A DNA stretch of 64,000 bases from contig CM027378.1 in NCBI GenBank assembly GCA_015680905.1, positions 71,639,501-71,703,500 on the forward strand. Direction: 5' to 3'. Positions 1 through 64,000 of the stretch are shown in pieces (the first letter of the stretch is position 1; each line of letters starts with the position of its first letter). The notes beneath the pieces were generated by a model. The model was not told the DNA's origin. It saw nothing but the letters and a program-made list of their open reading frames with translations, and ran no database searches. The stretch is from Coptis chinensis (Eukaryota; Streptophyta; Magnoliopsida; Ranunculales; Ranunculaceae). The position numbers were made by a program, and so were the translations under genes.

Positions 1-534
1 GCACAATGAAAAGAATAAAAAGCAAAATGAACCTCTCTCAGTTAAACACCTAGAAAGAAGAAAAATAAACTTTGGGAAAATAAGCAAAATGAAAAACTCA
101 ATTTGCAGGCTATCATTTAATACAATGCAAAAACTCTAAAATGTGAACTACATGGTGAACAACACTGACATTCAACTTATTCATCAAGCATGCTTCAAGA
201 CAATCTAACGATGCATCTGATAAGCTAATCATCTTAAGCACAGATGAGCACCTTTTTATCTTTGACCATACTTTTGAAAAGTTAAACAATAAATATGTCT
301 TAACTCAAACACATTTAGTTAATCTCCTGCACTATCCCGACTTAGCATAGAAAACAACATAAATAACCATGGACTTAGCATTCATGTAACGCCACACACA
401 CACACCCCAACCAAACACAAAACAGTACAATGTTTTCTTTCTTTCTTTTTTATTTTTTCCCTGTTGCACATGTTCTTTGAAATGTTTGTTGCCATAATTT
501 AGTAGATGTTATAGTGGATTTAGTATGTGTTTAC

Positions 535-1192
535 CTGGTCACGGATGGGAATGACTTCTTTTTACCAAAATCAAATTCCTTAGGATTATAGTGAACGATC
601 TCAGGTTCGGGGAAGCCAACAGCCTGGAAATATTAGTGGAATCAAATAAGGGAAAAGGAAAAATCTTCAACCTGAACAAGGGAACAACATTTGTTGGATT
701 ATTTTATATTCTCTGTTATAATTACCTTAGCACACGCCTTTTCTAACCCATCAAATGTGACATATTTCTCTCTAGAGATATTGAAGATTTGCTTGCTTGC
801 TTTCTCATTACCAAGAACCTGAATAAAGGCAGTGACCATATCCTGTAATGTGTTTCCATAGTTGAATGTGTTAGAAATTTAAGAATTAAATAAAAATAAA
901 ATAAGATGTAGCTATAGCTGTAATTTTGAATTGTACATTATACTTGAGATAAAGATTTTAATCTTTTAACCTTAACATGGCCAAGTTGTGTTATTTGAAC
1001 CCCTGAATTTGGGACTGGAATTGGACGGCCATCTTTCAATCTGTGAAAGAACCATTCCTCAACTGGGTTGTAGTTTAAAGGGCCATAAATGTAGACCAGT
1101 CTTATTGAAGTCCAGTTCATATCTCTCGACTGTAGTAAGTTTTTTGTCTCGAGCTTTCCTTTGTGCCTACTCTTTGGATCTACTGCATCAAC
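535..1192 (-). pseudogene. CSP41B: CSP41b (chloroplast stem-loop binding protein) fragment, three exons
   Basis: Three consecutive exons of CSP41b/CRB, a plastid RNA-binding protein with a short-chain-dehydrogenase-like fold (family knowledge). Reading leftwards, exon 1192-971 carries VDAVDPKSRHKGKLET and YIYGPLNYNPVEEWFFHRL, exon 842-726 carries VLGNEKASKQIFNIS and KYVTFDGLEKACAK, and exon 623-535 carries GFPEPEIVHYNPKEFDFG. Each junction has a GT donor and AG acceptor, so this is a genomic rather than a reverse-transcribed copy. In the last exon one T is missing in the FPFRDQ stretch, shifting the frame just before the donor. The N-terminal half of the protein is not seen upstream. The final exon is not seen either, although it could lie beyond the left edge. 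Best read as a decayed fragment; family identity is secure. Confidence 0.85.
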
Positions 1193-1675
1193 CTATCATA
1201 CAGTCCACACAAGTTAGAAGAAGATCTAAGGATCGAAACTTCCGAAACATAACTAATTGCTTTCGGTTCCACTTTTCAGCTTTCAGAGATAAAGCCAAGG
1301 GTTTTGTCAACAATGAGTTTCGAACAAGAAAATAATGTCCCGAAAGCATGTCTTACGCCACGCAGTTGCATCCGAAAGCAGGACAACTGTGATCGTTAAG
1401 GGATATTTCCCTAACGTAAAGGCTCTTCAGTGTATCTATTGAAAGTTGAAAATATGGGGCTTCAGCCTTTTTCAACAACACTACTAATATATTATACTCA
1501 CAAGTTACAACTAAGAAAGTAGCATACACCTCAAGTTAGTCTACAAGAAAAAAGAATACCAAAATTAAACAAGATTAAAGCTAAAAATACCTAGATAATG
1601 GAAATTCAGCATCTGGCCTTGCCTTTGTCTCATCTCCTTAAAAGGTATTTAAAGAGGTTTCAGTCAATATCGAAG

Positions 1676-2100
1676 TTAAGAAACCATATCTGCAGCAGTT
1701 AGTTTATCTTGAAGCTTCTTGACCCGAGCCTGCAGAAATAGTCATAAGAACTAAAACAGCTTTCAATCAATTATTTGGTAAAATACAGCTGTCAAATAGA
1801 CAAATTGTATTTGCAAGATGCAAAGTATGTGGGTGGATTCACCCTACAAGTGTATGACTTCATATTATAATCAATTCTCAAAATCAGATTATCCATTATA
1901 CAAACTATATTGTTGGATAGATGTCTTAAACAACAAATGCACTTGAACTGAACTTATCTATTGCCAAAAAATTGACTATAACCTTGAATGATTTAGATCG
2001 ACGAATAGAGAGATCGATCTGCAAAGCTACTGTGTATGAATTTTCAGCTGCACTAGCTTCCTCCAAGGCCAAGAAAGCATCACCTTCGCATAGATAGGCC
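1676..2100 (-). pseudogene. Unidentified gene, last two exons
   Basis: Two exons with good splice signals read leftwards. Exon about 2100-1983 encodes AYLCEGDAFLALEEAS followed by AENSYTVALQIDLSIRRSK and ends at a GT donor. Exon about 1729-1676 follows a CTGCAG acceptor, encodes ARVKKLQDKLTAADMVS and ends at TAA. The helical, alanine-rich pattern (A-Y...A...L..A....Y..AL.I) resembles the last helices of a tetratricopeptide repeat, but the family is not identified. No upstream exon is recognisable to 2700. Its neighbour CSP41b is unrelated and on the same strand, so this may be another displaced fragment. Confidence 0.45.
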
Positions 2101-2742
2101 TGCAATAGTTAAAACAATATATAAATCTTGAGGACATGCTCCATGAGCTGCATATTCATTTAGGCAAATACAACAAAACTGGGTGGGACAGGATTGGCTG
2201 GGCCCTGGGAGCAATTAAAAGTATCGATATTGTTCATTTTGCTACAGGGTAGAAGGAGTTTCTGAACTACTTAAGAAATAGATAAGAAAGTATTTGATGA
2301 ATGTGTGTAGGAATACTAGCAAAATCCTATGGCAAGGGTGTTTACGAAGCATCCCATGGGTTCGGGAGGCCAATGCTCATGCGACGTATGGGTTGCTATT
2401 GCATCTAAAAAACTTTTTTGTGTTAACTGTTTAGACATTATTGAGAAGGTGGATGACCTATAGAATCTAGGTTTCTATTGCACCTTGGCTGATTGCAGCC
2501 ACATGTTAACTATTTACCAAGCCAGACGGTGATCTGAGAGTTCCCCATTTTGCCTAGGACTTACTTTGCAGTATCATACTCAAAATAGATGCTATACTAA
2601 AATCCATACTTTCCTATAGTTTCCAAAAAGACAACTTTTTTGCATAATTTGGCAGTTAATGCCATGTTGGATTGAATGATCTTTTCTTATATGAAAAGCT
2701 TACCTTAAATTCTTTTATTGTCTTTTCTTTGTTTTTGAAGCA
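2101..2742. other. Intervening region, nothing recognised
   Basis: AT-rich DNA between the minus-strand exon group and the Helitron reading frame. I see no coding similarity, terminal repeats or tandem structure. The Helitron frame appears abruptly at about 2743, after a pyrimidine-rich stretch ending in an AG that could be an intron acceptor. Confidence 0.4.
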
Positions 2743-2920
2743 ATATACACAATAGAGTTTCAGAAGAGAGGATTACCTCATGCTCATATATTGCTTTTCT
2801 TGGATAATGGTTCCAAGCCCAAGACTCCTGCTCAGATAAATAAGTTAATATCAGCCGAGCTTCCTGACCCAGAAGATAAAGTTGCATATGCAGCAGTTAC
2901 ACAGTTTATGATGCACGGAC
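2743..2920 (+). pseudogene. Helitron Rep domain, left piece (HUH motif)
   Basis: Encodes AIYTIEFQKRGLPHAHILL, the metal-binding HUH signature of Helitron Rep nucleases (H-A-H here), then LDNGSKPKTPAQINKLIS, PDPEDKVAYAAV and QFMMHGP. HUH Rep proteins nick the transposon end through active-site tyrosines (family knowledge). The frame stops at MHGP because a CACTA transposon sits between this base and 7288. Without the CACTA and one copy of GAC, the reading continues directly as MHGPCGD at 7291. The start at 2743 is the first base with clear similarity. It may be an exon start, since TTTGAAG precedes it. The N-terminal zinc-binding region of the family is absent upstream. Confidence 0.85.
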
Positions 2921-2934
2921 CACTAGTACAAAAA

Positions 2935-3055
2935 CGCACTAAGATAGCATTCATTCAATAGCACTTATAAAAAAACGCTATGAAATATTTGGGGATAGCG
3001 TTTGTTGACCTAGCGCTATATAATTGATTGCGTTTTTGGAACAAATGCTATTGTC
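2935..3055. repeat. CACTA left subterminal repeats
   Basis: Several copies of an AACGCTAT / ATAGCG(T) core in both orientations within about 120 bp of the left end, matching a denser set at 6965-7255 near the right end. In En/Spm-type elements such arrays bind the element's own DNA-binding protein (family knowledge). Binding here is inferred. Confidence 0.75.
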
Positions 3056-3591
3056 AGTAGGCCCAAATTTAAGCCCACTCAAACGAAAATCCAAAAAATC
3101 CAAATTTTCAGCCCGGTACTTATTTTTATCCCAATTTTCGCTCATTCCAAATTGAGAATACACTACACCACCGTTTTCCACCACCTCCAAACCCAGCAGT
3201 ATTAAAAAGGAAATAAAAAATTTGTAAAAGTTGGGATTATTTGGTTAAACACTTAACAATTATCATTCCCACCCGTCTCACACTGTAAAACCTAACCTCT
3301 TCTCTGAAATGACGGTATCTCACATCGTAATACACAACAATCTAGTGTCAGACGAACCAGGTCGAGGAGGAAAGCTTGAAGGAGGAAGACGAACCAGGTA
3401 ATATGGGTCTGATTTATCTCTTTTCTAATTTGTTTGAGCACAAATTCCAATTGTTTTTCGTTTTGGGGTTTTCAATTTGGGAGTTATAGGAGCAGCCTTA
3501 GCTTAAACAAGGTATCTTTGGAATTTGAGGTATTTTTTTTTTCTTCAATTCAATATGATGTTTTTAATTTTTTTGTTTGCAAACATTTATA

Positions 3592-3910
3592 AAATGAAAT
3601 GTGTTGAATTTGGTGTGCCTGATGAGTTCGCTTTTGCTACTGTATTGACAGGTTGTGCTAGTATTAGTGAGTTGAAGTTAGGGATGCAGATGCATGCTGG
3701 AGTTATGATTGTTGTTGGGTTTGAGATAGAATGTGCGTTGGTGGTATGTAACATGTATTTCAGATGTGGGGAAGTCTATTTTGCTGAGAGATTTTTTAGG
3801 GAAAGAGGTGAAAATGCTATTTTGAAGCTTCTAATGATTAAATGGTATGTTTCTAATAAAAGATGTGACGATGCATTAAGACTGATTGATAGCGATAGTA
3901 CATTCTGGTA
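3592..3910 (+). pseudogene. PPR protein fragment carried by the CACTA
   Basis: The frame reads GVPDEFAFATVLTGCAS, ISELKLGMQMHAGVM and VVCNMYFRCGEVYFAERFF, a typical PLS-class pentatricopeptide repeat pattern (G-x-P-D-x-F-x-F; L...K.G.Q.HA; ...N.Y..CG). PPR proteins bind organellar RNA (family knowledge). Only about 100 residues are present, with no start or C-terminal E/DYW domain visible, and the similarity fades near KRCDDALRLI. The piece lies between CACTA subterminal DNA and the transporter exons, on the same strand. Captured fragment rather than a gene. Confidence 0.7.
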
Positions 3911-4861
3911 GAAATATAAATGCAGATTTCCTCCTTGAAGAGACAGGGAAATAGAATCGTTCCTAGGTATTTCACCCTTTCTTGATAGTTCTCGCACGTC
4001 TTCTTCTTTCCACTTCCATTCTTCATTTTACTTAATCTTTCAAATTAGATTTGACTTGCTACTTTTTGTGTTTATTTTCAGGGATTGAATCCAACACTGC
4101 TAGTTTTGTGTTAGTGCTTAGGTTGAGATTAATTAATCTGATTTTGTTCACCATACAAAGTAGTAAAAGAAACTTTTTCCGAAAAGGTATATATTTGTTC
4201 TTCCGCCACAACAGAGGGCAAAAGACTTTATACATTGTTAGTGCTAGTTTTTCCTTCCCCGGTATCAACACAACAAACGATCATGGTTGCATATTATTGT
4301 CGTCGTGAGCGTGGCTGCAGAGGCCGAAGGCATTTTGGCCATAACACTTTGGCCTTCGGTGCTTACAGGAATGATTGTGAGTGATTGTTCATTGTTGAAT
4401 GCAAGCGTGAATGTTGACATATTGAAACTTACATTGCTTTCACTCATGACTCAAATATATCTACAATCGCAAATTGAGGGCAACCGAAAGTGAAAACGAA
4501 GGTGACAGAAAATCCATCACGAAGTTTTACGGTGGCCACCAGCCCACCAACTTAATATGCATTCTAAGATTAATTAACATAAGAATATTAGTGAATTGAT
4601 TTAATAATCCATTCTCCTACTGTTCTGATTGGATTTATCATATCTTGAGTTTTACGTCTTATCGTCCCTGAGCATTATATATCCTTGATTTGTCCGCCTA
4701 TGGCGGATTGAATAGGATCTTTGTGGTGGTCATCTTACTATCTTTGATAACCTTAGATAAATACATGGCATGGAAAGTGTGTACCTGCTCCTATATTTAC
4801 CGGTCATTTTATTAATAGTCATGTTTAATGTAAACAACAGGTTTCTTTTTATACAAGAAAG

Positions 4862-5350
4862 ATGGTGGAAACAAGTAGATTCCAAATGGGTGTTATTGGT
4901 GCTTTGGCTCTTTCAGTTGCATCATCAGTAGCCATTGTAATTTGCAATAAAGCTCTAATGAGCAATCTTGGGTTCCCCTTCAGTAAGAAATCATTTTCGC
5001 TCACCTTCTCTTTGTTGTATATATATTATATACTATATACTATATAGTTTGGGCCCTGGGGAAAGAGAGTGTCACATTTTGCCTTGTTAGAAAGTCAGTG
5101 TCAATAACTTCGAAGTTAGAACATACTTTTTCATTACATTTTGTTGTTGAAAAGGTTAGGACATAGACGTGTATTTAAAATTCAACTGATACACTATGTA
5201 GGTATTGATGCAACTATGAGTTAGCTAATAATTGTCACACCTGCAGCTACCACATTGACTAGTTGGCATCTAATGGTTACATTTTGCACACTTCACGTGG
5301 CACAAAAATTCAACGTGTTCGAGACCAAGTCAATCGAGATGAAGACCATC
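4862..5350 (+). pseudogene. Nucleotide-sugar transporter, first two exons, carried by the CACTA
   Basis: Exon 1 (4862 to about 4981) starts with ATG: MVETSRFQMGVIGALAL, then VASSVAIVICNKALMSNLGF, the first membrane span of the plant UDP-xylose/UDP-uronate transporter clade of triose-phosphate-translocator-like proteins. It ends at a GTAAG donor. Exon 2 (5247-5350) follows CTGCAG and reads TTTLTSWHLMVTFCTLHVAQ and FNVFETKSIEMKTI. The two exons join in frame across the intron (F-P-F-T-T-T-L-T-S). These proteins move nucleotide sugars into the Golgi (family knowledge). The sequence stops at 5350, precisely where a second CACTA-like end begins. About eight further membrane spans of the normal protein are absent. 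No stop occurs in the two exons. Confidence 0.8.
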
Positions 5351-6930
5351 ACTACTAGAAAAATGGCCATTGATAGCACATGTTTGATTCCATTTGTAAA
5401 ATAACGCTATAAAAATTGTGGGCATAGCGTTTGAACCCCTCCCTCCCGTAATTGTTTGCCCCAACTTCAATTGTGTTTTTAGCAAGGAACGCAATAGAGT
5501 GGTTAACACGTGCGACTGTTGATGTTAACACGTGACATCAACAACTATATTTCATGATATCAACAATATATTAGCCCTAAGTCCCCAACTATATTTCATG
5601 AAGCTAACTATTGTATTCGTGATGCTAATTATTGTATTTGTGAGCTTCCCAAAGTCCAAGACCACATGCTAATTACAAAAATGTATATTTCATATGTTCA
5701 AAGTTCAAACAAACAATGAAAGGACTTGTAAGTAAAAGGATGATACACCGACGCTATATGAGGAAAGACTACTTTCATTTGTTTAGTTGTTAAGTGTATA
5801 ATCATAGATGACGTCATCATTTGTCCACAGGTAATTAGGTTTTTGTGACCTTGTTCTATATAGGTGTAAGCTGCACTCGCTCTCTCTCTCTGTCTCTCTT
5901 GTTCTGCCTTCTTGTATATCTAACTTGCTGTAATTGATATGGGTAGTGTTTGTTTTGCTACACACGGTGCCCGTACTCTATGAGAAATATGAAGACCAAG
6001 CCAGGTCCTGCCAAAGGAAGGTTGTAAATATCTATGGGAATGATGTGCCTGCTTGTCGCTTTAAAAGTGACTTTTGTAAGTAAACAATATCAAGAGTAGT
6101 ATTTTCTTGTATTTTTCTGTGCATGTTTATTTCCAGGGAGGAATATATTGCGAGATATCGTTCTTAGTACGAGATTTGTGCGGAAGTTTGAAAGGGTTCA
6201 CTAACAAAAGATAAGCGCTCTCAAGTGGTCGGTTGCTCAATTGAATTTTGCTTTGGTGTTTAACAAGGACCCAGGTATACAATGTTTTAATTTGTACTTA
6301 GTTAACCTCAAAAGTTACTGTGGTTAGTAATTAGATATTTTCATTGGTATATATGGTTCTCCTAGTGCAGAGTTATCATGTCTACTAGTGTGGAATTACC
6401 ATAATGACCATAAGGAAGGTTGAATGTATCAGTTGTCAAATTTAGTTTTAATGGTTACTTTAGATTGATGGAAGAGTGCTCGTGATTGGAAAAGTGATTC
6501 TTTTACTATTTCTTATGTAAATTTTGAGATGTAACTAGTCTGCCGTTTGCATATAAGATCATATTTACTAGACCGTCTTACAACATGTGATGAGTTTTCG
6601 TCATATGTACTAGTTCCTTATGTAACTTATATTTTGTTATCTCGATCGATATTGATAATCACATGTAGCAACACTTCATAATAACATATAGATAACTTCA
6701 TAATAACGTATAGATAAGTAATCTTTAAGATTGTAAATAGTGTACTGATTATCTTTTTCATTCAAATCCATTGAGAGTATTTTCTTTTCGGTGGATCTAT
6801 AAGCTCAAAATGGGAAGAGCGCTCACTCAATGATAGTGAGAGGTTGATGGTTCAAATCCATCTAGATTCAATTGAATTTCTTTTTAATGGATATTTATAA
6901 TTTTGAAATCAATTAAAACTAGAATATGAA
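5351..6930. other. CACTA interior with an orphan CACTA-type end; no gene recognised
   Basis: Begins with CACTACTAGAAAAATGGCC, a second CACTA-like terminus, followed by ACGCTAT/ATAGCG motifs at 5400-5430. No matching outward-facing end is found before 7287. The stretch 5960-6280 has exon-like composition with a possible donor near 6080 and acceptor near 6137, but I recognise no family. The rest is AT-rich. Confidence 0.45.
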
Positions 6931-6964
6931 AATGTGCATAGACCTCTAAAACGTCATAAAATAG

Positions 6965-7255
6965 GTATAGCATTTTAGAAAAAAATGCTATTGAAATAGG
7001 GATAGCGATAAAGAAAAACGTTATTAAACTGCATAGCGCTAAGGAAAAAACGCTATTGAAATAGGGATAGCGATAAAGAAAAACGCTATTGAAATGCATA
7101 GCGCTAAAGAAAAAACGTTATAAATATAATAGCGTTTGTCAATAAATGCTATTAATTCCATAGCGTTTTTTCATAAAACGCTATCAATAAAAGCATAGCA
7201 CTGTCATTAATAGCGTTTAGGAAAACGCTATGGTACACGAACCATAGCGTTTTTC
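6965..7255. repeat. CACTA right subterminal repeat array
   Basis: About fifteen AACGCTAT/ATAGCG motifs in alternating orientation, including two near-identical segments (about 6998-7035 and 7060-7095) containing ATAGGGATAGCGATAAAGAA. Some can pair as hairpins, for example near 7150-7190. Same core motif as at the left end. Confidence 0.8.
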
Positions 7256-7287
7256 GCATGCTATCATAAGACTTTTTTGTAGTAGTG

Positions 7288-8150
7288 GACCCTGTGGAGA
7301 TAAAAATCCAAGCTCGCTATGTATGTTGGAAAATAAATGTTCTAAACACTATCCGAAGGCTTTTTGCAGTGATACTACAATTGATCACAATGACTTCACC
7401 GTTTATATGAGAAGAAACAACGGTCGTAAAGTCACGGTTAAAGTGTTTGATAAGACTGAGGAACTGGACAATAGGTGGGTAATACCACATAATGTCGATT
7501 TGTGTGTTAAATTTCAAGCACACATAAATGTTGAGCATTGTAATAAGGTAAGGTCGATAAAGTATCTTTTCAAATATATTAACAAGGGAAAAGATAGAGC
7601 CACTGCTTTTATTGTTGAGAATGTTGCAACAGATGTAGACACGGGGAAGCAAATCATTCGAGATGTGGATGAAGTTGAACGTTTTCTTGATTGTCGTTAT
7701 CTTTCTACTTCTGAAGCATGTTGGAGATTATTGAACTTTGAAATTCAATACAGAGACCCCAAGCGTAGAGAGGTTGCCATTTCATTTTGAAGGAGAACAA
7801 ATTGTCTACTACGGTGACAATGATTTACCAGAAGAAGTCATCAAACGCGAGAAAGCTTCAAGAACAAAATTTACATAATGGTTTAAAGCCAATGCCAGGT
7901 ATCCATCTACTAGAGAACTTACTTATATGGAATTTCCCACTAAATGGGTTTGGCAAGTCAATGACAGAGTGTGGACTCCTAGACGGGGAAAAGGTAAAAG
8001 AAAGATTGGTCGTGCTTACTATGCTCACCTTACATCAAGGGAGAGATTTTACCTACGGATGTTTCTTAATATTGTCAAAGGTCCTAGAAGTTTTGAAGAA
8101 ATTAGAATAGTCAATGGAACTATTTATCCTACTTTCAAAGCAGCATGTGA
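7288..8150 (+). pseudogene. Helitron Rep domain, right piece (two-tyrosine motif)
   Basis: Continues the Rep protein after the CACTA: CGDKNPSSLCMLENKCSKHY, then FTVYMRRNNGRK, RWVIPHNVDLCVKF and HINVEHCNKVRSIKYLFKYI. The last contains the Y-x2-KY pair that supplies the nicking tyrosines in Helitron Rep (family knowledge). Further on come EVERFLDCRYLSTSEACWRL and, in the next frame, YYGDNDLPEEVIKRE. A TAA interrupts KFT*WFKANARYPSTREL near 7878, and the frame then runs through EFPTKWVWQ and GRAYYAHLTSRERFYLRM to TFKAACE, where a GTAACT donor-like site follows. The frame change near 7787 and the stop show it is inactive. Confidence 0.88.
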
Positions 8151-8535
8151 GGTAACTTATGAAATTTTCTTTTCGTATATCATTATTACATAGGTTCTGT
8201 AAAACTTAAAATCCTTTTTACAAATAAACTTAGGAAACACATACACACTTAGATTTGTTTTTTCATGTTGTCTATTTTGAAATTAAATTATCAACATTGT
8301 ATTATCCTAAGTCATAATACTATAATAATATTCTTTCTTTAAACACAGTTTTAAACCACTTACGAAGTTAATATAAACCATGTTAAGACATACCTCACTT
8401 CTGAAAGTACAATAATATGACAAGAACGCTGTTTCAAACTCTTAAAGTTAAATTTACAAACTCCTGAAGTTAATATATGCTGAATTTTAATTTTAAACTA
8501 TACATATTTAATTGTTCAATTAAATTTACTTGCCA

Positions 8536-10704
8536 GGCACTAGGTTTGCTCGATGATGACAAAGAGTGGGATGATGCACTAAAAGAAGCTAGCGAATGGT
8601 TATGTCCTAAAGCATTGCGTGAGCTATTTGTGACGCTAATGTTGATGTGCGAGATATCATTTCCTGAAAAACTATGGGAAAAACATCACCAGGCACTAGG
8701 AGATGACATGTTATTTTAGTATAGAAGAATCAATGGAAATCAAACATTGATTTTATCAGAGGAGAAAATAAAGAACTACACTCTATGCGAGATTGAAAAA
8801 ATCATGCTCAGAAGTGGTAAAACTTTGGCAAAGGTCACTGACTTCCCATTTCCAAATATGAAAGACCAGATGCCAACTGATAATAGAATGATCGTAGGAG
8901 AACTTGACTATGATTGTCGTTCACTACGCGATGAATACGTTAGAATGCATGAAGTTCTTAATACCGAAAGCAAATGTGAAGTATTCCAATCCATCACCAA
9001 GCAAAGATATTCACATAATGGAGGTGTATTTTTTGTTTACGGCAGTGGAGGAACCAGAAAGACGTATCTTTACAAAACTATCATCTCAAAGCTAAGATCT
9101 GAAGGTAAAATTGTTCTTGCAGTTGCTTCTTCTGGAATAGCATCACTACTCCTACCGTGGGGCTTAACAAAGACATTCTAGGTTCAATATTGAAATTCCT
9201 ACCAGTAAAGAGTCGACATGCAAAATCTCAAAACATGAAGAACTGGTGAAGCTAATACAAAACGCAGATCTTATTTTATGGGATGAACCTCCAGTAACTC
9301 ATAGGCTCGGATTCGAAGATGTCGACAGAACTTTAAAAGACATAATGGATGAAAATAACAAATATTTTGGCGGCAATTTTTAATGGGTGGAGACTTCAAA
9401 AAGATTTTGCCAGTTATTCCAAGGGGTAAAAGAGGTGACATTGTTGACGCTTCAATAAACAGGTACCATTTTGAATATATCAAACAATCTTAATTTTATC
9501 AATTAATTCGTTTAGTAACCTTGAGCAATTTTTAATTTTGCCATCTTTAATTATATTTGACAGGTCTAAAATCTGGAGAGAATGTAAAGTTTTTCATCTG
9601 ACGCAAAACATGAGATTATAAAGTGACAATGTTGATCAAGAAACAGCTAGCTCTATAGAAGATTTTAGCAAATGGGTTCTAGATCTAGGAGACGGAAAGT
9701 TGCCAGCAATTTCTATGGAGAACGATATTGAGCCAACATGGATACAAATTCCAGATGATCTTCTTATTCCTGAATCAAAAGACTCAATTAAAGATATTGT
9801 TTCAAATATTTATCCAGATTTTGCAAACAATCACGGTTTTGTAAAGTACCTCAAGGAAAGAAGCATCTTGGCCCCCAAGAATGAAACAGTTGAAGAAATC
9901 AACTCATACATTATTTCATCACTTCCAGGAGATTTACAGAGTTACTTGAGTGTAGACACACTTTGTCCTATAGAAGGTTAGTACGTTAAAAAAAGTAGTT
10001 ATATAAATTATTGTTTTTCTTTTACAAAATTTAACTTTTATTATCTTATTACTTTGTTATTTTATAGGAAAGTGTGATGAACAGGACGTTCTCTTTCCTA
10101 CAGAATTTTTGAATACACTTCAATTTTATGGATTACCAAACCATAACATTAAGCTGAAAGTTGGTGTTCCTATAATGTTAATGCGGAATTTGAATCAGAG
10201 TGCGGGGCTTTGCAATGGAACTAGGTTGATTGTGACAAGGATGGGATCCAAAGTTATTAATTGAAGCAAAAATTATAACGGGTAAGAAAATACATGATCC
10301 AGTAAATATTTTTTTATTCAATTATATTTGGAACTTTACAATCATATAATCAAATTCATAATTACAGGTACAAACATAGGTGAACCTGTCTATATTCCAA
10401 GAATTGTCCTATCTCCAACTGACACAAAGTGGCCGTTTGTCTTCAAGAGGAAACAATTCCCCATCAAAGCGTGTTACGTAATGACGGTAAACAAGAGTCA
10501 GGGACAAACTTGGGCACGGTAAACATAGGTCAACCATGTTGGTGTTTATTTACCACGTCCAATTTTCACACATGGGCAGTTATATGTTGCTATTTCGAGA
10601 ACGACATCTAGACAGGGGCTAAAATTTCTAATCAAAAGGGAAGATGATGAGCCAAAAGGATATACACAGAACATTGTGTATAAAGAAGTTTTTCTAGCAA
10701 TCTG
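8536..10704 (+). pseudogene. Helitron helicase (Pif1-like SF1B)
   Basis: Separate exons carry the helicase: ALGLLDDDKEWDDALKEAS (8538-), [20 protein letters not shown] (8757-), the Walker A region [16 protein letters not shown] (about 9033), [15 protein letters not shown], the Walker B-like LILWDEPPV (about 9270), MGGDFKKILPVIPRG (9383-), the 9565-9980 exon with KYLKERSILAPKNETV, the 10068-10260 exon with LKVGVPIMLMRNLNQSAGLC, and the final exon with ACYVMTVNKSQGQT and, in another frame, HGQLYVAISRTTSRQGLKF up to a stop at about 10704. Introns at 8151-8535, 9463-9563, 9979-10067 and 10281-10368 have plausible GT-AG ends. The Walker A reads GGTRKT instead of GGTGKT, and there are at least four stops or frame changes, so it is inactive. 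It would unwind DNA during rolling-circle transposition. Confidence 0.88.
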
Positions 10705-12290
10705 ATGAAGGTACTGTATTTCAAAGAAAAAATACTTTATGGTGTTTTTTAACTTTATAACAACTTATCCTTACTATGCTTTTGGTCTTCTTTAATGCAG
10801 GAGAACCTTATGGGGGATATTAGGTAGTTGATTGACTACAACTTCTTTGTTGCTTAAAGTGGTGTAGCTTTTTTACTTAGTTTTCTATATGAATTATGAA
10901 TCTACCACTATTATGAAGTTAACGATTTTGGTGTTTATATTGTTTGTATTTCCATTTTTTGTTTTCCCAGTGGTTTTTTTGGTCTGTTTGAGACGATGAT
11001 ATATTTAATAATCCATGCTTCTTAACCTAAACAAGAAACACAAAAGGAATGTCTTAGCTGCTTAATGACCAGGTCTTAGGTGATTCCACATTAGATATTG
11101 AAGTTGGAAGGCTTGGAGGTGGGGGAGAAAAATCAGGATTTGGAAGCTTGGTTGATTGCTAGTCTGTAGAAACAAGACAGCTTAAAAGAGAAAGAGATGC
11201 CAACATTTTAGGACTTGACATCCGAATTCTGTTGTTGAAATGTTCAGTATCAAACTATTGACGACATGTGATTCATCCAAGAGTAGAAAATGTAATTTAC
11301 TTAATTGATTGATATAACATTCCTTTTTACAATAAAAGCATGTTGCTAAAGATGAATAATATAGGGAAGTCTATATTATTTAACGAAATATAGCATTATA
11401 GCATGTTGATTAGAAGAGGAGTGTGAAGTTGGGTGTACTTAATATGTACAGAGTTATCATTTCCTTTTCCCCTAAAAAAGGGAATAGTGGATCGGAATAA
11501 TGCAAGACTCGATTATCTTACACTTTGGTTCCTTTACTCTTTTCTTGTTTTTTTTGGTAAATCGTTTCCTTTGTTGTTAACTTCACTATTTTGGTTGATA
11601 AAGGCTAAAGAGAGTAAGAGTTTATAGATATGCACAAATCACACCTGATTGTCCAACTTGATCAGACTCGGGCACAAAATTAAAACCAACAGAATTTCTA
11701 ACTAAATCTTACAGTTTTCGTAAGACTCTATTACTGGTAATGTTGTTTTTTAGTAGGACTCTATTACTATTAATGTTTATTTATTTTAAGAATCTCACTA
11801 AATATTACAATTTTAATAGGACTTTATTACTGTTAATGTTGTTTTTTAGTAGGACTCTATTACTATTAATGTTTATCTGTGTTTCTACTAAATTGGTTCA
11901 ATAGATGAGAGAATTAAAGATAGCTACTAGAAAGACTAATCTAATCCATAATGAAGTCTTTTATTAAACATACAATTACTTTAACATAAGATTTCTATAA
12001 CAAGGAAACTTCTAAATCAACTTAATACTAAACCTATATATATACATCACGATTATATAATTTGTCATTATATGCTTTTGAGCTTTAACCCACAACAGAA
12101 AGCACACAAAAAAAAGGAACCAACACTACAAATTCAAAGGTAAATCCTCAACTAATCTACTATACGTAGTTTTTTTTGCAATATTGTTTTGTACCTGAGC
12201 TATGTTTGAAAAAACACATGGATGAAATGACTAATGTAGAAGCACTCTTTATGCTATATAGATTAGACGATATGGCGAGAAAGTGCAAGA
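10705..12290. other. Helitron intergenic region
   Basis: Separates the helicase end from the RPA-like gene. It is AT-rich, with a CTATATATATAC TATA-like run at about 12030 and a short unspliced-looking leader ending in CAAAG/GTAAAT near 12140, which could be promoter and first leader exon of the RPA-like gene. No coding similarity found apart from short non-descript frames. Confidence 0.4.
11701..11885. repeat. Short tandem duplication
   Basis: The phrase GACTCTATTACTRKTAATGTT with flanking TTTTTAGTAG occurs four times in this stretch as two alternating variants, a simple local duplication in non-coding DNA. Confidence 0.6.
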
Positions 12291-12293
12291 CTT

Positions 12294-15063
12294 TGGACGA
12301 GCTTCTTACTCACTATCTTACAAAATAATAACACGAGTAAGCAGAATGTGGATAGCAAGGTATAAAGAAAAAGTTTTTGGAATTGAGATGATATTGATTG
12401 ATGAAAAGGTAAAAGTTATTTGATCTAATTTTACTATTAGAGTCAAGTCATGATATGTTTTCAATATATTATTGTTTGCAATTTATTGTCATTTTTACAT
12501 GTGTTCTTGAACATAAACAGTTTACTATCTCTCTTAAATTTTATCCATAAATATTCCATTAATAGGAAGGTTTTTGTTTCCCTATATCGTCTAACATATT
12601 TGCATTAAAACCATGTCATTATAGGAAAACCAAATTCACGCTAAAATTGACAAGGAATTCCAAAACGTCTTTGAAAAAATAATAAAACAAGGAGAAATTT
12701 ATTGTTTTGAAAATTTTTAGGTTAAGGCAGCCAAATTTCAATATCAGGTGGTGAGGGCCAACTTCACAATTTCCTTCAAAAAAGATACAGTTGTAACTGC
12801 TTCAAAGGAAGATGGAAAAAAATTCAGACAATACAAATTTTCATTTGTTGATTTTGAAGAATTCATGGAGACTAAAGAAGTCTACGTCAAGGCATTCAAT
12901 ACAGTTGGTGTGTTACTAATTGAATAATGTTATTTTTCCATAAAAATAAATTCTGTACTAATATTAACTTGAAAAAACCAGATTTTATCAGATTTTTGAC
13001 AAAAGTTTCAGCACAAAGCCTGTATGGTTTTAGGGAAGTCACACTAATGAATGAGAGGTAACACACAATGTTTGTGAATTTTAAAAATAATTTTTAAACA
13101 TAATTACTTTCTTTTTTTGCAATGACTATGAATTCTAATTACTAACTATTTTTACAGGAACTATGAAATCAAAATTGCTTTATGGGGTGAAGACTCCAAA
13201 AGATTTGCAAACCTAAAGAATTCTGATGGAATTGTCATTGTTATTTTATCATCACTATATATGAAAAAAATCGGAAGTATGCAAATATTTTTATATCCAT
13301 TTTGATCCATTTAAATGATTTATTACTAATTATTATCTAATATTATTATTTCTTCATATATGTGTTCGTTTGCAGATCTTTTTAAAGCAACAGTCACATT
13401 TGCAACTCAAATATACTTGAATTTGGATATACCTCAATCAAATGAGATAAAAAAACAGTAAAATACTATAAATACATTGGGTTGTTGGCTTAATATTTGT
13501 GAATGCATACTATATTACCGTACTAATTTTTTCTCATCATCATGCATATGTAGGGTGAGAAGCTTAAGTTATGTGTAATTGCTTATGAAGCTAACTGCTT
13601 TTAAGGTGGCCTGCATATTCATATACTAATGGCTCGAATAGTGAATAAGCTACTTTTCTTTGACTTCTTTTAGTAATATTTATGCAAACCAACTATTTTG
13701 ACGCAGCTTTGACACAAGTAACTTTAAAGTATGTAGTTTGAGTTTGAAAGGAGAAATTAAGGTTTAGAAGCTTAAATTATGCGTAATTGCTTATGAAGCT
13801 AGCTGCTTTTAAGGTGGCCTGTATATTCATATACCAATGGCTCGAATAGTGAATAATCTACTTTTCTTTGACTTCTTTTAGTAATATTTATGCAAACCAA
13901 CTATTTTGACGCAGCTTTGACACCAGTAACTTTAAAGTACAGTTTGAGGTAGACAAAGAAGGTGAACCTACTACAATTTCTAAACTACTTAGTAAAGACA
14001 GGGTAACCATATCTGACCTAATTCAATTAGGCAGAGATAGATGCAACCAGGTTAGTCTGAAATAAAGATTTTGGAAGAGATTTACAAAAAATTAGTGTTT
14101 TATGTTTTTTATATTGATACATAAATCATTTTATTTGTAGCATAAGTAATTTACTTGCAAAGCAAAATTTATAAAGCTTTTTGGAAATCATTGGAATTAC
14201 AAATCTTGCCAATTCTATATTGTCAAACATGTGGAAAACAGGGATGAGCCATACTGCAAGAATTGTAAAACTACTTATAATAAACCATCTGAGAGGTAAA
14301 CAAATTGAATTTTTAAAATCAAATTATGTTTATATGTCTCTAATCTTCTCAGTTATGTTCTCTTTATACACAGGTACTATCTTAAACTTTGTGTGCAAGA
14401 TGAAACAAATCAAACAACATTTGTTGTTCTTGGAAATAAAGCAGATCGAATACATAGTGCATCAACCATTTGACAAAATTAAAAAGATGAGTTTAAAAGC
14501 GAGTATATATACAACTTTTTATTGATACCAAGTAAATTTTTTTTGGAAATTTATATTAATGCATTTCTATTTCTACAATGCAGGGCAATGGTTGGGATGA
14601 AATTAAAGAAGAACCAGAGAAAAACACTGGAAAGACATACATCTTCAAAGTTGTGATAAATGAGTACAGTATGCATGAAATGTATCCAACATTTAGTGTA
14701 AACAATATCTTGGAAGAAGAAACGGATAAAGAAAACACAGAAGAGACCGACACAACAGCATTCAAATCATCGAGCAGGTATTTATCTTTTAATAAACTAA
14801 CTTCCTTTACAACCATTGGTCAAATATTTTCATATTTCAATTTGTACATGTCAAAAATACAGGAAAATGGAGCAAATAAAAAGAAAAATAAAAACAAGAA
14901 TCCTACAGATGAGGTCTCTCCAACAAAAAAAAATCGAAAAACTCCAGAATCAAAGGTATTGTGTTCAAAATATTATTTAAACACTTTTATGTAACTTTTA
15001 CATTACAAAATGACTTACTTTGAAAAACTTTCCATTTAATATGCAGAACAATGATTTGGAATA
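12294..15063 (+). pseudogene. RPA1-like single-strand DNA-binding protein of the Helitron
   Basis: Exons resembling replication protein A large subunit in order. RMWIARYKEKVFGIEMILID (about 12343-12405) and IHAKIDKEFQNVFEKI with YKFSFVDFEEFMETKE (12625-12905) form OB-fold DBD-A. TLMNERNYEIKIALWGED (about 13048-13275) is DBD-B. ATQIYLNLDIPQSNEI (13378-13460) follows. Then come NHWNYKSCQFY, YCKNCKTTYNKPSERYYLKL and VQDETNQTTFVVLG (about 14184-14460), the zinc-ribbon DBD-C. KTYIFKVVINEYSMHEMYP (14633-14700) comes next and a lysine-rich tail ends about 15063. RPA-like proteins carried by plant Helitrons are thought to bind the displaced single strand (family knowledge). In-frame stops, for example ENF*V near 12719, and an intron duplication show decay. 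The first exon and start codon are unclear. Confidence 0.78.
13557..13960. repeat. Tandem duplication of about 208 bp inside the RPA-like gene
   Basis: The block starting AGAAGCTTAAGTTATG at 13558 is repeated from 13766 (AGAAGCTTAAATTATG) with few differences, ending with GACGCAGCTTTGACAC(A/C)AGTAACTTTAAAGTA in both. It duplicates an intron with the beginning of the next exon. The second copy leads into the continuing reading frame FEVDKEGEPTTISKLLS. Confidence 0.85.
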
Positions 15064-15331
15064 GATGCTGACAATTTAATTTGATGCAGCATGATTCGTA
15101 GCCAATATGTTATTCGAATAACAGCCAACAATTTAGTTGGAAGATACCTTCAATGAACAATGGAGAAAATAAGTTGACATTTGAATTTTCTTAATAATTC
15201 TGTTTTTACATGTCCTTTACGAGTTAATTTGGTTTTTCTTCATTATGTGAATGCTATTACGACGACCACCACCATGATGACAATACTCTAACAGTGGAAA
15301 AGAAAGAAAAGGGGGTTAGTTAGAAGTACCT

Positions 15332-15492
15332 TATCCATCAGTACATTGCCTATATTGCATCCTTTGGCTTTCAAAGCAATTCTAGATTTCCCTTTTAGAA
15401 TTTCTCCATTTTCTTCTGCTTGGATCCGATGTATTGTTTTCTCAGCAAGAGCTGGCCAGCAGTCCTCATAGAAATATGGCAAGTGGGTCACC
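15332..15492 (-). pseudogene. HAC-type (p300/CBP) histone acetyltransferase exon fragment
   Basis: A single exon-like stretch read leftwards: KVTHLPYFYEDCWPALAEK, HRIQAEENGEILKGKSR and ALKAKGCNIGNVLMDK, ending at a GTACTT donor. It resembles the plant HAC1 family segment KVTHLPYFxGDYWPGAAE...EEDG...ALKASGQ, which lies in the CBP-type acetyltransferase domain that modifies histones in the nucleus. Several of the family's usual residues differ (D-Y-W-P-G-A-A-E reads D-C-W-P-A-L-A-E). No neighbouring HAC exon is visible. Isolated fragment; assignment from memory of the family and moderately sure. Confidence 0.55.
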
Positions 15493-15604
15493 TTTAACTT
15501 GCATTCATGGCGAGGAAAATAGTTAGTAGAAACCTTTGTCAGCTTTATATGATGCGGAAGCCAAACTCAAAAGATAATCCAAACTGCTTCTGTGGGTTGA
15601 TTCC

Positions 15605-16240
15605 TCCTCCAAACTAGATGAACGCAAGATCAGGAGGGCTCGAACATTTACCTACGAGGAACTTGAGAGAGCCACTGGTGGGTTTAAAGAAGATACTAAA
15701 GTCCGGAAGGGAAGCTTTTCCTGTGTTTTCAAGGGGATCTTAAAGGATGGAACAGTGGTTGCTGTTAAAAGGGCAATCATTTCCACCGATGTAAAGAAGA
15801 ATTCAACAGAGTTCCACACTAAGGTTGATCTTCTGTCAAGACTTAACCATGCCCATTTGCTCAATTTGCTGGGTTATTGTGAAGAAGGTCAGGAGAGGCT
15901 TTTGGTTTATGAGTTTATGGCTCATGGGTCATTACATCAACACTTACATGGGAAGAGCCAAAGTCTGAAACAACAACTCGACTGGGTTTGAAGAGTTACT
16001 ATTGCTGTCCAAGCTGCTAGGGGGATCGAATACTTGCATGGATATGCTTGCCTACCAGTGATACACCGAGATATTAAATCCTCAAACATCTTAATTAATG
16101 AAGAACACAATGCACGAGTTGCAGATTTTGGTCTCTCTTTGTTGGGCCCAGCTGATAGTAGCTCCCCCTTGGCTGAGTTACTTGCTGGGACTTTAGGCTA
16201 CCTTGATCCTGAGTACTACAGACTTCACTACCTAACAATA
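15605..16240 (+). pseudogene. ACR4: CRINKLY4/ACR4-like receptor kinase domain fragment
   Basis: Uninterrupted kinase N-lobe and most of the C-lobe in one exon, as in ACR4, which is intronless. Order: RTFTYEELERATGGFKED, a glycine loop KGSFSCVFKG, VAVKRAI with the ATP lysine, [51 protein letters not shown] (catalytic loop), [15 protein letters not shown] (DFG) and [19 protein letters not shown]4 is an epidermal and root stem-cell receptor kinase (family knowledge). Breaks: one CGA-to-TGA change after QLDWV at about 15989, and the sequence leaves the family at 16236, so the rest of the C-lobe and all of the extracellular domain are missing. Confidence 0.88.
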
Positions 16241-17133
16241 CTCAGTCCAGGAAGCTGAACTACCAAATTCTAGGATGAGTAATTTCTCCCGTAGCTGTAG
16301 TTAGAGACAGTTAGTTTTATCCTGCAATTGTCTCTGTAGTTGATTTTTACATGCCAGTGGACTCAAATTGGGAACATGTGATCGGTGCACATCATCCTGT
16401 TCTCGAGGTTTGTTGGATCTGCTTGCAGCAATGAAAAATCCTGACTGCAGTTACATACATGCATTGGAAAAGGAAGACAAAATGTTAATAGCTTGATCAA
16501 AGGACAATTCAACATACATGCAGTTACCAAAAAAAAACAGCACAAGAACTGATCAAGCTGATGTTACCATTACTGTTATATGCTAATACAGATCGAAAAC
16601 TAAAAACCGTACCCAAGGCATGTAGAAACACTGTTGCCCGCAGCTTTGCATCCGCAAGTGCAATTGGGGCATGAAGTAATAGTCTAACTGTAAAATGTAG
16701 AGAGTGAAACACAACAAGCAGTTGGTAGAGAGTAAAATGGAGAGTACGTGCATGCAGATTTCCAAGTCCCTGCAAATTCAGAATTGAAAATTATTAGAAG
16801 ATAAATAGGATAAAGGGCTCTATACCAATTATGTATAAATGCACTAACACTGTCATTAGGACTATTTTATTTTGACATTGTGTGCTAGCAGTCGATTGCG
16901 GTTGTTCCTTACCATCTTATAATTCAGTGTCAGACAGTTAAAGTAGTTCAAATATTGTTTCTTCAAATCATTGAGAAGGTGGCTCAACTTACTTGCACGC
17001 ATGCACAAGCCCCAAGGCAAATGTACAGTACTTAACCATACCAGAGCCAGCATAAACAGGCCAACATGGCCTCAGTGATAGTAATAGACAATCTTAACCA
17101 AACTTCAGGTCAGTTGATAGGAAAAGTACTTAC
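16241..17133. other. Between gene fragments, nothing identified
   Basis: Contains several short frames on both strands but none with recognisable family similarity. It abuts the kinase fragment on the left and the COBRA-like exon on the right; part may be intron of the COBRA-like piece. Confidence 0.35.
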
Positions 17134-17512
17134 TGAAAGCCTGTTGTTCTCTTCTGCCGCCAATAACTGGATATATTGTGGGTTTAAAGTCCGCCAACGG
17201 GCTGCAAGTGTATCCTGAACCTGGTGCCATTATAGTAAGATTTTGAGGCATAAACCCCGAAGAATTATTATTTAAGTTGCCAACTTTAATCTCGAAGGAC
17301 GTAAAGGACTTAGAAGGCTCAATTGCCCAGGCAGAGAGAAGGCCGTCATGGCAACAGTTTTCTGATTGGCTATCTCCTGGAGCTTCTGGAATGAGATCAG
17401 CGATGACTGGGTTTCTTTGGCAAGAATGAGGAATCAGGTCTTCCTTGAAAGATGAGCAGTTTCCTGGCCTGCTGGGTTGCAAAGGCACCATTCGGGTAGG
17501 GTAGACTATGAT
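17134..17512 (-). pseudogene. COBRA-like protein fragment (COBL7/COBL10 type)
   Basis: Read leftwards: SFKEDLIPHSCQRNPVIADL, ENCCHDGLLSAWAIEPSKSF, SFEIKVGNLNNNSSGFMPQN, APGSGYTCSPLADFKPT and VIGGRREQQAFS, then a GTAAGT donor at 17133. This is the CCRGG-x-LxxW...F...VG...PxN.T...PGPGYTC region of GPI-anchored COBRA-like proteins that organise cellulose at the cell surface (family knowledge). The usual C-C-R-G-G reads C-C-H-D-G. No signal peptide, downstream exon or GPI signal is seen. Its upstream edge meets a piece of an unrelated gene, MTP1, at 17513. Confidence 0.82.
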
Positions 17513-17513
17513 G

Positions 17514-17735
17514 CCCACAAAGAGAACAAAGAGATGGCAAATGCAGCTACGTCTGAAAGAAGATGTACCACATCAGTTAAAATTGCGAGACTGTTTGCTT
17601 TGATGCCACTAACAACTTCTACACCCATAAAGATGACACAGAGTACAACAACAATTAGAAGTTTGCGCATTGATGCAGATCGTTCTTTGGCATCTTTTGA
17701 GTTGCTTCCACCGTTTGAAAATCCACATGCTACTC
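17514..17735 (-). pseudogene. MTP1: MTP1 (zinc/proton antiporter, CDF family) fragment
   Basis: Read leftwards: [60 protein letters not shown] and [14 protein letters not shown], covering the cytosolic N-terminus and first two membrane spans of vacuolar metal tolerance protein 1. H-x3-D of the zinc site (HLLSD) is kept. Vacuolar MTP1 loads zinc into the vacuole (family knowledge). Similarity ends abruptly at LWAS, immediately followed by the COBRA-like piece in a different frame. Upstream, the first residues (about 17736-17768) are frameshifted. No other MTP1 sequence is nearby. Confidence 0.88.
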
Positions 17736-17835
17736 CCGTACAGACTTTGTTGCTTCCAGCTCTTCATCTCCCATTATAAGAGATTATAACCACGGAGTGG
17801 GAGGTAACACATTTTCTACGTCAAAATCTAATTCC

Positions 17836-18467
17836 AGATTTCAGACACTCTAAAACAGGTTTTCAAGTGTAAGTAGCAAACTTTTCTTCTAAATAACTTT
17901 CTTAAGTTGAATAAGTAAGGGTATGATTAAGGTGATATTCAAATCATGTTGGCTCGTGCAGATGTTGTTCCTTAATCAGCTCACACTCCTTCCTATGCTG
18001 ATACTTTGGGATGGGTCATGGTATATAAATTAATCATTCTGTATATGTTATTATTCCCTGCATTTCTTTGATATGAGTTAGGAATATCAGTAACAGTATG
18101 TAGCCAACATCCTTAGATCTTTTTGATGATTCTCAGGCATCAGATATGCCATTCACAGTTGATTCCGAAGAGCTAGACCTAAGAATCTAGCAGAGGACCA
18201 AAGGTGACAACATATATCTCGATGGAAAGACATTTGCATCAGCTTCTATCCTATGCAAAGTCACCATAAAATCGTAGGTTTTCTCACTTTGTATTGATAT
18301 CTTCATCGGTGCTATCTTATCATAATCATCACATTGAGAGTTTGAGACTAGTAATATGATTACTCTGGCTTTCAATAGACTGGCTAAGGAGACTAAAGTC
18401 TACACAGAGGGAACATCAAGGTTCATCTATGGCCATGGAGCAGTTCCCAAATCGTTTAATGCTTAGT
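17836..18467 (+). pseudogene. ACL5: ACL5-like thermospermine synthase, 3' exons
   Basis: Four exon pieces on the plus strand: QISDTLKQVFK (about 17836-17869, GTAAGT donor), then after an AG at 17960 SAHTPSYADTLGWVM, then after CTCAG at about 18136 ASDMPFTVDSEELDLRI and GDNIYLDGKTFASASIL, and from about 18379 LAKETKVYTEGTSRFIYGHG to a TAG at 18467. This is the C-terminal region of the aminopropyltransferase that makes thermospermine, a regulator of xylem differentiation (family knowledge). Introns are kept, so the copy is DNA-derived. There are at least two in-frame stops (after VVP and after DLRI). The N-terminal catalytic core is missing. Confidence 0.85.
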
Positions 18468-19141
18468 GAAAAATGCAAAAGTGGGATCCCCTGTTGAACC
18501 CCAGAGAGTTGAGAAAGATGCAACATAATCTTTTACTTTTCTTTTCTCTTTTCCCTTTTTTGCAATGTTATGAGGAACTGATATAAGTTTGTAATATGGT
18601 GCTTCCCTATATGATTATCCGTATCCATATGCCTTCAACAAGGTTTAAAACATTGATATCATTGTACACCTTGGTTATGAGGAATCCTATATATGATAAT
18701 CAAATGTCTAATAATTATCAAACATGTTATCTTAATTTCACCATTAGAGTAGCATAAAACACATACATAAAAAACTTTTCGATCACTATACAATTTTTAA
18801 ATTATTTACAAATTTTTATTTATATTTTCATTTATATGTTGATTTATATACTTCAATTGTGGCTTCTCATTCACCCCAAATTTCCAAAGAAATGTTAAAA
18901 TGGTTTACCTTTCAGTCAGATATGGTTGAACGCTAAAACACACGCCATAAGCATATGTTATCACCAATCTGCACTTGCATATGGTGAATTCTACTATCAG
19001 TATAGATGACTACAAGAAAGAGTCCCACTATGCTTTAACTTCTAATTGTCAAACGAAAAAAAAAAAATTATAGATATGTTCAAAATTAGAGTCATACTAA
19101 TACTAGAATTCTAATGAAATAAGAAAACCTTTTCTTTACTT
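18468..19141. other. Non-coding spacer
   Basis: AT-rich DNA between the ACL5-like piece and the leader of the small-protein family copy A. No coding similarity, no terminal repeats seen. Confidence 0.4.
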
Positions 19142-20062
19142 TCCAGCAACCAATATATATACAAAACATACGATCATATCTCCCCACCACCAACGCATAT
19201 AAAAAACACAGGTAAACTTTTGGTTCTCAATTATTTTTTTTTGACATACATGTTGAATCAAATATTACATATCTAATTAAATTCCTCTAAATTTATTCAT
19301 TGCATAGAATAGAAGATATTGAACTTCATTGGATTGTCAATATGGATCTACAACAATCAGAAGAGGTACAATATTTAATAATAAGTATGTATTAATTTTT
19401 TTCCTAATGTGTATTACTACTATTTGAACACAACACTTTTTCTTGGTTATCTTATGTGAAAAACAGAAAAGGATCACTATGGAGATGAGGTAAGGACAAT
19501 ATTCAAGAAGAATTAAAGTGTCATTCAAACCCATGCTAGAAGATATTATGAGACAACTCAATTTCAATCCACCTATTTACGAAAATTATTTGAAGAACGG
19601 AATGTTTAATGCAAGTGTCCAGGTGAGCAACGATTTACTGGGTATTACAAATATTAGTGGAGAACCATCACGATCACTCGAAGAGTTTGAAAACAGTGCA
19701 GCAAGAACCACAATTAGATTCAAAAGTAAAGTGTATATTTTCGAAGTTGGTGACTATAACTTGGAGAAATTGAAAGAAAGCCAAAAGTTCGTAAAAGAAC
19801 AACAAGACATAATAGAATTTCTCGAGAAATCAATGAATCTCATTAAATTTCATATTATTTTTCATATAAGGTATATATGACTAACTTCTAAAACTTTAGG
19901 TTGGAAGAATTGATGAAAATCGCGGAATATCCAGTATAGATATTAAAAGTATTATTTTAGACAATACCAAACTCATGATCAAGGAGAATAAAGAACGATA
20001 CTCGAGTCTCAACAGATTCAATAAAAAGTTAAACAAATTCAAAATTCATATTTGTTTGGTTA
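19142..20062 (+). CDS. Small-protein family copy A, first unit: dsRBD-like domain plus coiled coil
   Basis: A leader exon ending AAAAAACACAG/GTAAAC (19211), then exon 19309-19365 with the first ATG (MDLQQSEE, donor GTACAA), then a frame from about 19512. The domain reads MLEDIMRQLNFNPPIYENYL, GMFNASVQVSNDLLG and FENSAARTTIRF followed by YIFEVGDYNLEKLKES, then an acidic/basic coiled coil (KEQQDIIEFLEKSM). After an AG at 19900 it continues RIDENRGISS and LMIKENKERYSSLNRFNKKL. Helix - P-x-Y strand - strand - AA-containing helix is the layout of a double-stranded-RNA-binding domain. The family is not otherwise recognised and RNA binding is inference. A TAA lies upstream in the same frame at about 19490, so exon joining or decay is unclear. 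Confidence 0.5.
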
Positions 20063-20112
20063 ATTTTAATTTTTAAGTGTTTGTCTAACTATAAATTGAT
20101 TTATGAAATTAT

Positions 20113-20556
20113 GCAGCGAAATCAATTTTGAAAACTTATCACTCAAAACTTCAAAGATATGTTGATGTATTGCACCAAAATATTAAAGATGGACGACCCA
20201 GAATTTCATAACGAAATATTGGGAGAAAATCAATACAGATATCAAATATCAATTGACGTTCCAATCCGAATGTTTAACATCAAAGACAATCACCAATTCG
20301 AAGGAAATTCAACAGCAAGTCTAGAAGATTCAGCATCAAATAAAGCAATTGATTTTCTGCACATTGAGATAGGCTTTGAAGTAGTTGACTATAACTACGA
20401 ACAAATAGAAGAAATTTGCAACAAACTTGATATTGTAGAAAAAACCGACACACTTAGAAATTAGTGGATACAAATTCAGGAAGAAGAAATTAACAGTCTG
20501 AAAGAAGAGATTGAGTATCTAAAGACAATTATGAAGAGGGAATGGGAAAACAAATA
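20113..20556 (+). CDS. Small-protein family copy A, second unit
   Basis: Follows an ATGCAG acceptor at about 20116. The frame reads KMDDPEFHNEILGENQYRY, ISIDVPIRMFNIK, QFEGNSTASLEDSASNKAID and FLHIEIGFEVVDYNYEQIEE, then, after a TAG at 20462, a coiled coil EEEINSLKEEIEYLKTIMKR ending at TAG. The ending of the domain (A...AIDFL...FEV.DYNYE) matches the first unit (AA...I.F...FEV.DYNLE) and copies B and C. So copy A may encode two such domains in tandem or be two adjacent genes. The in-frame TAG between domain and coiled coil suggests decay or an unseen intron. Confidence 0.45.
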
Positions 20557-21243
20557 GTGGTTTTTAGAATTAGGTGAGTTATTGTTTTGTTGCTTTAAGT
20601 AATTATTTCATTCAAATATCTTTTTCACTTGAGGTTTTTTAATAATTCTACCTATCTTTGTCGCTATTATGCTTCATTTTCCACTACTTTTTGTTTTAGT
20701 ATAGTGCAAGTGGAAGTACTTATAACAAATGAAAGAATCCAGCTACTATTTTTCTCTGTAGGAAATAGTGCAAGTGTATGAAGTTCCACAATCTGGAGTA
20801 GTGCAAACAAGGCACTTCTCAATTTAATAGAACAATTTTTTTGAAGAGTGCAAAAATTAACATCATTTTCACAATTAATAACTCATAACAAAGAATCTAT
20901 ACTATTGCAAAGACAAACATAATGAATCATTACTAAAAATAACAATACACCAAAGAAGACAATCAATGGGTTAAAAGTAGATCAATTCAGTATCGCTAAC
21001 CTATTATACATTTCCACCTTCATTAATGACCAAGGTCAATTTATACACGCAATTAGTTCCAGTCAAACAAATTAAAAATCTTATTTCATGTTTCCTGATG
21101 TTCATGACCACATATATGCAGTGTTGCCTTCTCTACTAAGTTTGTAAACAGAAGTAATATGCAGTTGAAACCATTTTTGAACCCCACCATTCAGCAGCTC
21201 CATTCAAATTTAATTTTTTTTTCTATGAATGCCATCACAAAAT
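20557..21243. other. 3' flank of copy A
   Basis: Positions 20520-20690 match the 3' flank of copy B (49808-49879 and 50476-50575) nearly base for base, for example GAATGGGAAAACAAATAGT and GCTTTAAGTAATTATTTCAT. Similarity ends near TATTATGCTTCATT. The rest is AT-rich and unremarkable. Confidence 0.6.
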
Positions 21244-21395
21244 CTAAGTTACTTTGACACAGGCACGTGTATCTTTATCCGATACGGGTATATATGAAGT
21301 GTCAGGTATATTGCATACAATTTGTGTGTACGGCGTCTGACACAGACACATATCCGACACGGATTATTTTTAGAATATGGTGTCCATGTAACTTG
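21244..21395. repeat. Dispersed repeat of about 150 bp (CCGACACG-rich), copy 1
   Basis: Begins TTTGACACAGGCACGTGTAT and ends GTGTCCATGTAACTTGGCA; a related copy is at 63325-63475 (TTGACACGAATGCGTGTATC ... GTGTCCATGTAATATAGCA), and a short piece is at about 22075-22105. It contains tandem TATCCGATAC/TCCGACAC motifs with self-complementarity. Looks like a small non-coding interspersed element; its class is not determined. Confidence 0.6.
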
Positions 21396-21712
21396 GCACA
21401 AAATAAGTTACTATAAAAGATATCTCCAGGAAGAACGGATATAGGATTAAAACAACTAAACATAGCAACTAGGTTAAGATTTACGATGGTACTGAACAAG
21501 GCGTGTATACAAATTCACTACACGAGGCAGACACTTCATGTAATAAGAAAGGCAATAGGGGTGGTGGTAAAATTACAAGCACTGTGAAACCTTTTAAAAG
21601 AAACCATAACCTATCATGGGTAAGGAAAAAAAAATCACATAATCTAATATTTAGAGAGCTTTGCCCAGCCATGTACCTACCCAGAAGTAAACAAAAAACA
21701 AACCCAGCATAG

Positions 21713-22010
21713 CCTCCCCCTTCCTCCCAACAAGGGAAAACAAAGGAATAAAAGATACTACTCTTTCCCTCCAATGTCTGACATGAAATCATGGTTGAAG
21801 ACTGAGCCAGAAAGGATACCCTTCTAGGCAGCAACCGAATAGTTTAGGTAAAGTTGGGTCCCCCTTCCCACCAACAAGGGAAAATAATGGAATAAAAGAC
21901 TCTACTCTTTCCCTCCAACGTCTGACATGAAATCATTGGTTGATGACTGCGCCATAAAGATACCTTTCCAGGCACCACAACTAAATAGTTTAGGTAAAGT
22001 TGGGTCCCTA
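21713..22010. repeat. Tandem duplication of about 145 bp
   Basis: Two adjacent copies of a block running from CCCCCTTCC(T)CCCAACAAGGGAAAA through CTCTTTCCCTCCAAYGTCTGACATGAAATCAT to AATAGTTTAGGTAAAGTTGGGTCCC, the first ending about 21862 and the second about 22010. No coding similarity. Confidence 0.8.
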
Positions 22011-22188
22011 ACCAAAACCACAGAACACGACGAGATAGCACAGAGGTTGAAATCTAAAGATGAAAAGTGTATGACACTTTAACACGCTGACACGGGTTCA
22101 TATTTGTGATCAGACCAGAATTAAATGAGTTTCCTGGGATACTTAACAAAGCTAAGGCACACAGTCATAACGAGGAACTCAAAAGAAG

Positions 22189-22308
22189 AAAAATCACTTA
22201 CAGAAAGACTCCTCATGAGAAGAAATTCCACTTCCTCAATAGACAACTTAGTGTGCTCAGCAATGACACTTAATGGAATAGTTCGGTCCTCCGAGGGTCA
22301 GCTGCAAC
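22189..22308 (-). pseudogene. RPN9: RPN9 (26S proteasome lid subunit, PSMD13) exon
   Basis: One exon read leftwards after a TTGCAG acceptor: PSEDRTIPLSVIAEHTKLSI then EEVEFLLMRSLS and a GTAAGT donor. This is the start of the PCI winged-helix region of the non-ATPase proteasome subunit 13, a structural lid component (family knowledge). A TGA sits directly before PSED in this frame. The following exon, expected to read HLIEGIIDQVEGTVHVSW, is not found to the left. Isolated exon next to an unrelated phosphatase fragment. Confidence 0.8.
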
Positions 22309-22717
22309 AAGGAAATCCAGGATCAGATTCACCAGTTTTTTACCAAATAGGAGCACAATATATAACCAAATAGAACTGCTAATACTAATGTTGGTTCTCA
22401 TCTTCATGCTACTGAAAGAAAGAAAGAGAATATGTTTCTTTTTTTTTTGCTAAAAAAAAAATAACCTTCACATATGTCGCTGATATTATAGAACAAATTA
22501 TATAACAAATTATAGTTGAACAACTTCAAAATTTTAAAGACTTATTACTGATGGATGAATTGACCTCATCAAAAAGCTTTTAACTTTTGAAAATTTTGTT
22601 AAAAGCACCTGAAGTAGTGATAATTTACACTACCCCACAGGGTTAGACAACAGCATTCCCTACCCATTTTTCAGGTGCCCAAAGAACAATAGAACTTCTA
22701 TGCATCGATTTTCAATC

Positions 22718-23128
22718 CTATGTCCAAAAAGAAGAAGGGATTCCATGTTCTTGAAACCACTCATGCATATGAAACTTTTCATGGAGCACAGACCTTACAT
22801 CTTTATGCAGTGATAGTTGTCTGAGCAGAGGAAGTATAGTAGGACTTCCGAGAGCTGAAATGAACAGGAACAGGAGAAGTATGGATTATGAATTAGTTGA
22901 CAATCATGCAGTTTTGAAGCATTGGTGTAAAAGTTATTTGGCATAGTCCACGGTTCAAAATGTTGTAGCTCATAATACCTAATCATCGTAAGGCTGTCCT
23001 GCTGAAAATGGAACACATGGTATTCCGTTCAGTGGTTGCAATAAGAAACTGAATGGGTTATTATCAACGATAACAGTTCGGCAGAGATTCTTTGATAGAC
23101 ATGAGAGATCCTTCACATGCTCCCAATA
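22718..23128 (-). pseudogene. Small CTD-phosphatase-like protein (SCP/TIM50 type), last exons
   Basis: Read leftwards, exon about 23128-22987 encodes HVKDLSCLSKNLCRTVIVD then NNPFSFLLQPLNGIPCVPFS and AGQPYDD. After an intron, exon about 22857-22718 encodes RQLSLHKDVRSVLHEKFHMH and EWFQEHGIP to a TAG. This is the C-terminal half of the plant HAD-superfamily FCP1-like small phosphatase (V-I-V-D-N-x-P is its third HAD motif). The catalytic DLDET-type motif lies upstream and is absent. A frame change occurs near the start of the second exon (LSEVLLY versus LRQLSL) and near the end. Same strand as RPN9 but unrelated. Confidence 0.8.
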
Positions 23129-23521
23129 CTGCATGTGATGTATACACCAGCAAGTTTTATAAAATACCAAAAGAAGGTACAAACCTTTCAGCTTAAGCAG
23201 TCAAACATCAGAGATGCTAAATTTTCACCAATTTTATAATCACAAAGTGATCCACTTGAATAGGCCTAAACAGAAATTGTAGATACCATCACTAACCTAT
23301 ACACTACAAAACCTAAAAGCACTAAAGTTTAATTTTGTGATTTGATTCATACATGTGTCGGGAACTGGAAAATCTGAATACCTTGAGATCTATAAAAAAA
23401 AAATGCATTTGCTGAGAAATGTTTTTAAACTAGCTTATTTCAGCATAAAGAAAATTTCATTAGCTACAAAAGAAATAAAGTGGGACAAAGCATCGCAGAT
23501 AAAACAACAGCATACCCAAAG
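23129..23521. other. Spacer, nothing recognised
   Basis: Non-coding, AT-rich. Possibly intron of the phosphatase-like gene at its left end; ends with ACCCAAAG, the left target duplication of the next element. Confidence 0.35.
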
Positions 23522-24011
23522 CAATGTTTTGAAAACTGAACCGGTGATCGAACCGATTTTTTGTTAAAATGGTTCAACCAGGTTCAACCATGGTTCAACT
23601 TGGTCGGACCGATTGATGTTTATTTAACAAATTTTTTAATAATTACAATAATAAAATGAATAAATATATGTTTTAATTCAATATTAATTGGTATTATATA
23701 TCAAAATAAATTTATTATACAAAAAATACATAGTAGTATGTTGGTTTGGAGTTTGGATTATCTTGTTTAGGTGTTAGGTTTAACTCCCCACATTATCAAT
23801 TTTTCAAAAAAAAAAAAAAAAAAAAAATTATATAAGGGTGATCCGGTTTAGAGCTGAACCGGTTCACATGGTTCACCTGTTCAACCACGGTTTAAGCTTA
23901 GACCGAGGGTCCAACCATAAACTCAAGTTTTAACTGAACCGAACCGAAAATTTACCGATTCCAGTCGGACCCCGGTTCAACCACCGGTCTGGTCCGATTT
24001 TCTAAACATTG
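23522..24011. mobile_element. hAT-type MITE, 490 bp
   Basis: Terminal inverted repeats CAATGTTTTGAAAA (left) and TTTTCTAAACATTG (right), with 8-bp flanks ACCCAAAG (23514-23521) and ACCCAAAC (24012-24019), a target duplication with one mismatch, as expected for hAT. The interior is full of GGTTCAACC/GAACCGG motifs in inverted arrangement and has no transposase. An A-run occurs at about 23806-23827. Confidence 0.82.
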
Positions 24012-24019
24012 ACCCAAAC

Positions 24020-24689
24020 ATAACAACATGGTGCAACCCAAGAACCAGGACAAGAAAGACAAATATGAAATCCTCAATTAAGCCCAAAACAACATTTCAA
24101 GTAACCAACCTCAAAATATGACAGCCTCCAACCAAAACACAAACAGGGTGTCAATCAACCCATCCCACAAATTCGACCAAAACAAACAAAATTCCTTTAT
24201 AAGACATCCACTAGAATCACTGGACACCCAATCAGGTCAAGAATAAAAGAATTTTTTTACACCTTATTCAACATGTTTTCTTTATTACACTTACGTATGG
24301 CATATAAGACAAGATGTATCTGCAAAGGTCTCTCTCTCGATCTACGATAGTGTCAGTGTCAGGTAAGACAAAACTAAAAGAGTCTAGCTGTTGTAAAAAA
24401 CCAGAACAAAAATAGAAGGAGATTTTGAAACTACCCAATCAGGACTAGGTATCTGATAAACAGCAGCTAGAAACACCCACCTAAAATGTTTACAGTTTTA
24501 AAAGTATATTTTGGATCCTAAAATCCACCAGTCCAAAGAGCTCTATCTCTAAATGAAAAGTTTACAGGTCGAAAACCTCAGGTGACTAAATCTTTTTGAT
24601 TCTTTAAGTTACGGTGCTTGGGTGATACTTATAGAATGGTTATGTGATCTTCAGTTTATCAACTCTTAAAAGAGGATCCTAAAGGGCAA
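24020..24689. other. Spacer, nothing recognised
   Basis: Non-coding between the MITE and the Helitron fragment. No structure seen beyond short AT-rich runs. Confidence 0.35.
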
Positions 24690-25310
24690 GGGTACATGAG
24701 CCAATAAAAATTAATCTTACAAGTGAAGACATATGGACCACCACCATTGTTAATTGCATAGTCTATTTTTCCACCCATTGATGTGAAAGCAAAGATCGAA
24801 TTATATGATCTTATGTTTTCAATAAAATGAGTGCTTCTTGGTCCCCTTAATTCAAGCAGATCCTTTAAGAATTGTGGAGGATTCTTCAATAGTGGAAGTT
24901 GTATCTTTCCCACTTGACAACAAATGGAGAATGTAGGAAGTTGTCTCTTTTGTTTCTTGTTGTTCCTTTCTTCATTCCAGAGTATAGCTCCACAGAAAGA
25001 ACAAATTTTGTTGGGTTCACCAAAGTCCCATAGTTCTATATAAAGAAAAAAAAGATAAGAAAAAGTATATAAGTTATTAATCGAAATATTCAACGTGTTT
25101 AATTTAATACTTACCAATATCGCGAGTACTTTTGCGAAGTGGAATGCTGTCAATTAAATCAAAATCTGACAAATTAAAATTTGTTGAATTGTTGTTGATG
25201 TTCTGAAAATCAACATCAGTAGTGATGCTTCTTTTCCTATTCACGGTTTCTTCTCTGTGCATAGACTGAACTTTTCGAATATTTGAAATTCTGGTAAGCA
25301 CGTGAATCAT
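24690..25310 (-). pseudogene. Second Helitron: N-terminal exons of its Rep/helicase
   Basis: Read leftwards, exon 25310-25116 encodes HREETVNRKRSITT and ends TRDI/GTAAGT. Exon about 25037-24690 encodes LWDFGEPNKICSFCGAILW, KIQLPLLKNPPQFLKDLLEL and IRSYNSIFAFTSMGGKID, then NNGGGPYVF. This is the N-terminal C-x2-C zinc region and following Helitron_like_N segment of Helitron proteins, which precedes the HUH Rep domain. That segment is missing from the plus-strand Helitron at 2.7 kb, but orientation and distance make it a separate copy. No frame continues left of 24659. Confidence 0.85.
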
Positions 25311-25436
25311 TTATAACCAACTCTCTTTGTGGGAGAAGATTGCATCTTAGCCTTGATTTACGAACCTGTTTATTCTTCTCCTTGGCCATAGGGATTTCTT
25401 ATAATAAAGATAAAAAAAGGCAGAATTATAATTGTA

Positions 25437-25600
25437 AGGGACACTTAATATAGAGTAGTTAGATTGAACACATACAAAAGACGTACTTTTTTATCTTTAT
25501 TATAATTGTAAGGGACACTTAATATAGAGTAGTTAGATTGAACACATACAAAAGAAGTACTCAGATATATAGAGTAGTTAGATTGAACACAAAAAAAAAA
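25437..25600. repeat. Short direct repeats
   Basis: TTGTAAGGGACACTTAATAT with AGAGTAGTTAGATTGAACAC occurs at 25433-25476 and 25507-25550, and the second half again at 25571-25590. Non-coding. Confidence 0.8.
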
Positions 25601-25689
25601 AAAATTAATCATGCACTCACAAAAAAATCTAATATAAAGAAAAGAAGTACTCAGATATATAATTACATGCACATACAAAAAAATTATGA

Positions 25690-26145
25690 ATTAAATCATG
25701 TAATTTAAAATTTTAACATTACCTTCATGTAAAGAAACGACGACAGAAGTGAATCCAGAAGGCAAACTCTAATATAAGGTTCTGTTAACAATAGCAAACA
25801 AAGTTTTGTTAGAAAATAAAGTTTTATTCAGAGTTTCGTATTTAAGTACACTGAACACAGAATATCTCCCTGGTCATGCAATTTAAAAGATTGATTCAGA
25901 TAGCTTAGAAGCCAGAAGGTCAAAGTAAATTCAGGACCCAATTGCAAACTTTAGGAAAACCAAATCTACAAATTGACATTAAGACATTTGATACCTGCTG
26001 TTAGGCCATGCATGGCAACTAACAGTCTCACTATCTTGTACTCTGACTTAGACACCAGTGCCTAAGACAATATACCTTCACGTATTAATTGATATATTAT
26101 ATTCAATCAGTATGCGTTGAGGGTATCGAGAGATAGAGCAAAGAT
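25690..26145. other. Spacer, nothing recognised
   Basis: AT-rich, no coding similarity or repeats seen. It could contain the 5' flank of the minus-strand Helitron fragment. Confidence 0.35.
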
Positions 26146-26148
26146 ATT

Positions 26149-26420
26149 ACAAATTGCATGATCCTTTCCAATCAAGACACACTACTTGATGATGTAGGGA
26201 GGCATTACTACATATTTGGAGAGGCAGCATCCCTTTATGAAGTTAGTTTTCCATCTAGATTTTGGAAGCCTTCACCAACTCAATCTGTTACAAAAGGACC
26301 AAGTGCTATCACAGCACAACGCAGGGTATCGGAAGCACAGGACACGGGCTTTACCTTTTTGGGTTGTAGGATCACTGGCGTCCTTTCCACGCTTATATTA
26401 GCTTATAACATTACATTCCA
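26149..26420 (+). pseudogene. Pectinesterase fragment
   Basis: The frame reads NCMILSNQDTLLDDVGRHYY, then IFGEAASLYE, then AITAQRRVSEAQDTGFTFLG and CRITGVLST. These are the QDTL...GRHY, DFIFG and ITAQ.R......GF.F..C.I.G elements of the right-handed beta-helix pectin methylesterases that de-esterify cell-wall pectin (family knowledge). The residues between GRHYY and IFGE that carry one catalytic aspartate (VDFIFG) are lost, as is the LGRPW part after about 26400. A flavin-monooxygenase piece follows within 60-280 bp. Captured or decayed fragment. Confidence 0.75.
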
Positions 26421-26477
26421 TTACTACCAAGTGTTTTCACAGTATAGAAAGATGAGCACTTCTTCATTGACACCATC

Positions 26478-26884
26478 TTCCATCTACTCACCTTGTCGAG
26501 AAACATCACCAACACTCCAACAAACACTCCAATTTTGGCTTGGGGTGATGGCCATTTTTGTGGTACCAAAGATACTATCACTAAACAGCCCAACACTCAA
26601 GTGAACAACAATACATTTGGAGTTGGGCTGGAACAAAAGAAAGCACTCAAAGGACTAATAAGTGACTACTTATAGAGTTTAGCACATTTATATATGTCCG
26701 GGATGAGGTGTAGGCTAGCACATGTTCGTAAGGGGACTTTTAAGTTACCTAGAATAAAAAAGATGGAAAAAGATGTCCTGCAGTGGGAAAAGCACATGAA
26801 GCAGTGCACTGGCGAAGTTCTATCGGTGATCTTGCATAAACTTAGTGCAGATATGGTACAATGATTAGTTGTGGGCCGTCGATA
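26478..26884. repeat. Duplicated segment, copy 1 (flavin-monooxygenase piece)
   Basis: About 400 bp from TGACACCATCTTCCATCTAC to ATGGTACAATGATTAGTTGTG is present again at 38526-38929 in the same orientation with only a few differences. Left and right flanks of the two copies differ. No terminal inverted repeats or target duplication are evident, so the mechanism is unclear. Confidence 0.9.
26693..26875 (+). pseudogene. Plant flavin-containing monooxygenase-like fragment, copy 1
   Basis: The frame reads GMRCRLAHVRKGTFKLPRIK then MEKDVLQWEKHMKQCTGE. It resembles the C-terminal M/I-E-x-D...W...MK region of plant FMO-type enzymes. One extra A after GGCGA breaks the frame here relative to the second copy, where the similarity continues further. 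The function of this subfamily is not fixed. Lies inside the duplicated segment and next to the pectinesterase piece. Confidence 0.5.
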
Positions 26885-27371
26885 AATGAGTTTTATGGAC
26901 GACTAATGGCCGTGGTTTTGGGTTTAAAACAACAGCTTCGCACTGTCTAGAGCTGCGTCCTGCTCGATCAAAAAACGAAATTGAATAGTTTCAATCCCTT
27001 ATTGCAGACGGCTAATGGCAGTAGAGTATTTGAAAATCTAATTTATTGGATGCACCTGCTGCTTCAATATGATTGGCTACCCAAATAATTTAAATTCAAA
27101 CTACACTATATTAAGAAACCATAATCAAACTTAAGTACCAAAACATCTTTATATTTATCATTCCATCCAAAATGTTTACATTGCAATACCATATACTATA
27201 AAACTTGAAGTTTGACAAAATACCAAAATATTTGAACTCAATCTTGTTGCTCAAGTATTCAATAACTAGCTAGAAACACTATCCAAAGACCAAAAAACAA
27301 CTATGTACTTGGATTTACAAAGCACGACAAAAGAAGATAAGTTTTTGTCGATTTAAAAGCTTCATCGATCA

Positions 27372-27569
27372 ATGAAAAACCACGTAATTTTTTGGCCAAG
27401 TAATCACGTCACCAAGCACGATATCTCCAAGTCTTCCATCTCCTTCATACAACGGTGCAAAATCATCGAGTATCTCATCGATTCGGACATTATACGAACT
27501 TGGAAGTGTCGTTAAATAGGTGCAGACTTCTCCAAGTGCAACCACAGTCTTTGTTATGAAACTCTTCAA
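27372..27569 (-). pseudogene. Possible CACTA accessory-protein C-terminus
   Basis: Frame read leftwards: MKSFITKTVVALGEVCTYL, SYNVRIDEILDDFAPLYEGD and GDIVLGDVITWPKNYVVFH, then stop. The ending, (D)xIGxVVxWPxxLV-like, resembles the C-terminal end of proteins encoded beside TNP2 in plant CACTA elements, but the match is short and from memory. No CACTA ends could be assigned around it. Treat as tentative. Confidence 0.25.
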
Positions 27570-27599
27570 GTGACAAGTTGTAGATTGAGGTCGGATATT

Positions 27600-28966
27600 G
27601 CGGGAATCATCCTGAACTGGTGATTGTTGTATTTCCTAAAAAAAAAACAAGGAAATTAATGTAGCGTTAGAGACTTTAAATAGCTTACTGAACACAAGAA
27701 CCAAAAGCACCCAAGAGTTCAATCATTGATGAAATGATCTTCAGTATGCATTTCCAAAAGTTTGTCACTTAATGTTCACTATAATACATGGCAAGAAATG
27801 TTATCAGGAATATAACAGTTAGGATTGAGCTGTTGGCAGTTAATAACTATGGAACATCTACCTTTAAAATATACTAGTACATGTGCATGTATCGTTAGGA
27901 TATTTTCCATCCTTCCCTAACCAAAACTAACTTCATCTCATCAATTTCGACGGACAGATTATTTTCAGTCTTTGTTTAGGAAAAGGATTTATCAGAGAAC
28001 TTCTTTGTATTACTTTCTGGCACAAGGAATTGAGACAGAAACTAGTTAACAACTTCACTGTCACAACAAAAACATCAAACCATGGGAACTCTCATCCAGT
28101 TTGAACTGCTAGATCGATTCCTCCTCTCATCTAGATAGAAGAGATCTTGAATATTGAAGTACAACTGTAGAAGATAACTAGAATTCCACTGAGTTACTTC
28201 TCATGCTAAACACAGCCTAAAACTTCTATTCAACAACAGAAGACCTGCATTTTCACATAGTTCTGCATTATTGCATTGAGAAACATTCGACTCGCAGCAG
28301 TGTGGAAATTGGAGAGGTCTTAGGTGGCAATTTTTTTTTTTTTCACAAATGCTGGTTTGAGACACTCAGACCAAGAGTTCCAAGACCTCTGAAATATTTT
28401 TGACACCTCTGAAATAATGCAAAACCTTTGAAATAATGCAAGACCTCTGTAATATTTTTCACAAATGCTTCTCTGAAATTATACTTCTTGAAAATAATAC
28501 AGACAGTATATATACTCAGACCAGCATCGCAACTAATTTAAACTCAAACCAGCTTATGGAAATTGGAGAGGCAACTACAATTTACAGCCAACCATTGGAA
28601 ACCGGAGAGGACCGCAGTATTAGGTGCACAATAACTCCACACTAGAGGATCACCTAGCAACACAAGCAAAGAGACAAAAGAAGAAAGACAAGCCCTGAAG
28701 AACTCCTATGTGAAAGCTACCTCGATAAAAACGTAAAACTCCATTCTAAGTTTCTAACCCGATTGCCCCATGAGCCTCTTCCAAACATATGAAAGATCCG
28801 CATCATAAAACTACTTTGGTGAACAAGCAATTGATCAATCGCTTCTCTTTGTAATTGATATCATTTCATAGAGACCAATCTACGAATAAAAAGACTGCAG
28901 CAGCTTAAGATGTTTTGTGATTCAAACAACCATTCATGGTTATCTAAAAAGTTATCCGGAAAGTTT
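27600..28966. other. Spacer, nothing recognised
   Basis: Non-coding. A small cluster of near repeats (CCTCTGAAATA...) lies at 28385-28455. No family similarity on either strand. Ends at the left edge of the Ty1/copia element. Confidence 0.4.
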
Positions 28967-29577
28967 TGTTGTGAATAATTAATCTACTTGAAACAACGTT
29001 ACCCATTGACCAAACGGATCAATCCTACACAAAGATTGATCTTTCTCAATAAACAAGACTTCAACACCCTCCAAGCAATATCCCAACACTTCTCAATATC
29101 AAATAACAAGCATATAAAGTAAAACAATTAATGCAAAAGAGAACCAACCACAAGACAAGGATATATCGTGGTTCGGCAATTTGCCTACATCCACACTGGC
29201 GAGATCCAAGCTTTACTAGAAGTCCAGAGTAACAGATTACAAGAGCTCTCAATTCACTCACAAAGAATGAACACTCAACTCACTAAGAATTTCTCTCTTA
29301 CAATCTCTCTCTTTCTTTCTTTTTTGGAAAAGTTAGGTTTTCCAAAAAACTGATTTTGTTTTTATACTAAAAAACAAAAAATCGCGGTTACTGTAGCGAG
29401 GCCCGCAAACAAAAGACTGAGCGCGGGCGCGCTCCCTTTGAGCGCGGGTGAGCGCGGGCGCGCCCCTTCTGAGCGCGGGTCGCGCCAATTCACTGGACCA
29501 TGAGCGCGAGTCGCGCCCCCTTTGAGCGCGGGCGCGCTCTGACCGTGAAAAGCAGAAAAACGCCCTTTTTCTCTACA
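28967..29577 (-). repeat. Copia element 1, left LTR
   Basis: 611 bp, from TGTTGTGAATAATTAATC to CTCTACA; on the element's own strand it starts TGTAGAG. The GC-rich region 29400-29540 contains repeated GAGCGCGGG(T)CGCGC motifs. Confidence 0.88.
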
Positions 29578-29691
29578 TTCTCCACCTCGGTGAGGTTTTA
29601 ACACATAAAACCGAGCCGAACACATCCAGCAAGAGCACATCCATCCAGAACTCGCAGTCAACCGCCCCGAAGGGGCCATGCCCACAAAGGG

Positions 29692-29945
29692 CCACCCACA
29701 AAGAGTGTCATGCTCACAAAGAGCCACCCACAAAGAGTGTCATGCTCACCAAGAGCCACCCACAAAGAGTGTCATGCTCACAAAGAGCCACCCACAAAGA
29801 GTGTCATGCTCACCAAGAGCCACCCACAAAGAGTGTCATGCTCGCAAAGAGCCACCCACAAAGAGTGTCATGCTCACAAAGAGCCACCCACAAAGAGTGT
29901 CATGCTCACAAAGAGCCACCCACAAAGAGTGTCTTGCTCACAAAG
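29692..29945. repeat. 32-bp minisatellite, about 8 units, inside copia element 1
   Basis: Unit GAGCCACCCACAAAGAGTGT followed by CATGCTCACAAA, 32 bp, repeated head to tail about eight times with only A/C/G changes at one or two positions. It lies just inside the left LTR, between it and the coding part. No unit contains a stop in any plus-strand frame, which makes long meaningless plus-strand frames here. Confidence 0.95.
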
Positions 29946-32242
29946 AGCTATCTTCACAGAGAGTCATGCTCACAAAGAGCAATCACGCCCACAAAGGGCC
30001 ATGCCTACGAAAAGGCATCAATCAACAATGCATGAGCCTCCACCATATGTGGAGTACCCCAACCAATGTTGAAACTCAACTCCATAGAGAACCTTCTACA
30101 ACCCAAAACCCTTTTGCCCCCAGCAATGAAACAAATTCCCAAGTACAAAAAACTTGTCACGAGCCTCCACCATTTTCTGCATATCCACCGACCAATCTCA
30201 GAATGAGCATCTCTAACAGGCTTCCTTGAAACTATCCGCTCATCATCTTCAATATTCAATCGTGAGGCAAACCGAAGTCCGGTTGACCATAATGCTTCAC
30301 TGGCTTATCATGCCCGTACTTCATAACTTGTTTCACACTTCTCTTTGGCTTTGATCTAGCCAAAGTTTGCTGCTCAGGTTGTTGTAACTCTACTTCTTGT
30401 TGAATAGTTCTTTCACTAAGAACCTCACTCTCTTTAGCATCCTCAGACGCTTCTATCTCAATCACTTGAGATTGTATAGAATCACCCCTATTTCCAGCCT
30501 TCTCCGGCCTGCTAAAAAATAGCACCGAAGTCTCATCAAAGGTAACCTCACTGCTGACCAGGAACTTGTGGTTCTCTAGACACCACAATCCGTATCCCTT
30601 TCCTCCCTTTGCATAGCCCAAGAATATTGTTTTCCTAGCTTTAGAATCAAGTTTACTATCATTCATGTGGTAGTAAGCACTAGATCCAAACACTCGCAAA
30701 GTACCATAATCAGCTGGTTTCCCTGTCCACACCTCATAAGGTGTTTTCGCGATCTATCGCGGAACCGGTGATCTATTATACAAGTAACACGCCATGGCCA
30801 CTGCATCTGCCCAGAACTCTTTGCCAAGATTGGCATTGGAAAGCAAACACCTAGCTTTCTCAAGCAACGTGCGATTCATTCTCTCTGCTAACCCATTCTG
30901 CTGTGGCGTGCCCCTCATTTGTCCAATTAATCCGGCAATTCCTTGTTGCGCACAAAACTCTTGGAAAGGCCTATAGGTATACTCAGTACCATTGTCAGAC
31001 CGTAAAGTCTTCACCTTCCTATCTGTGCGATTCTCAACCCTTGCCTTCCACTTCTTAAATGTCTCAAAAACTTCATCCTTGGACTTCAAGATATATACCC
31101 ACACATAGCGTGTATAATCATCGATGAAAGAGACATAATACCGGTTTCCTCCCTTAGAAGCCACTCTAGAAGGTCCCCAAACATCCGTATGCACATAATC
31201 CAGGATGCCTCTCGTCTTGTGCTTGCTTGTACCGAACTTGACTCTGCACTGCTTGCCATAGACACAATGCTCGCAGAATTCCATACTTGGTTTCTCCAAG
31301 TCTTTCAGTAGCCCTCGCTTGCACAACTCAGACAATCCCTTTTGGCTCATATGCCCAAGGCGCATATGCCACAATTTTGTGCACTCAGAATCATCACTAC
31401 ATGTACCCACTGCTACATTACCTATCACTGTACTACCCAACAAAGTATACAAGTTTCCATGTCTTTGACCCTTCATAATGACTAGAGAGCCACTAAGGAT
31501 CTTTAGGACTCCACCATTTCCCACAAAATTGTGGCCTTTAGAATCCAAGGTACCAAGAGAAATAAGGTTCTTCTTTAACTCAGGAACATGTCTCACATCG
31601 GTTAAAGTCCTCACTACACCATCATGCATCTTGACCCGTATAGTTCCAATCCCAACCGTCTTACAAGCAACGTCATTGCCCATCAAAACGGAACCTCCAC
31701 TCAAGTTCTCATAGGTAGCAAACCACTTCCTATTTGGACACATGTGGTAGGAACACCCGGAATCAAGAATCCATGTATCGGTCATGTGGTCGTCTTGTGT
31801 AGACACCGAAAGACTTACATCATTCCCATCGAAGCCGGAAGCAAGACTTGCTTCACTAACATCCTCATTCTCAAACTTACCACTCATCTTGTTACTCTTT
31901 TTCGGGCTAGAGCAATCACATAGATAATGCCCATTTTCTTTGCAATTGTAGCACCGTACATGTTTTAAAGGCTTCTTCGAACTACCCTTCCACTTGCTTG
32001 TGGAAGTCATATCATTCGACATCACCCTCGCCATCTTTTCTTTTGCTTCTTTATCAAACTTCTCTACTTTAAATCTAGCATTTGACATCTTGGGAGCCCT
32101 TTTTTTCAAGTCACACACAATAACCCAAAAAATTATTTCACTCAGAAATTTTATCGAACACCTTGTCTACATAAATTTCGAGCACTATGGTTCTTTACCA
32201 AAACTCAAAATCCTAGGTCGTATACCTCGCTCCGATACCAAT

Positions 32243-32838
32243 TGTTGTGAATAATTAACTGCGGAAACAACGTTACCCACACCAAACGGATCAATCCTAC
32301 ACAAAGATTGATCTTTCTCAATAAACAAGACTTCAACACCCTCCAAGCAATATCCCAACACTTCTCAATATCAAATAACAAGCATATAAAGTAAAACAAT
32401 TAATGCAAAAGAGAACCAACCACAAGACAAGGATATATCGTGGTTCGGCAATTTGCCTACATCCACACTGGCGAGATCCAAGCTTTACTAGAAGTCCAGA
32501 GTAACAGATTACAAGAGCTCTCAATTCACTCACAAAGAATGAACACTCAACTCACTAAGAATTTCTCTCTTACAATCTCTCTCTTTCTTTCTTTTTGGAA
32601 AAGTTAGGTTTTCCAAAAAACTGATTTTGTTTTTATACTAAAAACAAAAATCGCGTTACTGTAGCGAGGCCGCGCAAAACAAAAGACTGAGCTGGCGCCG
32701 CTTCCCTTTGAGCTGGTGCGAGCGCTGGCGCTTCTTTCCGAGCGGGTCGCGCCAATTCATCGGACCATGGCGCGAAGTCGCGCTTTTTGCCTGGTGGGCC
32801 TCGACCGTGAAAAGCAGAAAAACGCCTTTTTCTCTACG
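32243..32838 (-). repeat. Copia element 1, right LTR
   Basis: About 596 bp, from TGTTGTGAATAATTAACTGC to CTCTAC. Nearly identical to the left LTR over its first 390 bp (window order), more different in the GC-rich part. Abuts the alpha-tubulin fragment. Confidence 0.88.
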
Positions 32839-32839
32839 G

Positions 32840-33290
32840 TTTTCAACAGGGGTGATATGTACGGACAAACGTTCCAACAACAACCCAACCCAATCCAGTC
32901 CACCCCCACCAATAGCATTGAAAACCAAAACCCTTGCAAGCCCGGTCAATTATCCGCTAACTTTCTCACACGGTCAAGACAGAGATCTACTATTTCCTTC
33001 CCCCACGGTATAATGTCCTCTGGCGAAGTTATTAGCAGATCCTCCTTGCCGAGATAAGTTGCTTTCGGGATGAAAAAGTTGACGATAAGTCCCAGTTCTA
33101 ACTTCATCAATAACTGTGGGCTCCAGATCAACAAATATGGCCCTGGGAACATGTTTGCAACCACCAGTCTCACTGAAGAACGTATCAAAAGCATCACGTC
33201 CAACACTATTGTATTATCACTAGGCATGATACCATTGGGTTGGATTCCATGTTCGAGACAATAGAGTTCCCAACATGAGTTACCAACTTT
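32840..33290 (-). pseudogene. Alpha-tubulin fragment
   Basis: Read leftwards: VGNSCWELYCLEHGIQPNG, IMPSD, (other frame) [20 protein letters not shown] and [19 protein letters not shown], then [10 protein letters not shown], and (third frame) [34 protein letters not shown] and LLLERLSV. This is the alpha-tubulin segment from the second exon through the GTP-binding tubulin signature (normally GGGTGSG, here broken). At least three frame changes and a TGA after ADN make it a pseudogene. N- and C-terminal parts are absent. It stops exactly at the copia LTR, and no continuation is visible beyond the other LTR at 28966. Confidence 0.88.
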
Positions 33291-33299
33291 AGTTATCTT

Positions 33300-34211
33300 T
33301 TTTTTGTTTTAACATACATACTAATTATTAATTAATTAATGAAATAATGAGGATATAATACAAATAATGTCGGGCCATTGAACAACATACGAATACTTTG
33401 CACAAAATGGAAACTCAAAAAGTGAAGAACAAACTAGTAAAACCCATAAGAAAATCACCTCGATTTAACTGAGAGTATTAAATTTCGTATACCCCTTCAA
33501 CCCTAAACCTTAAATTCCTAGATTAAGCGACCCAATCTACAAAAAAGCGAATTTTCAATTATCAATTTCGATTGAGCGAAATAAATAAGTGACGCACCTT
33601 TGTAGAAACAAATAAGAGAGATAAAGTCACGCACCTTTGCGAAAAACAAATAAGTGAGAATCAAAATAGTGTGATGAGATAATAGTATTTGGGTAAGCTA
33701 TGAAATTTGAGGGGGAAACACAAAATTCGTCAATATTTTTGGTGGGAAATGGTTTCTCAATTTTTTTGGTGGGAAATGGTTTCTAGGGCTCAAAGTAGAA
33801 GTCTCGACAATGGGTTAAAAGGAGGAAGTAGACAGATAAAGACCGACGATTATGAACCGACTGGTAACAGCTGTCTAATACGAGAAATTAGCCATGGTTT
33901 ATATTTAGACAGTTAGAAGTTGTCCTATTGTGGGGCGTCCTGCCTGTCATAAATTCTCTCTTTTGACGTAGTGCAAGTGACATGCTCTGAAGCAAAATCT
34001 AAAGTGCGTTTGTTTTGAAGGAAAAACTATGGAAAGGAAAGGAAAATAGGTGTGGTCTACCTTTTCCATAGTTTTTTGGCTGTTTGTTTGCCCATGGAAA
34101 GGAATAGGTCTTGTTTGCCCCATGGAAAGGAATAGGTCATTCCATATGGAAACAAAACTAGGGAAACGGAAATGGTTTTGTGTCCGTGCCCTACCCCTAA
34201 AAAAATTGCGG

Positions 34212-34244
<33 letters not shown>

Positions 34245-34590
34245 AAAAGGTGAACCACTTCAACAAAAAAAAAAAAAAGGCGACAACTCAAGCCACCACA
34301 CCCTTCTTCTTCTCTTCTCATCTCTGACACCACTCAAACGTCATACTATACCTCAGGTACTTTCTTCCTCTCCTGTCTTTCTCTTTGTGGGATAAACATA
34401 TTTTTTAAATAAACAATTTTTTTCTTATTATTAGTAATTAATTAACTTTATAAGACCAATCATTTCGACAGACATTTTCATGTTAGTTAATATTATATAT
34501 GTTGTTCTTAATATTTATCTGTTAATCAATTGTATTAATATTAACTCCTTGGTAATATTATATGTTTATCTGTTAATTAATTGTAACTCT
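33300..34590. other. Spacer and likely 5' part of the PIF/Harbinger element
   Basis: Contains short direct repeats (GGTGGGAAATGGTTTCT at about 33740 and 33769; a (G)ACGCACCTTTG phrase at 33594 and 33634), an A-run at 34210-34240 and the phrase CCATGGAAAGGAATAGGTC twice at 34092-34138. No gene recognised. The Harbinger left terminal repeat was looked for here but not identified. Confidence 0.4.
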
Positions 34591-34605
34591 GTTGATCAAT
34601 AGCGA

Positions 34606-35164
34606 CTGTCTTAGGAATATGGATGACTACGAAATAGCTGCAGTCTTTTGTGTAATTGTTGCATATTTTGTAATGTCACGTATGCTTGAGAACATGCCTA
34701 TTGATAGGGCGCCACGTAGAAATCGGGACTACGAGAGACATCTAGCTCTAGAGAGGCTGTATTCAGAAGACGATAATAATTGTCATAAAATGCTCTAGTT
34801 GAATAGAGTATGTTTTAATACCTTATGTGAACGACTTCAAGAAAGAGGTTTGACTACTAGTAGGTGGGTTTCTCTGAAAGAACAAGTGGTAATGTTTATT
34901 TACATTTTAGGCCACGATACACGTATGGGGCCTACTGCTTGGACTATGATAAGGTCACAAGAAACTATCCACTGATATTTTCATAGAGTTTTACAATCTG
35001 TATTGAGGCTTGGTAGGGAATACATAAGATAGGCACGTCAAACAAACTCCCCAGCAACAGGAAGTAATATGAAACCTTGGGCCATGAGATATTTTAAGGT
35101 AAACCGAGTAAAATACTTACTCTTAAACCTAGCTAGCATTTGTCTTAAAGGTATAAAGTTAGCC

Positions 35165-35241
<77 letters not shown>

Positions 35242-35960
35242 ATTTATTTATTTCCTCATTTTATAGGATTGTGTCGGTGCAATTAATGGTACATTCATAC
35301 CGGAAATGGTACCTATAGCAAACCAACCACGGTATCGCAACCGGAAGGGGAATTTAGTGTATAACGTTCTAATGGCTTGTACATTTGATATGAAAATATC
35401 ATATGTATTGGCCAGATGGGAGGGTTCTGCTCATGATAGTCGGATATTGAGAGCTGCTCTAAACCATCCAAGGGAGAGCTTGTTTGTTCCACCTGGTAAA
35501 TATTACTTAGTTGATGCCGGTTACCCACTTGCCCCAGGCTTCTTAGTTATGTACCGGGCAACAAGGTATCATTTATCTGAAATTGGAGAAATGGCGGCAC
35601 GGAACGAGAAAGTGTTATTTAACTTTAGACATTCTTTACTGCGTAATATAGTCGAGCATACTTTTGGACTTCTGAAAAAACAGTTCGCTTATTTGAGGGT
35701 AACTCCTTTTTACAATGTGGATATACAAGTTGATTTAATCATAGCTTGTTGTATACTACATAATTTCATACAAGAGGTTGATCTATCGATGTTGGTGGAT
35801 GGGCGGATGAACCGGATGTGGAGGAACCTAGAGATATGGGTAGCCAAGCTCAGGATTATAGTGCACTGAGGCTAACTAATTAATGAGTGGAAGTTGTTCA
35901 GGACCAACCTTACTGAGAGCATGTGGAATGAGCGTCATATGTTTCAAACACAAAGAGAGT
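34606..35960 (+). pseudogene. PIF/Harbinger transposase (DDE_Tnp_4)
   Basis: Exon 1 (about 34606-35097): MDDYEIAAVFCVIVAYFVM, RRNRDYERHLALERLYSED and RVCFNTLCERLQERGL, broken by three stops (after CHKML, ETIH and EYIR). An intron holding a long TA repeat ends at about 35265. Exon 2: DCVGAINGTFI, PRYRNRKGNLVYNVLMACTF, YVLARWEGSAHDSRILRAAL, YYLVDAGYPLAPGFL, NIVEHTFGLLKKQFAYLR and IIACCILHNFIQE, then in another frame EWKLFRTNLTESMWNERHMF to a stop. The first catalytic aspartate of GAIDGT reads N (GAINGT); the second (VDAGYP) and the glutamate (VEHTFG) are kept. Probably catalytically dead even without the stops. Confidence 0.88.
35172..35246. repeat. (TA)n microsatellite in the transposase intron
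   Basis: An uninterrupted run of about 37 TA units within the Harbinger intron. Confidence 0.97.
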
Positions 35961-36207
35961 GATCGACCACTTTTATGTTTTTTAGTTATTTATATGTTGT
36001 ATTTGTTTTTGGGTGGTAAGAATATGTACTTGCATCTAACATTTATGCAAAGTGTGAATTGCAAATGTTATGGTTTGATTATATGTTGTTGATTAAAACA
36101 ATGAAATCTAAATTTTATGGATCTTTTCAATTCCTATGTACTATATTTTTTAAATAATTTATATTGTGAAAATAGATATGTGTTATGATCATATAATAAT
36201 TTTAATA

Positions 36208-36495
36208 GGGATGACAACACAAGCACCAGTACGCGATCAGAAAGGGAGACTAGTTTGGACTCAATCTATGGATGATGTCATGTTAGAAGTTTTCTTGGAA
36301 CATCTTGCGAAGGGTTTAAGGGGAACTGGTGGATGGAAGAAAGAAATCACATTCTTCGCTGTCACCGAGGCAATGAGAGATCATTTGGGTTTTGCTATCA
36401 ATATTGAGCACGTTGAAAACCAAATCAAGACAAAGAGGGCTGCAGTTAAATCATTCAAAGATTTGAGATCTTTTTCTCATAGTGGTTTTGGTTAG
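36208..36495 (+). pseudogene. Harbinger Myb/SANT-like DNA-binding protein
   Basis: Reads MTTQAPVRDQKGRLVWTQSM, DDVMLEVFLEHLAKGLRGTG, GWKKEITFFAVTEAMRDHLG and IEHVENQIKTKRAAVKSFKD. This is the W-T...D..ML...E....G......W......A......G......Q..N+ trihelix/Myb-like pattern of the second PIF/Harbinger protein, which in this family helps the transposase enter the nucleus and bind DNA (family knowledge). A TAG follows GFG where the family has W (GFGWN), consistent with a single base change. The start is preceded by an AG acceptor-like site (TTTTAATAG) and may be an exon boundary. Confidence 0.78.
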
Positions 36496-36879
36496 AATCC
36501 GGATACAATGATGATATTTAGTGCTCATGTGTAACCAAAGGTGACTTGTCTCTTGGGCTGCCTGGTTGACCACGAACTGAGTGTAACGTAGCGATCTTAT
36601 CAGCTATGGCTCTGGTCCCTCGTTCTAGCATGCTAGAGATGGTGACTCTAGTTCGTTTAGTACGAGCTAATTGTATTTGGTGATGGACACGTGTCTGATA
36701 TTCATTGGACATGAATATTAGGTACTCACACAACCCCCTATTTTGAAGTCATTGAGAGAATTGAAGATACTTGAAAATAGATAGAAGAGAACACGTGACC
36801 AACACGAATATGTCTCATTTGAATTAGAAACCTACCTCATGCTTTTTTGGCGAAATCATTGCGTTTTTCACCTGTATGT

Positions 36880-37780
36880 GTACTGAGTGGTACAATTTGG
36901 AGGCTTCTAGTATGAAGCTCGAGAGAACCTTGGAGCTCGAGTGAGCGTGTTGCACATTGTTGATCCTAGAAGTGTAGGTTTTCAACTTAGTGAGAAAGTT
37001 GTAACTCAAGCTAGGGAGCCTTGGAGCTCGAGGGAGCATTGGCGCTCGAGTGAGCGTGTTGCTCGAGTGAGCATAGGTCAAGGGACCATTATTTAGCGCT
37101 TATGTAAGAGTTCTGCTCGAGTGAGTGTAGGTCGAAGGACCCTTAGTGCTTAAGTAAGTATTCTGCTCGAGTGAGGGTAGGTCGAGGGACCCTTAGTGCT
37201 TAAGTAAGCGTTCTACTTGAAGGAGCATATGTCAAGAGACCCTTAGTGCTTAAGTAAGTGTTCTGCTCGAAGGAGCGTAGGTCGAGGGGCCCTTAGTGCT
37301 TAAGTAAGCGTTCTGCTCGAAGGAGCGTAGGTCGAGGGACCCTTAGTGCTTAAGTAAGCGTTCTGACTGAAGATGCAAGTGATACTGTGCGCTTTGACAA
37401 GTATTGAATTGATCCTATAAGTGTAGGTCCTCAATTAGTAAAACGATTGTAGCTCAAGAGAGCGTTGCTGATCCGAATTTTTGTACTGAATTGATCTTGG
37501 AAGTGTAGGTCGTCCTCAATTAGTGAGAAGATTGTAGCTCAAGAGAGCGTTTGAGCTCGAGTGAGCGTGTTGCTCTAGTGACCGTCCTGCACAGAGTTGA
37601 TCATAGAAGTATAGGTCCTCAACTGGTAGGGAAATGGTAGCTCTAGGGAGCGTTTGAGCTTGAGTGAGTGGGTGGCTCTAGTGAGCATTTAAGCTCGATT
37701 GAGCGTGCTGCCCTAGTGAGCGGGTGGCTCTAGTGAGCGTTTAAGTTCGAGTGAGCGTGCTGATTTGGAGATCATAGTTG
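36880..37780. repeat. Tandem-repeat field based on GCTCGAGTGAGCGT
   Basis: Two interleaved repeat types. One is an approximately 50-bp unit (TTCTGCTCGARKGAGYGTAG followed by GTCGAGGGACCCTTAGTGCTTAAGTAAGYG), about six copies from 37105 to 37370. The other is shorter GCTCGAGTGAGCGT / GAGCTCGAGKGAGC motifs with a GATC(C/A)TAGAAGTGTAGGT phrase, repeated irregularly on both sides. Many motifs are near-palindromic around CTCGAG. No coding frame. Confidence 0.85.
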
Positions 37781-38525
37781 ATAGCTAGTCTTGAATTGGC
37801 GTGACTATAGTACGAATTAACAGTAGTAATTTTGGAGATGCACAGAGCATAATAACATAATTGAACATGTTTTGATGGCAATAATAAGCCCCAGTCCGGA
37901 GATGTTTGTGGCTGGCCCCCAGTTTGGAGCTTGGTTGACCTGCACTATATCGAGCTAATACCAACAAGAACTAGTACAAGTCAATGGTAATTTTGGAGAT
38001 AAATTAAGCATTGAGCTCAAATTGTAACCGGATTATACGTGTGTAGATAGCTACAGCTAGTCCCAGTTCGGGATGCAATCGACCTGTGATTGATCGAGCA
38101 GTATTCATAATACGTGTAAACAACCTGTAGAGGAGCTAGCAGTATTCATAGTACTTGTGACTGCTAGCTAGCTTGAGTTCACATAACATCTTAATAAGTG
38201 TTGACCTTATGGTATAAAATAAATATGTGACTTGAACTGAATTCAAGGTCAAGTAAGTGAGTGGGATGGGTAATGTAATAAATATGGCAATATATATATA
38301 TATATATATATATGCTAGTTTGGCTATAGAGTTATGCCCATGTCGTATTGTACTGGTCAAAATCATATCAGCTAACAAATGTAATAGAAGCAAACCTTGA
38401 CCAGTGCACAATCATCATATGAGCATAGAGCCTAGGTAGCTAGGTCACTTGTACTGTGGACTTGTTTGCTAGAAAGGCAGTGAACTGAATTGAAGCCCCT
38501 TGTTGATTGCTTCTTTTTATACGTG
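37781..38525. other. Spacer with short TA repeat
   Basis: Non-coding. Contains a (TA)n run at 38291-38312 and a short duplicated phrase GAGCTAGCAGTATTCATA(G/A)TAC-like around 38098-38150. Nothing else seen. Confidence 0.35.
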
Positions 38526-38929
38526 ACACCATCTTCCATCTACTCATCTTGTCGAGAAACATCATCAACACTCTAACAAACACTCCAATTTTGGCTTGGG
38601 GTGATGGCCATTTTTGTGGTACCAAAGATATTATCACTAAACAGCCCAACACTCAAGTGAACAACAATACATTTGGAGTTGGGCTGGAACAAAAGAAAGC
38701 ACTCAAAGGACTAATAAGTGACTACTTATAGAGTTTAGCACATTTATATATGTCCGGGATGAGGTGTAGGCTAGCACATGTTCTTAAGGGGACTTTTAAG
38801 TTACCTAGAATAAAAAAGATGGAAAAAGATGTCCTGCAGTGGGAAAAGCACATGAAGCAGTGCACTGGCGAGTTCTATCGGTGATCTTGCATAAACTTAG
38901 TGCAGATATGGTACAATGATTAGTTGTGC
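38526..38929. repeat. Duplicated segment, copy 2 (flavin-monooxygenase piece)
   Basis: Second copy of the segment at 26478-26884, same orientation, differing at about a dozen positions by eye. Here the coding similarity runs on past the repeat's right edge, so this copy is closer to the source arrangement. Confidence 0.9.
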
Positions 38930-38985
38930 AATGACATGAAATGCAACCCAAGGTGTAAGAAGGGATTTCAACAATTCTCAGAGAA
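38744..38985 (+). pseudogene. Plant flavin-containing monooxygenase-like fragment, copy 2
   Basis: Reads MEKDVLQWEKHMKQCTGEFY, SCINLVQIWYNDQ and LCNDMKCNPR then KKGF, a segment ending like the C-terminal IWYNDxLCxDMGxNPxRKKG of plant FMO-type proteins. Two stops interrupt it (after FYR and at the residue after YND). Upstream the GMRCRLAHV part is present with L for R. The remaining N-terminal FAD- and NADP-binding domains are absent. It shows that copy 1 was cut short at 26884. Confidence 0.55.
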
Positions 38986-39109
38986 ATTTCGCATACTACA
39001 TGATTTGAAAATATGTCCAAATACACATCCTAGTACACCAGCTCTTAAATCAATCCTATTCATAAGAGAAAATAGATATACATTTTCTACTGTTAGTGTA
39101 GTTTAAAAA

Positions 39110-41398
39110 AGTAGTTCTGTCCACTTCTGAGCAAGTTTTGGTTTGAGCTAAGGTATTTATCAGAATACTACAGAATGAAAAAATGAAGAGAATTTTGAAA
39201 ACCAAACTACAGTACTGCATTTTGTGAAGTGCAATCAGATTGTTGGCAAGTATTTTTTGAGTTCTAAGTCAGTACTTTAAAGAATATCTAATTTTCAGAC
39301 AAAGAGAAAAAAAAACTATTTGGCTAGCACAAATGATTTGTTTCTTCACTCAGAAAGCAAGTACCCTATTATATATAGAACGAAATGAGTGGATAAAGAG
39401 CGGAAAAAGTTAAGAATGTATGTTAAAAGTTTGAATATTGTGGTCATGAAATGGAGATCCTGTGCTACCTGAGGCTGTAATCCAACCCCCACTCTGACTC
39501 TCTTTGGAGACCAATTGTGTCATTCTTTTGTTGGGTTCACTCATCCACTAATCATGGTGACTGGTACTATGGTGGAAAGAAACCACATGGTGAAATAAGG
39601 AAGCCAGAATTGGTTCTAAACCAGTACTGGGACCTTCTTATAGATTGGATTGTAACTGATAAGCAGGGGAATCTTGTTGCTTAGATCTTCTTCTATGTAG
39701 TCATACTCCATACCATTAAGCTTTAGAGTCCATTCAACTCTGTAACAGAACAGGCTAAGAGAAACTCCAACCAATTTTACGTCCCTCACTCCCTCACTCC
39801 CTCATGCTTATAATTTTGAGCTCACTTAAACAGTTTAATCTTCTGAATGGAGACCGGTTTGAGAAACTTAAGAGTCTCTTTAGAATTTATAGAGATAAAT
39901 GCATGCAAAGAAGTCTGGCCGTAGTGTGCTTCTATGAGGTTTCATCAGTTTTTTTTGCAAGTCTTTCGAGCAATATACCTCTGTCAAATCAGATTGAAAA
40001 ATATTGAAAGCAAAAGGAAAAGACAATGAAACTCATTACATTTAGTATTTATTTAGTCTGTTTGACGCAGGAAGTAGCGCAATTAAAACTTAAAATTGAC
40101 TCCATAGGTAAGAATAATTTAACTGAAATAACTTAAGAATATCCTTAAGAATAAATTAACTTAAGAATTAGCAAACCAGTGGTCTAAGCTCAAATCCAAC
40201 TCACGAAAAAAATGAAGGCAGTGTAGTGACATGAAGAAGGAAATTAGACAAACTACACTGCTAAATGATTGGAGAGGAAGGAGGTGGAAACTGACACAGG
40301 TTAGAAGGCCATTTGGGCTGCAGTAAAAGATTTTACTTTTGGCGGCCTGCCGTGGCAAATGAATATGAGGTGGAAACACCGAATAGTTTTGCCATCACAT
40401 ATACGAAAAGCAAACTTTGCAGTTGAATTATGGTAAAGTATGGAGCCAATTTTCCTCATAATGTGATTGAAGTGTATAAAGGGGCCACCCATGGCTGTAT
40501 AAATAGAACCCTGTGACCACCTACGTTAGACTTTGAGAGTATATGAACTCTAAATCTCTGACATCCAATTTACTGGTGCAGAGACACCTGATAATATGGT
40601 CATAGGGATAACAAAATCTTGAAATTTGTTTTTCCATTTTTTTCATCATTACCACATTCATTATTTGCCTGGAAATAAAGAGATTATAAGGAAAAACACA
40701 TCACACTTTGAGCTATGCTGAGTGTAGCTGTGCTGGAGTATCAAAATAGTTGTGGGTGTATGAAGGCAAAGGCTATTGTATGCTGAAAAATGGTTCCTTA
40801 AAACAGCAAACACAGAATGGTATTACCCTCAAATTTGATACAACATGACCTATCGGAAGGTTACTAATTATACAGTGAGGTGGTGTCCGTCAGCTGAGTA
40901 CATGCCATGAGTGTCAAAGGGTTTAGGTGTGACAGGACAATTCACGAAATGATGACTACGCTTACTCGATATTTTACGGACCAAACACTTGTGCTGTTAT
41001 TGTTGTCTTAGTGGGATAGTGAGAACTTTGACCTGCTCACAGATCATATTCTCATTAAGTTTCTCCCATTCCTACTCCCTTGTACTGGAGCTATTAGCAC
41101 CACAGCTAGCTATTTAAGCATGAGTCGGTGGTTCTCCACTTCTCGCACCACAGCTAGCTGTTTAAGCATGAGTCGGTGGTTCTCCACTTCTCGCACAAAA
41201 TTAGTTAGAACTGCATGTGGGGGTTCCATGGTGAACAACGACCCTTACTTTATGCCCTCCCTCCTGTACATGGTTATGCTGTCAAATGTGTCCTAAGAAG
41301 TATCTTATTTGGAATATTTCTGTTAGTGAGTAGTTCTGAATCAGATTATCCTCTTTTATGGTTGAACTGAGGTGAACATTATGTATATTTTTGTGAAG
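39110..41398. other. Long spacer, no gene recognised
   Basis: 2.3 kb without recognisable coding similarity on either strand. Only the small tandem duplication at 41100-41198 stands out. It may include intron or 5' DNA of the GTE-like fragment that begins at 41402, but no bromodomain exon was found. Confidence 0.4.
41100..41198. repeat. 48-bp tandem duplication
   Basis: CCACAGCTAGCTRTTTAAGC followed by ATGAGTCGGTGGTTCTCCACTTCTCGCA occurs twice in a row with one base difference. Confidence 0.92.
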
Positions 41399-41401
41399 GA
41401 A

Positions 41402-41801
41402 AATGTCTGTAGAAGAGAAACGAAAGCTTGGTATAGGCCTCAGCAGATTGTCTCCCGATGATCTAACCAAGGCACTGGAAATTATAGCCCATAAGAATCC
41501 AAGCTTCCAAACCACCGCCGAAGAGGTGGATATCGACATGGATGCTCAGGTAATCATAAGTGTCGTCTAGCTTGCTTTAGGTCTTAGTATTTCCATTTAT
41601 TATGTTTCTTTTGTTTCTAATTTTGTATAATCCTTCTGCAGTGTGAGGCTAGATTGTGGAGGTTTTGTGAACGAAGCATTGGAGGCTAAGGCTAAGGATT
41701 CTTCAAACAAAGTTGGCAATGACACTTCAAAGCGGAAAAGGGAAATATGTGATGCCCTCGCCAAAACTGCAAAGAAACACAGTAAAAAGCTTGCGTCTTA
41801 A
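41402..41801 (+). pseudogene. GTE-type bromodomain protein, NET domain and C-terminus
   Basis: Exon about 41402-41551 reads MSVEEKRKLGIGLSRLSPDD, LTKALEIIAHKNPSFQT and EEVDIDMDAQ, with a GTAATC donor. After TGCAG at 41641, exon 2 reads NEALEAKAKDSSNKVGNDT, SKRKREICDALAKTAKKHSK and KLAS to a TAA. This is the NET domain and basic tail of plant GTE1/GTE6-type BET proteins that bind acetylated histones (family knowledge). Around the joint (expected SESTLWRLKxFVxEAL) bases are lost: the frame changes between C-E-A-R-L-W-R and N-E-A-L-E. No bromodomain exon is found upstream, so it is probably a 3' fragment. Confidence 0.8.
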
Positions 41802-42121
41802 TGCTTAGTCGTAGAATGTTGAATTCGGTGCTAGAAACATCTTACTTAATTATGATGGTTCTGTAAATATATCTTTCGCCAATGGCCCCTATGGAGGTGT
41901 CTCCTTAAGTTAACTACTCATCTGAACTGCAGAACTATATAAAGACCACCTTCCATTGGAATTTCAAGTTTCAATTTATTTAAAAAAAAACTCTAATCCA
42001 AAGCAAATTCTAGGGAGTGGCATCTCTCTTATCCATATATTTTTGACACAGAATATAAACCCTCCTCTTTTGACGCAAACTGCCGTTAATATGCGGATGA
42101 CTAGAAAAGTCTACAAAGAAG

Positions 42122-42400
42122 ACAATGTCTTCGAATCAATACTACTACGAACGTATCCGATGGTGCAAAAGAGCAATCATGCAACACATACTAATTATTA
42201 GCTAGTAATGCCCAACACTACCTTCCATCGCTAGATTAATTACATAGATAAGAGACCACGACTCTAACGTCAATAATGATAAGAGACCATGACTGAGATG
42301 ACTCTCAAGTCAATACTACGACCGTATCCAATGGTGCAAAAGAGCAATCATGCAACACATACTAATTAGTAGCTAGTAATGCCCAACACTACCTTGTCTA
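42122..42400. repeat. Direct duplication of about 95 bp
   Basis: CAATACTACTACGAACGTAT through GATGGTGCAAAAGAGCAATC to AGCTAGTAATGCCCAACACTACCTT at 42136-42225 recurs at 42306-42394 with small changes. Non-coding; just upstream of the auxilin-like piece. Confidence 0.85.
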
Positions 42401-42420
42401 GCCCTAGCTACCAAACATCA

Positions 42421-42581
42421 TGGCTTCACTTTCCCTCTCCATACTGGTAACTTGCGAAGCTCGCGAGAGGGCGTATATTGAGGCTCGTGAAAGGGCAGAA
42501 AGGGTTGCTGTGGAGAGAGCTACTGCTGAAGCTCGTCAAAGAGCAATGGCAGAGGCTCGTGAAAGATTAGGGAAAGCATGA
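42421..42581 (+). pseudogene. Auxilin-like J-protein repeat fragment
   Basis: Reads CEARERAYIEARERAERVAV then ERATAEARQRAMAEARERLG and KA, ending at TGA. This is the EAR(E/Q)RA helical repeat of plant auxilin-like proteins, which recruit Hsc70 to uncoat clathrin vesicles through a C-terminal J domain that is absent here (family knowledge). The ATG at 42420 with MASLSLSILVT is not family-like, so the start is unlikely to be native. Short captured piece. Confidence 0.7.
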
Positions 42582-43804
42582 GTTGAATTGGAATTTCTTT
42601 TGACCTAGCCACTAAAACGCTAAAGAAGTCTTTGTTAGTAAACCGTATATAGATTCTCTAGCTAGCTTGGGCTAACAGTAGTGTCGTCTTCCGTTACTAC
42701 TTGATACCAAAGTTTTGGGAATATGCTGAAGCACTTTCAAGTCGTCTCTCCGACTCCTTAACTTGGGGTCTCTTAGCATTTTAGCAAAAGTTCCTAACAC
42801 ACTCTAAGTTAACGTTGTCTTTGTCTCTATGATAAGTTCAACATCTAAACCCAGACCACCTATTGTTCTTCCTCACCATCTAATTGCTTCCCAAGAGAAG
42901 GTCAGGAAAAACAATCAAGATCAAAGAGAAAGTTGAAAGCAAAACATGACACAATCATAGTTTCACATGATTTCACATATCCATAAAACTTTTATAATAA
43001 TAATTAAAAAAAAAAACAAAAAAGGCAAAATTCTAACCTTATACCTCTTCCACAGCAACCCACACTTGATAATGCTTAAAAAAAACCTTATACCTTTCAA
43101 CAAACCCTCAAGAAAGCCCTTCATATATATAGAGAGAAATTGGTGTGTGGAGTTGGTGTGTATGTGTAATACAGTGAACTTGGTGTTTAATTTCGATTGC
43201 AAGAGAAATTATTGTTTGATTTCGATTGGAATTGGTAATTAGTGTTTGATTTTGATTGAAATTGGTGGGTGTTTGATTTAGGGGTATTTAATAAATATTT
43301 CGAACTCAAATGAGGAATGGCTAAATAGTAATAAAAGAGAGATTTAAATTGGCTTACTCGAGAGTTGAGGAGGCTTCCCGATATACCCGGCTATCATATA
43401 GTGTAGAGATGCTCATAACTAAGGACAACTAATTTATACGTTTTTGTCTTTCCCTATTTGAGGCAATGAGATATCTATACAATTCTTAAAAACACGACTT
43501 TCTTCCATCTCTCCCCTCGAACCATAAAAATAGAAGAGCACAAACTCTTTCACAATAAAAAATCCACTTCATGTTATTTTAAGCTTCCTAGCTAGTAAGT
43601 ACATTAAGCAATTATTTGAATATTTCCTTTATTTTCATTTTCTCCTTAGCCATTGCTAATATAGTGACAAACAAGCTTTCCCTAAGGTTCTAGATCCCCC
43701 TGAAGCACACTGCAGTGGAGTGTAAACCCACTGCTCATCCCTTTTACTCTTTAGGACAACAAGATAATGGAATCTGTCCTACCATGAAAAGGTAGGCCCA
43801 CAAT
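42582..43804. other. Spacer, nothing recognised
   Basis: AT-rich, low-complexity runs at 42990-43030. No gene or repeat identified before the second copia element; ends with ACAAT, its left flank. Confidence 0.4.
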
Positions 43805-44468
43805 TGTTTGGGTTTATACCAATACCAATCAATTCCCCCACTACACAGATAATTTGTATTTGAACACAATTCAACTCCAAACAAATTCTAAATATTAACT
43901 ACAACCTATACTAACATGCCCAACTCGCTAAACAACTATTAACAACAGATAATAATGTAAAACAGAATTAAACGCATACCACAACACAAAGATATACTGT
44001 GGTTCGGCCAATGGTCCCTACTTCCACAAGAGCTCGTCTTTATATAAAGTGGGAAGGAAGATTACAATATCTCTTTTTAGTCTCTCACCTTATTAGATCA
44101 CTCTTATCTTTTTACAGGGTTGTATCTCTGTAAAGGTTATCTCTCAATCTTGATAGCTTTCAAGATTGGGTTTTCTCTGACTTTTGTGCTGCCTCTCGTG
44201 TGTTTTCTGGGTGTTAGGTTTTGACAAAAACTCTAACTCTTATTGCAAACTCGCGGTCCCAATTTTCTTCTGAAAATAGACTTGGGCGCGGTCACGGCTC
44301 GGGCAAGACCAATCTGAGCGTGGGTCGCACTAAAGTTATTGGAAGTCTTCCACGACATGGGCGCGGGTCGCGCCTTGGTCAAGGCCAATCTGAGCGCGGG
44401 TCGCGCTCTGACATATCCACGCAGAATGAACTTCGTTTTCTCTCCTCATATGAGGGATAACGCCAACA
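43805..44468 (-). repeat. Copia element 2, left LTR
   Basis: 664 bp, TGTTTGGGTTTATACC ... ATAACGCCAACA. Contains a GC-rich part with GAGCG(C/T)GGGTCGC(G/A)C motifs at 44280-44410. Confidence 0.88.
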
Positions 44469-47014
44469 ATCTCCCCCTCCCGAATAGTGAGGGAGGCTAC
44501 CTCCATGCAATTTCCAAATCAACAAGAGGAGTGTGCTGCCATTCCGGCAATAGCACAACAAACATCAAACTTACCTTTCGGTAAAACTTTGGTCATCATA
44601 TCCGACCCGTTCTTGTTAGTATGGATCTTATCGATACACAAATGCTTATCTTCGAGTACTTCTCTAATCCAATGATAATGCACATGTATGTGCTTGGATC
44701 TAGAATGAAAACTCCGATTCTTGCTCAAATGGATGGCGCTCTGACTGTCACATAGAACTACAAACTATTTCTGCTTTAGCCCTAGTTCGTCGAAGAACCT
44801 CTTCATCCATAGCAACTCTTTGCAACACTTAGTGGCTGCAATATACTCGACTTCTGTAGTGGAGAGGGCAACACACTTTTACAACTTTGATTGCCAAGAA
44901 ACTGCTCCTCCTGCAAAAGTAACCAGATAACCGGAGGTGGACTTCATCGAGTCAACATCACCTGCCATGTTTGCATCAGTGTAGCCTTCAAGTAAGGGCT
45001 TACTTCCACCAAAGCACAAACACTATTTGGAAGTGCCCTTGAGATATCTCAATATCCACTTAACACCTTCCTAATGCTCTTTCCCCGGATTTGACAGAAA
45101 TCGACTTACAACACCCACGGCAAAAGCTATATCTGGTATTGTACACACCATTGCGTACATCAAGCTGCCTACTATGGATGCATAAGGAATCTTTTCCATT
45201 TGACTTTGCTCATGCTTACCTTGTGGACACATCTCTTTGGTCATACCAAACTGGCCACCAAGCAAACAGCTGACTGGCTTTGCTTGATCCATGTTGAATC
45301 TCTTCAACACCTTCTCAATGTAGCTTTCTTGAGAAAGCCACAACTTTCCACTCTTTCTGTCACGAGTGATCTGCATCCCAAGTATCTGCTTTGCTTGACT
45401 CAAATCCTTCATCTCAAATAACTTACTCAAGTCTATCTTCAGCTTGGATATCTTTTTGATGTTTGGGCCAACTATCAACATATCATCCACATACAACAAT
45501 AGCACTATGAAATCCCCATTTAGAAATCTCTAAACAAACACACAATGATCAGAAGCAGACTTCTTGTATCCTTGCTTCGCCATAAAGGAATCAAACTTTT
45601 TGTACCACTGTCTCGGTGCTTGCTTCAACCCATACAAACTCTTTATCAGCTTGCATACTAAGTGCTCTTTGCCTTTGACCTCAAATCCCTCTTGTTGCTA
45701 CAATGGAACCTCTGCTTAGTTTCCAAACCCCGTTACCAAACGAGTTTACAAAGCCATCGTCATCTAATTTCCCAGCTGAAATTAGGCTTAGCCGAATGTC
45801 AGGGACATGTCTTACATCCTTGAGTGTCAAGGTGTAGCTGACATTGGTTTCTACATGAACATCTCCAATGCCTATAATCTTTGAGATGCCACTGTTACCC
45901 ATCCTCACTTCACCATATTCACCACAGCTGTAGGTAGTGAAGAATCCCTTGTGCGGTGTGACGTGATAGGATGCTCCTGTATCTATCACCCACTCTGTAT
46001 CCTGACATGAGGTACTAAGATAACACATACCACAATCTGATACAATTCCCACTAAATCGTTGACTAGTGCAGTAGTATCTCTGCCTGTGTTTCCGTTCCT
46101 CTGTACCATATCTTCATGTACACAATTATTCTTCTCATCCCTCTTCAGTGTTCTGCACTCATATCTGAAGTGACCCTTGGTGGCACAATAGTAAAATTGC
46201 CTCTCTGCCTTAGGAGTTCTAGCTTCACCCCTAGATTTACTTCTATCATCACCTCTAGAACGAGATGGTTTTTTGTATTTATCTCTCCCCCGTTTATCTG
46301 TGACAAGGATCTCTGAACGAGAGGAGCTACCTTTTGAACTCTTTCTAGTCTCCTCATTCAACAAAGACGTGGTAGCCATCTCCATGGTAACAATTCCATC
46401 CTTGGCTGCTCCGTGTAGAGAGACTGCTAATGTCTCCCAACTTTCGGGTAGAGAGCCTAATAGAAACAAAACCTCAACTTCGTCTCTCAAATCAATCTTC
46501 ATCAAATGCATCTGATTGATGGTATTCTGTAATTCGTTAAGATGATCAGATATTGAAGAACCTTCTTGGTACTTCGTGTTGGCAAACTTCTTAACGACCA
46601 ACAGTTTGTTTCCACCCAACTTCCTCTCATAGAGGTCTTCGAGTTTCTTCCACAAACTGAAGGCTATAGTCTCTTGGGACACATGGTGAAAGACACTGTC
46701 GTCAATCCACTGTCGAATGTATCCAATCGCTTTTCTGTCAAGCTTTTTCCACTTAGCCTCATCAGTCTTTTCTGGTTTTACTCCCCCATTCTCAATGGGT
46801 AGTGCCAAGTCCTTACAATATAGCAAGTCTTCCATCTTGGTTTTTCAGATGGTGTAGTTCTTCCTATTCAGACTTGCCATACGAGTGTTCACGGACTTGT
46901 CCATTTCTACAAGTTATTTAAACTCAAATCTTCTCTCAGGAATTTTGTCAAACACCTTCCGACCAAGATTTGGATAACACCCTAGGCTAATCTAACCAAG
47001 GCTCTGATACCATT

Positions 47015-47646
47015 TGTTGGGGTTTATACCAATACCAATCGATTCCCCCACTAAACAGATAACTTGTATTTGAACATAATTTAACTCCAGACAAATTCTA
47101 AATATCAACTACAACCTATACTAATATGCCCAACTCGCTAAACAACTATTAACAATAGATAATAATGTAAAGTAGAATTAAACGCATACCACAACACAAA
47201 GATATACCGTGGTTCGGCTAATGGTGCCTACTTCCACAAGAGCTCGTCTTTATATAAAGTGGGAATGAAGATTACAATCTATCCTTTCAGTCTCCTACCT
47301 TACTAGATCACTCTTATCTCTTTACAAGGTTGTATCTCTGTAAAGGTTATCTCTCAATCTTGATAGCTTTCAAGATTGGGTTTTCTCTAACTTTTGTGTT
47401 GCTTCTTGTGTGTTTTCTAGGTGTTAGGTTTTGCCAAAAACTCTAACTCTTATTGCAAACTCGCCCAATTTTCTTCTAAAAATAGACCAATCTGAGCACG
47501 GGTCGCGCTGAAGTTACTGGAAGTCTTCCACGGCATGGGCGTGGGTCGCGCCTTGGTCAAGGCCAATCTGAGCGCGGGTCGCGCTCTGACATATCCAGGC
47601 AGAATGAACTTCATTTTCTCTCCTCATGTGAGGGATAACGCCAACA
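47015..47646 (-). repeat. Copia element 2, right LTR
   Basis: 632 bp, TGTTGGGGTTTATACC ... ATAACGCCAACA; direct copy of the left LTR, slightly shorter in the GC-rich part (47490-47590). Confidence 0.88.
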
Positions 47647-47651
47647 GCAAT

Positions 47652-48357
47652 ATACACTCATTTCCAATGTTCAGCCCATATTTATCCAGCCCTTATTCAA
47701 ATATTTATCTATCTATTTATAATATTTAGTGTTTCAAATATTCTATCTAATAAAGAGTTTGTTTCTATCTAATATTCTACATACCATACAACACCAAAAG
47801 AGGCAAATAGAGTTAGTATTCTATTTGTATAGGACTTAAAATAATTCTATCCCCACAGAATAGCAGCCGAGCAGTGATAGCAAAAGCCTTAAAATAAAAA
47901 GGTCAAACTCTTGCATCTTTAGTATTTTTCTCTTAAATTTTGTTTCTTCAACTTTTGTTTATGTAACTTCTATGTAACTTTTTTATTTGGGATAGGATAT
48001 GTAACTTATTTTTAATTTTTAATAGATCTGAATGATACATAGATGTACAACTTTTCATAGAGCTATTACCTTACTTTAGTTGTTTCTTTTATGATGTCTT
48101 TTATTGGCAACCATGAGACAAACTTATTGTATGCGTCAATGGCTCCTCCATTGACATTTAATTTATTGCTCGATCATTTAATTTATAGGACTCTTTTCAA
48201 CACTCTCCTCAACCACCTAATTTTCAAACAACAATATCAAATCCCTAATCATTTAAAAAAATTGCCTCCTTGCACACTTAGCTAACGTTGATTCTACTAT
48301 AAACCTTCTAAACTAAGACATATTCCTAATCTTGATAAAATTATTTATTGCAGAGAA
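47652..48357. other. 5' flank of copy B
   Basis: AT-rich, non-coding up to a TATTGCAG acceptor-like site at about 48353 just before the copy B frame. I did not find a clear equivalent of the leader exon seen in copies A and C. Confidence 0.4.
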
Positions 48358-48879
48358 ATGGATTACGCCAGAGTTATTCAAGCTTCAAGAAGAACAATAC
48401 TAAATACCGTACTACTATCACTTGGTATTTATGTAGAACCTATATACAACACCATTTTAGATGGAGACAAATTTACTTCAAATGTGACTATACAAGTATA
48501 AGTTTTAGGCACAAATGAAGAAATGACTGAAACTTTAACAGGAACTCCCGAAGTAACACAGTTGAAATTAGAAAATACAGCTGCTGAAGAAGCACTTAGT
48601 TATTTGCATTATATCAATGAATTTGAAATCAGAGACTTCAATTTCAAAGAATTATTGATGAGATGTAGTCAAGTAGAAGAAGCAACAATCCAGATAAACA
48701 ATCTTGAAGAGACAAATCATTATCTAAGTGTACTACTACAATCTCTTCAAGTTCACCACATTGGCGTTCAGCAACAATTAATTGATTTGGAGAAACAGAA
48801 CGTTGATTTGAAGAAAGCTGGTACAAAATATGCGGAAATAGTTAACATTATAAAAGACTCTAATGATCGCAACAGCTAA
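48358..48879 (+). CDS. Small-protein family copy B: dsRBD-like domain plus coiled coil
   Basis: After TATTGCAGAGAA the frame starts MDYARVIQASRRTILNTVLL, SLGIYVEPIYNTILDGDKFT and SNVTIQV, has one in-frame TAA at about 48498, then continues LKLENTAAEEALSYL with YINEFEIRDFNFKELLMRCS. A long coiled coil follows (EEATIQINNLEETNHY, HHIGVQQQLIDLEKQN) to a TAA at 48877. The skeleton (E-P-I-Y...F...V...AA..AL.YL...FE.RDFN) is that of copies A and C. About 173 residues if the TAA were read through. With that stop it is likely a pseudogene, though the ATG downstream (MTETLTGTPEV) leaves 118 residues open. Function unknown; RNA binding would be inference from the fold pattern. Confidence 0.55.
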
Positions 48880-48959
48880 TGATATTGCCCAGACTCTCAC
48901 CTAGAAAAATACTCAATCGAGTATAACTACAATCCGATTAAGAACTTATTATTCTAAAT

Positions 48960-49800
48960 ATTAGTTACTTTGTTTTAAATATGAACAAATTATCTTTTCT
49001 TAGTGAATTCTCATATGCATTTAGCCGTTTAACTGCATGGATATGTCAGAACGTTGTATCTTACATAGTTGTTTGCTTTGCAAGTTCTCGAAAAACTAAG
49101 CATCATATCTTAAATGACTGCTCTCTAATAGATTTGTCATTGACAAAAAACACTTTCTCTCTCAACCTCCTAACAATTCTCTCTGCTTCTTGGACCCCTT
49201 TGTCCTTGCAAAAACCATCGATCAAAGTGGTCAATGTGGAGGCATTGGGGAAATGACTAGCCTCTAACTTCTCAACACAAAAGTCAGCAGTGTCCTCCAA
49301 ATTTCTGCATCTACAGAGCCCCTGAATCAAGAAAAATAACTTAAGGCATTAGGAGGGATGCCATTGGTCATCCTGCTCAACAGAGAGCATGCTATATTAC
49401 AACCCTTTTCTCCCTTCTAACTATGGTTTTTATTTTCTGTTTCCATCGGTTTTCACCTAGAGCTTTCGAACTTGACACAAGTAGAGATTGTATGTGTTCT
49501 CCATGTTTCTTCCTCGGAATGATTGCCATCAAGTGACAAAACATTAAGACTGAGAGAAATCTGAAGTTCCTTATCAGTGCGACAGAGTCCATGTAAGTCA
49601 CAAATAATAGTAGTAGAGTAAAAGTAGGTCTGGAAATGGTAAATTAATATCACGAGGTGTTCAGGATTGTATGGAGTGGTATTTTTCCTTAGATATCTTC
49701 CCAATCCATTAATACCATTGAACTTAATTAGGCCTTATTGGGGTTGTCCACGTCAGCTGGAGCATTAAGAAAAAAATAGGAGAAATAACTGCCCAACTAA
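48960..49800. other. Region between copy B frame and its 3' tail
   Basis: Contains the PPR fragment (49103-49330, minus) and otherwise no recognised feature. The copy-A-like 3' tail resumes at about 49800 with TATGAAGAGAGAATGGGAAAACAAATAG, so this block is absent from copy A at the equivalent place. Confidence 0.45.
49103..49330 (-). pseudogene. PPR protein C-terminal fragment
   Basis: Read leftwards: MIQGLCRCRNLEDTADFCVE, FPNASTLTTLIDGFCKDKGV and QEAERIVRRLREKVFFVNDK, then SIREQSFKI. The L-I-D-G-F-C-K-x-x-x-x-x-E-A pattern is a P-class pentatricopeptide repeat, and the AERIV.RLREKVFF.NDKSIRE ending is typical of the C-terminus of one such protein. Only about two repeats are present. Unrelated to the PPR piece inside the CACTA, which is of the PLS type. 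Confidence 0.72.
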
Positions 49801-49879
49801 GAGTCTCAATTAAATTATGAAGAGAGAATGGGAAAACAAATAGTACCTTTTAGAATTAGGTGAGTTATTGTTTTGTTAC

Positions 49880-50475
49880 TGTAGAGAAAAATGACGTTTT
49901 TCCTCTTTGGTGTGAAGGGCGCGACCTGCGCTCCCTTTATGCCAAGGTGTGACCCGCGCTCATGCTTTGGCGACCTCTAGTAATCAAGGAGCGACCAGCT
50001 TCGACTTTGCTGGTCGAGTAGCGACCAGCTCCACCGTTTTCAAAAGACAATTTTGACTTTTTCGAAAGTTTTCTGAAATAGTATAAATATAGGTTTTTTC
50101 TGTAGAAACCTAACCTAACCAAAAAGATAGAAAGAGAGAGATTGTAAAAGAGAAATTCTTAGTGAGTTGAGTGTTCATTCTTTGTGAGTGAATTGAGAGC
50201 TCTTGTAATCTGTTACTCCGGACATCTAGTAAAGCTTAGATCTCGCCAGTATGGAAGTAGGCAAATTGCCGAACCACGATATATCCTTGTCTTATGGTTG
50301 GTTCTCTTTTGCATTAATTGTTTTACTTTATATGCTTGTTAAATTGTTAATGAGAAGCGTTTGGATAGTACTTGGCGGGTGTTGAAGTCTTGTCTAGTGA
50401 GAAAGATCGATCCTTGTGTAGGATTGATCTATTTGTTGTGGGTAACGTTGTTTCCAAATTGTTCTATACATAACA
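49880..50475 (+). mobile_element. Solo LTR of the copia element 1 family
   Basis: 596 bp, TGTAGAGAAAAATGACG ... TATACATAACA, reverse complement of the LTRs at 28967 and 32243 (for example CCACGATATATCCTTGTC). Flanked by GTTAC (49875-49879) and GTTGC (50476-50480), a 5-bp target duplication with one change. The equivalent point in copy A's 3' flank (20590s, TTTTGTTGCTTTAAG) is uninterrupted. No internal region remains, so LTR-LTR recombination left a solo LTR. Confidence 0.92.
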
Positions 50476-50760
50476 GTTGCTTTAAGTAATTATTTCATTG
50501 AACTATCTTGTTTAGTTTAGCTTTTTAAATAATTATACCTATCTTTGCTGCTATTATGCTTCATTCCAAATTAATTTGTTTATTCTCAATAAATCCCAGA
50601 ATTGATGCCTAGGCACTATGCCTATTTTCTTAATTAACACCAAAGATATATAAAAGTTAAAATGGCAGTCTATACTAACAATTTTTTTTTTTTTGGTTGG
50701 CAAGCGGGGTTTTTAACGAGGTCCCCTACCCCTTTATTGATAATCAAACTATAACTCGAG

Positions 50761-51303
50761 TCACTTACATCTTGTGTACTTTTTCCCACTAGCATCCTCA
50801 ATTACAATATTCCTAACCTCTAATGAGAATGAGCTAGGATCTAAGTTCAAAACACTTACTGCAGGTACATTTGATGCTAATACATCTGCCAGTCTATTAG
50901 ATTCTCTAAAAACATGAATTAACTCAAAATACTCTAATTCTTGAATCATCCATTTGATCTCATCCATAATCTGATTGGCTTGCCAAGGGTGGCTTCCTTT
51001 ACTTTTGACAAAGGACACCACATTCGATGAGTCTGTCTGTGCTTGCAGCCTTTTTATGTTTTTCCCCCTTGCTATTTTTAGCCCTTGATGCAGCCCCTGT
51101 AGTTCTATTAAAGCTATAGAATGGTACTTTGATTTTCCATGGGCCGCAACAATTACCTCTCCTGTATCATCTCGAACCACTGCAGCCCATCCTCCTATCA
51201 AGCCTTGTAACGTTCCATCAGAGTTTAGAATGTACGTACCACTTCCAAAATTGTTCCATTTGCAGTATTGTATCTCCTCCTTCCTTATTTCGGTTGCTTG
51301 CAT
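50761..51303 (-). pseudogene. LINE C-terminal RNase H domain
   Basis: Read leftwards: LNSDGTLQGLIGGWAAVVRD, IALIELQGLHQGLKIARG, RLQAQTDSSNVVSFVKSKG, then WMIQELEYFELIHVFRESNR and LADVLA. The D-G (first Asp), E (IALIELQGL), D-S (TDSS) and R-E-S-N-x-L-A-D-x-L-A motifs are those of the RVT_3-type RNase H found at the end of many plant LINE proteins. It is in a different frame from the upstream part of the protein (overlap about 51285-51303), so a single frame change separates them. Ends at a stop followed by a short 3' end and the A tail. Confidence 0.85.
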
Positions 51304-54122
51304 TCCAAGTCTCCATGAATTTCTGTCTCTCCTCGTCCTTCCTTCATCTTGTACCTTGTTCCTTGTATCTTGATTTTTACATCTCCAATGATTCCATGAA
51401 TGAGCTCTTGTGATTGTCGGTGCTGATTCTTAAAGATTCTATTGTTCCTTTCTTGCCATATCCAAGTAGAAGAAACGCATTCACCATCGGCTTTTAGTGA
51501 GTCTTGTTGCCCACCTTTCCCATTACTTGTTCGCAGCACCCACTGGAGCTCCTCCTGCCATGTCTGTGCAGTTTGCCTTCTATAACCTGCGAAGTATAAG
51601 ATATTTTGCCATATATACAGGGAGAAATTACAATAGAAGAATAAGTGTTGCTCTGTTTCATCCTCTTTCCAACAGAGAACACATAATTTCGATCGAACCA
51701 CCTTGAACTCAAACAACTTGCTCAAGGTTTTCATAATTTGTTTCATGGCCATCCACCCAATGAAAGAATGTTTGGGTATACGGTTCTGGAACCAAATTAA
51801 CTTATGCCAGTCATTAGATTGTAGCTTCCTCCTCAGAGATTGGTACGTGTCTTTCAGCTGATATTCTCCTTGTAAGGAATCAGTCCATACCACTCTATCG
51901 TTTCCTCTTCCCAGTGTTATCTCTTCTCTCATTTCTGTCACAATCTCTCTACATTCATTCTCCATATGTGGTGGAATGCTCCATTCGCCCTCATTTATAA
52001 AATTTGCAACCGGTGCCTTCATATGGCATAAGGTGTTATACGTATAATTTTGCGGGAAAGCTTGTTTTAAAATCCCTCTCGGATGCCATGGATCTTGCCA
52101 AAATAACGTATCTCGTCCATTCCCAATCTGATGCACTGCTATTCCTTTCCCTTCCACTCTACTGTTAAGGATTGCTCTCCATCCCCAAGAACTGTTATGC
52201 GGTACCTTCATGCTCCAGAAATTCTTGGTCTTGATCAAATTCTTCCAGACCCATGCTACCCATAAGCTATCCTTCCTTGATATCAAATGCCATAAATGTT
52301 TAAGGTTTGCTGCCTTATTCACTATTCTCACATTCCTTATCCCTAATCCTCCTTCATCATATGGGTAGCATACTTCTTCCCATCCTACCAAAGCATGTGA
52401 TTGAAGGCAATCTGGACCAGTCCATAGAAAATTCCTACAAATGCTCTCTATCATATCCAACACACTCATAGGTAGTATATAAGTCGATAACCAGTAGTTA
52501 CTCAAATTATTTAGTACAGCCTTGAGTAGTTGTAGCCTTCCCGCATATGACAAAAGTTTCCCCCTCCAGCTCTGAACCTTCTTTGTAAACTTATCAATGA
52601 GAGGCAGACAGTTCTCATGAGTTAACATTGTAGTGATCAATGGCATTCCCAGATACTTTACTGGCAATTCTCCACTCGTAAATTGCATAACTTCTCTGAT
52701 ATCATTACGTAATGGCTCCTCTATCCCTGAAAAGAATAACTGACTCTTCTGAATGTTCACTTCTAACCCACTGCATTCCTTGAATATCTGAAGATTGTTG
52801 TTTAAACATTGAGCTGTTCTCAGGTCTCCATACATAAATGCTAGCAAATCATCCGCAAAAGATAAGTGGGTGATTAGAGGGTCTGTACATTTATAATGCA
52901 GCTTAAACTGCCCTTCTCTGACACTATGATGCATAATCTCTGTCAATAGTTCCATGACCATTACAAACAAATAAGGCGACATCGGATCTCCTTGTCTTAT
53001 CCCTCTCTTCCCCTTGAAATATCCATACGGTGCTCCATTAATCATGATAGAGTAAAAAGGAGTTTCAATACATACTTTAATCCATGCAATGAATTCCTCG
53101 GGCATGCCATATCTCCTTAGAGCAAAGATCACCGCTTCCCATCTAACCAAGTCATATGCCTTCTTCAAGTCTATCTTTGCTGCACATCTAGGTGGTGAGT
53201 AATTCCTGTGATAGTTATGCAAAAGTTCATGTGATAAAAGTATGTTATCTTGTATCCTTCTACCTGGTACAAAGGCTGACTGATTATTGGATACAATCAA
53301 ATTAATGAAGTCCTTCATTCTAGATGTTAGAACCTTTCAGATGCATTTATAGACCACATTGCAAAGACGAATTGGCCTATAATCCCCAGTCTCTGGGATT
53401 TGTACCTTTGGAATTAGAGTTATGCATGTCGAGTTCACTTCTCCTAACATTTTCCCTGACCTGAAAAAACTCTGCACTGCTCTCACCACATCATTTCCTA
53501 CTATATTCCATGCTGATTTGAAGAACAGTGACGAGAACCCATCATTACCCGGTGCTTTGTCATTGTCAATCCTTGATAAAGCTTCTATGATCTCATCTCG
53601 CGTTACAGGCGGTACAGTTTTCCTTAATTGTTCCTGCATCTCTTCAGTGATCCTGTACCTTGGCTGTATATTTTTAAAGACATCAAAATTCACTTCCGGC
53701 AAGTTCTCGGGTTTGTAAACTTTCTCATAATATCTAGCACATTCTTCTCCAATCTGATTTACATCATCTATCAAATTCCTTTGTTCATTCAAGAGGCAGG
53801 TAATCTTATTTGTGTTTCTTCTTGCTTGAACTGTTTTGAAAAAATAAGCCGTGTTGCTATCCCCAAGGACAATGGACTGATCTCTAGATTTCTGTCTATG
53901 GAACTCTTCCTCAGTAACAGCCGCCTTAACATGCATGTGAATGGCTGATTTCTCCTCTTTGATGAGCGAAACATTTAGTGGGTCTATCTGTAGCTTTGTT
54001 TGTACATCTAAGAGCTCCTTCTTGGTTATTTCAGCCCTTGTAACCACATTCCCTATTCTCTGCCTATTCCATACAATCAAATCACCCTTCACTTGTTTCA
54101 ATTTTCTCATTAGGATGTACAT
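51285..54122 (-). pseudogene. LINE reverse transcriptase and zf-RVT
   Basis: Read leftwards from 54122: MYILMRKLKQVKGDLIVWNR (linker), KAPGNDGFSSLFFKSAW (palm start), CITLIPKV..P...DYRPI, QSAFVPGRRIQDNILLSHEL, AKIDLKKAYDLVRWEAV, RGIRQGDPMSPYLFVMVMEL, LSFADDLLAF (catalytic FADD), VKYLGMPL, and a C-terminal zf-RVT region LCVLCWKEDETEQHLFFYC. One in-frame TGA (after CNVVYKCI, about 53323) splits an otherwise open frame of over 900 residues, so decay is slight. The endonuclease is absent because of 5' truncation. Copies RNA into DNA at the target site. Confidence 0.93.
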
Positions 54123-54158
54123 AGGGTTTCCTTTAAATTCAGTTCCCTATACTAACAA

Positions 54159-54511
54159 TTTTGGCTTTACACATATTTACTTTGGGGTCATTTCTTGCAT
54201 TCTAGCTAGGAAGAAACTTTAAATCTTCAGCCAGCCATACCAAACCATAATAGTTCCCATAGCATGAAGATATGCTCCTTGAATCATATAAATTTTCTAT
54301 TTTCTTTCTTATAATGAAACACATTTACAACCAATTCAACATTTTATTTAACATCATCAAATCAGCCACTCAGCCCAGTTTTACACATAATACAATCTCA
54401 CAATTGCATAGACACTAAATTGCATATAGTGGTGTTGGTATGTGGATGTTCAACTATTCGATTGGTTGGGCAGACCACATAATAAAGTAGCAAGGCATCC
54501 AGTGCCCTTCT
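54159..54511. other. Flank right of the LINE, nothing recognised
   Basis: Continues the pre-insertion sequence after the LINE's right target duplication. AT-rich, no gene until the KCS fragment. Confidence 0.4.
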
Positions 54512-55771
54512 TCATACTAGGAAGCATAAATCTATATGGCCCTCCTCCATGCATGGATTTGGTGGTAACCTCACGAATGCCTCAGGGAAGTATGTTGACT
54601 CTCCCAACCCAGATTTATTCAAGATATTCTTCTGAAACTGCAAACTTTCTTCTAAAAATTCCCCCAATAGTTTTGATCGATCCATGAAGGTGTCGTGGCT
54701 ACATTTCAATGCATCTCTAGGTTTGTAGTAGGGGTGTGCACGGGTCGGTTCGGATCGGTTTTGGAGTAAAACCGAACACCGAACCGACCTTGTCGGTTTA
54801 TGTATTACACGATCCGATCCGAACCGATACTCTAGTCTTAACTGATCCGAAACTGATCCGACTGTCTTCCCACCTAACTGATGTCCAATCCTATCCGATT
54901 GTTTCACAGTATTAACTGATATTAACTGAAATCAACCCAAAAAATCTGTGTTGTCTCAATTGATTTTGTGTTTTAGAGTTTTTTTATTTCATATTCGAGA
55001 TGGGTTCAAGTTTGATGAAAATAATAAGATTTGAAGGTCTGGTTTGTTTGAATATGTCGTACTGGATATTTGGTAGAGACGGGGGTATAAAGGGAATTAT
55101 GTCCTCTTTTATTTGGGTTGTTACGTGGTCAAAAAGTGAATTTAAAAGAGGGGGCACGTGCATACTTATTATTTTCTGCAGTACTTAAAAAGTGAATTTA
55201 AAAGAGGGGGCACGTGAATTCTTGTTACGTGGTCAAAAAGTGAATTTAAAAGAGGGGGCAAGTATGCTCTTCATACGTGGGGACAAATAGGGTAGAGTAT
55301 TCATGCAACAAATTTGTTGGTATACGTGCTTTATTCGTTGGTTTTTGTACGTAACAAACACATAGCGGGTCGGGTCGGATTATTTCGGGTTTAATAAATA
55401 TAAACCGACAACTGAACCGACTTAGTCGGTTTTGTAAATTTCTCAACCAATCCAAACCGATACTAAATAGATGACCGCCCATATGACTCAGTTCGGATCA
55501 GGTTGGTCGGTTTTTTCGGTTATGGCGGATTTATGCACACCCCTAGTTTGTAGCATGCGAAGTCGACTAGAAAAACCTTGCGAGAATGACTTATGTAAAA
55601 CTTTAAAGAAAAGGAGATAATGAACATCGAAAAAAAAAACACATTTGTAAAACTAAGATAATCGACATGGAATAAGAGAAAGCCAATATAACAGCTAAAG
55701 CTCGATGGGGAAAATGAAAGGGCCATAATTTCACGAGTGGAGGAATGAAGAAAGACCAACAAGGGGAACAA
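54512..55771 (-). pseudogene. 3-ketoacyl-CoA synthase (KCS) fragment, split by a hAT element
   Basis: Read leftwards: an N-terminal hydrophobic segment (about 55771-55600, FFFSMFIISFSLKF), then SRKVFLVDFACYK (55591-55554). The hAT insert follows, then PRDALKCSHDTFMDRSKLLG, EESLQFQKNILNKSGLGEST and YFPEAFVRLPPNPCMEEGH, and a stop at 54512. VYLVDFACYKP...TFMDRS...F..+IL.+SGLGE.TY.PEA...PPNPCM is the N-terminal signature of plant KCS enzymes that elongate very-long-chain fatty acids in the ER (family knowledge). The catalytic Cys-His-Asn core is beyond the break and absent. Removing the hAT and one 8-bp duplication joins YK to PRDA in frame. Confidence 0.87.
54729..55545. mobile_element. Non-autonomous hAT element, 817 bp, inside the KCS pseudogene
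   Basis: Ends TAGGGGTGTGCA and TGCACACCCCTA, flanked by identical 8-bp copies of GTTTGTAG (54721-54728 and 55546-55553). The subterminal parts are inverted repeats rich in TCGGTT/AACCGA. The centre has no transposase and contains three copies of a GTGAATTTAAAAGAGGGGGC phrase (about 55136, 55192 and 55241). The perfect duplication implies a fairly recent insertion. Confidence 0.95.
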
Positions 55772-56910
55772 CTGTCGATACTCGATCTTAAGTCTCTAAC
55801 TCAAAAAATAATGAATATGAACTGAGTGTAGAAGCTATTAAAGTCACAGTTGTATACATAACACATCAAGATAAAAAAGCCAGAGAAAATTGTAGAGTCG
55901 AATGCATCTACTTTGTGCTTATATAGCAGGAGGCATTATAGAAAAATTCCTACCAGTTATTAAGTTGGATTTAAGCATATGGCATAGATACAAGTTATAT
56001 GCATCCACATGGTCTTGAGTTTGAGGCAAGTACAATGTCGACGATACACATTAATGAATTTTGGATTAACACTCTGAAGGAATTTAGTCAAGAAGGAAAC
56101 TCAGAAAACAGAAGTGTTGCTATCCAACCAGTCCAACCCTCTTCCACACATTCAAATCTAATAGATAGACAACAGTTTAAATAAAAAGGCTTCCTTGCAT
56201 AGTTTTTAATATACATTAGATACAATCCACAACTAGAAAAAGAAGCTAGAGCAGGAATGAGTACGAGACTGAAAAATAGGATCCATCAAACTCTTGCACC
56301 AAGTTCTTGATTCCCAGAGGTCATGCTTTCTGAATCCTTCCTACAAGGTAATAATAATGGCTTGCGCTTTATAAAGTTCATAAGGCTGACAAGGAGAGAA
56401 AGGCAGAGTTATGCGGGTCTTTCAGTAGGTTACGTGGAATACATATTTTGCTCAAAGACAACATTTCTTGGATCATTTGCCTTGCTTGGATCGATTGTAC
56501 CTCAGGATGTAGGTGTAGTGAAGAAGTTGCGAAAAGCTGGATGGAAACTCAGAAAACAGAAGTGTTGCTATCCAACAAGTACAACCCTCTTCCACACATT
56601 CAAATCCAACGTATACTACACAAAGACGAAATAAAGTTTCAAGAGACTATCAGAAAAATAAAAACTCAATATTATCTCCAATGTCTAATTCTTTGCTACA
56701 CCAACCCATCCAACCTTTTCTCACATCTTCCTCACGTTCAGTTTCCTCATCCCAACTCACCAAATGCTCTCCACTAGTAGAACCTCCAGTTTTCTCTTAT
56801 TTTCTTAAAATGATTTATATTATGAGGTATGTACGACTAATCCACTAGAATGATGGAGATCCATTTTATCCAATGGAATTAGAGTATAGGGAATATGTTT
56901 GTAAATTGTT
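55554..56910. other. Region between KCS and PLD pieces (outside the KCS exon)
   Basis: After the KCS N-terminus (to 55771) no gene is recognised. A 70-bp phrase starting GGAAACTCAGAAAACAGAAG at 56096 and ending CTTCCACACATTCAAATC recurs at 56545-56610, a direct repeat about 450 bp apart. Confidence 0.5.
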
Positions 56911-57945
56911 ATGTGTGCTTATATAATATCTTGGAATCAGAGTGATAGCGCAAGGCATAGTCAAAATCCTTCTGCATATGTTTCTTCACCTTCGTTAGAG
57001 AATTCACAACATGGTCAGTTTTTACAGATTGTGCCAGTTCGATCGTCTAAAAGCTCTTTGAAGGTTATGCTCTTACATGGGAATTTGGATATTTGGGTCT
57101 ATGAGGTGAAAAACCTACCCAACATGGATATGTTTCATAAGACCTTAACCGATATGTTTGTGAAACGGCTTGGGAATGTTACAAACAAAATTGAAGGGCA
57201 TGTATCAAAGGTAACCAGTGATCCCTATGTCACTGTTTTAGTGGCCAATGCTGTCGTCGGCAGAAGTTACGTTATTAGTAATAACGATAACCCAGTTTGG
57301 ACACAACATTTTAGTGTTCCTATTGTACATCATGCTGCAGAAGCACATTTTATTGTTAAGGACAGTGATATTGTGGGGTCCCAAGATATTGCAGTCGTGG
57401 CAATCCCAGTAGAGAATATAATATCAGGAAACAAAATTGAATGATCTTTTCCAATTCTTAATATGTCAAACAAGAAGCCATGTAAGCCTGGAGCTGTATT
57501 GAAGATATCTATTCAATACATGCCAATTGAGAGACTGACTGCTTACCATCATGGAGTTGGGTGCGGTCCCAATTACACAGGAGTTCTAGGTACATACTTC
57601 CCTCAGGCAAGGAGGGAAGCTAACATTATACCAAGATGCCCATGTTCCTGACGGTTGCCTTCCCGCTTTGAAGCTCGAAGGTGGGGCGCCTTATGAGCAT
57701 GGGAAATGTTGGCATGACATATTCAATGCAGTTAGTCAAGCCCGACGCTTGATTTATATTACTGGTTGGTTAGTGTAGCACAAAGTTCGATTAGTTCGAG
57801 ATGTTGCTTCTGGATCAGATGTCGCTCTAGAGGATTTTCTCAAGTCCAAGTCGTAGGAAGGTGTGAGGGTGCTGCTTTTGATATGGGATGATCTTACTTC
57901 AAGAAGCATCTTGGGTTATCAAACAGTAAGATTTACGAGCTCTTC
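56911..57945 (+). pseudogene. Phospholipase D beta/gamma, 5' part
   Basis: Reads SSLKVMLLHGNLDIWVYEVK, NLPNMDMFHKTLTDMF, VTSDPYVTVLVANAVVGRSY, NPVWTQHFSVPIVHHAAEAH and FIVKDSDIVGSQDIAVVAIP: the C2 calcium/phospholipid-binding domain. Then, after a TGA at 57442, KPCKPGAVLKISIQYMPIER, LTAYHHGVGCGPNYTGVLGT and, shifted, LYQDAHVPDGCLPALKLEGG, CWHDIFNAVSQARRLIYITG and EGVRVLLLIWDDLTSRSILG. This is the first exon(s) of a plant C2-PLD that makes phosphatidic acid. Two or more stops and one frame change. Both HKD catalytic motifs lie further on and are absent, so the piece is truncated near 57930. Confidence 0.9.
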
Positions 57946-58660
57946 TTGGATTCATGATGCTGCTGTATTTTATATTCAATATATTTTTTTTATAAACTCT
58001 TTATAGTAGAGATTGTTGCTTACAACCAAACCCAAGAAACGTCAACAAAATCAAACCGAACCCCACACACACACACACACACACAAAATACATATTCCTG
58101 AATGCAATGAAGAATTAGTAGCAGGTTTAGTAAAAGTTACCCTAGATTGGTAGTGTAAAATTTTAAATAACTGTTGCATATGAAGAAGAATGGTGTATAA
58201 CCTGATCTCATTTTGTGTTTATGCATTTGTGCATGGATTCTTTCTTCTTTCCTTTCCTTTTATTTTCTTTAGATATTTTTGTATGTCACAAGAATGTATT
58301 ATCTTACACGGACCTTTCATAAAGTGTTTATCAACTTTGTACCCAAACTTCACTGCCTGAGGAAGATACTAAGTGAGCTCAAAATAAATTGTTGAGGCTT
58401 TAGAATCGCATTGGTTATGAGGTCATTTAAAGATGACGCATACTCCAATTTTACTTCCAGTACCAAATTAAACCAATGTGATTTGTTTTAATATCCTGGA
58501 CTAGCAAGGAAGTATACGGTCTAATTCCCAGGCCTACATAAGGACTTCTTCTACCAAAAGAATCCTATTAATACTTAACTTCCTAAGCAAACCTATCTAA
58601 TAAGAATCCTATTAATACTAAACTTCTAATGACATAAAAAAACCTAATCAATTAACCTAA
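57946..58660. other. Spacer with short CA repeat
   Basis: Non-coding. (CA)n at 58063-58085 and an imperfect duplication of AATCCTATTAATACTTAACTTCT-like sequence at 58560-58626. No gene seen. Confidence 0.4.
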
Positions 58661-58858
58661 ACAAACCTATATATATAAAAAACCAATGATCCTCCTAACA
58701 CAAAACAAAAAACACAGGTAATTAAACTTTCAGTTTTTTCTTTTATTTTGATTTACATTAGTTTTACATATATAACTGAGTTCCTTTTCTTTTCTTCATT
58801 GCATATAATAGAAGATATTCAATCAAGGCTTCAGAAAGAGTTAACAAAAATGGATAAG
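58661..58858 (+). promoter_or_regulatory. TATA-like site and two leader exons of small-protein copy C
   Basis: TATATATATAAAAAACCAATG at about 58665, then a leader ending AAAAAACACAG/GTAATT (58717). After an intron, TTCATTGCATATAATAGAAGATATTC leads to ATGGATAAG/GTAAAC (58850-58858). The same order and wording occur in copy A: CAATATATATAC, AAAAAACACAG/GTAAAC, TTCATTGCATAGAATAGAAGATATTG, ATGGATC... Shared leader sequence outside the coding part argues for common descent of whole transcription units. Confidence 0.6.
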
Positions 58859-58969
58859 GTAAACTATTTCTTTTCCAGTATCTTATTTTATAATTTTGTT
58901 GATTTCTCTTTTATGATTCAACTTATGATTAAAAAAAAATTAAATATTAAAGTTTAAACACATGAGATA

Positions 58970-60660
58970 TTAGCGTAAGCCTGTAATGGTTTGTTTGTTT
59001 TTTTTTTTTTTTTTTTAATTCAAATTATATTGAACTATATTGAACTTAAGACCTGTATTAGTGTAACAACCACTCATTATTAACTGTTCCTGGAACCCCT
59101 CTTACCCCTCCTCTTTATAATTCTTCTCAATATTCTGAAATCAGTGGGACTGTGGGAGAGACAAGTCTCGAGTTGAAGCTATTGAGTCAATCAATCCAAC
59201 ACCACAATTATTTTATCTTAAAGAACTTCAACATCAAATCTTCCATTATATAATTTTATATACTTAGCAACATATTACCGCTAAAAGTTTATCTGAAAAT
59301 AGAACAAAAGAACAACCTATTCAGCAATCCCAGTGTAAGCAAGTGAAAGGTCCTTTTGAACCAGAATGACTTTCTCATCCAAAATGTCTCTGTCCCGAAG
59401 TTTGTGTGCATGCTTTTCCAATTTGAATAGTAGTTTTGCCTCGATCTTTTTTAGATGCCTTTGCCTTGATGCTCTCAACCTACATCAAGTTAAAATGTCT
59501 TACAAAGATTATTCATGTATTGAACTTCTTATGTTGCTTTGTCTCTTTAGCTATAGAACCTACCTCTTCTTTTAGTCAAATCTCAGCCAACACCAACTTT
59601 TGATTAGGTTCAACAAGACGAGCTTGAACAACAGATTTCTCAGCTAGCTCAACCTTAGACTTTCCACAACACCCCTTAAAGTTTCCTCTAATTCCTTGGT
59701 ATGTATTGTTTCATTGAGCAACTCTTTCAAATACCAGAAATAAGCAATTTCTACATGATTGAACCATATCTTTTAGGTTGAATTTTAGTTTTCTTCTAGA
59801 GATATATCTCCTTGGTCCAAAAAGTGTTGTTAAAGGTTATGTTAAAAGGGGGTAGGTTGTCCTTTATGAACTTAAATGAAAGAGCTTATAGGCTTTAGGG
59901 AGATGAAATCTTCTGTACATAACCTATGAAATTAACATACTATTTAATTTATGATGTCTAAAGTGATTGGTCCCAACTATTTACAGACTTATACAGTAAT
60001 ATCCCGGTCGATCAATAACGAAGATAATGATAATTAAAACATGAAAAGTAAAAAACGCCCAAATCAATGTATCCAGAAATCTCAAATAAGTTTATTTTCT
60101 GTGTGGAAGTTTTCCGAAAATGGTGTTGGGAACTTCGATATGATGAAATTATATGAAATATAAGAGCAGGCCTAAGGAGAACATATTAACTTTCAAATCA
60201 TCCATATGCTTTAAAATTTATTTCAAGGGGGAAAGGTGTGTGTGTATAGGGTACAATATAGTATATATATGTATGTAGAGTATAAGAAAATGCTTGTTTT
60301 TATATCAAAATTATGTAATGCTGGAACCAAGTTTAGTGGTATATATATACCTGCTTAGAGTCTCCCACAATATCGGTTATAACTCCATATCCATCTTCCA
60401 TGACATTTCTCCTTCCTCTCCTACTGGCCACAAAAAAAAAATTCCTTCCGTCTCAAACTCAGGAAAAGTTCTGCAGGGAAGTAGCACCTATTCACTATAG
60501 CCCACTTTGACACACATTTAGTATCCTCCCACAAAGCCTGCAAAACAGTAAAAGATCCATCAATAAAAGAAAACCTAAAATAATGCATGTTCTAAAAATA
60601 CCAAATTACTATAAGCCCTGACAATGGTGAGACTGCATATTTCTGGATAATATAAACTAA
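58970..60660. other. Long intron or inserted DNA in copy C
   Basis: Between the leader exons and the main exon of copy C. Contains a coiled-coil exon pair of another gene on the minus strand (59340-59720) and short AT-rich repeats; no mobile-element ends were identified. Confidence 0.4.
59340..59730 (-). pseudogene. Unidentified coiled-coil gene, two exon-like pieces
   Basis: Read leftwards, about 59725-59580 encodes YLKELLNETIHTKELEETLR with an AEKSVVQARLV... continuation in another frame. About 59475-59340 encodes RASRQRHLKKIEAKLLFKLE and KHAHKLRDRDILDEKVILVQ. Strongly charged, heptad-like, but not assigned to a family. Neither piece has a start or end codon in context. Reported as a likely captured fragment only. 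Confidence 0.3.
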
Positions 60661-60676
60661 TGTAATTTTTAAAATG

Positions 60677-61159
60677 CAGCTCATGGAGTATGAAACCAAA
60701 CATAATATTTTACTCAAGATAGCGTTGAGGGAAATTCTAATCAAGGAAAAAATTCAAGGAGAACCAGTTTACATATCAAAGATTGAAAACAACCAATACG
60801 CTGCAGATGTCATAATAGATTTGCCGATAATGAGAGAAATCTTCAAAAATCCAAATTATCCTATAAGCCAATCATTTCCGAAAACGTATCAAGCTAAGAA
60901 AGTGGACTCAAAAAATGCGGCTGCAAGAAACGTTATCCACTTTCTACAGCAGATATACAAATTTGAAGTTTTAGACGTCGACTACAAAGAAGTCATTACT
61001 AAACGTGAAGAGCTATAGGAAGCAAAGACTAGAGAAAAACAACTTCATCAATATATTGAAAACTTGAGAAACGAAAATGACTATTTGAAGTCAATAAATG
61101 AAGCAATTGCTTATAGGAGGACAAAATTTGGAAATGGACTACCTAAGCATCCCAAATAA
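60677..61159 (+). CDS. Small-protein family copy C: dsRBD-like domain plus coiled coil
   Basis: After an AATGCAG acceptor (60679) the frame reads MEYETKHNILLKIALREILI, QGEPVYISKIENNQYAADVI, IDLPIMREIFKNPNYPISQS and KKVDSKNAAARNVIHFLQQI, then YKFEVLDVDYKEVITKREEL. A TAG at 61016 is followed by coiled coil in frame: REKQLHQYIENLRNENDYLK and SINEAIAYRRTKFGNGLPK to TAA at 61157. The clearest family member. K-K-x-x-S-K-N-A-A-A-x-x-x-I-x-x-L matches the last helix of double-stranded-RNA-binding domains, and E-P-V-Y...Y...V fits strands 1-2 of that fold. The first-loop G-P-x-H residues are not evident. The TAG may be decay. Confidence 0.55.
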
Positions 61160-61450
61160 TTGATCAGAATTGGATGAGGATTAGCATAGTGTTAGATCCA
61201 TCAAATTTTTTTTTTGTTGTTTTCGAGATGAATTATCTATTAGGATCAGGATCACAATAGTGTAAGTTGTTTTCGAGATGAATTATCTATTGGATCATGA
61301 TTACAATAATGTTAATTTATATGAAATCCATCAAATTTATGTTTTAGTTTTTTCTGGTTTCAATTATCTATAGTTCATCATAACTTAATGAAATATTTAT
61401 TTTTCTCTACATTTGTCTTTACTTTTACATAAAAATTAAGTTTTACATTT
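61160..61450. other. Spacer with direct repeat
   Basis: GTTGTTTTCGAGATGAATTATCTATT(A)GGATCA occurs twice (about 61217 and 61266). Otherwise AT-rich. Confidence 0.7.
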
Positions 61451-61460
61451 GTTGTACAGA

Positions 61461-62058
61461 TGAAGTCATACAACCGACTCCCAATAATCACGACAGACAT
61501 GTACACAGGTTTAGATGATACTACTGCCAACTTAATGGTTAGAGAAAAACATTTCAGCACTATCACAGTCACAAAAACCCCTGAAATTGTAATGGATTTC
61601 AATGCTGATGAAGAAATTGCATAATGTATTGAAAAAAACGGAATTGGCTCAAGGAATGAAGGATTTGTCAATAGAGTATTCAAGATGAAACTCGAGAAAT
61701 TTATGATGAATTTACGCAACAGCCAATATTTTGAAAAAGGTAAATCAATACGTTTGACATTTATTGATTGTTAAAAATTAACAAATCAATGATAGAGATA
61801 AAAAAATGATAATTAATAATAATTTTTTTACAACTATCTACAGGATAAATTTTCGAACCCGAAGATTTCCAAGAGCAAATATTTTTTTTTATTTTTACAG
61901 GCTGTAGAAAAGAAAGAATATGACAACAACGAGGAAAACAAGGTTTACATGGAACAAAATGAAAACGGAAAAGCATACTACACATACCCAACTGTAGCAG
62001 AAGCAACTTAGAGGACATTTGAATTAGAAAACGAACAAGTTTTCTATATCAACAACAC
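61461..62058 (+). CDS. Unrecognised two-exon frame downstream of copy C
   Basis: Frame from a GTTGTACAG-like acceptor: MKSYNRLPIITTDMYTGLDD, TTANLMVREKHFSTITVTKT and PEIVMDFNADEEIA, a TAA at 61624, then CIEKNGIGSRNEGFVNRVFK and MKLEKFMMNLRNSQYFEKG with a GTAAAT donor at 61741. After TTTACAG at 61900: AVEKKEYDNNEENKVYMEQN and ENGKAYYTYPTVAEAT, then stops. The second exon (Y-Y-T-Y-P-T-V-A-E-A-T..TFELEN) is loosely like the ending of the small-protein family, but not convincingly. No known family recognised. Same strand and about 300 bp downstream of copy C, so possibly part of the same unit. Confidence 0.35.
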
Positions 62059-62429
62059 ATAAACCATCAGAGCGTGACAGGCAGAGCACTATGAATAAAA
62101 GCTTACTATTTATGAACATTACTCACTATTGAAACTGTTATTTAAAAATTTAGTTTAAATTATGTCTAGCTAATGGAACTATGTCATGATCAATTAGCCA
62201 ATAGTTTAATGTTTATCAATTATGCCAATTCTTTTGTTTATCTATCCTCTAACATATTATTATTATCTTGAGACTACTTTGAATATGAATTAGATTAAGG
62301 TCTAATGCAATAGCTATACACACAAGAATATGAATCTTCAATAACTCATTCCCTATAGTGTGCAATATCTTATCCTACTTCATAACAGAGCATGGTATTC
62401 TAATGAACCCACCCCCTAGACACTCACAT
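62059..62429. other. Spacer, nothing recognised
   Basis: AT-rich, non-coding between the unrecognised frame and the CIPK exons. Confidence 0.4.
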
Positions 62430-63885
62430 TTGATGATTACCTTTTTGTATAATGCCATCAGATTGGAATCCTCAAAAGGAAAATATCCTTCCATAAGGAC
62501 AAAAAAGATTACACCACACGACCACATATCTGCCTTTGCTCCATCGTACCCTTTAATGTTTACCACCTGAAAGAGACAATATTTGTATAAAGTAGAATCC
62601 AAAAGGAGAGACAGAAAGAGAAGAGAGGTATTGTAAGCTATTTTATGAAGCAGGAGATCATCCTAAATTCAAAACTACATACCCCTGGAGCAACATAGTT
62701 ATGTGTTCCACATGTTGTATGAAGCAGTCCATCTTCCTAAAAGTTCAGTTAAATCTTTACAAGCATTGAAATATGACTTCTTAGTCATTGCTCCACAAAA
62801 ACAAAATCTAATAATCATAGGGTATTCGCAGCAAAAGATGATTAATTGTTTGGAATAAACTTTTATTAGGCATAACTTTCACATTTACTAACAAGCAAAA
62901 AAAATGAAATAGATGCCACCACACTCACTCGAACTTGCTGAGGCAGTGCACTTAGTAAAAAATCTGAGACTTTAAGAGCTGCATTAGAATCGAGTAACAG
63001 ATTCTCCGGTTGCAATAACCAGATAATGGAAAAGATGTCTAACTCTGTTCCAACTAATCAAGTTTGTGAAAGGGAGGATCACAAGGACAAAACAAGGGAT
63101 AATATGGAGGAGCCTAGAATCCAAAACTTTTTTCACCTTGAGGTCCCTATGAAAAACACCTCTGCTGTGGCAGTAATCCACAACATTGATGACCTGGTGA
63201 AAATAATTTCTCACTTCATCTTCCTTTAACCTCCCATTACTAGCCTGTCATGAAGACAAGAAAAACAAATGGATCCATAGAACCCTATAATGACTGAATC
63301 CTACACCTTTAACCTAAGCTACATTGACACGAATGCGTGTATCCATATCAGACATGGATGCAAAGTGAATTGGAGGTAAATCACTTACAATATAAGTCTG
63401 ATATGTGTCCGACACGTATCCGATACTAATTTTTTTCAAAACGTGTCCATGTAATATAGCATTAAACCAAACTGCTGAAGGGACCAAATGTATTGAACCA
63501 AGAGCTTACAATTTTGTCAAAGAGTTCACCACCAATCACTAATTCCAGAACAATGTATATCTTTGTATTGCTAACCATAACCTACACAAACAGCAATAAA
63601 CTACGGTAGCTAGAAGTAGAGGTAGAGTAAAACATTCTACAATCAAAATCTTCCACGTGCATAAACAAATTACTGAAATTAGCAAAAGAGTGCGGACTCA
63701 GGCAATGCAGTGAATTCCCAATCTACACACTAGCTAGAGAACGCACAACTATTGGTCACAGTTCACTAATGAAACAATGAACTCATAAACAAGAGATCAA
63801 TATATGCTGAAGATATATTATTGGGAAAACAATGTGATAGCCATCTTACCTCATACATTTGTATAACATTTGGGAATATATTAGA
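62430..63885 (-). pseudogene. CIPK (CBL-interacting SnRK3 kinase), five kinase-domain exons
   Basis: Exons read leftwards. About 63885-63849 FPNVIQMYE. 63589-63510 VMVSNTKIYIVLELVIGGEL then FDKIV. 63240-63135 [20 protein letters not shown] then [14 protein letters not shown]. 62996-62925 [20 protein letters not shown] then SALPQQVR. 62738-62683 EDGLLHTTCGTHNYVAPGV. 62566-62430 [20 protein letters not shown] then [20 protein letters not shown]. The exon layout is that of intron-rich CIPKs (CBL-calcium signalling kinases). Departures: D-F-G reads D-F-L, A-P-E reads A-P-G. The glycine loop/ATP-lysine exon and the NAF regulatory region are not seen; the 5' part may lie right of the window, though similarity breaks at 63885. 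Loss of DFG suggests it is not an active kinase. Confidence 0.85.
63325..63475. repeat. Dispersed repeat of about 150 bp (CCGACACG-rich), copy 2
   Basis: Related to 21244-21395. Lies in an intron of the CIPK-like gene between the IYIVLE exon and the HRDLK exon. Contains TGTGTCCGACACGTATCCGA. Confidence 0.6.
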
Positions 63886-64000
63886 ATTCGAATTGGATTA
63901 CAAATTCGAATTAGCAATCCTTAAGTAAAGCCCAAAAAAACATGGAACCATTTGATATTACTGCCAAATTTCCTATAAAAATTGCGATCAACTCAAGACT

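Follow-up and report, generated by a model that had tools for sequence, protein, structure and literature searches.

The stretch of the Coptis chinensis genome analysed here (hereafter, the window: 64,000 nucleotides, G000:C2:71639501-71703500, of a 935.6-Mb, 116-contig genome that was searched as a whole) contains three loci with four mutually related coding sequences (A1, A2, B and C), which raises the question of what these genes encode, what has carried them and what they might do for their carrier. The answer that, on balance, we consider probable is that they belong to a large Helitron encoding RepHel, an RPA-like protein and a same-strand array of at least five diverged dsRBD-fold genes with a putative anti-silencing function. 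The family, its predicted fold, its linkage to Helitron genes, the strand and dispersal of its copies and the selection on their shared changes were all computed in this work.

Sequence comparisons unite A1, A2, B and C in a single protein family, as the initial annotation had claimed, and show that this family is larger than was noted there. Without iteration, a search with B alone reached C loci at 2.7e-12 to 1.1e-7 (e.g., C1:25515757 at 2.7e-12 and C7:19856920 at 3.0e-8), and a single-sequence search with C detected a fifth member, D, just right of the window (L009 7600-7914, 1.5e-7), which was also found at 18 of the 20 C loci that were fetched. Across 52 loci and the window, iterated HMMs seeded from A1, A2, B or C each detected the three remaining window copies, with E-values of 9.9e-39 to 4.9e-9; as the profiles include the members themselves, these values are not independent. 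The common skeleton read from the window copies (helix, PxY strand, second strand, AA helix, FEVxDxN, coiled coil) is kept across 26 aligned rows, in which the identity between classes is 20-31%; those of the rows that have long frames show the coiled coil after the domain.

The dsRBD-like fold proposed for these proteins is supported by structure prediction. AlphaFold models of an intact C copy (L017) and an intact B copy (L032) display the alpha-beta-beta-beta-alpha topology of the dsRBD fold together with a long helix. In the PDB, the structures that match both models best are dsRBDs, with DRB7.2 and DCL4 dsRBD2, each of them solved with DRB4, at the top. This likeness is structural, at 16-24% identity and with near rows tied, and Foldseek returned no match below 0.001 for the models. 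Sequence support for a dsRBD is marginal, as Pfam and PDB sequence searches yielded weak or chance-level matches only. The curated cut-off of PF00035 (dsrm) was missed, with matches in 2 of the 26 members and a best E of 0.035 (L039 reached 14.9 bits, the cut-off being 23); MTR4_beta-barrel produced more and better weak Pfam matches than dsrm (10 of the 26 members, best 0.0029); and the sole dsRBD chain matched by the family profile in PDB was PKR, at an E of 1.5 and ranked under unrelated chains. It was the predicted fold, rather than the sequence, that decided the assignment of the family, and by these models each gene of the array would encode one dsRBD fold.

In canonical dsRBDs, helix 2 begins with the basic motif KKxxK. 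Most class C rows carry KKVDSEN at this position, and KK is present in all 18 class C rows matched by a pattern that itself demands the first K, whereas the rows shown of classes D, B, A1 and A2 lack the pair. The basic last helix attributed to C thus holds only in part: the KKVD of the window sequence KKVDSKNAAARN is the class C state, but most of the additional basic residues are peculiar to the decayed window copy (SKN in 2 of the 18 class C rows, ARN here only), and the trait does not extend to the other four classes. Glu at the third-lysine position of KKxxK (48 of 56 rows, with some loci counted twice) had been considered as an argument against RNA binding; this argument was dropped because the same Glu, which is therefore not diagnostic, is found in canonical dsRBDs of this genome (those of L054), and class C keeps KK. 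For classes D, B, A1 and A2, we infer that a protein-binding dsRBD is favoured.

Features of the window, with positions counted from its first nucleotide
Feature	Positions	Strand	Basis
Left Helitron part with Rep (HUH) end of RepHel	1..2921	+	Helitron_like_N; homology to other element copies
4.4-kb insertion inside RepHel	2922..7287	.	Present at C2:69.68, C2:70.61 and C6:60.61 Mb, 96-99% alike; absent from C5 copy
RepHel, remainder of Rep plus helicase, stop-broken	7288..10702	+	PIF1 2e-23 at 8720-9178
RPA-like gene (presumed), several exons, degenerate	12625..14955	+	Translation read by eye
dsRBD-fold gene A1 (predicted), decayed copy	19494..19880	+	Homology searches, HMMs, alignment
dsRBD-fold gene A2 (predicted), decayed copy	20132..20464	+	Homology searches, HMMs, alignment
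dsRBD-fold gene B (predicted), in-frame TAA at 48499-48501	48358..48879	+	Searches, HMMs; open copies L031-L035; predicted fold of L032
Leader exon of C (MDK), then GT donor	58850..58858	+	10/20 C loci including the window's own
Insertion within C intron	59212..60140	.	Missing from L006
dsRBD-fold gene C (predicted), exon 2, decayed copy	60680..61159	+	Searches, HMMs; open relatives; predicted fold of L017

All four copies in the window are broken: in addition to the premature stop of B, A1 has a stop ahead of the domain, A2 contains stops, and C has a stop at 61016 and a frame change in the tail. Among the fetched loci, with the window's own copy counted in both sets, an open frame of at least 159 aa from the same Met was found in 17 of the 20 C loci and long open frames in 5 of the 8 B loci, shares that describe copies taken from the top rows of the C search with preference for stop-free rows and not the genome-wide rate. 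The leader exons suggested by the initial annotation are supported for C: 10 of the 20 loci, including the window's own, have ATGGATAAG and a GT donor (58850-58860 in the window), and 19 of the 20 have the AG acceptor.

Both the Rep HUH motif and the PIF1-type helicase of Helitrons are present in the window: the ORF at 2695-2919, which contains EFQKRGLPHAHILLFL, matches Helitron_like_N at 1.4e-6 (29.1 bits, cut-off 28.9), and the helicase matches PIF1 at 2e-23. The insertion that interrupts RepHel is, judging from its end-sequence motif, presumably CACTA-like. We take the next gene to be RPA-like from its LWG motif and Cys-rich stretch; a Pfam scan of this gene reached no RPA family. RepHel and the RPA-like gene lie upstream of the dsRBD genes on the same strand. 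Homology to other copies of the element starts between positions 1 and 1902 and extends to 2921 and, because some copies run to the edge of the window, the element probably continues to the left; the unit spans at least from position 1 to past 64 kb on the right. Helitrons start with TC at the 5' end and terminate in CTRR with a hairpin at the 3' end. Such ends were not found: no TC/CTRR-hairpin-like end was recognised when the right ends of collinear pairs were read, the upstream and downstream breakpoints resembled indels or junctions and bore no Helitron-like signals, and the L017 junction leads into another RepHel start. Because of this, the dsRBD genes are placed inside the element by collinearity. 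The copy at C5:91794691-91832238 is collinear with the window from position 1, through RepHel, RPA, A1, A2, B and C, with aligned DNA pieces 92-97% identical; since this copy keeps the whole order, the dsRBD genes were copied along with RepHel and RPA. A transposase gene within about 4.7 kb of C was also sought and this candidate was rejected, as Pfam scans of five recurrent ORFs (found in at least three loci and outside the dsRBD-fold family) gave no transposase match.

From its genome-wide linkage, too, the vehicle of the dsRBD genes looks like a Helitron. DNA searches with the part of the window to the left of A1 led to loci next to members of the family. Besides those of the window, we examined 26 RepHel and 26 RPA loci, with pieces merged by eye. 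In a test that included nine weaker points added by hand near Helitron loci, a family match was located within 50 kb of 20 of the 26 RepHel loci, compared to 2.5% of random places, and the nearest match was on the same strand and downstream in all 20; the same distance held for 22 of the 26 RPA loci, all on the same strand and 20 downstream. When the list was restricted to 150 strong points, without the hand-added ones, 14 RepHel loci (all same strand, 14 downstream) and 14 RPA loci (all same strand, 11 downstream) of the 26 each had a family match within 30 kb, compared to 0.9% of random places. Among the matches listed, 6 of the 26 RepHel and 4 of the 26 RPA loci had none within 50 kb. Of the two possibilities initially raised, an expanding tandem family or the cargo of a mobile element, the linkage favours the latter, with the family itself being dispersed and high-copy.

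For C, there are at least 150 matches (the best 150 of 723 candidates), every listed one at 7.7e-25 or better and, among these, present on all nine large contigs; for B, there are likewise at least 150 (the best 150 of 799 candidates), down to 1.1e-7. The best 150 of 480 candidates for A1 and of 262 for A2 extend at their weakest into the chance range (0.005 and 0.2, respectively), and some loci are split in two pieces. The stronger rows of these best-150 lists form 66 clusters with at least two family matches within 25 kb, in 64 of which all matches are on one strand. The gene order varies, with B-A1-A2-C in three clusters and A1-A2 preceding C in six others without B, among the matches listed. 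Long copies were compared in two pairs over kilobases; the similarity was 94.7-95.0% in one pair and mostly 94.8-98.1% in the other. A second, separate dispersed dsRBD family was also found in this genome.

Nonsynonymous (N) and synonymous (S) changes were counted against a per-gene consensus of 8 to 20 copies rather than on a tree, with stops left out, and N/S was expressed relative to the neutral expectation. For shared changes, i.e., those seen in at least two copies, the ratio was 0.46 for C, 0.44 for D, 0.41 for B, 0.31 for A1 and 0.33 for A2 (each p below 0.04), and 0.41 for the five genes pooled (96 N, 73 S, p 1.5e-8). The pooled shared changes in shifted frames gave 0.98 (+1) and 1.32 (+2), with a per-gene range of 0.56-2.28, and pooled singletons gave 0.92; one shifted-frame singleton set was low too (B frame +1, 0.49, p 0.006). 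Counted without transition weighting, the ratios were 0.22-0.35 for shared and 0.50-0.93 for singleton changes. Among the passenger sequences of the same loci, the PPR E+/DYW fragment (5 loci) gave 1.08 (12 N, 4 S), the ORF at 61.4 kb (6 loci) 1.83 and the C2 fragment (2 loci) had no shared changes; this passenger control is small because the GHMP-kinase fragment (7 loci) gave 0.68 (p 0.2). Thus, all five dsRBD-fold genes show purifying selection on shared changes, unlike the shifted frames and the captured PPR fragment, which is the pattern of genes that are needed during the spread of the element and are nearly free to decay after insertion.

This selection bears directly on the possibility that a host dsRBD gene cluster is merely carried by the Helitron, in the same way as the PPR, GHMP-kinase and C2 fragments. 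Helitrons do capture gene fragments (PMC6431247), and such fragments sit in the same loci, but the selection seen in all five dsRBD genes is absent in the PPR passenger and in the pooled shifted frames, and splice sites are retained, so that we regard simple carriage as improbable. Still further from the evidence is a host family that grew by segmental duplication, with Helitrons inserted nearby. The several paralogues per array and the missing element ends would fit such a history; however, the occurrence of copies on all nine large contigs among the matches listed, the uniform downstream, same-strand position relative to the RepHel loci that have a match within 50 kb, and the near-neutral singleton changes make it very improbable.

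The proteins could also serve transposition rather than act on silencing, e.g., in assembly or in binding structured intermediates together with RepHel and RPA. Their recurrent placement behind RepHel on the same strand is compatible with such a role, and the coiled-coil tails would suit assembly. Nevertheless, the best fold matches are silencing-pathway dsRBDs solved with DRB4, and the presence of several diverged paralogues per element resembles diversification against a host target, so that a transposition function appears rather unlikely. In the reading that we prefer, the products of the A1, A2, B, C and D array, encoded on the same strand as RepHel and the RPA-like gene, would serve the element against plant RNA silencing. 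In Arabidopsis, DCL4 works with DRB4, and the inverted-repeat siRNA response is controlled by DRB4, DRB7.2 and DRB7.1, which together sequester the dsRNA precursors that DCL3 processes (PMC8138440, citing Montavon 2017 and Tschopp 2017). Most likely, the array proteins would act as decoy partners that multimerise via the coiled coil and use their dsRBD face to pair with a DRB or Dicer protein of the host, in the first place one of the DRB4 type; plain sequestration of dsRNA, by class C above all, would be the second possibility. That a Helitron lineage evolved a diversified dsRBD-fold array suppressing its own RNA silencing, via DRB4- or Dicer-type pairing or via dsRNA uptake, is a possibility that we advance tentatively.

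Few cases in which plant transposons escape silencing, such as VANC, are understood in detail, and a high-copy Helitron with dsRBD-fold genes under selection provides named genes for the direct study of transposon-encoded suppression of dicing. If the proposal is correct, dsRBD-fold genes would be a new class of Helitron accessory genes and the element would encode an RNA-silencing suppressor in a plant. Among the titles and opening abstract lines covered, which include few subscription journals, no Helitron- or other transposon-borne dsRBD gene is reported. In a 2026 review of gene capture (PMC13317346), VANC is said to direct hypomethylation, and Ulp1-carrying elements are mentioned as being of unknown function; its text contains neither of the terms dsRNA and dsRBD. 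The accessory domains named for Helitrons in the sections consulted of another account are RPA, OTU-like protease and AP endonuclease (PMC6431247).

Plant Helitrons encode RepHel and RPA and capture gene fragments (in maize, up to 39 kb; PMC6431247). The element in the window shares with them the Rep HUH motif, the PIF1-type helicase, gene fragments, many copies and, presumably, an RPA-like gene recognised by eye, and differs in carrying an array of predicted dsRBD-fold genes under selection. With Arabidopsis DRB7.2 and DCL4 dsRBD2, its best structural matches, the family appears to share a single dsRBD fold, but is only 16-24% identical to them, has a coiled-coil tail, is transposon-borne and shows no sequence-level match. 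VANC of VANDAL elements causes sequence-specific loss of methylation (PMC5735166), and what it may have in common with the present family is the proposed logic, that of a transposon-encoded protein directed against silencing; here, by contrast, the protein has a predicted dsRBD fold, and the route would be RNA silencing.

Collinear copies of the region diverge to the right of D, the dsRBD-fold gene just beyond the window, and in L017, a locus of the family, the sequence at positions 8297-8353 enters the start of another RepHel (Helitron Rep plus helicase) gene on the same strand. This second RepHel start might represent a tandem or nested Helitron. The region between genes C and D, common to a few loci, contains a CIPK-like kinase fragment and is probably a captured passenger. 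Further copies of the CACTA-like element, 96-99 % alike, are located at 69.68 and 70.61 Mb of the same contig (C2) and at 60.61 Mb of contig C6. The ~764-bp repeat includes a minus-strand ORF similar to the Rep start of another Helitron.

Features of the window outside the dsRBD-fold genes
Feature	Position	Strand	Remarks
CACTA-like element, 4.4 kb	2922-7287	not assigned	interrupts RepHel
Repeat, ~764 bp	24724-25487		many copies, mostly 93-98 %
C-D intergenic region	61381-63347		kinase fragment on minus strand

The same genome also harbors a second dispersed family of dsRBD genes, exemplified by L054 1-801 (C4:49301900-49302700), with at least 150 matches to the Pfam dsrm profile, among which two-domain genes are common (open frames of ~130 and ~91 aa). 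L054 has 12 other near-full-length copies at 94-97 % identity and additional ones at 87-97 %. Few members were seen close to loci of the Helitron-borne family. We take this second family to resemble HYL1/DRB1.
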